Shown: positions 1 through 64,000 of the stretch, in pieces
Layout of the letters: every line of letters starts with the position of its first letter
Numbering within the stretch: position 1 is the first letter of the stretch
Assembly (NCBI GenBank): GCA_032358255.1
Contig: JAULBX010027827.1
Location: forward strand, 147,412-211,411
Reading direction: 5' to 3'
Length of the DNA stretch: 64,000 nucleotides
Origin: Heterotrichella gracilis
Lineage: Eukaryota; Sar; Xanthophyceae; Tribonematales; Xanthonemataceae
Position numbers and translations under genes: made by a program
The notes under the pieces: model-generated
What the model was told of the DNA's origin: nothing
Database searches by the model: none
What the model saw: only the letters and a program-made list of their open reading frames with translations

Positions 1-56
1 GCACAATGGGGTTGGCGTGCAATGCTACCAATGCAAGGTGAAGGATCGGGTTGTAC

Positions 57-524
57 CTGTGTTGAGTGAAATCGAATTCCCGACTCCAGCAGCACAAACA
101 CCTTCTCCCCATCATCGCCACTGCGCGCCAGCTTCAGCATGTACGTCTGCGGGGTGGGGTGGCAACAGATGGTTCATTGAAAGGAACAAGCAGCCACATA
201 GTCATACCGTAGTTTGTGTCTCAATAGTGCATCCTAGCCTGCGCCTGGTTCTTGGGCATGGGTTGAACCCATAGCCCTGGCAACCCGTGCCCTCAACCCA
301 TGCATGATCGTTTTCATGATGAACACCGTTAGTTGCGTAGGCCTCGACCCATAACGCAGACAATATGTTGAGGTTTTCCATGCCTCTGTTTTTTGCATAC
401 GTGTTGACATCCATACCTTAGGGTTGAGGTCGTAAATGTTGGCCAAGCGCATGCCAATCACCCTCTTTTGCAGGCAAGCCACCTCGGAACAAACATCGGC
501 AGAAGTGAAGCGCTGCTTCACCAT
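57..524 (-). CDS. NEMF: NEMF/Rqc2 (NFACT-domain) ribosome quality-control factor, N-terminal part only
   Basis: The gene runs off the left edge. Exon 1 (524-417) encodes 36 residues starting MVKQRFTSADV, with the motif GMRLANIYDLNPK. Exon 2 (146-57) encodes TYMLKLAR...VLLLESGIRFHSTQ-type sequence (FVLLESGIRFHST is directly readable). These match the start of the NFACT-N domain, where family members read roughly 'RFS..D.......L.G.R..N.YD' and then 'LLESG.R.H'. Both exons are phase 0 with GT-AG borders, so the join is consistent. NEMF/Rqc2 binds the 60S subunit carrying a stalled nascent chain, recruits Ltn1/Listerin and adds C-terminal tails. It is cytosolic. Only about 66 of roughly 1000 residues are visible, so downstream domains cannot be judged. 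The start codon is followed by G, a good context. Confidence 0.82.
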
Positions 525-1094
525 TTTGGCAGCGGTTTGGTATTACGAAACCACTTTACGGTTGTGTATCCTGCCTACAGGTAGGCCACGATAAACTTCT
601 GTGGCATGGACCTGTCGACCCACTTCCTAGTCAGCCCAGCAGCAAAAGACAGCCATTACCGACTGGCATGCCAAAACACCCAATGTAGCAGACGGTTTAC
701 GTCTAGTATAACAACAAAGAACGGAAAACAAAAGTATCATATGCATGCATTGGCCAATGCATTGGCAAAGACGTCCCCGTTCCAATTATTTGCATTCTCC
801 ACTTTCCTACTCCCACTTAGCCGCCAGCATTCGATTAGCATGCAGCCTAATTTGGGAACTACACAGTTGCAGAGCACCTGTTGGCAAGGTACAACGCAGA
901 CTCCTCCATTCATTGCTGCCCACTTTTGTAGTAGTGCCCAGTTGCGTTTCTTGGAGCCGTTGGATTGGCAGCACCCCACTTGAACACCAACACCAATATC
1001 ACAGTGTATTATCATCGTTCTATACGGTTTCTCTTGTAGTGAGATACACTGAAAGCTTGATCCACGCCAACTGCAACCCCCAAACACAGCAACC
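525..1094. promoter_or_regulatory. Divergent intergenic region between NEMF and eIF3L
   Basis: 570 bases separate the two start codons, so promoters and 5' leaders of both genes must lie here. The sequence contains a short palindromic duplication (TGCATTGGCCAATGCATTGG, around 746-766) with CCAAT and ATTGG cores on both strands. This could be a CCAAT-box type element serving both directions, but that is inference. No TATA box in a convincing position was seen and no coding potential was recognised. Confidence 0.4.
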
Positions 1095-4000
1095 ATGGAG
1101 TATGAAGAGTTCGACGTGAGTGAGACATCACATCTCATCGTCAGCAGTTGAATACGTATCCTGCTGCGCCCCATCCCGTGTGATAAGAAGCAGGAGATAC
1201 CACGGCATTGCTCATCCCAAGCACCTTTCAACCGATGCGTGCAGACCATCTTGTGCATCTTGCATCTTGCATCCCACAATGCATGCACCTCAGAATTGGG
1301 ATATGCATGACCGTGATGCCCCCATCCATCCCTGCAGGAGGCCTATGGCGTCCCCGACATGGTCAAGCAGTTCGTGGTCTACTTCTACAGGCATATCAGG
1401 TAACCCATCGCCCACACCTCACTGTACCAGTGACTTACAAGGCTTGTCCTTGCACCACTCACTGCACCATCACAGCTATTGGGCTCAGCTGAGCTCTTAG
1501 ACTGTTTTCTGAACCCACTAGTCAGCCTCAGACCCACCACCCACTGGTCAGCCCTGTACTTACCGGCAGCCCCTCAAACAGCAGCGGGGGATTTCATTAC
1601 CAGGATCCATACTTGTCCCTCTGCATCTTGTCAGATGCAGCACGCAGTTAAACACCACCAGCTACAGGTTGTATCCACTAGACAGCTTAGAACACTGAAC
1701 AACCTCAGTGCACCAATACCAAAAACACCAATCCACTGGAATAGCCTCCCGTCCACCGCCCACACGGCATCAAGAGGAACCTCTGCGAGGGGTCACTGTG
1801 CACCGTCTCCTCCCCCACCTTCTGCACAACCACTCACCGTCAGCTACTGGTGAACCCACTAGACAGCCTGAACCTCAGTGCACAGCCACTTGTCACCAAT
1901 CAACCCGTGCTCCTTTTGGTGCCTCTACACCAAACCCACTGACGGGGCCATCTGCTGCGCAGGGAGCGCAACATCCGTGAGATCCACTCTATGTTCACGG
2001 TGTCATTCTCCACCCTGAGCGAGCGATTCTTCAAGGATGTGCCATGGCCCCAGGTGCAGGAGATCGCTGAGCTGGCAGATAACGACCACGTGTTCTGCCT
2101 GCTGTACAAGGTGCGGCGCCTAGTTAGGGTTTAGGGTTTCAGCACCGGCAAGCACGTAGTTAGGGTTTAGGGTTATAGCACGTGTACTTCTGAGCTGACA
2201 ACGATGACGTGTTCTGTATGCTGTATAAGGTGCGGCGCCCAGGTGGCAAACACCCTAGTCAGGGTTTAGGGTTTAGGGTTTTAGCATGTATACTTCTGCT
2301 GAGCTGGTAGACAACGGCCACGTGTTCTGCCTGCTGGCTGTACAAAGTATAGTAGCGGGTGGGGTTTAACAGTTTGAGATAGCAGCCCTGGTTGCTTTGG
2401 TATCAAGAATAGCCGGTGCGATGGCGCAATCAAAATGCTGCATGATTATCTTATTTATCCTCGCCACTCTACACCTCCACGCCTTTACATCTCATTGTCG
2501 CATCCGCACACTTCCTATGGCCTGCCACCACCCACCCGCCCGCCCACCCGCCCTGCAGGAGATGTACTTCCGCCACCTGTTTGCCATCAAGGGCCACAAG
2601 CCCTCACTGGACCAGCGCTGCGCAGCATGGGACAACTACGCACAGCTGTTTGGCGTGATCCTGCACGGGAACGTCAACATGCAGGTACACCCGTAGATAA
2701 TGTTCATTTTGGGATGGGTATTGCCAGGACAGAGCTGAGCAGCACAAAGGCTTGTGCACGGCTGAATGTGAACCTGGCTATGCATCTTTATGTACATAAA
2801 TTCATATCTTGTTGCGATCTCTCTCGCCAAAGCCCTTAGTGGCGGTGGGTGCAGGTTACGCTATTGGCGGTGGCCATGGTTTGTATCTCTTTCCTTTGTG
2901 GTACTCAGTCACTCACCACACCGTGCAGCTTCCGCTGGCTGTGGGGCTTGGTGGGCGAGTTTGTGTACCAGTTCCAGTCCTTCTGCAAGTATTTAAATAA
3001 CTAACTGATTCATTTCACCGCGCAGCTCCCGCACAGCTGGCTGTGGGACATGGTGGACGAGTTTGTGTACCAGTTCCAGTCCTTCTGCCAGTACAAGGGC
3101 AAGCTGGGCCAGATGCAGGCGGAGGAGGTGGACACCCTGCGCAACCTGGACGGGGTGTGGAACGTGCTTGCGGTGCTCAACTACCTGCAGGCAATGGTGG
3201 ACAAGTCGGGCATTCTGGCGGAGCTGTCCAACGAAGGTGGGGTATTTGGCAGGGAGGGTGCGCTTTGTGGGGGGTATAGGGGAGGAGGGATGGAGTGGGG
3301 TGCGGGGGGCGAAACGGATAATTGCACAGTGTGGGAAAGTTCTGTGGCAGCGGTGGGCATGTTGGGCGTGGGAACCCTAAGTTGGGGTTTTGAGTGCCAT
3401 GTGGACTGCAGTAACCTCACCTGATTGTTGCACGGTGGTTGGCATCAGAGCCGGTCTCAATAGACTCATTTGTAGGTACATATGCATGTGGGTGAAGTGT
3501 GCATTTCATGCTACATTAAATTAAATTGTCATGTGCATACAAAATTGCTGCGGCATTCACGCCATGTCTGGCAAGGATGGCTTCACGGTGGGGGCATCCT
3601 CTTGATGACATACGTTGAAACACAGCCATCGGGTTGGCTCAGTAAGCAGTCGGTGCGGTAGGAGTAACCTGTTACTGCATTCAAGGACCAATGTTTACAA
3701 CATCACATCGGTGTGTGGCCTGCTAACGCGCCCTCCATTGCCCCCCCTGTGCAGACAGCCAGAAGCGCCTGTTTGAGACGGAGGGCTACGACCCCAAGGA
3801 GAGCAACGTGCTGCGCATGCTGGGCTACTTCTCGCTCATGGGGCTGCTGCGCGTGCACACAGTGATCGGGGACTACTACGGGGCGCTCAAGGCGGTGTAC
3901 CCCGCATCGGTGTTCCAGACCAAGAACCTGTTCGCAACCAAGCAGCCAGGTGCGCAGGGGGTTTAGGGCTTAGGGTTTAGGGTTTGTGGGCCAGGCAACT

Positions 4001-6548
4001 ACTACGGGGCTCGAGGCGGTGTACCCCGCATCAGTGTTCCAGGCGAAGAACCTGTTTGCAACCATGCAGCCAGGTGAGCAGCCTGAAACAGCATGCGCAA
4101 ACAACTGATATGGGGAGTGCTGGTGGATCACGTGCCACACAACTGTTGAAACGGGAACTGTTCCAATGCGTACCCTCTGCTTGCACCCACTGTGCTTCCC
4201 TAGAATGTTCTGCTTCCCCTTGCTCCTCCTCATCATCCCCCATTCCCCCGCAGGCTGCAACATCACGCTCCACTACTACACCGGCTTCTGCTACCTCATG
4301 ATGAACCGATACGTGGATGCAGCAAGGACGTTCAACAACATCCTGTCGTGGATCGCACGGTGGGTGGTGGGCAGGGGCCAAAGCATGTGTTGGCTATTGT
4401 TTTTAACACGCCATGTGTGTACTGCGGTACTCTTTGGCGTCCATGACCTGGTCTGGATGCCTTTTCAAGTGTTGTCACACAGTGGCGCATCCTGACATAT
4501 TTGCATTCTGGGCCGTTTGTAGCCCACTCATTGCCATGGGCACCCAGCGTCATCAATTATATAACATCCCCTTAAAGCGTGGAGTGGACCCTTGAAGCAA
4601 TTATAGCCTTTAAAATTGGCACCACTGTCCATTTCACCCTTGTTCCCTTGCACTCTCAGGACGCGGCACGTGCTCTCCCAGCACGTCCACTTTGACGAGT
4701 TTTTGAAGAAGAACGAGCAGATCTACGCGCTGCTTGCGCTGGTGGTGGCCTTCTGCCCACCCGCCACCAAGGTGCTGGAGGAGACGGTGGCAAACCAGCT
4801 CAGGGAAAAGTGAGTTCGCGGGGCGGAGGGTGGGTGTGCGGGTGTGGGTGCTGCGGGTGGTTCGTTTGGGTGTGGGTGGCTGGGTGAGGCGGTGTTACCG
4901 TTGAAGGGTTTTGTTCGAGGGAGAAGTGGGGATGTGGGTGGGGGTCTGGGGGGAAATGCTTACCTGGTTTAAATTCAGTAACGCAGCAGTGCACGTGTAA
5001 GTTGGACAAATGCTTGTGTAAATGAACATCACACACGCAAAAATGCCTGCTCCTCAAAACCCTCACCCAAAACCCCAGCACAAAACCCCAATTTTGCAAA
5101 ACTTACAACCCTTCACTTAAAATTGGTATTTTAATTTAGCCAGTGAAGGGCTATTAATTTTATTCTATCTGCTATTTTGAACCCCAAAATCCTGCCGCAG
5201 GTACCAGGAGAAGATGCAGCGCATGGCTGGCCGCATGGAGGAGCCTGTGTTCCAGGAGCTGTTTGACTATGGCTGCCCCAGGTTCATCACCACCGCACCC
5301 CCCAACTTTGACGCGCTGCAGCTGAACACCAACCGTGAGGCCTACCGCACGCAGCTGCGCATGCTGCTGGCCGCGGTGGCTGAGCAGAAGCACGTGCCCG
5401 TCATCAGGCAGTTCCTCAAGCTCTACTCGGTGCGTGGGGACGGGTGCCTAGCCGGCGAGTGGCTCTCAGGGGCCCAGTTGGCCAAGAATAACTATCAAGG
5501 ATTGTACTATAGATATTCTTGCATTCTTGCTATTACATGTATTACATTTGAAGGGTAGTTTTCCTGTTGGAACATGTACAGAGCTGCTTATTCAACGAAA
5601 TAGTAAAGTCAGCGATCTTGTCAATGTGGTAATGAAGGGGTATTCGTTGTGCATATTCCAACCTGCCTCACCTCCCCTCCCCCCTCCTCCAGAGCATCCC
5701 GCTGTCCAAGCTGGCCAACCTGATGGAGGTGGATGAGTCAACCCTGCGCGCCCAGCTGCTGGTCCTCAAGAAGCACACGGTGCTCAAGACATACATGGGC
5801 GAGGGAGACCTCACGCAGGGACAGGTGCAGCCCACGGGCGACGTGCAGTTCTACATCGACGTGGACCCCACCAGCGGGGACGAGATGGTGCATGTGGGCG
5901 AGGCGGCGCCGCCCAAGCGGAGAGGTGGGTGGTGGTGGTGATGGTGTGTGCGTTGAGTAGTGGCCAGGGGAGAGGTTAGGAGGTTGCCTGTGTGAGGAAG
6001 CGGCCCAGCTCAAGTAGGGTGTTGGTGGTGAGTTGAGTGGGCAAGGAGGTAGTGTGTTGTGGGTCGGATTCGGGTGGGGGAAGGAGGTAGGGATGAGGTG
6101 GTGCATGTGGGCGATGTGGTGGCGGCTGCGCCAAAGCTGAGAGGTGTGTGTGGTGGTGGTTGGTTTGAGGTTATGGGGCTTGCATGTTTGGTGGGGCAGC
6201 TCCAATCAAGGAGAAGGGTGGAAGAGCAGATTGGATATGAGAGGGGATGCAGTTGTCGATGATAAACAAGGCTTGCACAGCCTTGAGCCAGACCACTGAG
6301 ATCGAGGTACAGGCCTGCATGAGCATGGGGTTTACATCAGGAGGACGCATGCAGCAGCAATGCACCGAGCGCATAAGGAAATAGCCTGTAGCCTTGCCTG
6401 GCATGCCCACGCCTGATCCCGATCCCCCCCCCCTCCCGCAGCCGACTTCCTTGTGCGCCACATCGCCAAGATGGAGCAGATTGTGAGCGACCTGAACCAG
6501 ACGTCGGCCATCCAACAGCGCGCGGCAGGGGCGGCACCAGCCTACTAG
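1095..6548 (+). CDS. EIF3L: Eukaryotic translation initiation factor 3 subunit L
   Basis: Eleven exons: 1095-1115, 1338-1399, 1963-2110, 2559-2684, 3026-3236, 3755-3949, 4254-4359, 4660-4809, 5201-5429, 5693-5924, 6442-6548. Together they give 528 residues; animal eIF3L is about 560. All phases agree. Recognisable blocks in order are the FYRHIRERNI region, ERFFKDVPWPQ, WLWDMVDEFVYQFQSF, MLGYFSLMGLLRVH, YYTGFCYLMMNRY, LREKYQEKM and RQFLKLYS. The PCI domain follows over roughly residues 340-500, then ADFLVRHIAKME at the end. eIF3L is a PCI subunit of the eIF3 scaffold that loads mRNA on the 40S ribosome in the cytosol. The start sits in an AACCATGG context. The first exon is only 21 bases. Introns 3, 6 and 10 and the one before exon 5 contain degenerate copies of exon edges. 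Confidence 0.96.
2190..2350 (+). repeat. Two exon-3 3'-edge echoes in eIF3L intron 3
   Basis: The last ~50 bases of exon 3 plus donor (2062-2118) recur as degenerate copies at 2190-2239 and 2298-2350. The shared core is GAGCTG...GACGTGTTCTG..TGCTGTA.AAGGTGCGGCG. Each copy is preceded by a TAGTTAGGGTTTAGGG-like block. The copies are frameshifted, so they are not usable exons. The first keeps the donor GTGCGG; in the second the donor is degraded to AAAGTATAG. Confidence 0.85.
2922..2988 (+). repeat. Upstream 5'-edge echo of eIF3L exon 5
   Basis: A copy of the acceptor and first ~60 bases of exon 5 (real copy 3019-3087) lies about 97 bases upstream. It retains GTGCAG as an acceptor and an exact 33-base stretch running through GAGTTTGTGTACCAGTTCCA. 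Five bases are missing near its start, which shifts the frame, so inclusion would truncate the protein. It is a duplicated, decayed exon start. Confidence 0.85.
3993..4079 (+). repeat. Exon-6 3'-edge echo in eIF3L intron 6
   Basis: The final ~85 bases of exon 6 and its donor (3868-3955) are repeated here with roughly ten substitutions. The copy ends at CAGCCAG followed by GTGAGC, a stronger donor than the GTGCGC of the real exon. A block of TTTAGGG units (3961-3987) sits exactly between the two copies. If the downstream donor were used, extra sequence including telomere-like units would be added to the mRNA. Confidence 0.88.
6089..6160 (+). repeat. Exon-10 3'-edge echo in eIF3L intron 10
   Basis: A degenerate copy of the end of exon 10 (real 5877-5940) carries GATGAGGTGGTGCATGTGGG, then GCGGCTGCGCC, then AGAGGTGTGTG at the donor. 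The order and spacing match the real GACGAGATGGTGCATGTGGG...AGAGGTGGGTG. Confidence 0.75.
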
Positions 6549-7816
6549 GGTTTTTGCGCCAGATTTCGTGTGTGCGGGGTTATGCATTCTTGCTAAGGGT
6601 CATGCGCCAGCCTATGGGGACAGCGGCTTGCTGGGCTACCCTACCTACAATGCATCAGTGCTGGGGTGGAGCTGCGGGTATTGACCTGTGCGCAAGGTGC
6701 TGTTCTAGGGCCAGCTATGGCTGGGGTACTCCTCGGGGGGGAGGGGGAGGGGAGGGTATTGAGTTTTGGGTGCCTCTCGGTGTTTACTTGATAAACCGAC
6801 GGCGTGGAGCAGATTCTATTTTAAAGTATGCAAGGCTGTGACATTTGGCCAAACCTCGGCAGAGTTTTCCATTGGTGTGACACACTGTCGACCAGTTTCA
6901 ATCACGATAGCGCACACCACACCTCAGGTAGATATGTGCCTTTGGTTGGCAAGTCCAGTGCTTGGCCCTCCAAGGCCAATTGTGCATGGGCATTTTGAAT
7001 TTTATGTCTGTTTAACATTACACTACACTGTAGCTGGCTGCGAGCTGTAAATGTTGCCACCAGTCCTGAGCTCGTTGCACACTGGGTCTCCCAGAATGTA
7101 TCATCCTTGTTCAGTGCCGTACCAGATTTGTTATTCGTTAACGGTATAACAGTAAGTGTTACAGCAGTCTTCAGCAGCACTCTCATGCATGCAACAATGT
7201 TCCTGGGACGCACGCGACGTGGCACGTCCACTGGACGATATGATATACGGTATTAATTGGCAGGAGGCCCTCAAAAAACCCCCTTTTATACGCATCCGCA
7301 ACTGCTCAGCAGCCACTCCAAATAACAAGTCGAAATTCACAAGCTCTCAGGTATAGGATTCAATCAGCTATACGGCTACTAGCGGTGATGATCGAATACC
7401 TAACGATCCTTTATAATCATTTTATACCAACACGCGCATGCATAAATCTTAATCCTATAAATACCATAATATTAACCAGCTCAAGTTCCATTGACATGGC
7501 AACCAAATTCAAAATCTAGACCGCAAGCGCCGCACGAACGTAGTGGCTGGGCCAGAGGCACGGCAGGTTGACACGTATGCTACCGTGGCAGATGAATGCC
7601 GGGTACCTATGGGCTATGATTGAATCCCAGGCACGACGCCCATCGGCACCATGTAGTCACAGCCCTTGTGACACGGCGTGTGCCACTACAGCCTCTCAAA
7701 TGCATGACGTCCACCTGCCCGCTCAACATTTGAGTACCCTGTCTACCTCTAGCACATGAGGCCATGTCCCTACTCAATAAACCCAAAATCCTATAGCTGA
7801 CTTTACCCAATGAACA
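6549..7816. other. Convergent intergenic region between eIF3L and the headpiece gene
   Basis: It holds the 3' UTRs of both genes. A TGTAA element at 7046-7050 could serve as the eIF3L polyadenylation signal; TGTAA is the usual green-algal signal, but its use here is inference. The stretch 7380-7480 is AT-rich. No coding sequence was recognised. Confidence 0.4.
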
Positions 7817-10010
7817 CTAGAACAGGTTCGCTTTCTTCTTCAACAAGACCTGGCGCCAGGCTGGCTGCCCCCTGAACTCCTGCCTGCTCACTCCAAACAC
7901 CGTGTCAAACTCTGCGTCGTCCAGGTACTCCTCGCGGCGCGTCATGTCGATGCCGCTCTCCAGCCGCATGCCTGCAAGGGGTGGGGTGGGGTGGGTGGGT
8001 GCGACAGGGGAGGGATATGCAGCCAATCACACAAAAGCCATATTGACACCACTGCTGGAACACACGTACCTAAATGAAGTATCCAACTACCAGCCCTGCC
8101 CAACCCATGACCAGAACATGCTTAGGATATGAATTCCTTGCTGATTCTTATGATGCAGTGCCTGTGCCTAAGCGCCTGTGCAAAAATGATTTTTATGCTA
8201 GTACATGGCTGGCATGGGGGCCAACTGCCAATCTGGCTGTAACACTGAAATTATGGGCTGGTAAACTACCACCCCTCCTTGGCCCAGCACGTACGCTGCA
8301 GCTCTGCATAGAGAATGAAGTTCCTGCCCAATGAGAACTGCTTGAGCCCATGCAACAAATCAATATCCAACTAATCACCCACCTACCTACGTCCCCTGAC
8401 ATTAGACCCAGCATGCACCCTGCATAGGCGTCAAGTCCTTGATGTGAACCAACCACCCACCAGCACGTACCCTGCAGCTCTGCGTATGGGATGAAGTCCT
8501 TGCCCACCGTGAACTTGAAGTCTGTGAACACCTTGTTCTCAGCGATAAACCCGTTCTCCAGCTTGGCAGGCAGGGTGGGGCTGGCCGCCACGGGGGCGGG
8601 TGCAGGGGAGGCAGACCCATTTTCCACCTTGAACATGCCGGTCATGCGCTTGGTGATGTTCTCGGGGATGGTTTCCTTGGAGCCGTCCACCACCTGGGGG
8701 TGAGGAGGGGGCGCCTTGGTGAGGGGTGCGGGTGATGGCAGCGGTGGGGTAAGATGGGGCTGGCGCTTGGCAGCGGGGATGTGAAGGACGGGAGTGCATG
8801 GCGTGCGTGTGCCCAGTAGATGGTGTATGCATACACAAAAACATATGCATACATCGTGGAGCATAGTACTGTGATATGGGGATACAAGCTGGTTAGATGG
8901 GTGGCAGACGTGAAGCGCCCACCTCCAGGCTACACGGTAGCGCAGTGAGCGGAGGTATGCAGAGCAAAGGGTCAGCAGTGTCAAATGTAAGCCAAGGAAT
9001 GTTGTTGTTGCTTAGCCAGTTGGGTACCTCGTCAGCTGCCGGGCTGGCTGCCAGCTCAGCCTTGGCGCCAGCTGGTGCAATCTCCGCGGGCGTGACAGGC
9101 GTCGGCGTCTCAGTGGCCGCCAGGGGCTTGGGTGCCTTGACAGGCGTGCCACTGGCCTCTGCCACAGGCTCTGGCTTTGGCACAGGCTCGGGCTCGGGTG
9201 CAGGCTCTGGCGCGGGAGCTGGCACAGGCGCCTCGGCAACTGCAGTAGGTTCCACCACTGGTTCGGGCTCTGGGGCTTGTTGGACTGCGCTTTCTGGCTC
9301 GGGTGCGGCAACCTCAGGGGCAGGCTCTGCTGCCGGTGTGGGTTCTGCCTCAGGCTCAGCAGCTGACTCAGGTGCAGCTGGCTCAGGTGCCGAGACTTCA
9401 GCAGGTGCAGAGCTGGGCTCTGGCGCCGACTCAGGAGTGGCTGCCACTGCAGGTGCGTCCGCTGCTGGTGCTTCTGTTTCCGTGCTGTCCTCCTCTTGGA
9501 CCTCTACCTCCTCCTCTGCTCCCTCCACATCCTGAACAGAGAGGACAGCTGGTTGCCAGGTGTGCAAGCCATGGGGCTGACCTGACAGCTGGTGCACAAC
9601 TTGACCTGGGTTCTGGTTCCCACAGGCAGAGGTCTGGAATGTTGTAAAATAATAAGGTGGTGTGTTGTTGTGGTGGAATAGCCAAGGAACCTGAGAGGGT
9701 GGCTGGTTGGGGACCTCACTTGGAGTTTGTGAGTGAGATCGCTTGCATAACAAGTTGCTGACCCACTTGCCAGTGGCTCTCGACTTTGTGAACACAGCTG
9801 GCATTTTAATAAACTATTCTGCAGGTTACCAAACCCTACAAGCTCCCTCTCACAACCAAGTGAGGGTGTTACCAGCATTCCTGAACCAGTGCGTGAAGCA
9901 GCGCAGTGGTGAAGGAACCGCACCTGGACCTCCTCCTCTGCGGCACCGCCAGCTGCAGCCTTGTTGGCACCAGGCTGGTTCTGCTTGTTCTTCTTCTTGT
10001 TCTTCGCCAT
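7817..10010 (-). CDS. Villin-headpiece domain protein with Pro/Ala/Glu-rich linker
   Basis: Four exons: 10010-9924, 9531-9028, 8693-8471, 7971-7817. They give 322 residues in consistent phase. The N-terminus is lysine-rich (MAKNKKKNKQ). Residues about 45-190 are a low-complexity P/A/E linker, probably extended. The C-terminal ~60 residues form a villin headpiece: FIPYAELQ, then GIDMTRREEYLDD, EFDTVFGVSRQEF, PAWRQVLLKKKANLF. The family shows 'YLs..eF..vFgm...eF..lP.WKq...Kk..gLF', so the hydrophobic core, the lysine-rich actin-binding end and the terminal LF are all present. No gelsolin repeats occur upstream. The likely role is F-actin binding or anchoring in the cytoplasm; its partner is unknown. 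The protein is much shorter than villins, so it is headpiece-only. Confidence 0.88.
8288..8340 (-). repeat. Exon-3 3'-edge echo in the headpiece gene
   Basis: On the minus strand the end of exon 3 with its donor (real 8520-8465) is copied ~180 bases downstream. The core CAGCTCTGC.TA..G.ATGAAGT.CCTGCCCA (plus-strand spelling) and the donor CACGTAC are shared. The copy lies wholly inside the last intron. Confidence 0.8.
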
Positions 10011-11195
10011 ATTGAATATTGAATATCTATAGGAGGATGAAGGGCAGACGGCCTGCAATTGGCGCCAAGGGTCTCACTTGCACGCCACTGTGCCACCCCC
10101 AGCAATACATAGCCACTACGACCGCAGCATTTGCAAGCTAACTACATATGACGTGCGTGCAAAAAGCGTCGATGCAGTAGCGTCGTTCAAATGCCAACAG
10201 ATCACCATGGCCACGATGCGTTGCGATAAGGCGTGTGGAGTTTAACACTCTCAGGAAAGAGTCGACCACATACTGCTGTTATAGGCATAATATCCACTGT
10301 AAAGCAGGCTTTCTTCGGTTTAAACGCACCATCCACTTCGTTCGGTCGTGTGTGCACAAAAAACGTGACGATACAGACGTTTCAATGGGCTCAGTACCTA
10401 GTACAAGGATACCCAGCGAACACCCTCGACACACCGTCACAGGCACACCTTGTATCCAAACAGGGTGAATGCAGATACATTTGCGCAGAACATGTTCGTG
10501 CAGGATCTCATACAGTACCTTCTAAGGCAGAAGCGGCCCTAAGGCAGAAGTGGCATATCCACCGTGTGGCTCCCACCAAATTGCGTCGCGAGCCTGCTGT
10601 TTATTTAGTATGCACCCTTGGTTACAATACAGCCCAGATCGTCAGCAACGAAGGCAAGGGACAGTGGCTGGGAAATACACCGTGGTGGTGCTTGCAGCGT
10701 GGAACATGTATTGCACCGGACCGAACAGACCAGCTATCTCCCACTGGGAGTCCCAGCTGGCCGCCGTGACCTTAATCCCCTTAGGGTTTATGAGTTGCTG
10801 TCAAAACCCTCTGCTAGGGTTTGGGTCAGGAGCCTCCTGGCAATAGCTGGCTTCCCACAGGCCAGCTGTTTTGACCTGCACTGCTAAACCAACAACAGGT
10901 CTCAGGCCCACTTTGCTCAATTCTGAGACCTGCACAGTACTATACAGTGCACAACCTAGCATGATCACTTGATGCCTCTATGAAAAATAAAGTACGGCAA
11001 AGTCTAACTGTTGGCGTTGGCTTTACTTGCGTGTCTGAATGGCCTAAACTCGCAATCACCGTACGCACCAGCGCCAAAGTGCAAACCCAGCTGCGGAATA
11101 GACACTACCAGTCCATGTCTCAAGCGACATACCCTACCCACTGTCCCCACCCTCACATAAACCCTACAACCCCTTCTCCCTCCCCCTCGCCCCCT
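10011..11195. promoter_or_regulatory. Upstream region of the headpiece gene and 3' flank of GPC1
   Basis: About 1.2 kb without a recognised gene. The side nearest 10011 must hold the headpiece promoter and leader; an AT-rich patch (AATATTGAATATTGAATATC) lies directly upstream of its start. The rest is unique-looking sequence with isolated TAGGGTTT motifs (10784, 10815). I see nothing else in it. Confidence 0.35.
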
Positions 11196-14100
11196 TCATC
11201 CATCTTTCTTCTCCGCCCCAACCCCCTCCCCCTTCCCCGCCCCATCCCTGGCCTCCGCCCCCCCTGCCAGCAGCGCCGCTGTATACTTGTTCGCAAAGTA
11301 CTCAAAGTAGTAGCTGCAACACAGCCACAGCAGCGTGCCGTCAGACAGGTGCACCAGCCACATGGCGTCCTGCCAACACAGGGTGTCCACCACATAGTGC
11401 TGGTGCAACATACCCAAATAACACCGGGTCATAGATGCAACAGTGCCAAAGTAAAGCAGGTAAAGCTCATGGACGGTGTCCGCCTCATTAACAGCAATGG
11501 CACCAAAGTAAAGCTGTTTGGTCCACTGCATGCCATGCAACTGGTCATCTGATTGACTGACCCCACTGGTGCATGCACAGGCAGGACTTCACAGCTAAGC
11601 AGTCACGTGAACTACTTGCCCATGCCCCCTCCCCCACCCCCACCTGGCCCCATTCCACGCCGACACGCTGATGACAATGAGCAGGAAAGCGCAGTTTGCC
11701 ACGTAGGAGCGCCACCAGGCCAGGGTGAGCAGGAGGGTGAGCTGGGTGAGCGCCACGTGGAGGGCCATGTACACAAGCGGCTGCGGGACGGGGGTGAGGG
11801 GGGATTCAAGGAATACGTAATAATAAATGAAAATACTATGCATAAAATGGCAATTACAAAAGGTTTTTCAGCAGCGGAGCACCATTTAGACCCGCCCTGC
11901 ATGATTTGAGCGTTTTATCCCGCAGCGATGCCGATGCAGCCCCCCCGATCTCCCCCCCTGCACCATCTGCACACCATTCCGCAGCCAGCTCCTCACCTAA
12001 CCAAGACTGTGGCGCCGATGCCCTACCGGCATGCCGTGGTTAGACTCCTCCTCTTGCCCTCCCACACCCACCTGCGCGTCGTGCGGCAGCCAGCCCATTG
12101 CCCTGGCCAGCCCCGTCCTCCTGCCCGGCCGCATCATGTAGCTGAACAGGGTGGTGTAGCCGCGGTCACGGATCTTCTGGGAGGAAACGATGAACACCTG
12201 GGGAGGATAAAGTTCATGTGCGTGGGTAGGTGTGTTGGGTGAATGGGCCCAGTCCATGTATGCTTCCCTAATGACCTAAGAAATGCATTTTCCACAATCG
12301 CATGTGCTGTCGTCCCAAGCTTTAACCCCATGCCCATACATTCGGGACTGACACACACCCCGGCTCAATTGCAGGAGCCTGCTGCACTAACGCACCCACT
12401 GCATGTAGCAAACAAAACTTGTACACCCTTCCCCTCCCCTCCCCCCCCTCACCTTGATGTAATATGAGAATGCCCACACCGCATAGGGCAGGATGGGCCA
12501 CAGGCCCAAATCCCAAATCCCCGCAGAGTTCCACGCATCCCTGGCAGCCTGGGGATCAGCCGCATCCTTGAACAGGTCATCGCTGGGGTGCCACCTCTGC
12601 GCCCACGACACACATGCGGGGAACCAGTGGAGGAAGAGGGAGGCGATCTGAGGAGGAGGGGGGTGCAATTCAGTGGTTGTACAGTCCACAGGATTCCATT
12701 CCCTTTTCTACCAACTCCCTTTGCTATCACAAAAGATAACATAATGGATATGGTTTGAAAGTGCCATCGCACTAGTGCCAGCACTGCGCCCATGACACAC
12801 ATGCCGGGAACAAGTGGAGGAACAGGGAAGCAATCTGGAGGGGATCACATTTTCAGTGCGGCACTATGTCTCCCTTTCTAGAAAGTGGACAGTGGTTTAC
12901 CAGGCAATCGTCGGTGATGTGATGAGTATGTCATGTAAGTCAGCGCATCCGCGTTTCAGAGCTCACCCCCAAAGAGCTACGCCGAAATGTAATGGGCTCT
13001 ACATTCTATCAGAAATCCCCCTCAACTCCCCCCCTCCCACCACCCACCTTGTCCACCGAGTGGTACACCAGGGAGTTCCGGAACGCGATGATGGACCAGG
13101 CCAGGGGGCCCATGTTGAAGGCGTAGGTGGCCTGCAGGGGGAGATAAATGTAACGTTCACAGGAGTAAATTTGTAAAAAACTTGTTTCGCATGATCAGGC
13201 TGGATGCGGCGCGGTGCCAAGCAGGAAGTCTAGAAAATCAGTATGTGTCTTGCCATGTGCAGGAACAGAAAGTCGGGTGCACCCGGGTAAAAGGGGACCT
13301 TTCGCAACAGGAAAACCCTAACGCCAGGCGAGGACCCTAGCAAAGGGTGATTGTCTTACCCGGTGCAGGAACAGGGAAGTGGGGTAGACCCATATGTGAA
13401 TGAGCAGCAGCACGTTTGCAAAGTAGCAAAAGTCAAAGAGATAGTAGTGCCAGCGCTTGATGCGGTAGTCTATCCAGCGGTGGCTGAACAGCAGCAGCGC
13501 CTTGAAGCTGTACAGCAGGTGGAAGGTGGAGGGGGAGTTGCCCAGCCAGTAGGCGCTCAGCCTGCAAGGGGGGGATGTGGGCGATGTAAATTGTCAGACT
13601 TGGTGGGTTGGCTGCACACATGGACACGCATTTAGCTTCTAATGGTTTCCCTTACGCTCGCAGTACAGAAGGTTGAAACATGTAGTGCTTGCTACAGTAG
13701 GGTTTGGGGTCGTGGGTTTAGGGTTTTGATGCGCGGGCCGCACCACGTATCCAGCACACCCAGCAAGAAGGTTATCATGTGTCAAGGGTTTAGGGTTTTG
13801 ATGCGCAGGTCGCACCACGTATCCAGCACGACCAGCACGAACATTCTCTTGTGTTTAGGGTTTATAGTTTAGGGTTTAGGGTTTTGCTGGTGTGCAGGCC
13901 TCACCACATATCCAGCACACCCAGCACGAAGGTTATCTTGTGGCGCAGCTTGACCACCTTTGGGTGCCGCTGCTTCTGCATGAACGCATCCCAGCGCTCC
14001 TTGACTTTCTTCTTCACTCGGGGCTCCTTGAACACTTGGCCGAAGTCGAGCTGCGCGGGACATGGCAGTACATGGAATTTATACAGGGCTATCTGTCTGG

Positions 14101-14565
14101 TGGTGGTGACACTGGGTGCTGTGTTCTTCCATGTGCCGTAACGAGGTGTGGTGAGTTATGTGTAGGAGCAATGACTAGTTGAGGTGTGTTCTGGGCATAT
14201 GCATGCATATGGGGGTGCAAAAGTTTATGATGTGGCTTGTTCAGCTGATGTGCACAGTCACCTAGGAGTGTTGAAACTTGCCCATTACCTCTTTGTACGC
14301 AACCAGGGTATCAGCACTTTGGGGGATCACAACTGTATTTGGGAACCCTTTATCACTACGAGGCTCCTAGGAGTTGGTGCCATGGTGCAAAGATGCGCAC
14401 CTGTTCGTATTGATCCAGGTCATCAAAGTCAAGCAGGCTGCCGTTACGGTCCAAATTCAGCTCCAAGCCCGCTGGGGGTGCCAGAGGAAACTCCGAGAGT
14501 TCAGAGATTGCATCCAGAAACATACTGGTGGGTTCGCTCGTGACCTCGTCGCCGTCGTCCGCCAT
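11196..14565 (-). CDS. GPC1: Glycerophosphocholine acyltransferase 1 (GPC1 family)
   Basis: Eight exons: 14565-14401, 14050-13905, 13561-13360, 13131-13048, 12647-12453, 12197-12072, 11780-11644, 11313-11196. They give 390 residues and all phases close. The protein has an acidic N-terminal ~55 residues, then a basic stretch (KEPRVKKKVKERW), then about eight hydrophobic segments typical of this multi-pass ER family. Recognisable blocks are HRWIDYRIKRWHYYLFDFCYF, GPLAWSIIAFRNSLVYHS, KIRDRGYTTLF and AWNGASYYFEYFANKY, the last formed across the exon 7/8 join. GPC1 enzymes re-acylate glycerophosphocholine to lysophosphatidylcholine using acyl-CoA, salvaging phosphatidylcholine. A longer reading of exon 8 from ~11395 was rejected because only the 11313 acceptor keeps the frame. 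Confidence 0.93.
12778..12842 (-). repeat. Upstream 5'-edge echo of GPC1 exon 5
   Basis: The acceptor and first ~50 bases of exon 5 (real 12647-12595) are repeated about 190 bases upstream on the minus strand. The shared plus-strand core is CGCCCA.GACACACATGC.GGGAAC.AGTGGAGGAA.AGGGA. About eight positions differ. Confidence 0.85.
13256..13290 (-). repeat. Exon-3 3'-edge echo in GPC1
   Basis: A short copy of the exon 3 end and donor (real 13390-13357) lies ~100 bases further along the minus strand. The plus-strand spelling GTGCAGGAACAG..AGT.GGGT is shared in order. It is degenerate and short, so less certain than the others. Confidence 0.6.
13727..13857 (-). repeat. Two exon-2 3'-edge echoes in GPC1 with TTTAGGG spacers
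   Basis: The end of exon 2 and its donor (real 13948-13893) recurs at 13857-13798 and 13785-13727. In plus-strand spelling each unit is TAGGGTTTTGATGCGC, then CGCACCACGTATCCAGCAC, then CCAGCA.GAA. Together with the real exon edge this makes three head-to-tail units of about 70-90 bases, each bordered by TTTAGGG. Confidence 0.9.
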
Positions 14566-15292
14566 ATTGGGCTGGCTTCGACGCAACCGAGAGTGGGCAA
14601 AGCAGGATCGAGGGAGATCAAACCAGTCTTGTGGGCACCAAGTTGTGCCCCAGGGGTTTCAAATTGCCCAAGGATCTGGCGGGAAACTAGGAGATGCCGT
14701 TACGGAAGTGTGAAGCAGTTTGAAGCAAGTTTGGTAGCCAACAGGGGCTTTGGGCTGTTGACCACTATCAAAGTGCGGGAAATACGTTGGCTGAAAGGGC
14801 CTGCCAGGACAAAATTTGATGTGGGGGGCGTCACAAGCCCTCCCTGTCCTTCTGGCAAAGGTCCAACGCTCTATCAGCAGCCACGAAGCAACGCCGTGGC
14901 CTGCTGCACACCACGCTGCCGACGAGTTACATGCAGTTGGGCATCGTTGCAACGGGGTCAATCGACCTTGTAACAAAACCTTGTGGGTGAATCCTTTGTG
15001 CACCCACTTTTCACCAGGCAAACGAGACCACGTGAGTGGCGGCAGCTGTGCCAAACGCCTGCTTTTGTCGCCTGTCTCAAGTGTAAACACTCAGTGCAAG
15101 CCCGTGCATATTCCTACGTTGTGCTGTATCGCTACACTCGAGGCGCTTCGCTGAATGCCTGGCTGAACAACAATACGTTGCACGCCCAACTCCAGCGCAC
15201 CTAGGTACCCACCTGTTGCGAAATCCGCACCATTCCTCAAGTTAGATGTAGACGCCAGCAGCAACTGTATACTGATGTGGTAAGCCACCGCC
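14566..15292. promoter_or_regulatory. Divergent intergenic region between GPC1 and MPP10
   Basis: 727 bases separate the two start codons, so both promoters lie here. No clear TATA element, repeat or additional ORF with recognisable similarity was seen. Confidence 0.4.
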
Positions 15293-18200
15293 ATGTTGGA
15301 ACCCGGCACTCGGCTGCGTCTACCGCAGGAGGAAAAGGTAGGTGATCGACGCGCACATATGCATGCATAATACCACCTGCGCAGCCACCACCCACGCTAC
15401 GGACCGACGTCCCTGGGTGCCAACTTAGCCTGTTCGTACATAACTTACTTTATAGAAGTGCGTGCAAGCTAATTATCAAGTAGCTGTTTGCGCCACACAG
15501 GAGCGGAGCACTGCCACTGTGGTTGCGTGCAACAAGCGGGGCAATGCCTGCCGAGTGGAGTTTGCCAACGGGGTAAGCCCCCCCACCCCTTCCCGCACTT
15601 TCATATTAAGCTGAGCACCACTCTGGTAGCATACTTGTCTTGCATACCATGCCCTCTGTCATACTATGCCATCGCATTAGTCACAAGCTGCGAGCTTGTG
15701 CAGTCCCTTGTTTGTGCTACTGTGCACTGCTAAGCAAGCTGTACAGCCCAGGCAGCAGTCACAGGAACCTCTGGTACTACTGTTTTAGAAACCTCACCTG
15801 GAGTTATGTGTGTGCAGGAGGAGGAGACGTTCAACCTGAGCAAAGTGCAGTATGAGGTGCGCCTTGCGTTGCAGGCCTGTTCCCTGTGCACAGAGCACCG
15901 CCTTAGCCGCTTGCTGCTTCGACACGTTTTTGTGGGCACCCACTCCACCATATCGCTTATTAGGATTAAATCTCCATTGAACCAGCTACCAGTTGGCCAC
16001 AACCTGCATGCAGTCTCATTTCACAGGTGGTTGACCATGGGTTGGCATTTATCTGCCTCCACTTGATAAACTCCCGTAAACTATTCTCCCTGCACAGGTG
16101 GTGAAGGCTGAACCCGAGGCATCAACCCCCTTGCCGACACCCAAGGGTTTGGGCATAGGGTTACAGCCACACCCCAGCTCCAGCCGCCCCTCAGCACGCA
16201 GCCGCACAGCAGCAACCCCAAACCCTACAGGGTCGGTACACGCCACGCCAACACCAGCGCCCCCCTCCACACGCAAAACCAAGGCAGGCGGCACCGCCTC
16301 CAAGGTGGATACAGCGCCACTACAAGGGGAGGAAAGCGAGCGGCCCTCGGTGCGCTCCACCCGCCGCGCCACAGCCCAAACCTCCTCTGAGGCGCCGGCG
16401 CAGACCCTTAGCGAGGGTGTTGCAGAGCAGACGCCACAGCCCGCCAGTGCGCTGCGCCGCTCCACGCGCGCCAAGCCCGCCAGCTCAGCGACCTCCGATG
16501 ACACTGACCAGGGGGGGAGCGTGGGGCGGGCGGCGGGGGGGGGGGCGGCCCGCGCATCCACCCGCAAGGCAGTCACCAGCCGCCGCCAGTTGGATCCCAT
16601 TGTGGAAGTGGCCACGCCAGGGGGCCGGGGGGGCGATGCCGGCACGCCAGCCCCCGCTACGGGAGGTCGGGGGCTCAATTCTGCCACACCCGCACCAGCC
16701 GCCACACCAGCCGCAGCCGTAACACCAGCGCATGTGCGGGCCCCAGGCGCCACACCAGCCCCAAGCGCACCCACCCCCACCGCCGATTTCACCCAACAGC
16801 TGCTAGCGCTGCTATCGGGGGGCATGGGAGGTGGAGCGGCCAACGGGGATGCGCCACCTGGCACTGCCAGCCAATTAGCAGCAGTGGCGACTGCACCCAC
16901 CGGTCACCAAGGGGGGGAGGATTGTGGTGGCGCAGGCGGGGAGAGAGGGGAGGAGGGTGCACCAGGGGGGGATTCGGAAGAATGGTTGGGGGAGGAGGTG
17001 GAGGTGTTTGCGCGCCATGTGGAGGACCCCACCACCTTTTTGCAGCCCTCTGAGGAGGTCGCGCAGCTGGCACGCGCAGCAGCAAAGGTAGGGTTTCTGC
17101 ACTAGGGTTTTGCACTAGGGTTTTGCATGTGACGGGGTCGTGGAGGGGTTTGAGAAGGCAGGGGTTTGCCCCAGGAGGGCTGGATGTGAAAGGCAATTGC
17201 TCCTTCCTGCAATGGGTGATGGGGTTGCTGAGGGGTTTGCTATTGCAGCGTTGGTGCATGGGGCAGACAAAGTTTTCAGGTTGCACCCCATGTTGGCTTA
17301 ACCAACTTGTACAACTTGCCCGATTCCAGAATCTGCTTGAACACACATAGGCAGTGTTGGCGGCACTGATATATCGCCCCCGCATCACACCTTACCCCCT
17401 ACAAAATAGCTGCACTCTCCTTGCCCTCTCTCATTTGCTCCCACAGCGCCTGCACGCCCAGCGGCTGCCATCAACCAATATCACACTTTCACCCCTTGTC
17501 ATTATCCCACTCACCCGCCACCCTTGCCCCCGCAGCGGCTGTACGCCTTCGCCGCCCGCCAGCTGTCATCCTCCACCGCCGCCACCCCATCCACCCGCCA
17601 GGTTGCGCTCCCTGAGCTATTTGTGGATGGCTTTGATGCGGAGCAGATCTGGTGCCAGCTGGAGGGCCAGTGCGGTCTGCTGCTGCGCAGGGTGAGGAAG
17701 CTGGTGAAGAAGGCAGGGGAGGAGCCCCGGCTGCTCACAAAGGAGGCGGAGGGGGTGATCGATGGTGCGTGTGGGCATGGGATGTTTAGGGTTAGGGTTT
17801 AGGGTTTAGGGTTGCGCAGGGGAGGAGCCCTGGCTGCTCACCAAGGAGGCGGAGGCGGTGATCGATGGTGCGTGAGTGCGTGGGATGTTACGTTGAGGAG
17901 AGGTCAAGGCATATACGGTGCATCCGTGGGGCTCCGCAGGGGTTGTGGGTGATTGCTTGGAGAGCGGGGGCTGGTACATGCACGGGGCATGGCTTGGAAA
18001 CATGTTGAGTGGCGAGTAGTGGTGTTTTCCCATCAGGGTTCAAGTGTTGTTGCCAATTGCCTACCACATTCACCCATTGGGAATTGTGATCCCCAAACTG
18101 TGATCCCCAAATTATGATCCCCAAAGGGCCTCATGGGAGGAGAGTCATGCCAGCTGGGTCAAGGTGCAGCTGTTTGATGCATCCGTTACCAAATTGCGCA

Positions 18201-21200
18201 GAGCTGATGGCTGACATCGAGGCTGGATCGGGTGAAGATGACGATCAGGCGTCCGATGAAGAAGGTGATGATGATCACATGGATGATGATGGGGAGGATG
18301 GCGATTTCTCAGAGGATCTGGAAGAACTCGCAGAGCCCTTGGATGGTGCTGGCGAGCATTCAGGCGAGGAGGAAGGGGCATCTGATGACGAGCTTGACTG
18401 GGAGGAGGGCAGCGACGATTTTGGAGATGAAGAGGATCTGGAGGTAGCAGCCAAGGGGAGGAAGGAGGCCTCAAAACAGACTGTTCGCTTTGAGGCCGAC
18501 GGGGATCCCAAGGGGAGGAAGCGTCAGAAGACGGGTGTATGGGCAGTGGAGGACAAGTACCTCAAGCTTGATGAGATGGAGAGGTTCCTGCTGGATGCTG
18601 AGGCTGCTGCCATGAAGGACGATGATGATGATGAAGAGGAGGATGAGGATGAGGAAGAGGATGATGAAGGTGCGTGTTGGTTGGTAATCATGGTGGGCGG
18701 CTTCTTAAAACGTTTTGGTGTGTGTATGTATCTGTTTGTGATGATGGTGACCGGCTGTAAATGTTGTTTTATTGTGTGTGTGTGTGTGATGGATAGGGGA
18801 CTGTTGGCCATCTGTACTTCTTGTCAGCACCGATAACACTTCTGACCAATTGTGCCTGTTTGCACTGTTTGCCAGTTTGCTGTTGCGGGATGTCCTCATG
18901 CCATCAGCTCCTCCATGCTACCATTTCCCACACTTGCATGCACTGGGGAGAATTTATAGATTTCGTGAGTACATCAGCTCCTGCGGAATCCAGCCATGGG
19001 TCCTTTAAGAGTGTACCTGAGGGTATACCTCACAATTGAAAAATTCAAAGTCAATGATCAAATGCAAGACAGTGTTTTCCTGCCAACCTGTTGACCTGTC
19101 AAAATGGCTGCTTTCACCAGGGGACGGTTTCAGTGAGGGGGATCTTGACGACGAGGAGGAAGCTGCCCTGAACGCTGTCCTCATTAAGGCAAGGAAGTCC
19201 ATGGGCAAGCAGCAGAAGCGGGTCAAGGTGGATGTGGATGCAGACAGCGACAGTGGGGAGGGCAGTGAGTCAGGTGGGTGGGGCATGGCTGTGGGTGTAG
19301 GGGTTAGGGGTTAGGGGTTAGGGGTTAGGGGTTAGGGTTTAGAGTCTAGGGGTCAGGGGTTCGTTGTTGATGGCTTGGCGCACCATGTGAATGAGTTGGT
19401 GCATGCATTGGTCTAGGTGTCAGGATTCCGGATTCCATGATGGCGCGTGCATTGGTGGCTAGGGTATGGTGCAGGGTTTAGCAGGAGGGCGGGGTGCTGC
19501 ATTGTGCTGAGTGGTGGTGGCTGGTTTGCATGCCAACACCCAATGCGTGGTAGAGTAGGGATTCAAAATGGTGGATTTGAAGGAGAAAATATAATATATA
19601 AGGGAAATGCATGGTGTGTGACGCAACTCGCAAAACGTATATCTGACAGGTTGGCATGAATCGTATGTGCAGGGTCTGAAGAGGGCGAGGATGGGGGCAT
19701 GATGTACAACGATTTCTTCAGCGATCAGAGTGGGGATGATGAGGATGAAGAAGGGGAGGAGGAGGAGGATTACAGCCAAGGGGAGGAGGAGCCAGGTGAG
19801 ACCTTGTACTGTGGGGTGGGGGGGGGCAGCTGGCACAGCATGGATTGCTATGCGTATGGGGTTCATTCGGCATGGGTACAATAATGATAGTGGTTTGTGT
19901 TTTGAAATAACTAGTTAGATAGCTAATTGGGCATGGGTACAAGAACAGGTACACGCGTGCTCTTGCTAGGTGCATTCACCAGGACTGATTACCCGCCATG
20001 TGCACTCCTGTTGTGTACAAGCCTCTCCGTGAACCCACGTCATTGCCATGCATACCTACATCCACCCCACCTCGCCCATTCCCCCATCCAAAATCACCCA
20101 AAATCACCACCACCCCTCACACGCACCCCTTGCCCCACCTCCAGACTCTGACGATGCAGGCCCGCGGCACCCAGGGGGGAAACAAAAGCGCATGCGAGGG
20201 GAGGAACCACAGGGGGAGCACCTTTCCACCCATGAGAAGCGGGTAGGGCGCGTGAAGGAGCGCATAGGCAGGCTTGAGGAGCGGGCCATGGGGGAGAGGG
20301 AGTGGTTCCTAAAGGGAGAGATCGATGCGGGTAAGCTATCTTGGGAGGTGGACACATTATTCAATTCTTGAGTAAATGGAATTGGGTACATGGCCTACCA
20401 GGACCAGGATGGAATTGGGTACCGCGAGCTGATCAAGGGTGACTGCTGCTTGGACTAAAACGCTGACCTCTTTTAGCCAGCTACCTTACTGCCGCCACCA
20501 TTGCAGGCCAGCGGCCCCTCAACAGCGCCCTGGAAGTAGACCTCGACTTCGAGCGCACCACCCGTCCCCCTCCCCAGCCAACCGAGGAGCTGACTACTTC
20601 CCTTGAGGATATGATCAAAGCCAGGATCGCTGAGCGCCAGTTTGATGACGTGGTGCGGGTGGTGGTGTCGCTGCCCGAGGTGAAAAAGGTGGCGGTGGAG
20701 CTGGATGACAAGAAGAGCAGCAAGGTAGGAGGGAAAAGAGGGACAAAACCCTAGGGTAATGGCTAGGTTCCCTTTCAAGCACCAGTCCAGGTACATCATC
20801 TTACTCTGCTAGTAAAACTTGGGGCAAACCCAAGGCGAAATTAAGTATTTGACCCAGGATAAGGTTAGGGTGCACTCCCAAGGTTGTAACCCTGGACATT
20901 TCCAAAAGATGGCTCCTAAATTTACCCTTGCGCAGGGTTTGGGCGACATCTACGCCGACGACTACGTACGCACCGCCACCGGGGCACCTGCCGAGGACAA
21001 GGACGAGCCGCTGCGCCAGCAGGCAAAAACCCTCCTTCGGGGTTTGTTCTCCAAGCTGGATGCCCTGTCCCACTTCCACTACGCACCCAAGCCTGTGATT
21101 GAGGAGGTGGTGGTGCGTGCGGATGTACCTGCGCTGGTACTGGAGGAGGTGGCGCCACAGGTGGGTGCGGGTGCAAAGCGGTACAAATCATTAAGATGGT

Positions 21201-22337
21201 GAATGTTGGCCTTTGGTTTCAATTTTTTTTCCTTTCCTTGTCTTATTGTCGTTGTGTTTCCTTTCATGTCCTATGCTGTTGATGTATTATTGATGAGGGC
21301 AAAACATGAATGATTCCCCCATCCCCTAGTGGTGATCACCCTGCTGAGGAGATCTACTGCACTATTTGACTTTCTCTAACTCTTGAGTTTTTGGTCCCCA
21401 AAATTTGCTGCACCTTTCAGGTGGCGAGCACAGCTGCCATGTGTGTCGCATCATTCCGGGAAATTTAAAAATTTGCCGCATTTCCCAGGTGGTGAGCACC
21501 GCCGCCATGCGTGCCCCCGAGGAGATCTACCGCACCGACGGGCCCCTGGTTGCTGCCGGTGAGCTGAGTCGCGAGGAGCGCAAGCGGAACAGGGCGGACA
21601 AGAAGCGGCAGGGCAAGAAGAGGAGGGAGCAAAAGGTGCGTATCCCCGAGCGCATCATACTTGCATTGTACACCCCGCCTATAAACCCTACACTTTTTGT
21701 TTGGGGTCTGTCCAGTAAGCCCTCACTTTGCAAGTAAGGCTCACCACAAATCTTAAACTCCTATGTGCTTCCAACCTTCCACCCCCACCCCTCCCATGCA
21801 CCTGCGCCCTGTAGATGTTATGCGCTTCGCCATCAGCCAAGAGGTTGGGGTTTAGGGTTTGTCGGTCTCCAAGGTTTCCCAACCCCTTTCCCTTCCCTGC
21901 AGGACATTGATCGCCGCAACCGCGCCATCAGCCAAGGGGGGGAGGCGCCGTTGGTGGGGAGGAAGTCAGAGGCTGCGGAGGTGCTGGCAGCACAGGAGAA
22001 GAAGAAGGTAGGAAGAAATCTGCATCCTTGCGCTGCCTCCTTGCAAACCAACCTTGTTGCATCCCACTCTCCCCTTTCGATCCAATGCACCACTTTCCTC
22101 CCCTTCTCGCAATCTAATCAATTGCCATTTGAGATAATAAATTCCGCCACTTTTCCTCAGGCAAAGAAGGCCGGCAAGGCTGGCAAGACACCCGCCACCG
22201 ACGCTCCCAAGGGCAACTACACCAAATCTGCGGCGGTGTTTGGGCGGCTGCAGGACGAGCGCGAGGCGGGCACCCTTGGCAAGAAGAAGGTGGTGAAGGA
22301 GATCAACCTCACACCAGGCAGCCACCTCAAGCTGTAG
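15293..22337 (+). CDS. MPP10: U3 snoRNP protein MPP10 with long N-terminal extension
   Basis: Fourteen exons: 15293-15337, 15501-15572, 15818-15856, 16098-17087, 17536-17764, 18202-18669, 19121-19273, 19673-19795, 20145-20330, 20507-20724, 20936-21160, 21489-21635, 21903-22007, 22161-22337. Total 1058 residues with every phase consistent. MPP10 hallmarks: FDAEQIWCQLE (~415), acidic blocks (460-620), YLKLDEMERFL, MMYNDFF, EKRVGRVKERIGRLE, SLEDMIKARI..RQFDDVVR, LGDIYADDYV, FSKLDALSHFHYAPKP, EEVAPQ, and C-terminal VFGRLQDE with final LKL. MPP10 joins Imp3 and Imp4 in the nucleolar SSU processome for 18S rRNA maturation. Most orthologues are about 600-700 residues. The first ~350 residues here are extra: a 52-residue SH3/Tudor-like module, then an A/P/T-rich basic region with repeated RSTR-type motifs. 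The three short 5' exons are all phase 0. Confidence 0.93.
17440..17472 (+). repeat. Weak upstream 5'-edge echo of MPP10 exon 5
   Basis: CCCACAG followed by CGCCTGCACGCC resembles the real CCCGCAG followed by CGGCTGTACGCC at 17529-17547. The match is short and could be chance, but its position fits the echo pattern. Confidence 0.4.
17816..17876 (+). repeat. Exon-5 3'-edge echo in MPP10
   Basis: The last ~55 bases of exon 5 plus donor (17711-17770) are copied with only about four substitutions, ending in GATCGATG and the donor GTGCGTGAG. Three to four TTTAGGG/TTAGGG units (17786-17814) lie between real and copied ends. This is one of the least decayed copies, so it is likely recent. Confidence 0.92.
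19298..19345 (+). repeat. Short array of TTAGGGG heptamers in MPP10 intron 7
   Basis: About six perfect GGGGTTA units in tandem, followed by TTTAGAG and GGGTCAGGGG variants, lie 25 bases after the donor of exon 7. The unit differs from plant-type TTTAGGG by one base. The intronic position and small size rule out a chromosome end. Confidence 0.9.
21329..21450 (+). repeat. Two upstream 5'-edge echoes of MPP10 exon 12
   Basis: The real exon start (21482-21535) reads CCAGGTGGTGAGCACCGCCG...GAGGAGATCTACCGCAC. Decayed copies lie at 21329-21365 (GTGGTGATCACC..GCTGAGGAGATCTACTGCAC, a deleted version) and 21414-21450 (TTTCAGGTGGCGAGCACAGC...). The second keeps an AG acceptor. Confidence 0.75.
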
Positions 22338-23311
22338 CCTTTATACTAATTATTTTAAAGGGTTGGGTGGGGGCCTGGCTCTGGGTGATGGTTGGGTAGG
22401 GCGGTTTGTGGGGGTGACAAAGTGATGGTGCAGTTGTCTTGCCTTGAAAAGGATATCCTCAGGCTGGCAAAGCCCCCTGGGTCCAGGGGAACAATTACAT
22501 CTGAAGTTGTATGCATCATCATCCCGCGAGTTATGCCTTCGAACGGTCTGGTGCATGTTTGCTGAGCCTCCGAGCAGCATGTCATGATCATTGATTGGGT
22601 GGCCTCCGGGTATATAGCAGGCAGCTGAATGGCTTACAGCAGGGTCCCACATTGTACTAGCCCCGAGCAGTAAACACTGGCATGCCCCCATTTCTAATGA
22701 CATTGTTGCATATATTTGCAATATTTGCATGCAAGTCATGATTTGCAGATAGCAGCATCTTGGTATTACACAGACTGTGCTACATGTGTAAACCGCTGAC
22801 AGTACAGGCAACATGGTCCTCAATGTGCGCAGTGGCAAATAACCCCCGAGGCCCATGCATGCAATAGGTGAAAGAATGTGCAAGCAGTCAGGCTCCAAGC
22901 TCTCAAGCAGCAATGGCCCAATGCTCCACGATGCCCAGGGCCTGACATTGGTGATGGTGTGCATTGGCGTGTGGTGGAGCCCACACACCTGGTAGATGAT
23001 GCACTGTGCACCCCGCACACCCGTGCCCCCTTGGAAAACCCCCGCGCACAGACTGTCCCCGCCCCCACACTGAGTGTCAGGCCCCTTGGCCAAATTTTTA
23101 AAACCACAACCTGGCCCCTGGGTTACCACGAAGCTAGCACAGGGCTCTGGGTGGGTGTTACGCTTTGCCAAGCCACGCAGTCGAAAGAACTTGTGAAAAT
23201 CTCCAGCGTAGGGTTTTGCCTCGGGATTCTGCCCAGTCCAGCGTGGCATCAAATCATGCGGCACCGGCGTGAGGCCTGCACTTGCGCTTGTGGAAACCCC
23301 AGCCTAGGGTT
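22338..23311. other. Convergent intergenic region between MPP10 and RMC1
   Basis: About 970 bases hold both 3' UTRs. A TGTAA occurs at 22787-22791 on the plus strand, a possible MPP10 poly(A) signal. The antisense frame across 22350-23264 stays open for 304 codons, but its protein resembles nothing and overlaps both UTRs, so I do not call it. No other feature was seen. Confidence 0.35.
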
Positions 23312-26300
23312 TCAGGCGGCACCCAGCGCGAGGCCTGCACCTGAGCCTCCGGTGGTTGCTGAGGTGGTGGGGGGCAGGGTCCCTCCTCGCAGCAGGGGGG
23401 CATACAGTGCTGCCAGCCTGGGGAGGTCAGGAATCTGCAAGGGGAGAAGAGGGCGAGGATGATCCAGCAGGGAGCTTGCTTCTAAATTTTTTGTGCAATT
23501 CCGCACAAGCTGCTCAGGCACACGTATATCCCCACCGCTCACTCCCCAGCAATAAAACGTAAACCATTGAGACAATACACCCCAATTTATAACTGCAATT
23601 GCAACTCAGAAGTCCTTCAAAGCTATTTACTGGCTTGAACATCGCAGTGGGTGAGGCTACTATGCAGGACATGTGCCAAGCATGCCCAGAGCCATGCACC
23701 ACCATGGGCTACCACCACACCAAGAAGAGTGCGAAACAAGCACAATCTTGCAGCGCCCTCCCCTTTCCCCCCCAGAAATGCAACAACAGCTAATCGATCC
23801 CCATTCCCCACCTGCGGTTGTACGTAGTCCCCGCAGAACCTGACCACTGCCATGAAGAGGGTGGAGCTGCGTGTGCGCGCGGCTGCCTCCAGGAATGCCG
23901 CAGGGGGGATGGTGGCCAGGCCGTGGGACTGGACCAGGCGCAGGGCCTGGATGAAGGGGGGGGGATGAGGCGGTGTTAGCATTTCTCTGGGATGAAACGA
24001 GGGAACAGTGCTGGTACGGGTCAGACGCAGGGTGTCTGTATGGTTACAAGATTTTCCTTAAGGGTAATGGGTGAGAACAGAGATGGCATGGGCTTCGGCT
24101 AATGCTTCACCCTCCAGACCCCCATCTCACCACCACTCCCACATCCACCCACCCACCTGCCGCACCCTCCCCTGCGCCAGCAACAGCCTTGCCTGCTGTG
24201 TGTGGCCCCCCAGCCTTGCATACACGTCAGCCGCCAGCTGGTCGCCAGGTGGCAGCGCGTGGGTGCGTGCAAGCACCTGGAGCCGCTCCGCAAGGGGGGT
24301 GGAGGAGAGGGAAGGCTGGGAGGAAACCAGCTGGGCCGCCTGCAGGGGGTGGAAGGGGAGGGCGTTGCAATTCATATCAGGCGATTAAAATTATAAACAA
24401 GCCACAGGATGGAATCGTCTGTCACTTGCTTTTCAGCCTGTGGTTCATGCAGATTCCCCTTCGCAACGGCTACCCAATTTCTAGAGTGTAAAACAACCAC
24501 AATCTTTATTCCAACTAAGTGGTCTTTGGACTGCGGCGGGCTTTTCATCATTATTCTATTATTCTGCTAACTTAATAGCGAGAAGAAAAAAAATATGTTC
24601 ATTAAAAGGACGAGAAAAACATCACCCACCACCCACCCTACCTACCTGCAGCACGTGCCCCTGCTGCACCATGATATCCAACAGCAGCACAGCCAGGCCC
24701 GCAGGCACCCCCACACCCGCAGCATCCGCCGATGCAATGCACGCGCTGACCACGGCCTGCAGGTAGGGCGCATCCACAGCCTCCTCTTCATGAAGCCACT
24801 GGAGCACGTGGGTCAACAGGTCCTGCGGGCGGTGGGGGTAGTGGGTGGGTGGGGGTGGGGTTAAATGGTGACTTTGTTGCATTCGGTCCAGTAGAAATGG
24901 GTGGTAATTTTGAATTGTTAATTATGTTATTCTGCCATTTTCTAATTGGTGCACGTAAGCAACATGGCAATAACACGAGGGAAGAAGTAAAGGTAACAAA
25001 ATAAAGGGCGTACATCCACGCTGCTACACCCATACTTGTCGCAAACCATATGGTCATTACCCCCCTTAGCTCATACCTTAGGCGAAATGATGTGCGCCGG
25101 CGCCGCTCCGCCCCCCGCCGCCGCCCCCTGCCCCGCAGTTGCCAGCGCATACGTTGCATGCAGGTGGTCCATCACCACACGCACCTGGTCTAAGGGGGAG
25201 CGCTCCTGGAGGAGGACCTGGGGAGGGAATGGGGGGTGAAAGGGTACAGGGTGGGTGGGGGGGTGGGGGGGGGGAGTCTTGTTATGATAGAGTTGAGATG
25301 GGCATTGAGGGGTACGGAGGAGGTAGGTCTGGGAGGGGCTTGGGGAGGGTATTGGTAGGGTTTGGTGTGTGGGGGCGGCATGCTGCCCCATGGGAAGCCG
25401 GTCAGGGCAGCCATCTACAGGAGGGCAATATGATGATAGCATAAGGGGTTTGCATTGGCAATGGCTGCATCGTGGGTAGAGCACAAAATGCTCGACGCGA
25501 TCGCGAATGAATATATGATATATTGTAGATACTGGCTTATTTTACGCATGTCTAATTGTAAATTGGACGTAAGATATATTTCCCCCACCTTGAGCACCCC
25601 TATCGTGAGCCCCTTGACGTCGCACCCAGGGTACAGCGCAGGCTGGCGCCGCTGCAGGAATGCAACCAGCACCGGCCAATCAGAGCAGCTCTCTCGAATG
25701 CCCTCCAGGTCAAGGTGCAGCCGCCACAGGGCGCCAGCTGGCGGGTCCAAAACGGCATCGGGGGGGGCGAAGCCCCAGGTGGCCCTGTATTGGTGGACTT
25801 CGGAGGTGGCGAGGGAGGGGGGGGAGGTGGAGGAGGAGGGGGAGGAGGGGACCTGTGAAGGGGTGCTTGTTGTCATTTGGTGTGTGTTGTTCATGGACCA
25901 ATTGTCAAAACATTCTGGGTGTACACTCCCAGTCCTCATATGCAAACAATCACTCCTCCAATATCATCCAAGCAACCATGGAAATGGTTGTAATTTGGGC
26001 TTGTAAGACTCCGTTGCAATGCATTGAGGTTGTTATGAAGTAGGATGAGTCCCCCTTATGCACCCGACCTGGCGAGTGACCGCCACCATGGGCAGCGGCT
26101 TGCACACCGGCTCGCTGGCAGGCTCACACATATACCAGTACCGATGAACCAGACCCTCAGCAAACCAGCCCCAACCCCATTTCACCCCCTGCCAAGCTAC
26201 GCAGGGGGTAAAATAGGTGCAAAAACGGATGCAATCCACCCACCTGGCGCGTGACCGCCACCATGGGCAGGGGCTTGCACACAGGCTCGCTGGCGGGTTC

Positions 26301-29287
26301 GCACACATCCAGCAGCAGCAGCAGCGCGGAGTCCGGGTGGTGCAGCAGGAGCACGTTGTCTGCGGCTGACAGGGCCACGTGGGGGGAGAACAGCTCGTAG
26401 CTGTGCTGAAGGATGACGGCGTCCCTGGGATGGGAGAGAAAAGGTTGGGGATCAAATGTAGCCCATTATGTCTCAATTTGTTTGTTTAGTATCAGTACTA
26501 GTGGGGCTGATGAATTGGGTGATGTGGTGAATGTAAATCCAACCCCAACTTTACTTGTAGAAGCGGTACATGTGCAGCCTGAGCCCAGTCCCCCCCACGC
26601 AGCATCAGTACCCCCCAAGCCCTAAAACCCAGATCCTAAACCCTGATCCCAATCACTCGTGGAAGCAGTACATGTGCAGCTTGCGCGTGGTTCCATCTTT
26701 ATAGCACCAAACCCTTTAAACCCTAAAAGAAAACCCTGTCCTACTTGTAGAAGCGGAACATGTGCAGCCTGCACGCGGTGCCCTACCACATAGCAGCGGT
26801 ACACCCTAAACCCTAAAACCCTGTACCCTTACTCCCCAACTTACTTGTAGAAGCGGTACATGTGCAGCCTGCGCGCGGGGCCATCCACATAGCAGCAGTA
26901 CACCCGCCCATACACAGTCACCAGGTGTATACAATCGGGACCCAGGGGTGTGTGGTGCGGGTGGGTGGGGGGGGAGGGCGCGGGTGCAGGGGCGTGCGGG
27001 GGCAGGCCCAGGGGGGTTACGCCTCCCTCTGAGAAGGAGGGGATGGTCAGCTGCGGGAAGATGTCAAACTGGGGGAGCTTGATGGCGCCAAGGGAGGTGA
27101 ATTGGTAGGCCTGGAAGAGGAGGACAAGGGGTGGGGAGGGGTGAATTGGTGTGCATGCAAGGGGATGAAAGGGGTGGACTCGTGGCCATGCAAGGGGAGA
27201 TAAGGGATGGAGGCACATTGGAGGCGAAAGCACAAGCCATACCAGCTCACTTGAACTGACCACATGGTTGAGAGTGTACTGACAAAGCATGACACGTGCT
27301 GCAATCTACAGTCCACTGGACGCCTATCACAATATCAATCTGCGCTTTACCCAGCCCAAACCCCGAGTCCGACCCTGCACACCTGCACCCTCCCCTGCGC
27401 CTCCCCCAGCCCGAGCAGCACCATGCGTGACTCATAGGTAAACAAACCCTAGCACCCACCCAAAAACCTTGAACCCTGAAAATAAAACCCACCTGCACCC
27501 TCCCCGGCGCCTCCCCCAGCCCCAGCAGCACCATGCGCGACTCGTGGGTGTGCACATGCCAGCGCACTCCGCAGGGCTTGGCCTCAACAAGGTTCAAGCC
27601 CTGGCCACCCGCCTGCAGAAAGGGGGGGGTTAGGGTTCAGGGTTCAGGGTTCAGGGTTCAGGGTTCAGGTCCTGACCACCTGCCTGCAGAAGTGTTGGAA
27701 GTGTGATCTAACATGTGAGGGAATACCATTACGAGCGAGTGGAAGTGAGAGGTTTGCAGTGTGCACTGAGAACCAGTCCTGACATCACAGTAGCCTGTGC
27801 CATCATGCAATGCCGGTCCTTGACCACACCCCACACCACCAGCGCCCACCTGCATTGCGTACACCTCCAGCCCCGCAGCCGTGACCATGACCAGGTCGGC
27901 TGAGGGGCACAGCACCCAGAAGAAGCCCAGGATGGTGTTGGTGCGCCGGCTGGAGCTGGGGCCCTGCAGGGTGTGGTGGTGTGGGTGGCGAGGGTGGGAA
28001 ATTTGCAGGTGGGTGGTGCGGGGTGTGAGGAATAATGCGCACGCCTGGTTGGCCACCATCACTTTGATAGATTTTGAACATGATATCCTACATCCCCATA
28101 CTCCACGCATTGCGCCCTGCACCCACCTGCTGCTCATGCACGCATCTTGTACCCATACCCCTAATCGCACCCGCACAAACAGGGTTGCCTGTGCACATGT
28201 TGACCCTACACCCAATGCACACAAACCCTACACCTCAAACCCTACCTGCACAAACAGGTTGCCTGTGCGCGTGTTGACAAACTCCACGTGCGTGGGGCTG
28301 CGCTGAAGCGCCAGCAGCGCCCCCCCGGGAGACATGCGCAGGGACGCAATGGGGCCGTCGCACTCGTCAAGGGGGATGACCTGCGGGAAAGGGTGGGATG
28401 GGGAGCATAACCCATTGTGGGCAGTGATGGTGGCCAGATGTTGAGGACCACTGCAAGGTGACGACGCATGTTGTTGATACTCAATGATAGTTAAGGATCA
28501 CGTGGTGAATGATCGTGTGGTCAATCGTCAATGGTGGTTGCTGATCGTGTGCTAGATGGATCGTGCGGTTGATCATCAACGGACAGGGTGTCATGAGCAA
28601 GCACACCAAACCCCGTTTCCTCCCCTGCATTTCCCACCTGCGGCTGCGCCCTGTCCTCCCCCTGCTCCCCATCCGCCCCTCCCCCAGCTGTGGGGTAGAC
28701 CTCCACCCTCCCGTGACGCACAAGCAGCACCTGGGGTGGGGAGTGCATCAGGGTGCGATGGGGTGTGCGTGACGGGTAGGGACAGGATGGGTTGCAATGG
28801 TGTGTTGCATGCTGCACATACATAGATGCACTCTGCGCCGCATGCGTGCGTGACGTGTCCGAGTGGTTGTTGTGATGATTGTGGTGGTGTGATGCAATGA
28901 TCACATGGTATACATCCATGCAGAACTGCTTGGCACCGCATGTGCAAGGCTGACTGCTACTCTTGCTGTAATTAAATGCAAATACCCAACCAATTAACCA
29001 GCCCACCTGCTGTCGTCATATGTGAGGTGCGAGACGCAGTCTGCGGGTACCAAACGGTGCAAACAGTGCCAGAATACTACTGGGATGCACGATGTGAACA
29101 GAAACAAGGCCATCTTGAAAATTATAAATTGATATTAAATCAAATTTTTAACTAAAAGTTTTGGAACGCAACTAAGTCACCAGCCCACCTGCTGCGTTGT
29201 GTCGTCATAGGTGAGGTGGGAGACGCCATCCGTGGGATAGCGCAGCCCGCTGTCTACCAGGCGCACTTGGGCAAGGGGGGGTGACAT
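23312..29287 (-). CDS. RMC1: RMC1 (Mic1/C18orf8) regulator of the MON1-CCZ1 complex
   Basis: Thirteen exons: 29287-29189, 28730-28638, 28380-28246, 27963-27850, 27612-27493, 27110-26845, 26424-26244, 25852-25589, 25217-25077, 24822-24646, 24339-24157, 23946-23812, 23434-23312. They give 676 residues (human ~657) and all phases agree. The N-terminal half is a WD40-like propeller region with VEFVNTRTGNLFV, NTILGFFWVL, GLEVYAMQ and YGRVYCCYVDG. The C-terminal half is the helical Mic1 domain with VMDHLHATYAL, LLTHVLQWLHEEE, LLLDIMVQQGHVLQ and STLFMAVVRFCGDY. RMC1 is the third subunit of the Mon1-Ccz1 exchange factor that activates Rab7 on late endosomes. The start at 29287 begins MSPPLAQVRLVDSG. 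Its start lies ~300 bases downstream of the ENY2 stop on the same strand. Five introns contain exon-edge echoes. Confidence 0.88.
26068..26135 (-). repeat. Exon-7 3'-edge echo in RMC1
   Basis: The last ~65 bases of exon 7 and its donor (real 26307-26240) are copied ~175 bases downstream on the minus strand. In plus-strand spelling ACCTGGCG.GTGACCGCCACCATGGGCAG is shared, continuing through GGCTTGCACAC.GGCTCGCTGGC. The copy differs at about eight positions. Confidence 0.92.
26557..26780 (-). repeat. Three exon-6 3'-edge echoes in RMC1
   Basis: The real exon end and donor (26885-26841) recurs as decayed copies near 26780-26742, 26690-26656 and 26590-26557. The plus-strand core is ACTTGTAGAAGCGG.ACATGTGCAGCCTG followed by .CGCG. 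Units are spaced about 85-100 bases apart and separated by runs of AAACCCTAAA. With the real edge this makes a four-unit head-to-tail series. Confidence 0.93.
27380..27436 (-). repeat. Exon-5 3'-edge echo in RMC1
   Basis: A copy of the end of exon 5 (real 27548-27490) shares ACCTGCACCCTCCCC.GCGC and CTCCCCCAGCCC.AGCAGCA in plus-strand spelling. The donor is retained. About four substitutions separate the copies. Confidence 0.92.
27628..27695. repeat. GGTTCAG heptamer array and exon-5 5'-edge echo in RMC1
   Basis: Five to six tandem GGTTCAG units (27631-27667), a variant of the telomere-like heptamer, follow the acceptor side of exon 5. They run directly into CCTGACCACCTGCCTGCAGAA, which copies the exon 5 start (CCTGGCCACCCGCCTGCAGAA at 27600-27620). 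The heptamers therefore lie exactly between the real edge and its echo. Confidence 0.88.
28172..28235 (-). repeat. Exon-3 3'-edge echo in RMC1
   Basis: In plus-strand spelling, GCACAAACAGGGTTGCCTGTGCACATGTTGAC copies the real GCACAAACAGGTTGCCTGTGCGCGTGTTGAC (28248-28278), with a one-base insertion that shifts the frame. AAACCCTAC blocks lie between them. Confidence 0.88.
28921..28978. repeat. Dispersed repeat, copy 1
   Basis: About 47 bases starting AACTGCTTGGCACCGC and containing TGTGCAAGGCTGACTGCTA match 57057-57106 at roughly 90%. The two copies lie 28 kb apart in introns of different genes, so this is a small dispersed repeat, not an exon echo. No target-site duplication or terminal inverted repeat could be defined. 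Confidence 0.8.
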
Positions 29288-29589
29288 ACCGGAGGGTACA
29301 CTACTCTCGGGCTGGAAGGAAACCCCTGCTGAGGGTACTGAGTGTGTGCTGACTGTGCTGTTGTGTACAAAGCCAGGTGTTGTTGCTTTTTGTGTGGCTG
29401 TTGCTGTTGCTGCTGGCGAGCAGGCGACCCTACTAAAGGGGTTTGTGTGGTTCGCTGTTATTACGAGGGCAGGGTGTCTTGGTATTGCTGTGAGTACTTG
29501 CCGCTGTGGCTGTTGGCAAGATGACGGTGCCCTATCAATGGGTTGGGATGGCTCAGCTCCACAACCCTTACCCAAGAATTTTATGTGGT

Positions 29590-30592
29590 TCAGCTGGTGA
29601 TGAAGTTTTTGATGCGCGCCAGCAGCTCCGCCTTTATGCCGTCCGGCACGGTTGCCCTCCCGTAGGGTTTTATCTCCTTCACCAGCTCAGGGATGGTCAC
29701 CTTGTCCACACCCCGCTCCTGAACAGCCTCTGGAGGAGACAAAACCCTAGGTCAGGGTTTTATGCAGGGGCTGTATGGCCTTTGCAAACAGACCATATCA
29801 TGAGGCACTTCAGACAAGTGTCACTGACGCACAGAGTCTGTGGAAGTTAAATCCTAGTGGTGTAAGGTTTCGTGCAGCGGCTGTAGGGTTTTGAGTGCTT
29901 TGAGGTTTTGGCATTGGTTGAGAGTGGCTAGGAGGAGCATCACTGCTGACAAGCCACTTGTGACGGACTACAGGTTTTGGGAGGTGGCTGAGAAGGCAGA
30001 GTGCACTTTTGGTGCGGTAGTGAAGGCTAACGTACCTCTGCACTTTTGCTTCACGTCGTCAGCCCAGCCGCACTCAGCAAGCTTCTCTTTTAACAGCTGT
30101 TTTAGTCTGCAATGACAAAGGCGCAGAGTTCAGTGGTTCTAATACCCGTCCAAGAAGGGGGAAACCAAGACCCCTTGGCAAGAGTGACCACCCACGCCGC
30201 AAGTGAATGCCTTTGCAGTGCAATACAAGGTTGAGCACCCAATTTCCCCTCGAGGTTGCGTCTCTGCCTCACCTGTCACGCTCTCCACTTTGCACAAACT
30301 GCAGACAGAAGGGGTGCGTGCGTGAGTTAGCTGGCATATGCATGCAGATGGAAGTTTGAGAGGAGCACTACGGTCCTTCACCCAGCAGAAACCCCGTGCA
30401 AACCCAGTTTGATACAACATCATAACTTCCCAAAGATGGGAAACATCTATAAGAAGCAACGCTTGAGAGCACGGCAAGGTGGCCGAAGCACACTACCAAT
30501 ACCTTGATTTCAATAGACTCCTCGAGCGTCAGTTCACGTTCAGCGTCCTCATCTGGGTCGGGTGTGGGTGGTCGGAACAGTGTCTTGGACAT
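29590..30592 (-). CDS. ENY2: Transcription and mRNA export factor ENY2/Sus1
   Basis: Four exons: 30592-30503, 30298-30273, 30106-30036, 29729-29590. They give 108 residues (human ENY2 101). Phases agree across the join FVQSGERDR-LKQLLKEKLAECGW, with exon 2 only 26 bases long. The family core follows: LKQLLKEKLAECGWADDVK, VTIPELVKEI, PYGRATVPD and KAELLARIKNF. ENY2 is a small all-helical protein of the SAGA deubiquitinase module and of TREX-2, linking transcription with mRNA export at the nuclear pore. The N-terminal 30 residues are acidic and longer than usual. Upstream it is divergent to the flavin-reductase gene, with 496 bases between starts. Confidence 0.95.
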
Positions 30593-31088
30593 CTTGGCGC
30601 AGCATTAACCCCTCCCTGGGTTAAACAAATGGCAATGGCAGGGCACTCGCTGAGCGACAGACGGGTGTCAACAAGCCCCTCCTTTATGCAACGCAGCGTG
30701 TATCGGAAAAAGTGGGTTTTAGATGCTGAAAGTCGGAGGGTTTTGGCCACTACTGCACCAGTCCGTTGTCTTTTGTTGGGGGTGAGTAATGCATGCATGT
30801 GGGGGTTCCACCAGGGGTGATACAGCAGTATCATATAATATATGCCATCGGCGCCACGAGCAAGCACCCGGTGCACAAACTATATACGGCTGTTTACAGT
30901 TCGCTGCCGGGCAAAAAACCTTGGACATATTTGTGTGCTGCTGTTCCGAACAGTGTTCGGTGGGTGCTTGCCAGCTCCTCCCATCGGGCCGCATGTGCAT
31001 TGCATGCATGCATAATTTGAGCCGACGCTGCCCACCCTCTTAACCCATAGCCACACCCTCCCGCCCCGACTGTACTCCTTGGTTGACC
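30593..31088. promoter_or_regulatory. Divergent intergenic region between ENY2 and the flavin-reductase gene
   Basis: 496 bases must contain both promoters. A TATAATATATG stretch at 30834-30844 is AT-rich, but it lies ~250 bases from either start. No coding sequence was recognised. Confidence 0.4.
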
Positions 31089-32677
31089 ATGGCCCCGGCG
31101 GGATTCCTATTGGGTGTTGCCACCGGTGCTGCGGCAGCCACAGCGTTGCTTTTCAAGCGACTGTCCAGTAGACCCACAAAGTGCGATGCCAACGGAGTAG
31201 CACCCACAGCAGATGGAGACGCAGATGGGGCCGATCCTTCTCCCAGTTTCATCATACAAACACCTCATCCCGAGTGGACGCCAGGCCAGCCACAGCCCTG
31301 CCCGTATGGCACCGAGATGATAGAGATTGACCCCGCTGGCATGCCCTCCAGCGCCATGTACCCCCTCCTGATCAGCACTGTGGTGCCTCGGCCAATCGCG
31401 TTCATATCCAGCTTGGACGCAGACGGCAACCGCAACCTTTCCCCGTACAGCTACTTTAACGCCATGTGCCACAACCCGCCTATTGTGGTGATAGGCACCA
31501 ACAGGAGCTCGGTGAGGGGAGGCACACCCAAAGACTCCCAGCTCAACATAGAGGCCACAGGGTGCGTACCCACGATTGTTGCCTCCTTGGGGCTGAGCTG
31601 GGAGCTTGTGCACGCGTCCAATGTTGTTGGGGACTGGGCACCAAGGGGTTTTGTGGGCACAACCATGCTGCATGGCTGCGAATGCTACTGGGGCAACTGA
31701 GGCCGCAACTCCTCTTACTGTGCCTCCAGTGCCACCAATTTTCCCTTCACAAATCGCCCAGCTTGTGATACACCCCGCCTGCAGAGAGTTTGTGGTGAAC
31801 ATCATGAGCGAGTGGTTTGTGGAGGCTGCCAACCACACCTGCGGGAACTACGACAGGGGGGTGGACGAGATGGCGCTCTCGGGCTTGACGCCAGTGCCGT
31901 CCATCAAGGTGCGTCCAATCAGCACGGTGACAGCCAGTGACTGCAATTATCAGCCAAGCACAGGGAGTCACGTGCCTATTGGTTGTATATTGAGGCGTGC
32001 AATTGTAGTGTATCTGTCTGGACACCTCCCACCCCTCACCCGGGTACTCCTGCTGTCGCTTGCAGGTGAAGCCCCCCAGGGTGCAGGAGTCTGCCATACA
32101 CATGGAATGCAAGCTGAAGGACATACACGACATCAAAAACAGGTTGGTGTGCTGTTTGGTGCGCCTGAACCCATTGCATCTGACCACAATCACTGCACTG
32201 AGAACCATTCTGATTCTCAGTCCAGTAGTTGTAGTATTGGCGGCACGCTGCAAGGCTGCAGGGCTGAAACTTTTGTTGGCATCTTCTGGCTGCATTGCAG
32301 TAGAACAGTCCTGAACAGTCACTCTCCTGAGACATACCCAGGCCTCACACGCCTCCATGCCAAATATAGAGAATGCCCTTGTGGGCTTTACGCCCCAGGT
32401 ATGCCCCTCCTACTCTTCCGCAACTGAGCCACACCCCATGATCCGCAGCCAAGGCCAGGTCACCGGGAGCATCATCGTGGGGGAGGTGGTCCTGCTCCAC
32501 ATCAACAAGGGCGTGGCCGCATCCAGCCCCTCGGGCCACACAGTAGTGGACCCTCAAAAGCTCCAGCCTGTGGCCAGGATGCACGGCAACTTCTACGGCA
32601 GGCTGTCCAACATCTACGAGCTACCCAGGCCAGACCGGTCTGCTGCGAATGGCGCGCCTGGGCAAGCCAAGACGTGA
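31089..32677 (+). CDS. Flavin reductase-like domain protein, membrane-anchored
   Basis: Four exons: 31089-31561, 31785-31908, 32066-32142, 32449-32677. They give 300 residues with consistent phase. Residues ~4-22 (GFLLGVATGAAAATALLF) form a hydrophobic N-terminal segment that could be a membrane anchor or targeting signal. From ~residue 90 the protein matches flavin reductase-like FMN-binding domains: LISTVVPRPIAFISSLDADG, NLSPYSYFNAMCHNPPIVVIG, KDSQLNI, TGEFVVNIMSEW (formed across the first splice), HMECKL and GSIIVGEVVLLHI. These proteins bind FMN in a split-barrel fold and either reduce flavin with NAD(P)H or serve as flavoproteins; the substrate is unknown. The start has an ACCATGG context. 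A stop-free alternative (31606-32427) is a frame shadow. Confidence 0.9.
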
Positions 32678-33482
32678 GCTGGCAACACAGCTGTGCTCCT
32701 ATGTACATACACCCAGCACTCAGGGACAGGGTCACGACTGACTTGACTTAGGAGCGATGCGTAGCTGCTAATATTTTAGTATGCCACCACTCGATTTTTC
32801 TGTTCGATTTTCTGTTCTTTCTTTCAGTGACATTGATCATGACAGCCTGCCATTGGGGAGCATTCAGTTGACAGTGGCATGGTCCCGCAAGACAGCCTGG
32901 GAGCGTGGTGTGGTGGACTGCATGTACACTTACAATTACATATAATGCTTTACAGCCCGGTTTGAAGCTTTGAGCTGCATGCACCGCTGGCGCAGGAATA
33001 CCCTGCAGAGTCACTGTATTGTGGTAGTGTAGTGGACGTTGCGCTGTGCAACTCGTGAACGTCAGGAACGAAACATCTGCTGGTGGTGGGGTTGAAAACA
33101 GCAGATGGGAGGCATTGGCAAACTGTAAACAGCACTTCCTATTTTCACTGGGGGCAAGCAAGAGGTGAAAACTCCCCATACTTGGAGACAAACCTCGTGG
33201 AAAAAACCTTGTACAAAACCACAGCAATACCAAGAACATAGACACGATTGAACGGCAAAGAGCACGATGCTGTACACAGTCAGCACAGCCAAAATTTTAA
33301 CAACAAGAGTGTACGGCAAAGAGCACGGTGGTACTGCACACAGTCAGCACAGCAAAATTTCTATGACATTAAAGTACAAAACGTCCTGGCCTAGGCTGTC
33401 ACATGATGCCATTTCAGCTACACTTAATACACTACATGGAGTGTGCTGCCTTCCTAGCTAATGTCAGTAAGATAGCCACAGC
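32678..33482. other. Convergent 3' region with a 47-base direct repeat
   Basis: The 805 bases hold the 3' UTRs of both flanking genes. Two direct copies of a ~47-base unit (33252-33298 and 33313-33360) share CGGCAAAGAGCACG and CACAGTCAGCACAGC and AAAATTT, separated by 14 bases. This is a local tandem duplication with small indels. No gene was recognised. Confidence 0.7.
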
Positions 33483-34151
33483 TTAGCCACGCCACCCCTG
33501 CTTCCCAGCATATCTGAGCACGTCCCCACTCTGCACCGCCATCAGGCCCCTGGCCTGTATGGCCGGGCTGCCACACCTCTGCCTCTGCGCAGTGATCGCA
33601 CGCTGCCGTGCCTTAAAGCCCTTGGCAGGGGGAGGCAGCGGCACCTGCAGCTCAGCAGCGCCCTTCCAGGACTGGTGCAAGGTAAGGACAGTGACCAAAA
33701 GGAGCTGTACATACTCCAAAGCAAGCCCTGCACCCGCCATGATCTCCAGCACACCCATGGGTCCGTTGGCGTTGGAAAATGTGGAGGCTTTGAACTCTGC
33801 TGCCACAGCCTTGGTCTCCTCGTTGGTGCACATGTAGCCCTTGGGGCCGTTCCTCCACGTGAAGCTCTCAGAGCCAAGGGCAAACACCAGCTCTTGTGGG
33901 GGTCCTAGCTCCCTGGCGCCGCTGTGCGTTGTTTCCAGGCAAGTAACGTACTCCCCCTCACCAGAGGTAACCACAAGGTTCCAACCTGAGGGTGAACTGC
34001 CCCGCCCAGCACGCTTCTCCACCAGCAAGGCCTTCTGATCTAGAAGGGCACTCCAGCCATGATACAACGTGCAACTGGCTGGTTCAAAAAGGAGCTTGCC
34101 CCAAGGACCCACGCACTTGCCATCCGCGAAAACTTCAAAACAGCAGCTCAT
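33483..34151 (-). CDS. Unrecognised 222-residue protein, single exon
   Basis: One uninterrupted ORF starts MSCCFEVFADGKCVGPWG and ends GKQGWRG, unusual here because nearly all neighbours are intron-rich. Residues 1-120 look like a beta-rich region with aromatic and glycine turns (FEVFADGKCVGPWGKLLF, GWNLVVTSGEGEYVTCLET, ESFTWRNGPKGYM). Residues ~128-160 form a hydrophobic helix (VLEIMAGAGLALEYVQLLLVTVLTL). The end is basic (KGFKARQRAITAQRQR). A beta barrel followed by a hydrophobic helix recalls Tubby/LURP-one-related folds, but that is a weak structural guess without a diagnostic motif. It is divergent to the aldo/keto reductase gene, with 755 bases between starts. Confidence 0.7.
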   Translation of the reverse strand: MSCCFEVFADGKCVGPWGKLLFEPASCTLYHGWSALLDQKALLVEKRAGRGSSPSGWNLVVTSGEGEYVTCLETTHSGARELGPPQELVFALGSESFTWRNGPKGYMCTNEETKAVAAEFKASTFSNANGPMGVLEIMAGAGLALEYVQLLLVTVLTLHQSWKGAAELQVPLPPPAKGFKARQRAITAQRQRCGSPAIQARGLMAVQSGDVLRYAGKQGWRG

Positions 34152-34906
34152 AGTGAAACAAGACAGGCCAAGGAACTGTGCCGTGACAGGTGGGAAGGAG
34201 TGAAAAATAGAGGGTTGGAAAAAGAGTGCAGATATCAGCTAGCCCCGTCAGACCTACAAAGAGGGGCGTTTGGGCTGCAGTGGGGCGACATCAAAGGAAA
34301 AAATACATCATCGATAGCAAAAGACAGGCACCGTAGCTGTGTGCATGCCAGGTGACACGCTACATATCTTGCTGGTGCAAGGGGGCATTCAACACCTTGC
34401 TGAAACACCCATGCTACGCAGCAAACGTTTGCTACCGACCACTGTTGCACAACGTGATAAACTGTTGCACCCTGTAGCCACAGCTTGCGCCAAAACACAG
34501 CGGCACTGTGTTCGTTTCACGTTGTACTATCAAGACATGTGTGTCACTTTGGGGGGGAAATGTACTGGTACCTATCAAACTGGTACCCATCATCACGTTG
34601 AAAGTTATGAGCAAGCGTGCCAACCGTATTCAAGGTCAAGCACCAGTGCAGTTTCCAATGTGCTGCTCCTGCATTTGTAGCTTCGCAGCAGCTTTTGAAC
34701 GCCGAGTCACTTTTGGTTCCCGCCCTTCGTTCCCGCCCTTCGTTCCCGCCAAACAATTATTGCATGCCTTTTTGCAACCACACAAGATGTGCAACGCAGG
34801 AGGTTGTGCCAACCACAGGCACACCTTATATACTCGTCAAAAGCAACCATTCCACCTCGAGACACCCTTTCCATCTATTAACCAGTTTGCATACCAGATC
34901 GCCACC
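34152..34906. promoter_or_regulatory. Divergent intergenic region before the aldo/keto reductase
   Basis: 755 bases between starts, holding both promoters. A short imperfect tandem duplication (CCCGCCCTTCGTTCCCGCC, 34721-34749) could be a promoter element. No gene was recognised. Confidence 0.4.
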
Positions 34907-37900
34907 ATGGCGTTCCTTCAGCTCTCTCACACCAAAAGTGTGGTAGGACCCATCACAACGCAGCGTGCCCAGAGGCGACGTGCCCACATACGATGCGAGG
35001 TACAAACAACAAGGCCGACTGTTGAGCTCGGGAAGTCAGGTAGGGACACTGGATCCATCTGCTGTGCGCCATCGCTTGGCATGCAGTCTACCACCAATAA
35101 TCCACCTGATAGTGTACTTAGGCAGACAATTACGTATTGGGTGTAGAGCATAACTCGCTGATAGTATGTGTATTTACCGAAACCGAGCACCCATGTTGTA
35201 TGTCGCCCCTTTTGTGTGGTTTGTGCCAACTGCTGTGGCATAGTAGCCATACACCAACGTGTGGGTGGTAGGGCGTTCTTTGTGCACACAGCTATGCCAG
35301 GATACCAAGTGCCAGGTTACAATATGCTTGGAAAGACAATGGCCGTGCTAAAGCAAAAGAGGACTGTGCAACACGGGTAGTAAGTGGCGCTGGCGTGCAT
35401 CCCTCTGTAGATCTATGTTGTAGTCTACAGGGTACCCGGAGCAGACAGGCCCTCCTCCTTCTCACACACATTCCCACATAGCCCATACTCCACATCACGT
35501 GCCAACTGTACAGGGCTGCAGGTTGCCCCTGTGGGGATTGGGGCTTGGTCATGGGGGGACAGGAGTGGGTACTGGGGATACGGGAAAACGTACGGCAAAG
35601 AGGAAAACAAGGAGGCTTACAGCGGGCTCATATCGGCAGGGTTTGACTTCATTGACACAGCTGGTGAGTCAGAAAACTTTATAGGGTAGGTGCATGTGGG
35701 GTGGTTTAGGAGGGGTGCGGGTGTGCAAGCCTTGGAGCGCTTGCCAAGTAGGGGTTATAGTTGAGGGTTCAAGCTCATGGCTAATTCCTCACAGTCAAGC
35801 TATCACTGCTCTGGAGGGACGCACCACCTTGCAATACGTCAATTTGGTCCCTGCTTTCTTTGGTGGCTGCGTTAAAAGTGCTGGGGCGTGCATGGCGTAC
35901 ATGGCGTCGAGACAGGGCCGGCTGATGCGAGGCATGAAGGCCAAAATGCTGACCTGGGCTGTATTGCTGGAACTCGTGCATGTTTTTGGCTGTACTTTAT
36001 CTCAAATTAAATGATTTTAATGTGATTTATTGAATGCAATTTATTAAATGCAATTTATTTGAAACACTGTCGTCGTGCGCAGAGGTGTATGGGTTTGGCA
36101 AGTCCGAGGAGTTCCTGGGTGAGTTCATCCGCGAGACGGGTACCTCCCCCGTCATAGCAACCAAATTTGCCCCCCTGCCATGGAGGCAGACCTCGGGGTC
36201 GGTGGTGAAGGCGCTGCAGGTGGGGAGGAAAACCCTGCTTTATAATGTTGAATTTTTGCGGTTTTTTACATGCTTATACGTGCATGTTTAACAAGTTTAT
36301 TTTGTTCGAAGTGTTTTGCAGGTGTATGCTGTAACAAATTATTTAATAGTTGGTTTTGTAGAAGCATAGATGATCTTATTCATCCATACCCATGCCACCT
36401 TCCTTGCATGCTAGTTTGATTGCAGCAACGTCTGATTCCGGACCACATGCTGAGGCCCTGCTCGCCCTTAGCCCGTCAACCCACATGTTCCCCCCTCACC
36501 TCCCCACCACCACCTCTACCTTTGCAGGCCAGCTTGGCACGGCTGCAGCAGCCCAAGGTGGGCCTGTACATGATCCACTGGCCGGGCTTTTTCTTCAACG
36601 CATTTGCCAACGAGGCCTATGTGGAGGGGCTGGCCAAGTGCAAGGAAATGGGGCTGGCGGATGCAGTAGGTGGGTGGGAAAGACGAAATATGTGCGGCAA
36701 ATGGTGTTGCCCTCGTGCTCATGCTAGCAGTGGTCTCCAGGTGGTTTTGATAGCATTCAATTGCCAGACTGCATTAACTAGTGTGCTGCTTTTAGCATCT
36801 ATGTACAGCATGATGCAGTGACGATACTGCAATTGCAGGTTGCCACGGTCATTTTTGCATCATCCCACCCCGCACCCAACCTCTACCCGTGCAGGCGCGT
36901 CCAACGTCATCGGGAAAATCAATCTGAATGCATGTGAAATACTGACCTTCCACCGTCGCAGGCGTGTCCAACTTCAACGAGAAACGCGTGCGCGCCGCTC
37001 ACCGCACCCTGGCTGCCCGCGGTGTGGCGCTTGCATCCAACCAGGTGCAGTACAGCCTGCTGTACCGCACGCCCGAGAAGAACGGTGTGCTTGACGCCTG
37101 CAGGGAGCTGGGGGTGACGCTGGTGGCATACTCGCCGCTGTGCCAGGGGCTGCTCACAGGTGGGTGGGTGGGTGGGGAGGTGTGGGTGGATGGGTGGGGG
37201 GAAGTTGAGGGGAGTCTCATACCCTAGTTAGGGTATAGGCATGAGGGGTGATCTTGGTGGGGTACTCGCCACTGTGCCAGGGGCTGCTCACAGTTAATGG
37301 GGGAATCGGGGTTTGAAAGTAGGCTTATACCCTAGTTTAGGGTTCAGGCTTGAGGGGTGACGCTGGTGGTGTACTCGCCGCTGTGCCAGGGGCTGCTCAC
37401 AGGTAATGGGGGCAGGGGGTTGGAATGTGGGTTGGCACTTGTGCCAAATCTCTGAATACCATTCTGCAAAAAAAAATCCTTAGTGTAAATCTATACCATA
37501 CCATCATCATTTTCCATTACTACAAGACTTATCATGTCAAATGTCCTCGTTAAGTCTATGCGTTACGTCTATGCGTTAAATGCATGTGTAAATTTTCCTT
37601 TCCCCTACCGCTCTAGGATTCGCCACACACCCTGCATTTCTCCCCCCTGCACAGGCAAGTACACCCTCGACAACCTACCCGGTGGCCAGCGCCAGATCAG
37701 CATCAACGCCGATCGCATCCGATTGGTGCAGCCGCTGATCGAGCTGATGCGCGAGATTGGTGAGGGCCAGGGGGGAAAGACGCCCGCCCAGATCGCCATC
37801 AATTGGACTGTGTGCAAGGGGGCGCTGCCCATCCCAGGTGAGGGCAGTGGAACCCTAGGTGCCCTGAGGCTGGAACCGTTGGCTTGAAACATGTATGGGC

Positions 37901-38098
37901 TAGCCTTCTGATGACTATCTTTGCTTTGTCCTCACGTGCCATCCCTTTTTACCCTCCCCAGGTGTGAAGAACCCCCGCCAGGTTGCTGAGCTGGCAGGCG
38001 CCTTTGGGTGGAGCCTGACCCCCGAGGAGGTGCGGGCACTGGATGAGGCCAGCGATAAGGTGCCAAGCAGCACGGGGGCGCCATTTGAGAACTGGTGA
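34907..38098 (+). CDS. Plastid-type aldo/keto reductase
   Basis: Seven exons: 34907-35039, 35514-35663, 36083-36219, 36528-36669, 36962-37159, 37655-37837, 37962-38098. They give 359 residues with all phases consistent. The start is in an ideal GCCACCATGG context. The first ~40 residues are S/T/R-rich without acidic residues until C30-E31, like a plastid transit peptide. The barrel begins with [14 protein letters not shown]. The catalytic tetrad is visible: Asp92 (DFIDTA), Tyr97 (EVYG), Lys122 (ATKFA) and His157 (MIHWPG). NADP-binding blocks [34 protein letters not shown] and [10 protein letters not shown] follow. The closest family I know is the chloroplast oxidoreductase type of plants (At1g06690-like). 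It reduces carbonyls with NADPH; the substrate is not known. Introns 4 and 5 carry exon echoes. Confidence 0.93.
36893..36935 (+). repeat. Upstream 5'-edge echo of aldo/keto reductase exon 5
   Basis: GTGCAGGCGCGTCCAACGTCATCGGGAAAA resembles the real start GTCGCAGGCGTGTCCAACTTCAACGAGAAA, 65 bases further on. It includes a usable-looking acceptor and would encode GASNVIGK in the same phase. It could serve as a competing acceptor. Confidence 0.65.
37244..37405 (+). repeat. Two exon-5 3'-edge echoes in the aldo/keto reductase
   Basis: The end of exon 5 (37110-37165) recurs at 37244-37300 and 37353-37405. The core TACTCGCC.CTGTGCCAGG and GGCTGCTCACAG is exact or nearly exact. In the first copy the donor has mutated to TTAATG; the second has an intact donor GTAATG. 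Each copy is preceded by a CCCTAGTT.AGGGT.TAGG block. Confidence 0.95.
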
Positions 38099-39649
38099 AG
38101 GGGGGAAGGGAAATCCAGTGCCAACGCTGTTTACAGCCAGCAGGGGGTGGGCATTTGCGAACTGGTGAAGGGGAAGGAAATGGAGATCAGCGTCTTGGCT
38201 TACATCTAATCTACTCAGTACTACTACTATAACTGCAGTAGTACTATTATCCACTGCTGCGTACCCCTCCTCTATGGCTGAGCTGGGTATTAAGGTCAGG
38301 CTTGCCTTGTCATTGCAGTTGCTGCGGGGAACAAATTCCGCACAAAGCAGGGTGTTGGCAGCCTGACTTGTCATTTGCTCATTGATTGCCATGGTTCAGA
38401 AGGAGCTGATTCAGCAACCTATTTTTGTCAACCGTTGAATTGTTGGACTGCAGTTGTGCCGGGGGCTATCGCCGGACAGGCTGGCGGCAGATACATTTCA
38501 CGTTTTTATCCTGTACTACTGTTGTTTGTCACTAGACTGGAACATATTTTGGGCTGGGTGGGGTGGGTAGGGTGCACAACTTGAGACTTCTTAAGGCTGA
38601 TGTTTGTATGCACTGAGATTGATGACGTTGTTTGGTATGGTGTGCGTTGAAAGAAATGATGTGGGCAAGAAGCCCGGCCCAGTTTGATAGGCCTGGCAAG
38701 TTTGTTGTACAGTGAGCAGCACAAGCTAGGCTGCACAGTAATATGGCAGGTTACACACTGTTAGAACCCTAAGGAGTATCATCGAGTATGCAGGAAGTGT
38801 GTTGCGCATATCGTGTTGTAACAAACAGTTTACCACCTGCCCTGCGACGAGGACGGCAATGCAATGCCAGCCATGGTGCATTTTTTCTGCATGATGATAC
38901 GGTAGCAAACAGTGTTCACGTTCAGAGGCTTTCCGAAAGCAATTGGAATGTGTTGGCAACAGCCCTAGCATGGACAGAAAAAAATTCAAATTTCAAAATG
39001 TGGTTGTCAAGCATCCCCAACTTGCAAAGGGTTTGACAACTCCTTCGGAAACCTTCGTGCGTTGACGCTGCAACAAGATACCGGCACTGGTACGTATTTT
39101 CAGGGTCACAACGATAGGAGTTGGTTCCTCCGACAGCTAGTTGCTACTCAGTGTAGGCAGCGACCTCAGTCTGGTACCTGCTTCAACGCACGGTGTGCTG
39201 GCCATACTCCCTCTCACGCAAACCACACCTGCTCAAAACGTTTGGAGTGGGCTTCTCTTGCTTATGCAAAGCAATTGCTGGCTATTGGCTCGGCAGTCTG
39301 CCTTCCATTGTGGTCCAGCCTCCAGGGACAAACTGAAACTGCCAAGCTGTCGCCCAAAGATGGTGCGTGGGTTGCAACGGGTACAAGTCTTCGTTCCACA
39401 TCCTACGTAGTACTCTTACAGTTGGGTTGGACGTAACACCAACGTCCCCTGCACCCTCACACTCACTTCAACCAAAACATGGCCTCACTGCAGACCCCAC
39501 TGCCTGGTCCCGTCAAGAAGTCTCATATCTCGTAACCTGTGTAAAGGTTCTCTTCCGCCAACTGGTACAGGGCTTTGGGGCTTGCCCTCGCGCAATAGCG
39601 TCCCTGATGCAGCTTGAAGCAGCACACTAGCGCCAGCTAAGCTGCAGCC
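38099..39649. other. Intergenic region with a stop-codon echo, before the coiled-coil gene
   Basis: 1.55 kb between two plus-strand genes. At 38147-38185 lies a copy of the last coding bases, stop codon and 3' UTR start of the reductase: CATTTGCGAACTGGTGAAGG against CATTTGAGAACTGGTGAAGG at 38082-38101. TGTAA at 38817-38821 is a possible poly(A) signal. The part near 39649 should hold the promoter of the next gene. No other gene was recognised. Confidence 0.6.
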
Positions 39650-42600
39650 ATGCAGTCATATCTGCAACCACCATCCACTGACAGCTTCCACAGCAACAAG
39701 GTAGCAAAGCCAGGGGTGGAGAAAGGGAGCAGGAAGGCCCAGATACTGAGGGAGATCCTCAAAGAGCAGCAGGCGCTGTTGGCTGAGGCACAGCACGACC
39801 AGACCCACCCACATGAGCCGGCACCAGTACCCACTGACCACCACATCCAAGCGGGCCCTCATGGCGTAGCTACAACCAAGTGCGTGTCCCGAATCGTTCT
39901 GGCAACTCAGGTTTTGACCACTGCATACCGTTTGCCTCATTCCCGCTGTGGGATATTTCATCTGGCACCTGCACCAACTGCAGGCGGGACCACCATCCAA
40001 GCTCAGACAGGTACTGACAGGTGCATCTGGGTGGATGGGTGACCCACACCACCCACCCTGCGAGTGCACAACCACACCATCACCGCACCCACCACTTGCC
40101 CCACTATGGGTGGTACCCCAGCACTCATAACTCCACTCCCCGCAGGCTGGATGCCCCACCCGGACCCTCCACCGCCATTCCCAGCCACCGCCCCTGGTAC
40201 ACCCCCGCTGACTCCCTCGACTATGACACCCACCTGGACTGCGAGCAATACATGTACTACCCCAAATCCGGTGGGCAGCACATGGACCGGGAGCCGGCTC
40301 ACCAAGAGCAAGGTAAGGACAAATAGTCAAGCACCTACCTGTATGTCACTGGTCTATCCTTGAGGGAGGACCATACCCACATATGCCAGCGTCCTGCACA
40401 CCCTTGTAGTTCACAAAACCCCTCAACAGCAAGCCCCGTGTAAGGCCCAAAAACCCTACTAGTATTGAAATAAACCCTAGCCTGAAGCCCTGGACCTTAA
40501 ACCCTAAACCCTTGTTACAGGCCCCGCCAGCGCCACCCAGCAGGAGGTGCTCGCCCTGCGCCAGCTGGCAGACCAGCATGGCCAGGCATTGGAGTTGCTG
40601 CAACAGCTGGCAATCAAGCAGCTGGAGGGGCGCAAGGGCCAGGCCAAAACACCACCAGCCGCCGCTGCGGTTGGCCCCACGGGTCCACTCCACCGCCCAC
40701 CAACCGCCATGGGTCCAGGGAAGAGTGCGCATATCCGTGTTGTTGTGGGAGGCCATGGCCGTGGCGGTGCGGGTGGCCAGCCGCTTCAGGAGGTGACTAA
40801 CACCCTACGCCAGGTTCAGCCGCAGCGCCAAGGGGGTGATGGGAAGCGGGGGACAAGGGGAGCGGGGCAGAACGAAGGGCCTTCCTCGGGCTTGACAACC
40901 CACTCGGGAGGCAGCACGCGCCTTGACGCCAACCCCCTGGCCCTGGTTCCAGCTGATCCAGGAGCACAGCAGCCCTTTGATGGAGCTGCGGGTGCGCCAG
41001 GTGGCGCCGGCCCTGGGCCTCAGGAACCCTACAGTAGGGTTTCCACGGGCGGCGCCCCGGGGGACATGCAGCGGGTGACGTGGCAGCTCCATCAGGCCCT
41101 CTTGGACAACGACAGGCTGCGCACAGCGCTGGTGCAGCAGGCACAGGAGGCGCACGGGTCCCGCAGCCGAGGTGAAAACCCTAGGGTAGGGTTTCTGGAC
41201 CCGGGCGGCCAAGCGGCGGAGGAAGACCCTTTTGCTGACTATGGCGCCACAGCAAATCCTCTACAGCTGTGCTCCGGGACTGCCAATCCCATTCCAGAAT
41301 CTGACCCGTTTGCAGACGATGGGACCCCCCAAGGTAACCAGACCCACCCACCTAACACAGCTTTGGACCCAGCACAGCCTCAACAGCCCGCAACGTGCTC
41401 GCGGTGCGAGAAAACCCTAGCGGAGGTTTCTGAAGCCCTAGAGGAGGCTTCCCGCGCCAGGGATGCTGCAGCGCGGTTTGAGGATGCTGCCAGGGGTGCG
41501 CGGGAGGATGCGTGTAGGAGGGAGCGGGAGGTGGGGCAGCAGGAGACCATCATTGGGCAGCAGGATGGGGTTATTGCTGAGCTGAGGCGCCAGGTGGCAG
41601 TGGCGGAGGGGGAGGTGGGCAGGCTCAAGGTGGGAAACCCTAACGAAGGGTATAGATATGGGCCATTATATTACAGCATACCAGCCCACAGGCCAGATCA
41701 GCGATGGGCCATTGCCGCGGCATATACCAAATAAATAGGGTGTAGGGTGTAGGTCATTGCTCACAGCGTGCAACATTTTAAAAACTTTCTGAACAAAAAT
41801 AAATGTCCATTGATTAATCGGGGGAAACGGGAAGAAATGTTCTTTACTGTATTGTTTTACATATAATATACATCATTCAGGATTTTTTCTGTGCTCACCT
41901 GTCGGTGTGTGTGTTTGCGCAGGAATCCCTGGCCCAGTCCCAAGAGCTGGGGTGCGCCCAGGTGTCAGCCTGTGAGGCCGCCAAGTGTCGCGCAGAGGGT
42001 GAGGCTCAGGTGGCCACCACCCGCCTGGAGGCGGCCATGGAGGCACTGGGCGAGAGGGAGGCAGGTGGGTGGATGGCAGGGGGTGGGGGTTCAGATGGCA
42101 GGTGCTGCACGTGTGAATTTTGAATTACCACGGCCATCGATCGCGCGCGCTGTTGTATGACATCGCTCCAAACCCTACACCCTGGGTCACTTCACCTACA
42201 GCTGTGTGTCACATCCTTGGCCCAATGCATGCACCCCGTGTACTTATTGGGCCTAATGTAGCCACGCTCGTTTCCTAGTTTTTACCGTACACCCCTTGTC
42301 ACTCCACCCCTCACCCCGCAGCCATCCACGAGCTGCATCGCCTGCTGGCACTGCGTGAGGGCCAGGTGGCGGCTGCTGATGCGCGCGCTGCTGAGGTGGC
42401 GGGGGGGAGGGAGCAGTCAGATGCCCAGCTGCGCCACAAGGACCAGCTGCTGACCATCACACAGGAGAACGCACAGGCCATGCAGGTGGGTGGGTGGGGT
42501 TTCCGAGCCCGTGTGGCGGGTGGTAGCGCAGTGGCGCATAAAGGGGAGGGTGTTAGGGAAATTCTTTATTGAATTCATGTTGGGTCCATTGCCCAGCTGC

Positions 42601-44743
42601 GCCACAAGGACCAGCTGCTGACAGGCATGCAGGTGGGGGTGGATCGACGGGGTCCTGGCATGTGTGGTGGTGTTGGGGACCTGGGTTGGTGTTTTTGGCG
42701 GGAGATAATGGGCTGAGTGGCACATGAAGGGGTGGGCTAGCTGCAGGCCAGGAGACTACACAGGCCATGCAGGTGGGGTAGTGAGAGAAAGGGGTGCTAG
42801 GGCTTCTGAAGTTGGTGTGGAGCCCTTGAAGTGGGCGTTACGATGAGCACGTAGGACTGTTATCATCTGAGTACCCTTATTGTAAACAGGGAAGACAGCA
42901 CAATTTCAAGAATGTCCCTGCAGGTGGAACTGGACTCCGCCAGGGTGCGTGTGGATCAGGCGGAGGGGCGGGTGGGTCAGCTGGCATGCGAGTTGGACCA
43001 CGTGTCCCGCCAGCTGGCGCTCCAGTGCCAGCTGGCAGGGGGGCTGCAGGAGGAGGTGGGGCTGCTGCGGGGGGCGGAGGGCAGGGCACAGGCGCGCGCT
43101 GCACAGGTGGGTGGGGGTGGGTAGGGTGGTGGGCCCTGTGTGTGCATTGCTGACCTGCCTCTGTTACTGGAATGCAAAGCTAGATAGCTAGCTGGATATT
43201 TTGAATGGTTGTTGCTGTACACTGCTGTACAAAATATGTTGTTGCTAAGTCTGTTGCTAAATCTTACAATATTATGGCATAATCCGGTGCCCGGCTTGGA
43301 GCCCTTTCACATGGAAGGTTAATTGTGGTTTTAGTCGTGCATGTTCTTTTACTGTAATAGAAATGTGTGATTTTCGTCGGGCAATGGCTGTTTGTAGCCA
43401 GCTGGCGCATTGTGGTGCCCTGGTGATTGCCACTGAATCCCCGCCATACCTTTGCATCTGCGTTTCCCTTTCATCTCCCCCTTCTCTACCTACCTGGCTG
43501 GGTGCTGTGGCTGCAGCTTGAGGAGCGGCTACGTGAGGTGGCAGCTGAGGCGCTTGAGCTGCGTGTGCGCCTGGAGCACCAGCAGGCCAATGAGGCGCAG
43601 GCCAATGAGGCAGCGCCAGGTGGCGTGGAGGGGGTGGCATTGGAGTATGCAGAGGCACAGGTGGGTGCTTTTCGTAAGGGGCAAGGTTGATTTATATTTC
43701 TATGAAATGCAAATGTGTGCATTGAAGAAGAATGGCAGATGTGCGATTGCGATTTTTCGTTGCTTAATGGGATTGTGATGTGCTTGGGACTAATCAACTG
43801 TGGGTTTTAGCCAGGGCAATCTGATAATAATAGGACCTATCATCATCTTATTACGCTTGGTGGTGGCGACTTGATCAGATTTCCAGTGGAATGGGACATT
43901 CCAACCTTCACACCTTACCGCCTGGCCTGATTCGACCCCTTACACGCATCCTACGGCCAAAGTACTAGTCCTTTCAAAAAAACAAAAATATGAGTTTACT
44001 CTTTTTGTTTGTTTGTTTGTTTGTCTTAGTTTATACCCTCTGCCATGGCTGTAGGTGACGCAGTTGCGGCGGGGGTTGGCGGCGGCACAGCAGGCAGCCG
44101 AGGGGGAGGCGGCCCAGGCAAGGTAGGGGGGCTGGGATGGAGGGGTAGGGGGTGCACCAAGCATTTACATTCTGCGTTTACGGTTGCAGTTGCAGGGGCG
44201 GTGAATAACAATCCATGTGGAAGGCCTTCGCGTCGAGCACAGGCTGCTGCCAGGTCATGTGGTGGCCATGCGGCCATCGCCCATGGATGCAAGTTGCCTC
44301 ATTGGGCTAGGTTGTTAATGCAAGCAAAATCTTCATGATGTAATTGGTTTGGGAATGGGGTATGCTGTCTGTAACATAATATAAAAAGTAAAAGGAGAAT
44401 GAGTTTGTTTCATGGTTTATCCCACAGGCAGTGGAGGGCCAAGTCGGAGCTCCTGACCTGGCAGGTGAACGACCTGAGGGCACAGCTGGAGGCGGCCAAT
44501 GGGCGGGCAGCGGGCTGGGCCATGCGGGCGGGGGCAGCGGAGGTGGCGGGCCAGGGGCAGGGGAGCACTACACCCTCGCCGAACAGCCCAGTGGTGGGTG
44601 CTGTGGGGGTTGCGGCGGGCGGTGGGGATTTGCCGCTGGCGCGCAGCCCTGTGCTTGGGGAGTTGGTGAGGGGTGGGTGGGTGGGTGGGGGTGTGGGGTC
44701 GCCAGGGGCGGGGTCGCTGGCTGCCGCTCTCAACGGGCTGTGA
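39650..44743 (+). CDS. Large coiled-coil protein of unknown function
   Basis: Ten exons: 39650-39879, 39984-40010, 40146-40312, 40521-41629, 41923-42064, 42322-42485, 42924-43106, 43517-43660, 44055-44122, 44428-44743. They give 849 residues, and every junction closes in phase. The start MQSYLQPPSTDSF is followed by a KAQILREILKEQQALLAEAQ helix. Residues ~142-430 are low-complexity and proline/glycine-rich. From ~430 to 770 there are long heptad-patterned helices rich in E, A, L, R and Q (EALEEASRARDAAARFEDAA, LRRQVAVAEGEVGRLK, LEERLREVAAEALELRVRLE, ELLTWQVNDLRAQLEAANGR). The last ~70 residues are G/S/P-rich. There is no recognisable catalytic domain. Long coiled coils of this kind occur in centrosomal, flagellar or golgin-type scaffolds, but nothing here decides between them. 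Exon 4 contains several near-palindromic AACCCTA...TAGGGTT sites inside coding sequence. Confidence 0.8.
42588..42785 (+). repeat. Two exon-6 3'-edge echoes in the coiled-coil gene
   Basis: Real exon end: 42418-42492. Copy 1 (42588-42640) contains an exact 30-base stretch covering GCCCAGCTGCGCCACAAGGA and CCAGCTGCTGAC. It then jumps to GGCATGCAGGTGGG, so its middle is deleted. Copy 2 (42748-42785) keeps only the last part, ACACAGGCCATGCAGGTGGG. Both retain the donor. Together they show stepwise shortening of the echo. Confidence 0.93.
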
Positions 44744-46445
44744 GGGGTGTCAAGGCGGGGGGGTATGGGGGCTGGGGGGGATGGAGGGTCATCTGTCCCC
44801 GTTCCTTCATCTGCACATTTTCTCAGGGATGCAACTCAGTTGCCACATGTGTGAGTGCCTAGCATCCCAAATACTGATGTTGATAAGTAAACCAAAAGGT
44901 TCCACAACGGTGGTAAATGCTCATCAACATTTATAAAGTAATATGTATATACGTCTTGGTTGATGTGTGTCATTGCGCAGGTATTCACACTGCCGGGCTT
45001 GCCTTGTTATTTCATTCCAGACTGGTTCCTAACTTTGCCCTCGTCCGCCATGGAAATTTCATGCCATTGCATGCCACATGCGCGGTGCTGGCTGCCCATC
45101 ATCATACTGAACTCTCTAAATTTGAAGTTGTCATTTTAATTGATGCTGCAGCAGACAGAACCCCGCTGATCTTTAGGGAAGGGTAGTTGCATTGCCCAAC
45201 ATGTCTAGCTAGGCATTGATGCCTGGGGGATGTCGTTGTCTGCACCTGTGTACCCCTTTTAAAGTAAATTACGCGTGCAGCCCTTCTGTGAATTAGTATA
45301 ATCACCACCCGCTGGGTGTATGCCAGCTGTGTGCAGCTACTGTTTTCTTCAATTTCCATACACGTGCTGCTATGGCATAGCAGCTTGTGGTTAACAGTAC
45401 CTCTATTGCCCCACACCCCCGAGGCTCTGGCTCTTGCAAATTGTCAATGACCACTTGGGTGACGGGTTTACAACAGGGCTTGCCCTACCAGGCTGGCACC
45501 CATTGAGCAAGGAACCAATAATGTGGTATGTACACATATATGTCACGTTACACTGTGCTAGGGCCTGTGCCATACCCACGTTAGGAGTCAGTAGACTGGC
45601 TCAGCCTGGAATACAAGAACTCCCCTGGACTGCACTTAGAATGCTGTCCTTGGCTGGGGAATGCCTCTGATATATTCCTCAAGAGACTGTGAGAGTATGG
45701 CAAATACGGTGTAACACAGTTGCTGACTTGACAGCAACAAAAGCTACCAAGTCGTGACGCATATTGACTTGACAGCAAGCTACAGTACAATTGTCATCTG
45801 CAAGTCATCTGCAAGTATGCATCTTGACGCCGCGTATAACTCTGAGAGGGTGATACCTCACATGATCACTGAATTTGAAATTGTATTGAAATCTTAATGA
45901 TACTTCACATCATCGATGTTGTTAACCAAATGGCTAGCTACAGCTCAATTTTCCAAATGACCCGCGCTGGCAGATGCTGAAATATAATATTGGATAATTG
46001 CTACTAGCTTCAACTATGCCGCTGGCCTAGGCATGGTCACTGGCATAGCGACAATGGAATGCCAGCAGAGACAATTGCAAGCCACCAAATGATTCTACAT
46101 GCCCATCCATCTCATCATCAATGCATGAGGGATGACCCCTCCCTCCACGCCCTCCATGCCTTCCATGTGGTGATCATAGGCAGAAATGGGCGAATCGCTG
46201 CCTTGGTCAGGGAGGCTGCTGTGTTATCCTGCAGGATGCGGTCCCAGGGGTGAGACTCAGTTGAGAGAAGGGGGGAAGCGACATGTTGCCATAATTGGGC
46301 ACTTGTCGCAAGGGGCACTGCTCCAGGTTATGCATGGTTGCAGTTGCAGCGCTGCTGCACCACCCCCTTCACCACCGAGTACGCATGCATGCATGTATAT
46401 TATTTCCAGGGCTAGAGCGCACTTGTCACACATCTGTCCTGTTTA

Positions 46446-46498
<53 letters not shown>

Positions 46499-47127
46499 TT
46501 ATAGAGAGAATAAAGAACGGTTGAATGTGCAAATGCCAGCCTTGCCATTTATGCCATGCACCTGTTGCCTCAGGCAGTGACTGATAAAGCTCTGAGATCT
46601 CAAAGAGCTCAGAGCTTTATAAGATATGCACTGAAGCTGAGGTTCTGCTCGGGGTCACAGGACCCCAATGAACGAGTCAACACTACACTGCAGCATTGCT
46701 TTCCCAGGCCCTACTCTGGGCAACACCAGGCTGTCTATTTAGCATATGTTTTAGGGTACAGGGTACAGGAATTAGGGTTAGCTTGGTGGCACCATGGTGC
46801 AGCATGTCACAAGACTGGCATACTGACATGGTCAATGCAAAAAAAACGTGTTTGTAATGAGCAGTGCTGCCTGAATTGCAAGTGGCGACAGTGGCTATTA
46901 GTAGTGAGGTGTACCATGTCTATTCTACCTGCGTAACTTGTGTTATCCTGCCTGAGAAACAGTAGCACAGGTGGCATGTACACGTGTGCCTTTGCACCAA
47001 AAAACTCAATTTCCGTCCACTTGCAATCAATGACAATCACCGTGACAGCCTGCAGACCTCGTAGCTAGGGCTCATAGGACGGCATCTAAAACAAGCGCAT
47101 TCAGCAGTGCACTCAGAAGTTCTCACG
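44744..47127. other. 2.4-kb intergenic region with an (AT)n microsatellite
   Basis: No gene was recognised. A perfect (AT)23 tract lies at 46451-46496. A small inverted repeat with 13-base arms (ATAAAGCTCTGAG at 46584-46596, complement at 46608-46620, 11-base loop) lies just beyond it. Scattered ORFs lack any recognisable similarity. Confidence 0.6.
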
Positions 47128-47794
47128 ATGGCTGCCAGAGGTGTGGGAGGAATGCAACACTCTTACATGGTAAAGCCACTGTGCCACAAGGCCAACAGGT
47201 GGTCTGCATGCAAGGGTGTGAGGGTTGCTCTAGTTGCTCCACATAAGGGTGTGGGAGCGCTCGGACCAAAGTTGGGTCGCCAGGTACGACTTGTAGACTT
47301 TGCACCTCTCGCATTTGCTGTATATAAGCACTGGGCAGAGACTTGGTTTTGCTGCAGAGCCACCAGACCACCAAAACGGGGTGGAGAAGGGAAGGTGAGT
47401 ATCTTACCTCAGTCATGCCTCCTAACGGGCAATGTACTGTGGTAGCCCCTTTTCAAGTTCCCAACAAAGACTCTTGGGTGAGTGTGTTGATAGGATGGCG
47501 GGAAGGCAACTACTCGTGTTTGCATAGCACTGGAAACTTTTCTTTTGCCCAGCTGGCACAAGTTGACTATGATTCTGACCCTGCTGCCAGCTTCCACCCA
47601 GCTGGGCAAACTGACTGTGATCCCTACCTTAGGATACCCCCGAGGAAGAAGAGTCCTTTGCTGGGGAGGTTCCCGAGAAACAGGGTGGTAATCCATGGGC
47701 CCTGGTCTTGATTCTTGGGGAGTCTACGCTTTGGCTTGTTGCGGCGTACCTTCTTTCGTGCCACTTCCCAGGGCTGGTGGAAAAGTACCTGTAG
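47128..47794 (+). CDS. Probable small plastid-targeted single-span membrane protein
   Basis: Proposed exons 47128-47283, 47358-47394, 47446-47477 and 47633-47794 give 128 residues in consistent phase, all with good GT-AG borders. The first ~50 residues are basic, with S/A/V/G and no acidic residues, like a plastid transit peptide. The C-terminal part is an acidic loop (DTPEEEESFAGEVPEKQG) followed by one membrane span (WALVLILGESTLWLVAAYLL) and the end CHFPGLVEKYL. I do not recognise the family. The third, 32-base exon is the weakest element; an in-frame alternative reading of 47540-47710 exists. The terminal exon and its membrane span are the most convincing part. Confidence 0.5.
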
Positions 47795-49428
47795 AAAACG
47801 TTTGAAAGTGCAGGTGGGAAATCTTGGGTTGTACACGCCCTTGCAACCTTTGTCGTTGTTGCTGCCTGCATACTCCCAATCTCAAGTCCCCACATTACCT
47901 CCCTTCCCCCTTTTATCTTTCCACATGCAGGCCATGCAGCTCTTAGACTGGCATTTGCCTTCAGATCTAGCACCCTGCCTGGCCGGAGGCGTGCCAGAGC
48001 TGACGCTGACGGCGTGCGACAGCTAAATCCAACTTTTCACTGTGGAGTGGCAGCTAACCCACAAGGATAGTAAAGAGACAGCCAGATGGAACAGTCGTTG
48101 ATACGTCTCTCACTGTGGTATTGCCAGCAACTAATGTGGGGTTGCTTAGCACGGAGGTGCCACTTTAGTGTGGAATATTGAAGTAGTTTATTGGCAGGGC
48201 TCTGTGCGCTACTTGATATACTTCAACTAACGCGCAGCGCCGCCATGTACGCACGTTCCATCAGCGCTGTCCACAGTGTCATAGCCTAGCCTGCACGCAG
48301 TATGGTAGTGCACGATAGGCTATGACACTGTGGAAAGCGCTGATCGAACGTTCGTACATGGAATGGCACGGAACAACGCCTGGGTAGTTTCTCCTTTTTT
48401 TTTGTGTGCCGCACCTCGAAAGGTCGCCCCTTGTATAGAAGCATTAATTGGAAGTTTGATGGCATGCACCAGAACTTTGGGTGCCCTTTAGGGTTTGTCT
48501 ATGTCCCATAGCCCGCTGTGTGCATTTAGCCTGTGCAATGTTGTCGAGTTTTTGCTGATAATCTTTGGAAAAATAGGTACCTGGCTTGTGCGACAGGGAT
48601 GCCCGTGTACACACCATAGCTTAGCGTGAGCAAGACGTCTCAAGTTTCCTGTCTGGTGCCAGTACATGGCATCCAAGTCTGTGAGCCAATTGTGGGTTAG
48701 CTTCAGTGTGAACACTTTGAGGCGCCTCAAAGTAATGCACAATATTTAGTATTGCTTAATACTTAGTCCACAAGTTGTTTGATGCTCCCGTGGCAAATTC
48801 ATGTAAGAAGACTAATAGAAATGCAAGCAAGGGTGTGCATGCCTGCCAAATTAATCCCTTTGCCAATGGCCCCAAGCGCAAAGCGCTTCCAGAAGCAGCC
48901 AGCAATGTTTTTGCAGCTTTTCAAATTGAATGCATCGTGCCATTGTGTTGCGGAAAGGGCTTTGCAAATATTGTCTTACATTGCACCACCCAGCACCACT
49001 AGACCCGGACAATTATTCCTGCAGAAACATTGCTTGGTAATTGATCACTCCAAATCTTGATACAATCTCAGTCAGCTCGACCTTATCCGATGTTCTCCTC
49101 TGCTGCTCATGCCATTACGCCGCAGACAGGACTGTACAGGATGTCCCGTCGACAAGCTTGATCAACGAGGGGCTATCCCCGCCTAAAACACAGATCTTGA
49201 TCAAAATTACAACTCACTGCGCACCACCTTGCTGTCACAAGGCATGCAATTTTGACCTTACAATTGTCCAAAAAAATCCCCCGGTGCCTCACCGTCCCCA
49301 CACACTGTCAAACATGACCATTGCCAGCGCGCCCTCAAGCATCGGTACCAATATTGTGTGCACAGTATGATTGCCACCTATCCAAAGTTTACACTAGATT
49401 GAAAGATAAAATTCTTTAACATTTTGCT
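47795..49428. other. Convergent intergenic region with a long hairpin
   Basis: 1.6 kb containing both 3' UTRs and the inverted repeat annotated separately at 48245-48359. The rest has no recognised feature. Confidence 0.4.
48245..48359. repeat. Near-perfect 43-base inverted repeat (hairpin)
   Basis: Arm 1 is 48245-48287 and arm 2 is 48317-48359. The arms are complementary at 40 of 43 positions, starting ATGTACG and ending ATAGCCT in arm-1 orientation. The 29-base loop is itself partly complementary (CTGCAC with GTGCAC nearby). It lies in intergenic DNA. Transcribed in either direction, it would fold into a stem long enough to be processed as a microRNA or small-RNA precursor. It could equally be a tiny MITE-like element. 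Confidence 0.9.
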
Positions 49429-52400
49429 CTAGTCGGCACCATCAGATTCTGCTGCAGCCTGGCCCTGGCTAGGCAGTGCAGTCAATGATGGGTTGTCATC
49501 CGCATCATCCGGCTCATCATCCGCCCAATCATCAGCGATATGGGTAGAATCAGTTTGAATCAGGTTCGATTGCGCTGGCTTGATCACGCTTGACAGCTGA
49601 TCCAGCTTGGCCTCCAAATCACCATCCACACTGAAATCCGGCTCTTGGCTGATGCTGGTAGCTCCCACTGAGTTGAGTGCGCTCTCGGAGTCGCCACCAC
49701 TGCTGGGTGTGTCATTCCTCCCTTGGGGCACACCCTCTGCCTCGGAGTCACCACCAACACTGCTGCCACCGGGGCCCGCCGCCTCCACTATGGGTTCACC
49801 CTCGCTGTCTTGTCCTGCTGCAATGGAGGTTGTTTCCGCAGTTGCGCTGTCGTCCCTGGGTGTTGGTAATGTAATGCCAGCATCACGCGGCTGTTGGCCT
49901 GTTGAAGCAAACAGTGTTTGGAGGACCTCCTGCCTGGTCTGAATATTAGCTGCCCCACCCCCACCTGCCTCTCCACCCACCTCACCACCCACATCGCCAC
50001 CTGCACCCACTGCCCCGCCCGCAGCTGAATCATCCGCAACCACTCCATCACCTGTAGCCATTGTACCATCGCTGGTGCCAGCCTCATCTTCAGATGCGCC
50101 TGTTGCTGCTTTGCCACCATCATTAGCGCTGCCAAATGCCCCTGGTTGAGCCCCTTGGCTGCGCAAAGTGGGGAACCGCCAACCCCCACCAGACGCCAGT
50201 GTCGGGAAGCTACTAGGCGCTCTGATCACCCCCAAACCGCCTGATACACCACCCACCTCAGCAGCTGCCTCTGTGGGATTTGAAGATTGGAGGGGCTGGG
50301 TCTCTACTTGGTTAGCACTTTCATCATCATCCCCACTGTCATCTGACTTGTTGGCTCCCGTCATCCCCTTTTCCTTCTTCTTCCCCCCTGTCTTAGACTT
50401 CTTCCTTTTTGGCTGCACCACTGGGCCAATCACAGCCTCCAGAACCTTGTCCAGATCTTCAGCATAACCAGCTGACTCGCTTTTCTTGAGGAGGATATCC
50501 TGCGCTGTGTCCACCAAGCGCTGGGATCCCTCCAGGTCTGCCAGGGCTGCAAGGACTTTCTCCTCCAGATCTGAAAAATCGGTTTTAACCCCCAGCACCG
50601 TCTTGTTCACCTGCACCCAAAACAGAGCCTCAAAATCAAGATTTCAAATTGAAGTATTTCATCTTTCAACCCGGAAATTTAAATACAATTTAACAGGATC
50701 AGTGTTTACCCCATGGGTCTTCATTACGAATTTGTAAGATAAAATAAGGTTAATGCCAAACAAAGGTACTGTCAAATTATACACGTTGTTCTGCAGCGCT
50801 GCGCAGCGTGAGGAGAATGGAGGACTCATCACAATACATACCAAAACCAAATGGCTGTGAAATGGCCCATTATATTAGCCCCATACATCAAATTACGCAA
50901 GGGATCATACCCTACCTGGAACACCGGCGGGTAGGTCTCAAAGAACTGTGCCCTAGGCTTGACCACCAAGCACCCGCTCATCATTGCCTCAAAGTCCTTG
51001 TGGCTCCACTCGCCCATGCCAAAGGGGGAAACAAATACCTGCAGGGGAGGGGAGGGGGGGGTCGGGCACATGGGCGGGTATGGTGAGAGGAGGGACATGA
51101 CTTGTGCGCCAGGGGACGGAGGCGGTGGGTGTAGGATGGGGAAAAGCAGCCAAATGCAGGCAAAACAAAAGCAGTGGGTGTTATCTGACCTGCGGTTTCA
51201 CCTACACAAAAATAAATTTCGCATGACCTAGGCCCAAGACCCTACGCAAACGCTAGCGGCCCGACATACTCCCAATCAAATAACCCTCTCCCCTCCCCGC
51301 CCCTCACCCCACACACCCACACCCCACCCACCTTGACCTGCTGCAGCGCCGCCATGTACTTGGAGATGCCGTTGTAGAATGCAGCTGGCTCAATGTTGAG
51401 GTACGGGTGCTTGGCCTTGAGATCCAGCATCCCCCTCTGCATCTGGGAGCGGTGCAGCTGGTAGAGCGACATGTTGCCACCCTCGCCAAAGCCTGCGTTG
51501 CCTCCGGGAGCCAGCAGCTGTGGGGTGTGGGATGGGGGGTGGAGGGGTGGGAGGTGGGAAGTACAACGTTGATGGGCGTGGGGGTGGGCTTTTATGCGTG
51601 AGTGGATATGTGTCATACATAATAACAGGGCAGCACATGCTGGCTGTGCAGCCAGGTTAGTAACCCGCCATGGCTTCTCTATTAATGTTTACAACCTTTA
51701 TCTTATTTTGTTTGTATTGCTGCTTAGCGCCGCTTGGTGCTTGTTTAATGGACTAAAGTAATTTTTCTACGTGCCAGTCAACACTATCGCAATGCAGCTT
51801 ATACCATTCCTTCATCTTGCACAAGTCCTGCTGTGACATTTTGCCTTGGTTATCCTTAAATTGCCCCCTTTTCTCCTTGTACATGATATCACATGGTCCA
51901 TAATAAACATCATGCATCTTGATATGCAATCAACGTACCTTGCCAAAGAAAGCCACATCCACGGACCGGTTGGCCAGCGGCGGGGGGTTGAAGGAGGATT
52001 TGTTAGGGTGGAAGAAGGCGGCGTAGGGTATTGCAGCCAGCTTGCCACCGCAGTCCAGGGGGGCGCAATACCTGAAGATGTGTGAGGCCAAGGGGAAAAC
52101 CTTGCGCAGGGCGGTGGGGCTCAAGGGGGGATTGCGGTACCTGTAGGCGGAAACCCTTGGTTGGGGTTTGCATGCATCGGCCGTGGTTTGGCGGAATTTC
52201 CGGTTGCATGCAGCTGGTGTGGTTTGTTGGCGGCACCCTTCGTTGGGGTATTGCTTGCATGCGCTAGTGTGGCCTGTTGGGATTGACGCATGTGCATAAT
52301 GGACAATGCCTGGTGTTTATTTAAATGTTATTTTTGCAGCGACGCACATGACACCAACCACCCCCGAATCCCTACACTTACACAATTGGATACGCCTCCC

Positions 52401-54157
52401 TTGACGCGTTGGGTACAAATGCCCACTGGCTGGCTCCCCACGCCATGGGCCCATTTTGCAGCTCAGAGGGGACCAGAGTATGGGGCTTAAATAGGGCGAG
52501 GACCTGGGGTGACTCCAAGATGTCTGTGTGACCCTGTGGGGGGACAAATTGGGATGGATAGTGAGGAAAACTTCCTAGGGGTATGGAGATGCATTCATGG
52601 GTGTGAAATTCTACTAGGGTTGTGGTAAAATCCTTGTGAGGTTGAAGACCCTAATGGGTTTGTGGTTGTCTGACTAAAGGGCGTATTGACAGCGGCATGT
52701 CGACTGGACAGAAAAGACACGGGTGCGACACAAACCCTAGAAGGGTTTGGAGCAGCCAGGCAACACGCTGCTGGAGGCAGAACGTGATGCACGGACCACG
52801 GATTTCCACTGTGCAAGGGTAAGTAGGTGACCACCTCAGGCCACAAGGGTTTCACATTGACCACAAGTGGTCTGCGACAGTTGAGCGGTCACGTAGGGTT
52901 TGGGATTTAGGATTTAGGGTTTAGCCTCACCTCAGGCCACAGCCACAGCGCAGAAGGGTCCTGCTGGCAACCTGGCTAGGGTCTGGGTTTAGGGTTTAGG
53001 AATTAGGGTTTACCCTCACCTCAGGCCATACCCAAGGCCCCGAAGGGTCATTGCTGCGAACCTGTTTAGGGTTTAGGGTTCAAAGTTTACACTCACCTCT
53101 GGCCACAGCCACAGCGCAGAGGGGTCCCGGCTGTCCAGCAGGATCCAGTGCTTCCTCTGCCCCACGGGGTGCGTCACATCCCCCAGGGACCGCTTCCAAT
53201 CCCCAACCACCACGTCAGCCCACTGCAGGGCCTGCATGGTCTTGGCCCACCTCAGCTGGTGCTTGGCGTGGCGCACGTTTTTCCATCCCAGGGATTGCAG
53301 CGCGGGGATTGCTCGCACGATGGCCATGATGAACCTGCAGGGTGGGGGAGCCCTGTGCTAGGGTTTTCTGGCGCATGTCCTGTGTGGGGGTTGTGGTGCA
53401 TGCGAGGGAGGATTTGCAGCAGCGGTGGCGAATGCAGGTGCTTATTCCAGAGAGCAACTACCGCACAATGCTGCGTTGTGCTGGACAGGTTTGGCATGCG
53501 CCCACCAAGCACCACAGTGTCCTATCACGCCATGGTGGTACCACCTAAAGCTGCCCCAGAATAACCAAAGTTAGGGTTTAGGGTTGAGATTTAAGGTTTA
53601 GAGAAAGGTTCATGCGCCAATCGCGATCGCATGTATCCCTTGCACTCCCTGAGGGTTTAGGGTTTTGGAAAGGGTTCCTTTGCCACTCACGATTTCTTGT
53701 ATCCCTTGGTGATGCTCACCCCCATGCACTCCCCGTCCTTCATCCCCTGGTGGTAGCACTTGTGGTCCCCCAGCGCATCGCAGCTGTTGGCCAGGTGAAT
53801 CATACATGCCTCGCGCAATTCATGACTCTCAGGTGAAGCTCGGGTGCATTCGGGGGGGTAGAGCACAAGGATCTTCACATCCTTGATGGAGCGCTTGGTG
53901 AGGTTTTTGGGGGTGGAGGTGAGGAGGAGCGGGTGGGTGGTGGGGGCGGTGGCTGGGGATGTGACGGAGTTGGCCTGGGATTTGAAGATCGCCAGGTAGG
54001 AGGAGGTGGTGTGGGTGGTGGTGGTGGGTGGTGCTGCATCATCGGGCTCTAATGCGCTGTCCAGGGGGGCGCCACCAGTGGTGGGAGAGGCATGGCCAGG
54101 GGATATAATGAGGATGAGGAGGAGGGAGGGGAGGAAATTCACGGCCATTGCTGCCAT
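49429..54157 (-). CDS. Secretory-pathway glycosyltransferase-like protein with acidic low-complexity tail
   Basis: Recognised exons: 54157-53691, 53334-53097, 52140-51939, 51517-51332, 51038-50916, 50610-49429. A hydrophobic start (VNFLPSLLLILIISPG) suggests a signal peptide or anchor. Further blocks are DVKILVLYPPE, ADVVVGDWKRSL, HWILLDSRDPSALWLWPE, DVAFFGK and VFVSPFGMGEWSHKDFEAMMSGCLVVKPRA. The last resembles the nucleotide-sugar binding end of glycosyltransferase family 1-like domains ('G..s.R..EalasGalvv'). Exon 2 ends in phase 0 but exon 3 needs phase 2 on entry, so at least one exon in 52141-53096 is missing from this model. The last exon adds ~330 residues rich in S, G, D, E and A, with a PKRKKSKTGGKKKEK basic patch. 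The donor substrate and product are unknown. Confidence 0.7.
52832..53060 (-). repeat. Exon-2 3'-edge echoes in the glycosyltransferase-like gene
   Basis: The real exon end (53135-53091, plus-strand CACTCACCTCTGGCCACAGCCACAGCGCAGAGGGGTC) is repeated at 52926-52965 and 53014-53050, with a shorter trace at 52832-52850. The copies keep CTCACCTCAGGCCA and GAAGGGTC, separated by TTTAGGGTTTAGG runs. This makes three to four head-to-tail units and hides the true next exon. Confidence 0.85.
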
Positions 54158-55643
54158 TATTGCTGCCTTGCTGCCTGATCAGTATCCTGACTCCAGGGCC
54201 TGTCACACCCTGCGTAACCTCCAAGGCTTGATGGCTGAGCTGGCGCGCAGTAACTGTACTGAATTATATCCCAGGAGCAGGTGAAGTGACGAGACTCCTG
54301 GGGCAACCCGGGTAGTAGCCTGCAGTCACTTTACAACCATCGGAGGACCTCTGCCCAGCAGCATTTGGACACTGTGACAGCTGCAGGGTAAAACTGGTGT
54401 GTATACAAGGTTGAACCCAAACTGCACCCCTGCTGTATTGTGGCTAGCCTAGGGGTGCTTTGGGAAACACTGGTAAGCTTGTTGGAACGGTGTATTACAT
54501 TAGCTACGTAGCCTAACAAGTTGTGAAAGGAGCGACCTCGTAGGTTGAAAAACGGTGCGCACCCAGCTCCACATGGCGTGGATTCTGGCAGCTAGTTTCA
54601 GTAGGCATTACGACGACAGGTCTGCATATTGTAACAGGCGACGGTCCAAAACACAGCCACGAACGGTCGAAACAGCCGCTATACTACACGGAAAGGCTGG
54701 ATTGGCGCACATGCAAATGCTGCTCGGCGTTGCACAGGTGGTCTTGCACAGCGGACTTGCACAGCAATGCTGCGCGAGGCTTTTTCACTGAATATGATAT
54801 TGCATGCGGTCGTGCAGCCGAGTCGCAAAAGTCTAGCCTAATTCTCCAAGAAGGCGTGTAGGCATATGTTACATTTGTGAGCTAGAACCTGGACGTACTG
54901 CGAACATGTGGGTGCGAGTAGCCGGTACAAGGTGTGCTCAGCAGCCGATCGACGCGAGGGATCGATCGGATTTACATGTGTGCGGCCAGAAAACCCTACG
55001 ATAGGGGCTAGAGCAAATTTGCAAGGGCCTTGTGCCTGGTACCATATGCAGTTTGCCAGCAAACTCCAACACTCGGCATGATGAATCGCTCAATAAAAAC
55101 CTATCTAGTGCACTCAGCAGATCAAGGGTGTTGGCTGCGATCTAACAGCTTGCAGTAGTACTTTCACCCCTCACCATCGATGATGAGGAGTTCTGCAATG
55201 CGATGTCATCTTCCCTGTTATTCTCCCAAAAGAGTTGGCCAAAGGCTACATACTGTACAATTTTGCCAACTAGTAGCCTGTATGTAACAGCCATGCATGC
55301 ACTCTGCCATCTAAGATCCCATCCTATCTAGAATCAATCATCTTTCAGCTGAAAGGAAACTCGTGGCAAATGGATATATACAATTATTGTATTATACATG
55401 AATGCACACCGTCGCTGCATGTAAAAAGAAACTGCTCACCATTCGCAATTGCACTGCATAGTATACATGCCATGTATATTCCATCACACCATGAACCAAC
55501 CCTGTTTGACAGCTCCAGGAAACAGCACCACAGCTACAGGAAACAGCACAATGCAATCATTTCAGCAGTACTACGCCTGAATGATCCAATCGACAGCCGT
55601 CTGTTGCTTCCCCCCATCTCCCCTTCTGATCACCCTCGTCATG
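54158..55643. promoter_or_regulatory. Upstream region of the glycosyltransferase gene and 3' flank of the methyltransferase gene
   Basis: About 1.5 kb. The side near 54158 holds the promoter of the glycosyltransferase-like gene. The rest is the 3' flank of the carnosine methyltransferase gene. No repeat, RNA or additional gene was recognised. Confidence 0.35.
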
Positions 55644-58600
55644 TCACTCCCCCCCTTTGCCCTTGACCATCGTCCAGAAAGCACATGTGTATGTAGACTG
55701 GAGCATGGACCTGTGAGGGGATTGGGTAAATGAGAGCAAATCACCAAAACATCAGATGAGACTGTAAGTCATGAATCAGCCTCGCTGCGCAAGATGACTC
55801 ACACGCACGAGGGGTGACATATGTGGTATATGAGAGTAAACCACAGGAAACCAGATGAGGATGCGTCAGCCTCGTTGCGCAAGATCGTGCACAGGCAAAC
55901 CCCCACCTGTCGTTGTGCAGGAAAGGCGCGGGCACCATCTCCCTCATCAGGGTCTTGAACCCTATCTCAGCAGCCACCCGCTCCACCTCTTGAAGGCTGA
56001 TCTCGATACTCACCTGGGGACCACAATCAGATTACCAGGTGGTTGGGAAGCGCACATACAGTCACATTGAAAGGCATTCTCAACCATTGTCAGCTTATTG
56101 CTTTGCGCGCGTTGGAACGATACATGCCAAATCCAGGTAATGCACATGAACTTAACTATTGTGCACATTAAATAGGACCAACCTGAGCCACTGGCTGCAC
56201 AATACCGCATGATCTTTATTGTATTGCGCACTATCACAGTAATTGCTATAAGAGCCATTTTTGGTGCATTTGTTGTCAGCCATCCAACATATAATACCCC
56301 AACTGTTTGTCATTTAGGCGCATGCGATTCACTCCATGGCATTTGTTGCCCACTCACCTGATGCTCAGGTAGATACAGGTGGCTGTCAGCCCAGTGGTAT
56401 AGCAAAGGGCCCAAATTGATCCACATGCCGCCCTCCTGCAAAGTGTGGAATGTGAGGTAAATGCACGTGCCAGGGCTGCTGGCAGCAATAAATACCCTGT
56501 AGACAGGCTGGTTGATTTATCTTGCCTAGCTGGGTGCAGACCCAGTGCTGGTACTTCGTGATTAACCACTCTGGGCCGAGGGCCATGGTCCCGACACCCG
56601 ACAAAACTCCAAGTTTCAAAAGCGCTGCATTAAAGAAATATCAACAAGATTGTATCCATGCATTTCATGATTATTTTTTTCATGATGTGGTTTCAACTCG
56701 AGCTGAATTTGGGACAATTTGCACCGGATTCGCTGCTAACTACCACAGGTTTGTTTGTTTGCAATATTTTCTAGGAATGCGAAAACTTGCTCCAAATGTC
56801 TTACCTTGAGCACCCCCCATATAATCTCCATGTAATCCACGATGTTGTGCGCAGTATCTACGAAGAAGCAGGTGGCTACCGCATCAAAGCAGCCCTGATA
56901 TTCCTCCCGCCGGTACACCTCCACAAAATCCCCAGCGCACATCGACAGCATCCCCGGGCTGCTGTCCAGGGCCGCAAAGGGATCCACGTCGGGGATGGTC
57001 ACCTGGGAAATAATCGAATTGGGTGAAGCCATCGTAGTATAAACAGTGCTAGCACCAAACTGCTTGGCGCCGCGTGTGCAAGGCTGACTGCTAATCTGGC
57101 TGTATCGTTGGAATGCATGTAGCTACCTGAGTAATCTGTGGTAGGACTTTGCAACGCATCAACAGCAGTTGGTCAGCATGTATTGCTGGGATGCATGTAG
57201 TTATTTGACTAATCCATGGTAGGGTTTTGCAACGCATCAACAGCATTTGGTCGGCATTGTGTAGGGTTTTGTGGCAGGGTTTTGCAACGCACCGATCGCA
57301 ACTGGTCGGCATCCGTGAGCTGGTTGCAGTTGCTGTGCCACCACGGGTGTATGGTCCACTGGTCGACCTGCAGGGTGTTGTTGAGAATGAAGGAGGCGGT
57401 GAGGAGCATGTAGTAGGAGAACTCGTTGCCCTGCGTGTCAAAACCCTGCAGGAGGGTAATGAATTTGGGTGAGAACCCTAGGCTAGGGCGTAATTAGCAA
57501 GCAGGTGGTAGGAGAACTCGTTGCTTTGCGTGTCAAAACCCTGCAGGAGGGCAAACGAGGGATACAAACCCTAGGCTGGAGTGTATTTGGCAAGCAGGTC
57601 AGTGAAAAACCTTGGTCTTTGATTGGGGCGCCCACACCCTGCCAAAAGGGACATGAGCGGGGCAGCGAACCCTAAAGGGTAAGAACAGAGCCAGCCAGCA
57701 TAAGACCTGCATGGTAATATATCATTTGATGGCATGCAGGTAAGTGGCAAAAAATCCCAACTCAGGCTGTAGTTTAGAAGTCACAGGAGAAGCAACCACG
57801 AATACCACGAATGGTCTCGATTGCACAGGCCTCCGCAACGAAAAACCTAACGCAGCCATGCCAGGCGCAACAATATGCGTGCATGCATGCATGCTTGTGA
57901 GCCAGCCGCAAACCCTACCCCAGAAACCCTCAACAAAAAGCCTAGCACAGCCCATGCCGGGGAGCGGCAGCCATGCAGGCGGTGTGCAAACCCTACCCCA
58001 AACCCCGACCATAACCACAATCCAAGCCAAATGCATGCACATCTCACAAGGGGACGAGGGCCAAGAACACCAACGAAATCACGATCACTTACCAGTTGCG
58101 CAATGTCCAGGCACAGCCTCCCCAGGCCAGCCCCCGGGACCAGCACGCGGGGAGGGGGGGCACCCCCTTGGCGGGCCTCTGGCGGGAACCTCCTGGCCAC
58201 CTCCCCGCATATCCTGCCGTATGATTGCTCCCTCTCACTGGCCCCTGCTGCAGACCAGTCCCTAGCTAGGTTCTTGAGGACGTACCTGGGAGGGGAGGCG
58301 GGTCAGTGAGGGTGGGTTTGAGCCAAACTTTGGGGTTTAGGGTCTGGCGGTTAGGATTGGGGTTTGGCATTTAGAATTTGGAATGGGGAGATGAAGTTTT
58401 GTGGACGTGTCAAGGCATTGTTTGAGGGTTTGGGTGCCAGGACTTAGGGTAGCGAGGTGGGGCAAGGACAAGAGAGGGTTTGGTCATGATTAGGGTGCGC
58501 TGGCAATGATGTGAGGGGGGTGAGACTTTGAGAATATGACTAGGATCTGACTGTTAGGGTTTGCGAGTCGGGAGGTGGGGTCCAGGAGGAATTACTTGTC

Positions 58601-60410
58601 GATTTTAATGGTACAGTTTTGAGTTTGCGCATGCCTGCTGATTGGCCCCGTTGAGGCATCCGATTGGCAGCGCACATGTATGCTTTACCATATCGGGCAT
58701 GGATTGATGGCCACATTCAGGCGTAATTAGCAAGCCATCAGTTTTTGCCCGTTGTTACTGGGCAATGACCATAATTATTGGGCAATGACCATGATTACTG
58801 GGCAATGACCATGATTATTGGGCAATGACCAGGGTGGGTTGTGAAGGACAAGAGGGCATCGCTTGTGGCCAATTGTGGTGCATGCAACCATGCCTGGCGC
58901 GCTCGTTACAAGGCACTGTAAACGCACCCTGTAGAATTACAACCACCCTGCTCCTCCCCTGCTCACCTGACTTTCTCCACATCCCCTGGGTGGGTGCGTG
59001 GGTGCGTTTCCCGCCACTCCTGTGCAGCTGCCATGGCACAGGCCAGGTGGGGGGGCAGGTCGGGGTTTTCGTGGGGATCGTAGGTGGCCAGCAGGGATTT
59101 GAGGAAGAACTTGTTCACCTGGGACGTGGGGCGAGGTGTGCAGCTTGTTTACCCTCACGAGGGTTGTCACAAGGTTGCGTGTGCGCGATGCTGCACCGCG
59201 ACCTAGGGTTCCGGCCAGGGTTTCAACTGTGTGCGCCGGTCTGGCAGCGTCCAGAGTACAGCCCTTGACTAGGGTTCCAGCTGCATCATGGGAACCCTAG
59301 CCAAGGGTTCAGACAACGCCACGATGCAATGCACATGTGCGCTTGTGTCCCCTCGCTTTTTAGGGTTTCGCTGGCCTGCAGCGCGGTGTGGGCGCTCCGA
59401 ATGCTCTGCGGACTGAAGTAAATTGCCCCTACAGGTATTGACTGAGGTTTTCGTTGGGGTTGCTGAGGGTTTGAAGCACAACTCTAAGCGCGGCGCGTGC
59501 GTGCCATATCTGCTGAGGAAAGCTGTGCAGCAGGGATCGGCTGGGGTTCACCCCAAGCTAGGGTTTCTAGGGTTTGTGCACACCTGCAGCGCGGCGCGTG
59601 CGTCCCGGATCTTCTGAGGGAAGTTGCGCAGCAGGGTTTGGTGCCTGGGGGGCAGTCGCCGGTAGTCCGCCTCCCATCGCGCAACCTCCCACTCGGCGTC
59701 CCTAGGGTATTCTTGCAGGGCAGCTATGATCCTGCGGTCGAGGGTAGGGTTTAGGGTTTTGGTTGGGATAGGGTTTGGTGGCGCTGTGGGCGCCCGGGCA
59801 ATGCGGTGGTGTTGGGGTAAATGGGCGAGTCGTGACCAAGGAAGCTAAGGCTTTTGTTAGGGTTTACTGTGCACTCCAGATGGCCCAACGCCCTGATGGA
59901 GGCAGTGGGGCACCACCTCAGATAGGTTGTCGGTGAAACGAAAGAGCAATAACAGGACATGAACAAGGAACCTTCCAAAAGCAATGTGGGAGTAAATGTA
60001 TGTCAGAGTGGGCGTGGAAAGAGTGACCCAAGGGTTTCAGCCGTCAGACTGACCTGGGACTGCAAGTTGGTGGACATCGCTGTGGTCAACGACACCCGGG
60101 AGGGTTTACTGAGACCAATATGACCTTACTAATAGTGTACAAGATACTATTACGTCACTACCTGTGACCGGACTGGGTGGCAATGCTCGGGTGGCAGCGC
60201 CCATGTATGCATGCATTGCTGCATGCATGCATTCCGAAGTTAAGCAAAGTATGCATGCTTCACCCCAGTGTTTTGCAAACCACCATCTGCTCACTTTCCC
60301 AGCGCCTGACGTTCTTCTTGCTCCGCTTCGGCATCGAGCTCCGCCTGCGACGGTGGCTCCCACGCCTCTGGGCCACCGTCGCTCAAAATGCCCAACGGGT
60401 CGCCGCTCAT
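55644..60410 (-). CDS. CARNMT1: Carnosine N-methyltransferase (N2227-like family)
   Basis: Nine exons: 60410-60295, 59731-59584, 59118-58967, 58285-58093, 57445-57293, 57002-56805, 56435-56358, 56013-55907, 55710-55644. They give 403 residues (human CARNMT1 409) and all phases agree. Blocks in order: ELDAEAEQERQALGKIIAAL, RRLPPRHQTLL, RDWSAAGASERE, the SAM-binding loop LVPGAGLGRL (~188), GNEFSYYMLLTASFILN, PDVDPFAAL, MCAGDFVEVY, FFVDTAHNIVDYMEIIW and GGMWINLGPLLYH. The C-terminus ends STYTCAFWTMVK. The GAG.GRL loop, the DFVEVY and DTAHN motifs and the WINLGPLLYH motif are all intact. The family methylates carnosine and related dipeptides or imidazoles to anserine-type products with S-adenosylmethionine. 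The natural substrate in algae is unknown. Exon 2 and exon 5 edges are echoed in introns. Confidence 0.95.
57057..57106. repeat. Dispersed repeat, copy 2
   Basis: It matches 28924-28972 at about 90% over 47 bases (AACTGCTTGGCGCCGCGTGT, then GCAAGGCTGACTGCTA). It lies in an intron of the methyltransferase gene. The AATCTGGCTGTA end of this copy also occurs at 8231-8242 in the headpiece gene intron, hinting at a third, shorter copy. Confidence 0.75.
57148..57282 (-). repeat. Exon-5 3'-edge echoes in the methyltransferase gene
   Basis: The real exon end and donor (57320-57283, plus-strand TTTTGCAACGCACCGATCGCAACTGGTCGGCAT) recurs at 57148-57180 and 57226-57260 as TTTGCAACGCATCAACAGCA.TTGGTC.GCAT. 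A further TAGGGTTTTG fragment follows at 57261-57271. The two echoes are closer to each other than to the exon, so the second duplication probably copied an echo. Confidence 0.88.
57508..57550 (-). repeat. Upstream 5'-edge echo of methyltransferase exon 5
   Basis: TAGGAGAACTCGTTGC.TTGCGTGTCAAAACCCTGCAGGAGGG (plus-strand spelling) copies the real exon start and acceptor at 57414-57456 with only about three differences. Both copies are followed by AACCCTAGGCT. The copy includes the acceptor, so exon 5 has echoes on both sides. Confidence 0.95.
58755..58830. repeat. Four-copy 20-base minisatellite
   Basis: The unit TTACTGGGCAATGACCATGA/TTATTGGGCAATGACCATAA repeats four times with one or two changes. 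It lies inside an intron of the methyltransferase gene and does not derive from any exon edge I can find. Confidence 0.93.
59366..59540 (-). repeat. Exon-2 3'-edge echoes in the methyltransferase gene
   Basis: The real exon end (59640-59578, plus-strand CACCTGCAGCGCGGCGCGTGCGTCCCGGATCTTCTGAGGGAAGTTGCGCAGCAGGG) is copied at 59483-59540 (GCGCGGCGCGTGCGTGCCATATCTGCTGAGGAAAGCTGTGCAGCAGGG). A shorter trace occurs at 59366-59395 (CTGGCCTGCAGCGCGGTGTG). TAGGGTTTCTAGGGTTT separates the real edge and the first echo. Confidence 0.88.
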
Positions 60411-61068
60411 TGGGCTCCAACCCAATGCATGCACGCCCTTCCGAGAATCAAAATACTTTTGATTAACCAACCCTCTAGATCCAGAGGCTTGCAGCTTGCC
60501 AGTATTTCATAGGCGGACCAATATGGTGGCACCTACTAAGCTACTTGTGGGTCATACCTATACAAGGTCAAAGTGGCAGGTTTGGGCAGCACGCTAACAG
60601 GTACAAGGTGTTTCAAAAGCTCCACAAGTGTTTGCATGGGAACGACTTGGGCGTTGAGCACGCTCCTGTAACCCCACACCTCGCATGCGCCAGTTAAACT
60701 GGCCCAGTTTACAAAGCCACGGTGTCCCCGTTTCGTTACTTCCATAACCCACTTCCAGGGATGGCAGTGGCGAACAGCGCAGGCCAGTGCGATTGGCCAA
60801 CAGGATTGCAGCGCAAAAAGCTGCCTGAAACCACCACAACCTTCCCACGAAACCACCGCACCACATAAACTCCAACCAGTTTGCATCCCACTGCGCTTCT
60901 ATTCCCTTCCGTCCCAAATTTGTGTCGCGTACTAGTTGAATTGGGGTGTTACCGGCGCACATCTGTCCACATATATATGCGTGGCACATAAACCCACCTA
61001 TCCGGAATCTCTAATCACTACCACCAGGTTGTAAACCCAGCTCTCGATACTGTATATCAGACACCGCG
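60411..61068. promoter_or_regulatory. Divergent intergenic region between the methyltransferase and YLMG genes
   Basis: 658 bases between starts. A TATATATA stretch at 60971-60978 lies ~90 bases before the YLMG start and could be its TATA-like element. No gene was recognised. Confidence 0.45.
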
Positions 61069-63769
61069 ATGCTTCGTGACGCAAACAACGCCACCGGCCT
61101 ATTGGCCCTCCCAGCGCGGTTCTCCCGACAAATCAGCACCCATCAACAGGCATTGGACCAAGATGTGTCTCGCAAGATGGACGAGCTTCGGTCGAGCATG
61201 AGCGGCATTTTTGACAGACTAAGGTAGGCCATTCTTCCCGTGTGCTCCCTTAGTATGTTGGTTGGACAGGATATGACAGGAGGGGTTTGTTGAGAATGGC
61301 TAGGTTGTCGGAACGACCAGTAATCGTGTGGTGGGGAGTGATCAGTGTATCAATATAAGAGTCGCTGGGCGTATTTCTGGGAGTGATTGCCAGTATCATA
61401 CAACGTGTATGGCTGTCAGCCTTAGTTTCGTTCTGATGCACCCTTGCTGCACTCCATTTTGGGGTTGTATGCGATGGCATCTAAGCCATGCCACACAACT
61501 CCTACACTGGCTTGTTCAGTGCATAAAGGCCAGGTATATACGCTGAATACCTTAACGCATGCTAAACAACCTGCATTACATCCTTCCCTGTACAGTATGT
61601 AGGTGGTCAGGTCCCAAGAGGATGTTGCCGGCAGCACAGCCAACCCACCACCCACCAGCACAGCGCATGAGTGATGGTCCATCACTTCCGCGCCACGACC
61701 AGCATCCCCTTCCCCTCTTTTCAATCCCCACCGCAACCCCCTTTTGTTACCCGAAACACACCCTTTTTGTTACCCGACACACCCAACCACCACTCAATGA
61801 TAAACGCCATCAATGATGGACCACCAACCTGCACCACAACCAAACAATCCCCTCCCCTCCCTCGACCCCCCAACGTTATTCCCCCTTGTCCAGGAGCCCA
61901 CGGGCAGCCCCAGCGCCCTCCCGCACCGTCCACACCCCCAGCAAGGGCTCAGTCCCTGGGAGGCTGTACTGCATGCAGGGAAACAAGTTTGCAGCTGTCA
62001 TCCCCGGGGACTCTGCTGTGGAGGCAGTGGTCACGTCAGGCATCAGCTCGTTCCTGTGAGTCGCCAAACCCTAAACCCTAAACCCTTACCAGATGTGGGT
62101 ACATGGCACAAGAATGTGCCTCAGGGTGTGCCCGGGTGCAAAGGATCCAAATGCAACGCTTTCAACGAGCTGGTCAGCTGGTTGTACTGGGTGGCTGCAG
62201 GCACACTGGCTTGATGGTGTGTGTGCATGGTGGGGCAGTGGGGTACCGTTACGATGAATTCTGGTCTTAGCCACTAGGCTAGTAAGGCTCGGGCGAGGAG
62301 GTTGCTGTAACGGGCAGCACCATTATTGCCCTAGGGCACTGTTAAGGCAGCGCCTGATGGCATGCTCAACCAGGTGGTGGGATGTTTGTATGGCAAGTTT
62401 GTAGTACGACTAGGTACCATATCATCAGCCACCCTGGCGCGGTTGGGCAGAGCCGTTGTACCCTTAGGGATCCATTACCATGGGTTATCAGCATTTGAAG
62501 GAACCAGCTGGGGTGTTCTGTGTGTGCTTATTGCATGCCATGGAGGCACCATGGCTAGGGTTCACAGACAGGCTGATGGCTAGGGTTTCAGAGGCAGAGG
62601 CAACAGTCTGGCACCAGCAGCCACCACCACCACATTACAAAAACCTGTGTCCCGTCACCACCACCACCACCATCTGCAACACCATGTGCCCCCCACCGCC
62701 CACCCCCCACCGCTGCTGCAGGGGCCTGTACAACGCCGCCCTCATTGGCCGCCTCATCATAACCTGGTTCCCCAACCCCCCACAAGCGCTGGTGTACCCC
62801 CTGGCCACCCTGTGCGACCCCTACCTCAACCTGTTCCGGGGTATCATCCCACCCCTGGGCGGGACAATCGACCTCTCCCCCATCCTGGCTTTCATCGTGC
62901 TGGACGTGAGTGGATCAAAACCCTGACGGAAATCCTATCAAGACCTGAAACCTGTGCCCTGCTGTGGAGGGCATTGGATCGTAACCCTGATGAGCTTTGT
63001 CACAAACCCTTTATGTTGATCATAGCTGACGGGTGCAAACTTGACAAGCTGATGGTAACCCTGTCAAAAATTCTTGCTTTCATGATATTAAAAATGCGTG
63101 AACACAAACTCTGGTAAGGTGTACGCCGCAAATGCTTTAAAATCCCACACCCTAAACACCTCCCCCTTTCCCCTCCCCCCTCGCAGCTCTTCACAAACAC
63201 CGCTGCAGCACTGCCATGCGAAACAGCCCCCAGGTCCCGCGAGGCCAGGTGGCGCGCACTCAACCCCTCGGGGGCGGTGATGGCGTGGCGCAAGCGCATG
63301 GCGGGGGCACGCGCACGGCGCACGGTGGGTGGTGGGGGTGGGGGTGGTGGTGGGGGTGGGGGTAGTGAGGGCTGCCATTGGTGGGTGTATGTGGTATGTG
63401 TTGTGCAAGGTAGGCTGGCGGATTGGGAAGGGAAGGAGGTCGGGAGTTGCATTCTGAGGCAGTGATAATTGTTGCGCCAATAATCATCACTGTGCAGGTG
63501 CTTGGTGGGGATGCGCACCAATATGGCGTGTTAGCTGGAGTGGAGTGGACTCTGTAGTTGCCCATCGCGCATGCCATGCAAGGCGTGATGCGGTCGCCAT
63601 TGGCTGATGTGTGTAGGGTCTGGCACATGCAAAGCTTGGTGTTTAGGGTTTAGGGTCTCAAGAAGCACTGGCGCCGCTGCTATCCTTGGCTTCGCTGCTG
63701 GGAAATGCATGTCACTGACTGATCTCTGTGGCTGTGCAGGTGACAGCTGCACCATCCAACCAGCAGTAA
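61069..63769 (+). CDS. YLMG1: YLMG/YggT-family plastid membrane protein
   Basis: Five exons: 61069-61223, 61894-62055, 62722-62905, 63187-63324, 63740-63769. They give 222 residues with all phases consistent. The first ~100 residues are a targeting and linker region that includes KFAAVIPGDSAVEAVVTSGISSFLG (readable in pieces; SGISSFL crosses to GLYNAALIGRL). Two YggT membrane segments follow: NAALIGRLIITWFPN and PILAFIVLD-LFTNTAAALP. Between them lies the family signature LCDPYLNLFRGIIPPLGGTIDLSPI. The end is arginine-rich. Plant YLMG1 proteins are thylakoid or envelope proteins linked to nucleoid distribution and to cytochrome b6f assembly (CCB3-type). The last exon encodes only nine residues ending SNQQ. 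Confidence 0.94.
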
Positions 63770-64000
63770 GCGAGTGGCACTGCTTTTTCCCATGGGTATC
63801 TGGGGGCTGCAAGCATAAGTGACAAACTCAGGGACATTAGGCTAAGCTGGTTGGGACGTTTAGGACGTTTATCAGACGTTCGGCTTCCTAAATGTATGGT
63901 GTTTGGTAGGGTAGAGGGGGCACAGGGGGTAGGTAAGCCTAGGGCCACGTGGGCTGACCTACTCCAGCAGGACCTCAAGTCGCGTGGGATCAATAGATGG
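63770..64000. other. 3' flank of YLMG to the window edge
   Basis: 231 bases of probable 3' UTR and flank. A TAGGGTAGAGG motif occurs at 63907-63917. Nothing else was seen. Confidence 0.3.

What the first reader, a model, noticed from the sequence alone, without database searches (positions are those of the whole stretch)
1095..60410. Window-wide 'exon echoes': introns carry decayed copies of neighbouring exon edges with splice sites
In nine genes, more than 25 intronic segments copy the last or first 35-90 bases of the adjoining exon including its donor or acceptor. Examples are eIF3L, the headpiece gene, GPC1, MPP10, RMC1, the aldo/keto reductase, the coiled-coil gene, the glycosyltransferase-like gene and carnosine methyltransferase. 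Copies are head-to-tail, in all stages of decay, and usually frameshifted or stop-containing. Such consistent placement at exon-intron borders is not expected from random tandem duplication. It suggests a mechanism acting at splice boundaries, for example breaks at R-loops or transcription-linked repair, that lengthens introns and creates spare splice sites.
Basis: seen in the sequence. Interest (0 to 1): 0.93.

Follow-up and report, generated by a model that had tools for sequence, protein, structure and literature searches.

The report
Telomere-scarred exon-edge duplications in introns
In this green alga, introns often hold decaying copies of the neighbouring exon's edge, in many cases joined to it by a short piece of telomere sequence, which looks like the scar of DNA breaks repaired with help from the telomere-building machinery.

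Summary
In 147 kb including the window, local self-alignment finds 86 direct pairs (score >=36) against 0,0,1,0,0 in five rotated controls. Of 39 pairs joining exon to noncoding DNA, 38 reach the exon edge facing the copy (null mean 6.7, maximum 14 of 5,000); of 15 inverted pairs none joins exon to noncoding.

Of 26 loci chosen only for (TTTAGGG)3, 11 show unit-telomere-unit, against about 10% at control positions.

Best reading: staggered breaks with overhangs of some 30-100 nt were filled in and end-joined, duplicating the overhang, often after telomeric repeats were added. The components are known; abundance and exon-edge anchoring appear new. Random duplication plus neutral survival predicts 26% edge clusters; 36 of 40 were seen. 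G-rich priming raises the expectation only to 34-47%. A preference for exon edges remains unexplained; R-loop or splicing coupling is possible but untested.

The parts
2075..2123 (+). eIF3L exon tail with donor, source copy
2124..2193 (+). spacer with TTTAGGG-type repeats between source and first echo
2194..2242 (+). first echo of eIF3L exon tail and donor (84%)
2298..2336 (+). second echo of the same exon tail (92%), after another telomeric run
2937..2991 (+). echo of eIF3L exon head; source copy 3039-3093 (93%)
3872..4081 (+). eIF3L exon tail 3872-3957, telomeric spacer, echo 3998-4081 (90%); the predictor called part of the echo (4043-4073) an exon, and solved eIF3L is about 16 residues shorter across this stretch, in scattered gaps
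5877..6146 (+). eIF3L exon tail 5877-5927 and echo 6090-6146, no telomeric 7-mer between
12588..12837 (-). GPC1-type (DUF2838) gene exon head 12588-12650 and acceptor echo 12775-12837
13246..13391 (-). GPC1-type gene exon tail 13352-13391 and weak echo 13246-13284 (80%)
13727..13942 (-). GPC1-type gene exon tail 13888-13942 with two echoes separated by telomeric repeats
17713..17886 (+). MPP10 exon tail 17713-17783, telomeric spacer of 32 bp, echo 17816-17886 (92%)
21400..21513 (+). MPP10 acceptor echo 21400-21445 and exon head 21468-21513
26058..26308 (-). RMC1 exon tail 26234-26308 and echo 26058-26133 (88%); the predictor also calls the echo an exon
26543..26905 (-). RMC1 exon tail 26842-26905 with three echoes separated by telomeric repeats
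27380..27549 (-). RMC1 exon tail 27490-27549 and echo 27380-27439 (92%)
27600..27691 (-). RMC1 weak acceptor-side pair (21 bp, score 32)
28169..28278 (-). RMC1 exon tail 28244-28278 and echo 28169-28204
28984..29226 (-). RMC1 exon tail 29166-29226 and echo 28984-29037
36887..36984 (+). aldo/keto reductase acceptor echo 36887-36917 and exon head 36953-36984 (score 35)
37111..37431 (+). aldo/keto reductase exon tail 37111-37158 with echoes 37245-37292 and 37354-37401
38068..38173 (+). aldo/keto reductase exon tail and echo 38138-38173
53604..53708 (-). glycosyltransferase-like gene, weak echo (77%, score 33)
57101..57312 (-). carnosine methyltransferase, duplicated intron unit whose third copy reaches the exon 57293-57445 edge
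57405..57599 (-). carnosine methyltransferase exon-head duplication, the one listed case with a long intronic part (61 bp)
59487..59650 (-). carnosine methyltransferase exon tail 59588-59650 and echo 59487-59546 with telomeric spacer

Best explanation
The echoes are scars of DNA break repair. Two nicks on opposite strands, some 30-100 bp apart, leave 3' overhangs. The overhangs are filled in and joined end to end, so the overhang is copied as a direct repeat. In about two thirds of cases telomeric repeats were first added to one 3' end, giving unit-telomere-unit. At exon edges the original splice site stays in place, so the gene survives and the copy decays inside the intron. Intron starts are G-rich and intron ends C-rich, so 3' ends there suit telomerase; this accounts for much of the repeat orientation and part of the edge bias. 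Shown here: the structure, its excess, the orientation and the edge anchoring. Inferred: overhang polarity, telomerase and fill-in enzymes, end joining. Unexplained: the rest of the exon-edge preference, and the third of echoes with no telomeric repeat.
For: Telomeric 7-mers lie in the inter-copy gap in 26 of 40 best edge pairs against a mean of 6.0 (maximum 16 of 2,000 draws) for random intron pieces. Of 26 loci chosen only for (TTTAGGG)3 (L006, L013, L024, L030 of 30 dropped as overlapping), 11 have direct copies across the array against a mean of about 10% at control points (seen). TTTAGGG is the telomere repeat: six-unit arrays sit within about 300 bp of the start of C70, C140, C526, C609, C712, C717 and C770. 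In several cases the filler is close to pure telomere repeat, e.g. L018, L021, L022 and -73537. Orientation: near donors 14 TTTAGGG and 5 CCCTAAA; near acceptors 0 and 9. GGG runs fall from 60.5/kb in the first 20 bp of introns to 3.9/kb in the last 20, and CCC mirrors this. 40 fillers share no other sequence beyond one overlapping pair of clusters. Published parallels: PMC7215372 (12 of 22 passages) and PMC8355091 (12 of 42 passages).
Against: 14 of 40 best pairs have no telomeric 7-mer, and telomere-free pairs (n=17) are not more diverged than the others (n=32): identity 0.869 against 0.871, with longer gaps, 128 against 71 bp. 15 of the 26 ITS loci show no flanking copy, and control positions reach 41-53% in three loci (L002, L021, L026) that hold other repeats. 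G-rich priming alone predicts 34-47% edge clusters, not 36 of 40, and 9.7 TTTAGGG arrays near donors where 16 of 21 were seen. Five of 19 donor-side arrays have the orientation that priming does not predict, and mid-intron arrays lean to CCCTAAA, 14 to 5, which I do not explain. No empty orthologous site was available, so insertion is inferred, not seen.
Confidence: 0.62

Rival explanations
1. Ordinary random tandem duplication anywhere, with the exon-edge pattern produced only by survival (edge-spanning copies are harmless, exon-internal ones are purged) and by slower decay of the exon copy.
For: Edge-spanning duplications should be tolerated, and intron-only unit-telomere-unit cases exist (L001, L018, L019, L021; my reading).
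Against: A simulation with uniform breakpoints, survival filter and decay predicts 26% edge clusters; 36 of 40 seen (p about 3e-17 with clusters treated as independent). It predicts 52% of edge repeats with more than 25 bp of intron; 1 of 35 hand-listed cases seen.
Confidence: 0.08
2. A break process tied to transcription or splicing at exon edges, for example R-loops bounded by splice factors, cuts the two strands at the edges of a 30-100 bp bubble; repair then proceeds as in the best explanation.
For: The intronic part of the repeat is short (median 6 bp in 35 hand-listed cases); edge excess beyond priming in the contig; arrays of 13 bp or more in the contig are intronic in 27 of 28 and intergenic in 1.
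Against: No RNA, R-loop or break data. The ITS-locus sample (7 edge of 11) does not exceed the priming model (p 0.09-0.35). Echo numbers per gene are only weakly uneven (p 0.055).
Confidence: 0.25
3. A mobile element inserting near splice sites with long target-site duplications.
For: Direct repeats flank an insert.
Against: Aligned repeat length varies from 29 to 102 bp in 50 pairs, and 40 fillers share no sequence once telomeric and simple repeats are masked; the only 2 cross matches come from one overlapping pair of clusters, and random intron pieces give 0-4.
Confidence: 0.03
4. Assembly or gene-model artefact.
For: The predictor calls some echoes exons and merges some genes, and no RNA is available.
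Against: Copies are 73-100% identical with differing telomeric runs, and dropping 14 suspect exons leaves 40 edge clusters. Five of six pasted proteins match Pfam families.
Confidence: 0.02

Closest known systems
Short interstitial telomeric sequences inserted at double-strand breaks in mammals (PMC7215372; 12 of 22 passages seen)
   Same: Short telomeric arrays inside chromosomes, attributed to break repair with telomerase; direct target duplication from staggered breaks is described.
   Different: There duplication is rare (3 of 66 horse loci, plus 2 with deletion, addition and duplication) and the human intronic share is called compatible with random insertion; here 11 of 26 sampled loci have flanking copies and arrays gather near donors.
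Small tandem duplications from CST-guided Pol alpha-primase fill-in at 3' overhangs (PMC8355091; 12 of 42 passages seen)
   Same: Direct duplication of an overhang of some tens of bases before end joining; CST also serves telomeres.
   Different: The passages seen do not describe telomeric filler or exon-edge anchoring; the enzymes were not tested here.
Plant telo boxes and the telomerase-at-free-3'-ends model (PMC3022908; 12 of 15 passages seen)
   Same: Telomerase adding repeats to 3' ends freed in transcribed chromatin was proposed; telo boxes also occur in introns, more in the first two.
   Different: Telo boxes are single short motifs most frequent at gene 5' ends; no flanking duplications or splice-edge pattern in the passages seen.
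Intron gain by tandem duplication of an AGGT site (recalled; papers seen only in the listing)
   Same: Tandem duplication involving splice signals.
   Different: Here the echo carries its own donor or acceptor and further intron follows it, so the intron seems to have been there already.

Membership tests
Short interstitial telomeric sequences from break repair | Short arrays of the organism's own telomere repeat at internal sites | tested here: met
   406+428 exact (TTTAGGG)3 hits, 0 in the reversed-pattern control; the same repeat stands at contig starts
Short interstitial telomeric sequences from break repair | Empty orthologous site in a relative | not testable with these tools
   G000 has no relatives here; best-listed eIF3L protein 59% identical
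Short interstitial telomeric sequences from break repair | Nucleotides in register with the telomere repeat at the break | tested here: inconclusive
   Read by eye for a few junctions (L018, L022, 17713 share 2-3 in-register bases; L001, L021 none); not counted formally over the 44 pairs printed
Small tandem duplications of the staggered-break type | Direct head-to-tail copies of some tens of base pairs near each other | tested here: met
   50 edge pairs, 29-102 bp, median 55; 86 direct against 15 inverted, none of the latter exon to noncoding
Small tandem duplications of the staggered-break type | Dependence on CST, Pol alpha-primase and end joining | not testable with these tools
   needs mutants
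Mobile element with target-site duplication | Shared element sequence between the duplicated flanks | tested here: not met
   No shared sequence among 40 fillers beyond one overlapping cluster pair
Intron gain by AGGT duplication | New intron bounded by the two halves of the duplicated exon segment | tested here: not met
   By reading of the printed structures, donor-side echoes carry their own donor and further intron follows; no relative to show intron absence

The most novel reading that the evidence does not exclude
In this algal lineage a break process tied to splice boundaries (R-loops or splice-factor footprints at exon edges) repeatedly makes staggered breaks that telomerase caps and end joining closes, so that introns steadily gain spare exon edges and splice sites joined by telomere scars.
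Probability: 0.27. Interest if true: 0.9.

Novelty: new variant of a known kind. Interest (0 to 1): 0.74.

Why it matters
It ties three things usually studied apart: telomerase acting at internal breaks, short duplications from staggered breaks, and the supply of spare splice sites in introns. Where the telomere scar marks the join, events can be read base by base, so where breaks happen in genes, which 3' ends telomerase prefers, and how decoy splice sites arise can be tested from sequence. In the predicted models 43 of 235 introns overlap an exon-edge cluster.

Tried and rejected
Random duplication with survival bias: rejected by simulation. The exon-side and intron-side lengths used there were typed by hand for 35 of 44 edge clusters; the 9 left out were weak or odd, and one of them (near -52740) has a long intronic and a short exonic part. 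G-rich priming as the whole answer: insufficient for the contig, though it fits the acceptor side (10 of 29 CCCTAAA arrays near acceptors, 8.6 expected) and part of the donor side (16 of 21 TTTAGGG arrays near donors, 9.7 expected, p 0.0003). Mobile element: rejected. Inverted copies as control: 15 local inverted matches, 14 of them self-palindromes, none exon to noncoding. Telomere-free echoes being simply older: not supported. Selection keeping echo splice sites: 51 of 64 keep GT/AG, about what 87% identity would give; no evidence for it. Uneven spread over genes: p 0.055, undecided. Genome-wide pattern counts, both strands: CAGGTG 0-30 bp before (TTTAGGG)2 312 against 163 at 200-230 bp; (CCCTAAA)2 0-30 bp before TGCAGG 353 against 219 at 200-230 bp; the opposite orientations at 0-30 bp gave 256 and 185; reversed-pattern controls 0 except 1. 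These counts include non-splice hexamers and overlapping hits in one array, so they are supporting only. Nine paper searches listed no paper that, by title or start of abstract, treats telomeric repeats at duplicated exon edges; that library lacks most subscription papers.
Full report
What was looked at. The window is the end of contig C530 (147412-211411) of a 68.5-Mb unnamed assembly. The best-listed eIF3L proteins are from green algae such as Coccomyxa (59%) and Myrmecia (58%), and none of the 120 listed (of 493) is near-identical, so this is probably a green alga not represented there. With the readable upstream part, 147,411 bp were analysed; negative coordinates are upstream of the window. 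Gene models came from a self-trained predictor. Of six pasted proteins, five match Pfam families (eIF3L/Paf67, DUF2838, Mpp10, RMC1, carnosine N-methyltransferase); the glycosyltransferase-like one matched none. The aldo/keto reductase matches solved reductases. The predictor merges some neighbouring genes and calls some echoes exons, such as 4043-4073 in eIF3L, where the solved protein is shorter by about 16 residues in scattered gaps.

Is it real? Direct local pairs: 108 at score >=32 and 86 at >=36; five rotated nulls gave 1,0,2,1,0 and 0,0,1,0,0. Local inverted matches at >=36 number 15, 14 of them self-palindromes, and none joins exon to noncoding DNA; of 39 direct exon-to-noncoding pairs, 38 reach within 15 bp of the exon edge facing the copy, against a null mean of 6.7 (maximum 14 of 5,000), and 36 lie in the adjacent intron.

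What is between the copies. Printed loci often show exon tail and donor, a run of TTTAGGG-type repeats, then the echo with its own donor, at times followed by another run and a further echo. Telomeric 7-mers occupy the gap in 26 of 40 best edge pairs against 6.0 for random intron pieces. Their density is 8.5 per kb in introns, 2.7 in intergenic DNA and 1.3 in exons. Thirty loci chosen only for (TTTAGGG)3 gave 26 after dropping four that overlap; 11 of 26 have direct copies across the array, against a mean of about 10% at control points in the same loci (0 in most, but 41-53% in L002, L021 and L026); 15 show none. By my reading, seven of the 11 involve an exon edge (L002, L003, L009, L016, L022, L027, L029) and four are intron-only (L001, L018, L019, L021). 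Arrays of six TTTAGGG units stand at the start of several contigs, so it is the telomere repeat.

Where and which way round. Taking arrays of 13 bp or more in the contig (28) and the 26 loci, 50 of 54 are intronic, 4 intergenic and none exonic. Of the 50, 22 lie within 40 bp of a donor (10.8 expected, p 0.0002) and 12 within 40 bp of an acceptor (10.8 expected, p 0.37). Near donors only, 14 read TTTAGGG and 5 CCCTAAA in gene sense; near acceptors only, 0 and 9; in mid-intron 5 and 14. This fits 3' ends in G-rich DNA at the two edges: GGG is 60.5 per kb in the first 20 bp of introns and 3.9 in the last 20, and CCC is 9.4 and 75.3. Placing arrays at GGG or CCC in the same intron predicts the acceptor count (8.6 against 10 seen) but not the donor count (9.7 against 16 of 21, p 0.0003). 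The mid-intron lean to CCCTAAA is not explained. Splicing constraints could also shape orientation, because TTTAG resembles an acceptor; that was not separated.

Against chance placement. A simulation with uniform breakpoints, a survival filter and decay predicts 26% edge clusters; 36 of 40 clusters (score >=40, period >=60) were edge, 2 intron and 2 intergenic. It predicts a median of 26 bp of intron in the repeat; 6 bp was seen in 35 hand-listed cases of 44, with 1 of 35 above 25 bp against 52% in the simulation. A null that places one break end at GG, GGG, GGGG or AGGG runs predicts 34-47% and still fails for the contig, but the ITS-locus sample (7 of 11) is compatible with it (p 0.09-0.35). 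Dropping 14 suspect short exons leaves 34 edge, 2 intron, 2 intergenic and 2 other clusters at the same thresholds. Clusters were treated as independent although several lie in the same genes; the gene with most introns has 2 where 8.3 would be expected (overall p 0.055).

How it probably works. A staggered break leaves complementary 3' overhangs. Published work shows that such overhangs, filled in by CST and Pol alpha-primase and joined by end joining, give short tandem duplications (PMC8355091, passages), and that telomeric repeats are inserted at breaks, sometimes with direct duplication attributed to staggered ends (3 of 66 horse loci; PMC7215372, passages). A telomerase-at-free-3'-ends model for transcribed plant genes was proposed in PMC3022908 (passages). 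Unit-telomere-unit is what these steps would give together. Shown here: the structure, its excess, the orientation, the edge anchoring. Inferred: overhang polarity, enzymes, end joining. Open: why exon edges exceed the priming model, and why about a third of echoes lack telomeric repeats though they are not more diverged.

Consequences. 51 of 64 mapped echo sites keep GT or AG and 45 of these also score above zero, so introns do carry plausible spare splice sites; 15 would keep frame and 2 of those have no stop. Exon-edge clusters overlap 43 of 235 predicted introns; these introns are not longer in the models, some of which are split by echoes called exons.

Limits. One genome, predicted genes, no RNA, no relatives, and a letter limit that kept the sample to 147 kb and 30 short loci.

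Noticed in passing
48243-48361 and 46581-46623, beside the (TA)n run at 46444-46496: Palindromic, hairpin-like sequences; similar long palindromes lie upstream at -59282..-59022, -68833..-68630, -67824..-67660 and -80103..-79969. They may be small hairpin transposons.
   Followed up: no
contig upstream, predicted gene at -56843 to -28089: The predicted gene with most introns (50, possibly merged genes) has only 2 exon-edge clusters where 8.3 would be expected; echo load may differ by gene.
   Followed up: partly
L003 1330-1730: An exon tail resembling a bromodomain (recalled motif, no call) with two successive echoes, each joined by telomeric repeats and each with an internal AG that the predictor uses as an acceptor.
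   Followed up: partly
17816-17886: The MPP10 echo is 92% identical with strong splice signals; the predictor includes 17820-17867 as a 48-bp exon, so it could be a duplicated mini-exon in use.
   Followed up: no
introns of the 147-kb stretch: Strong strand asymmetry: GGG runs at intron starts and CCC runs at intron ends.
   Followed up: yes
-81707 to -81456 and -65373 to -64483: Exon-internal tandem repeats (33-bp and 159-bp periods) in two predicted genes, set aside as coding repeats.
   Followed up: no
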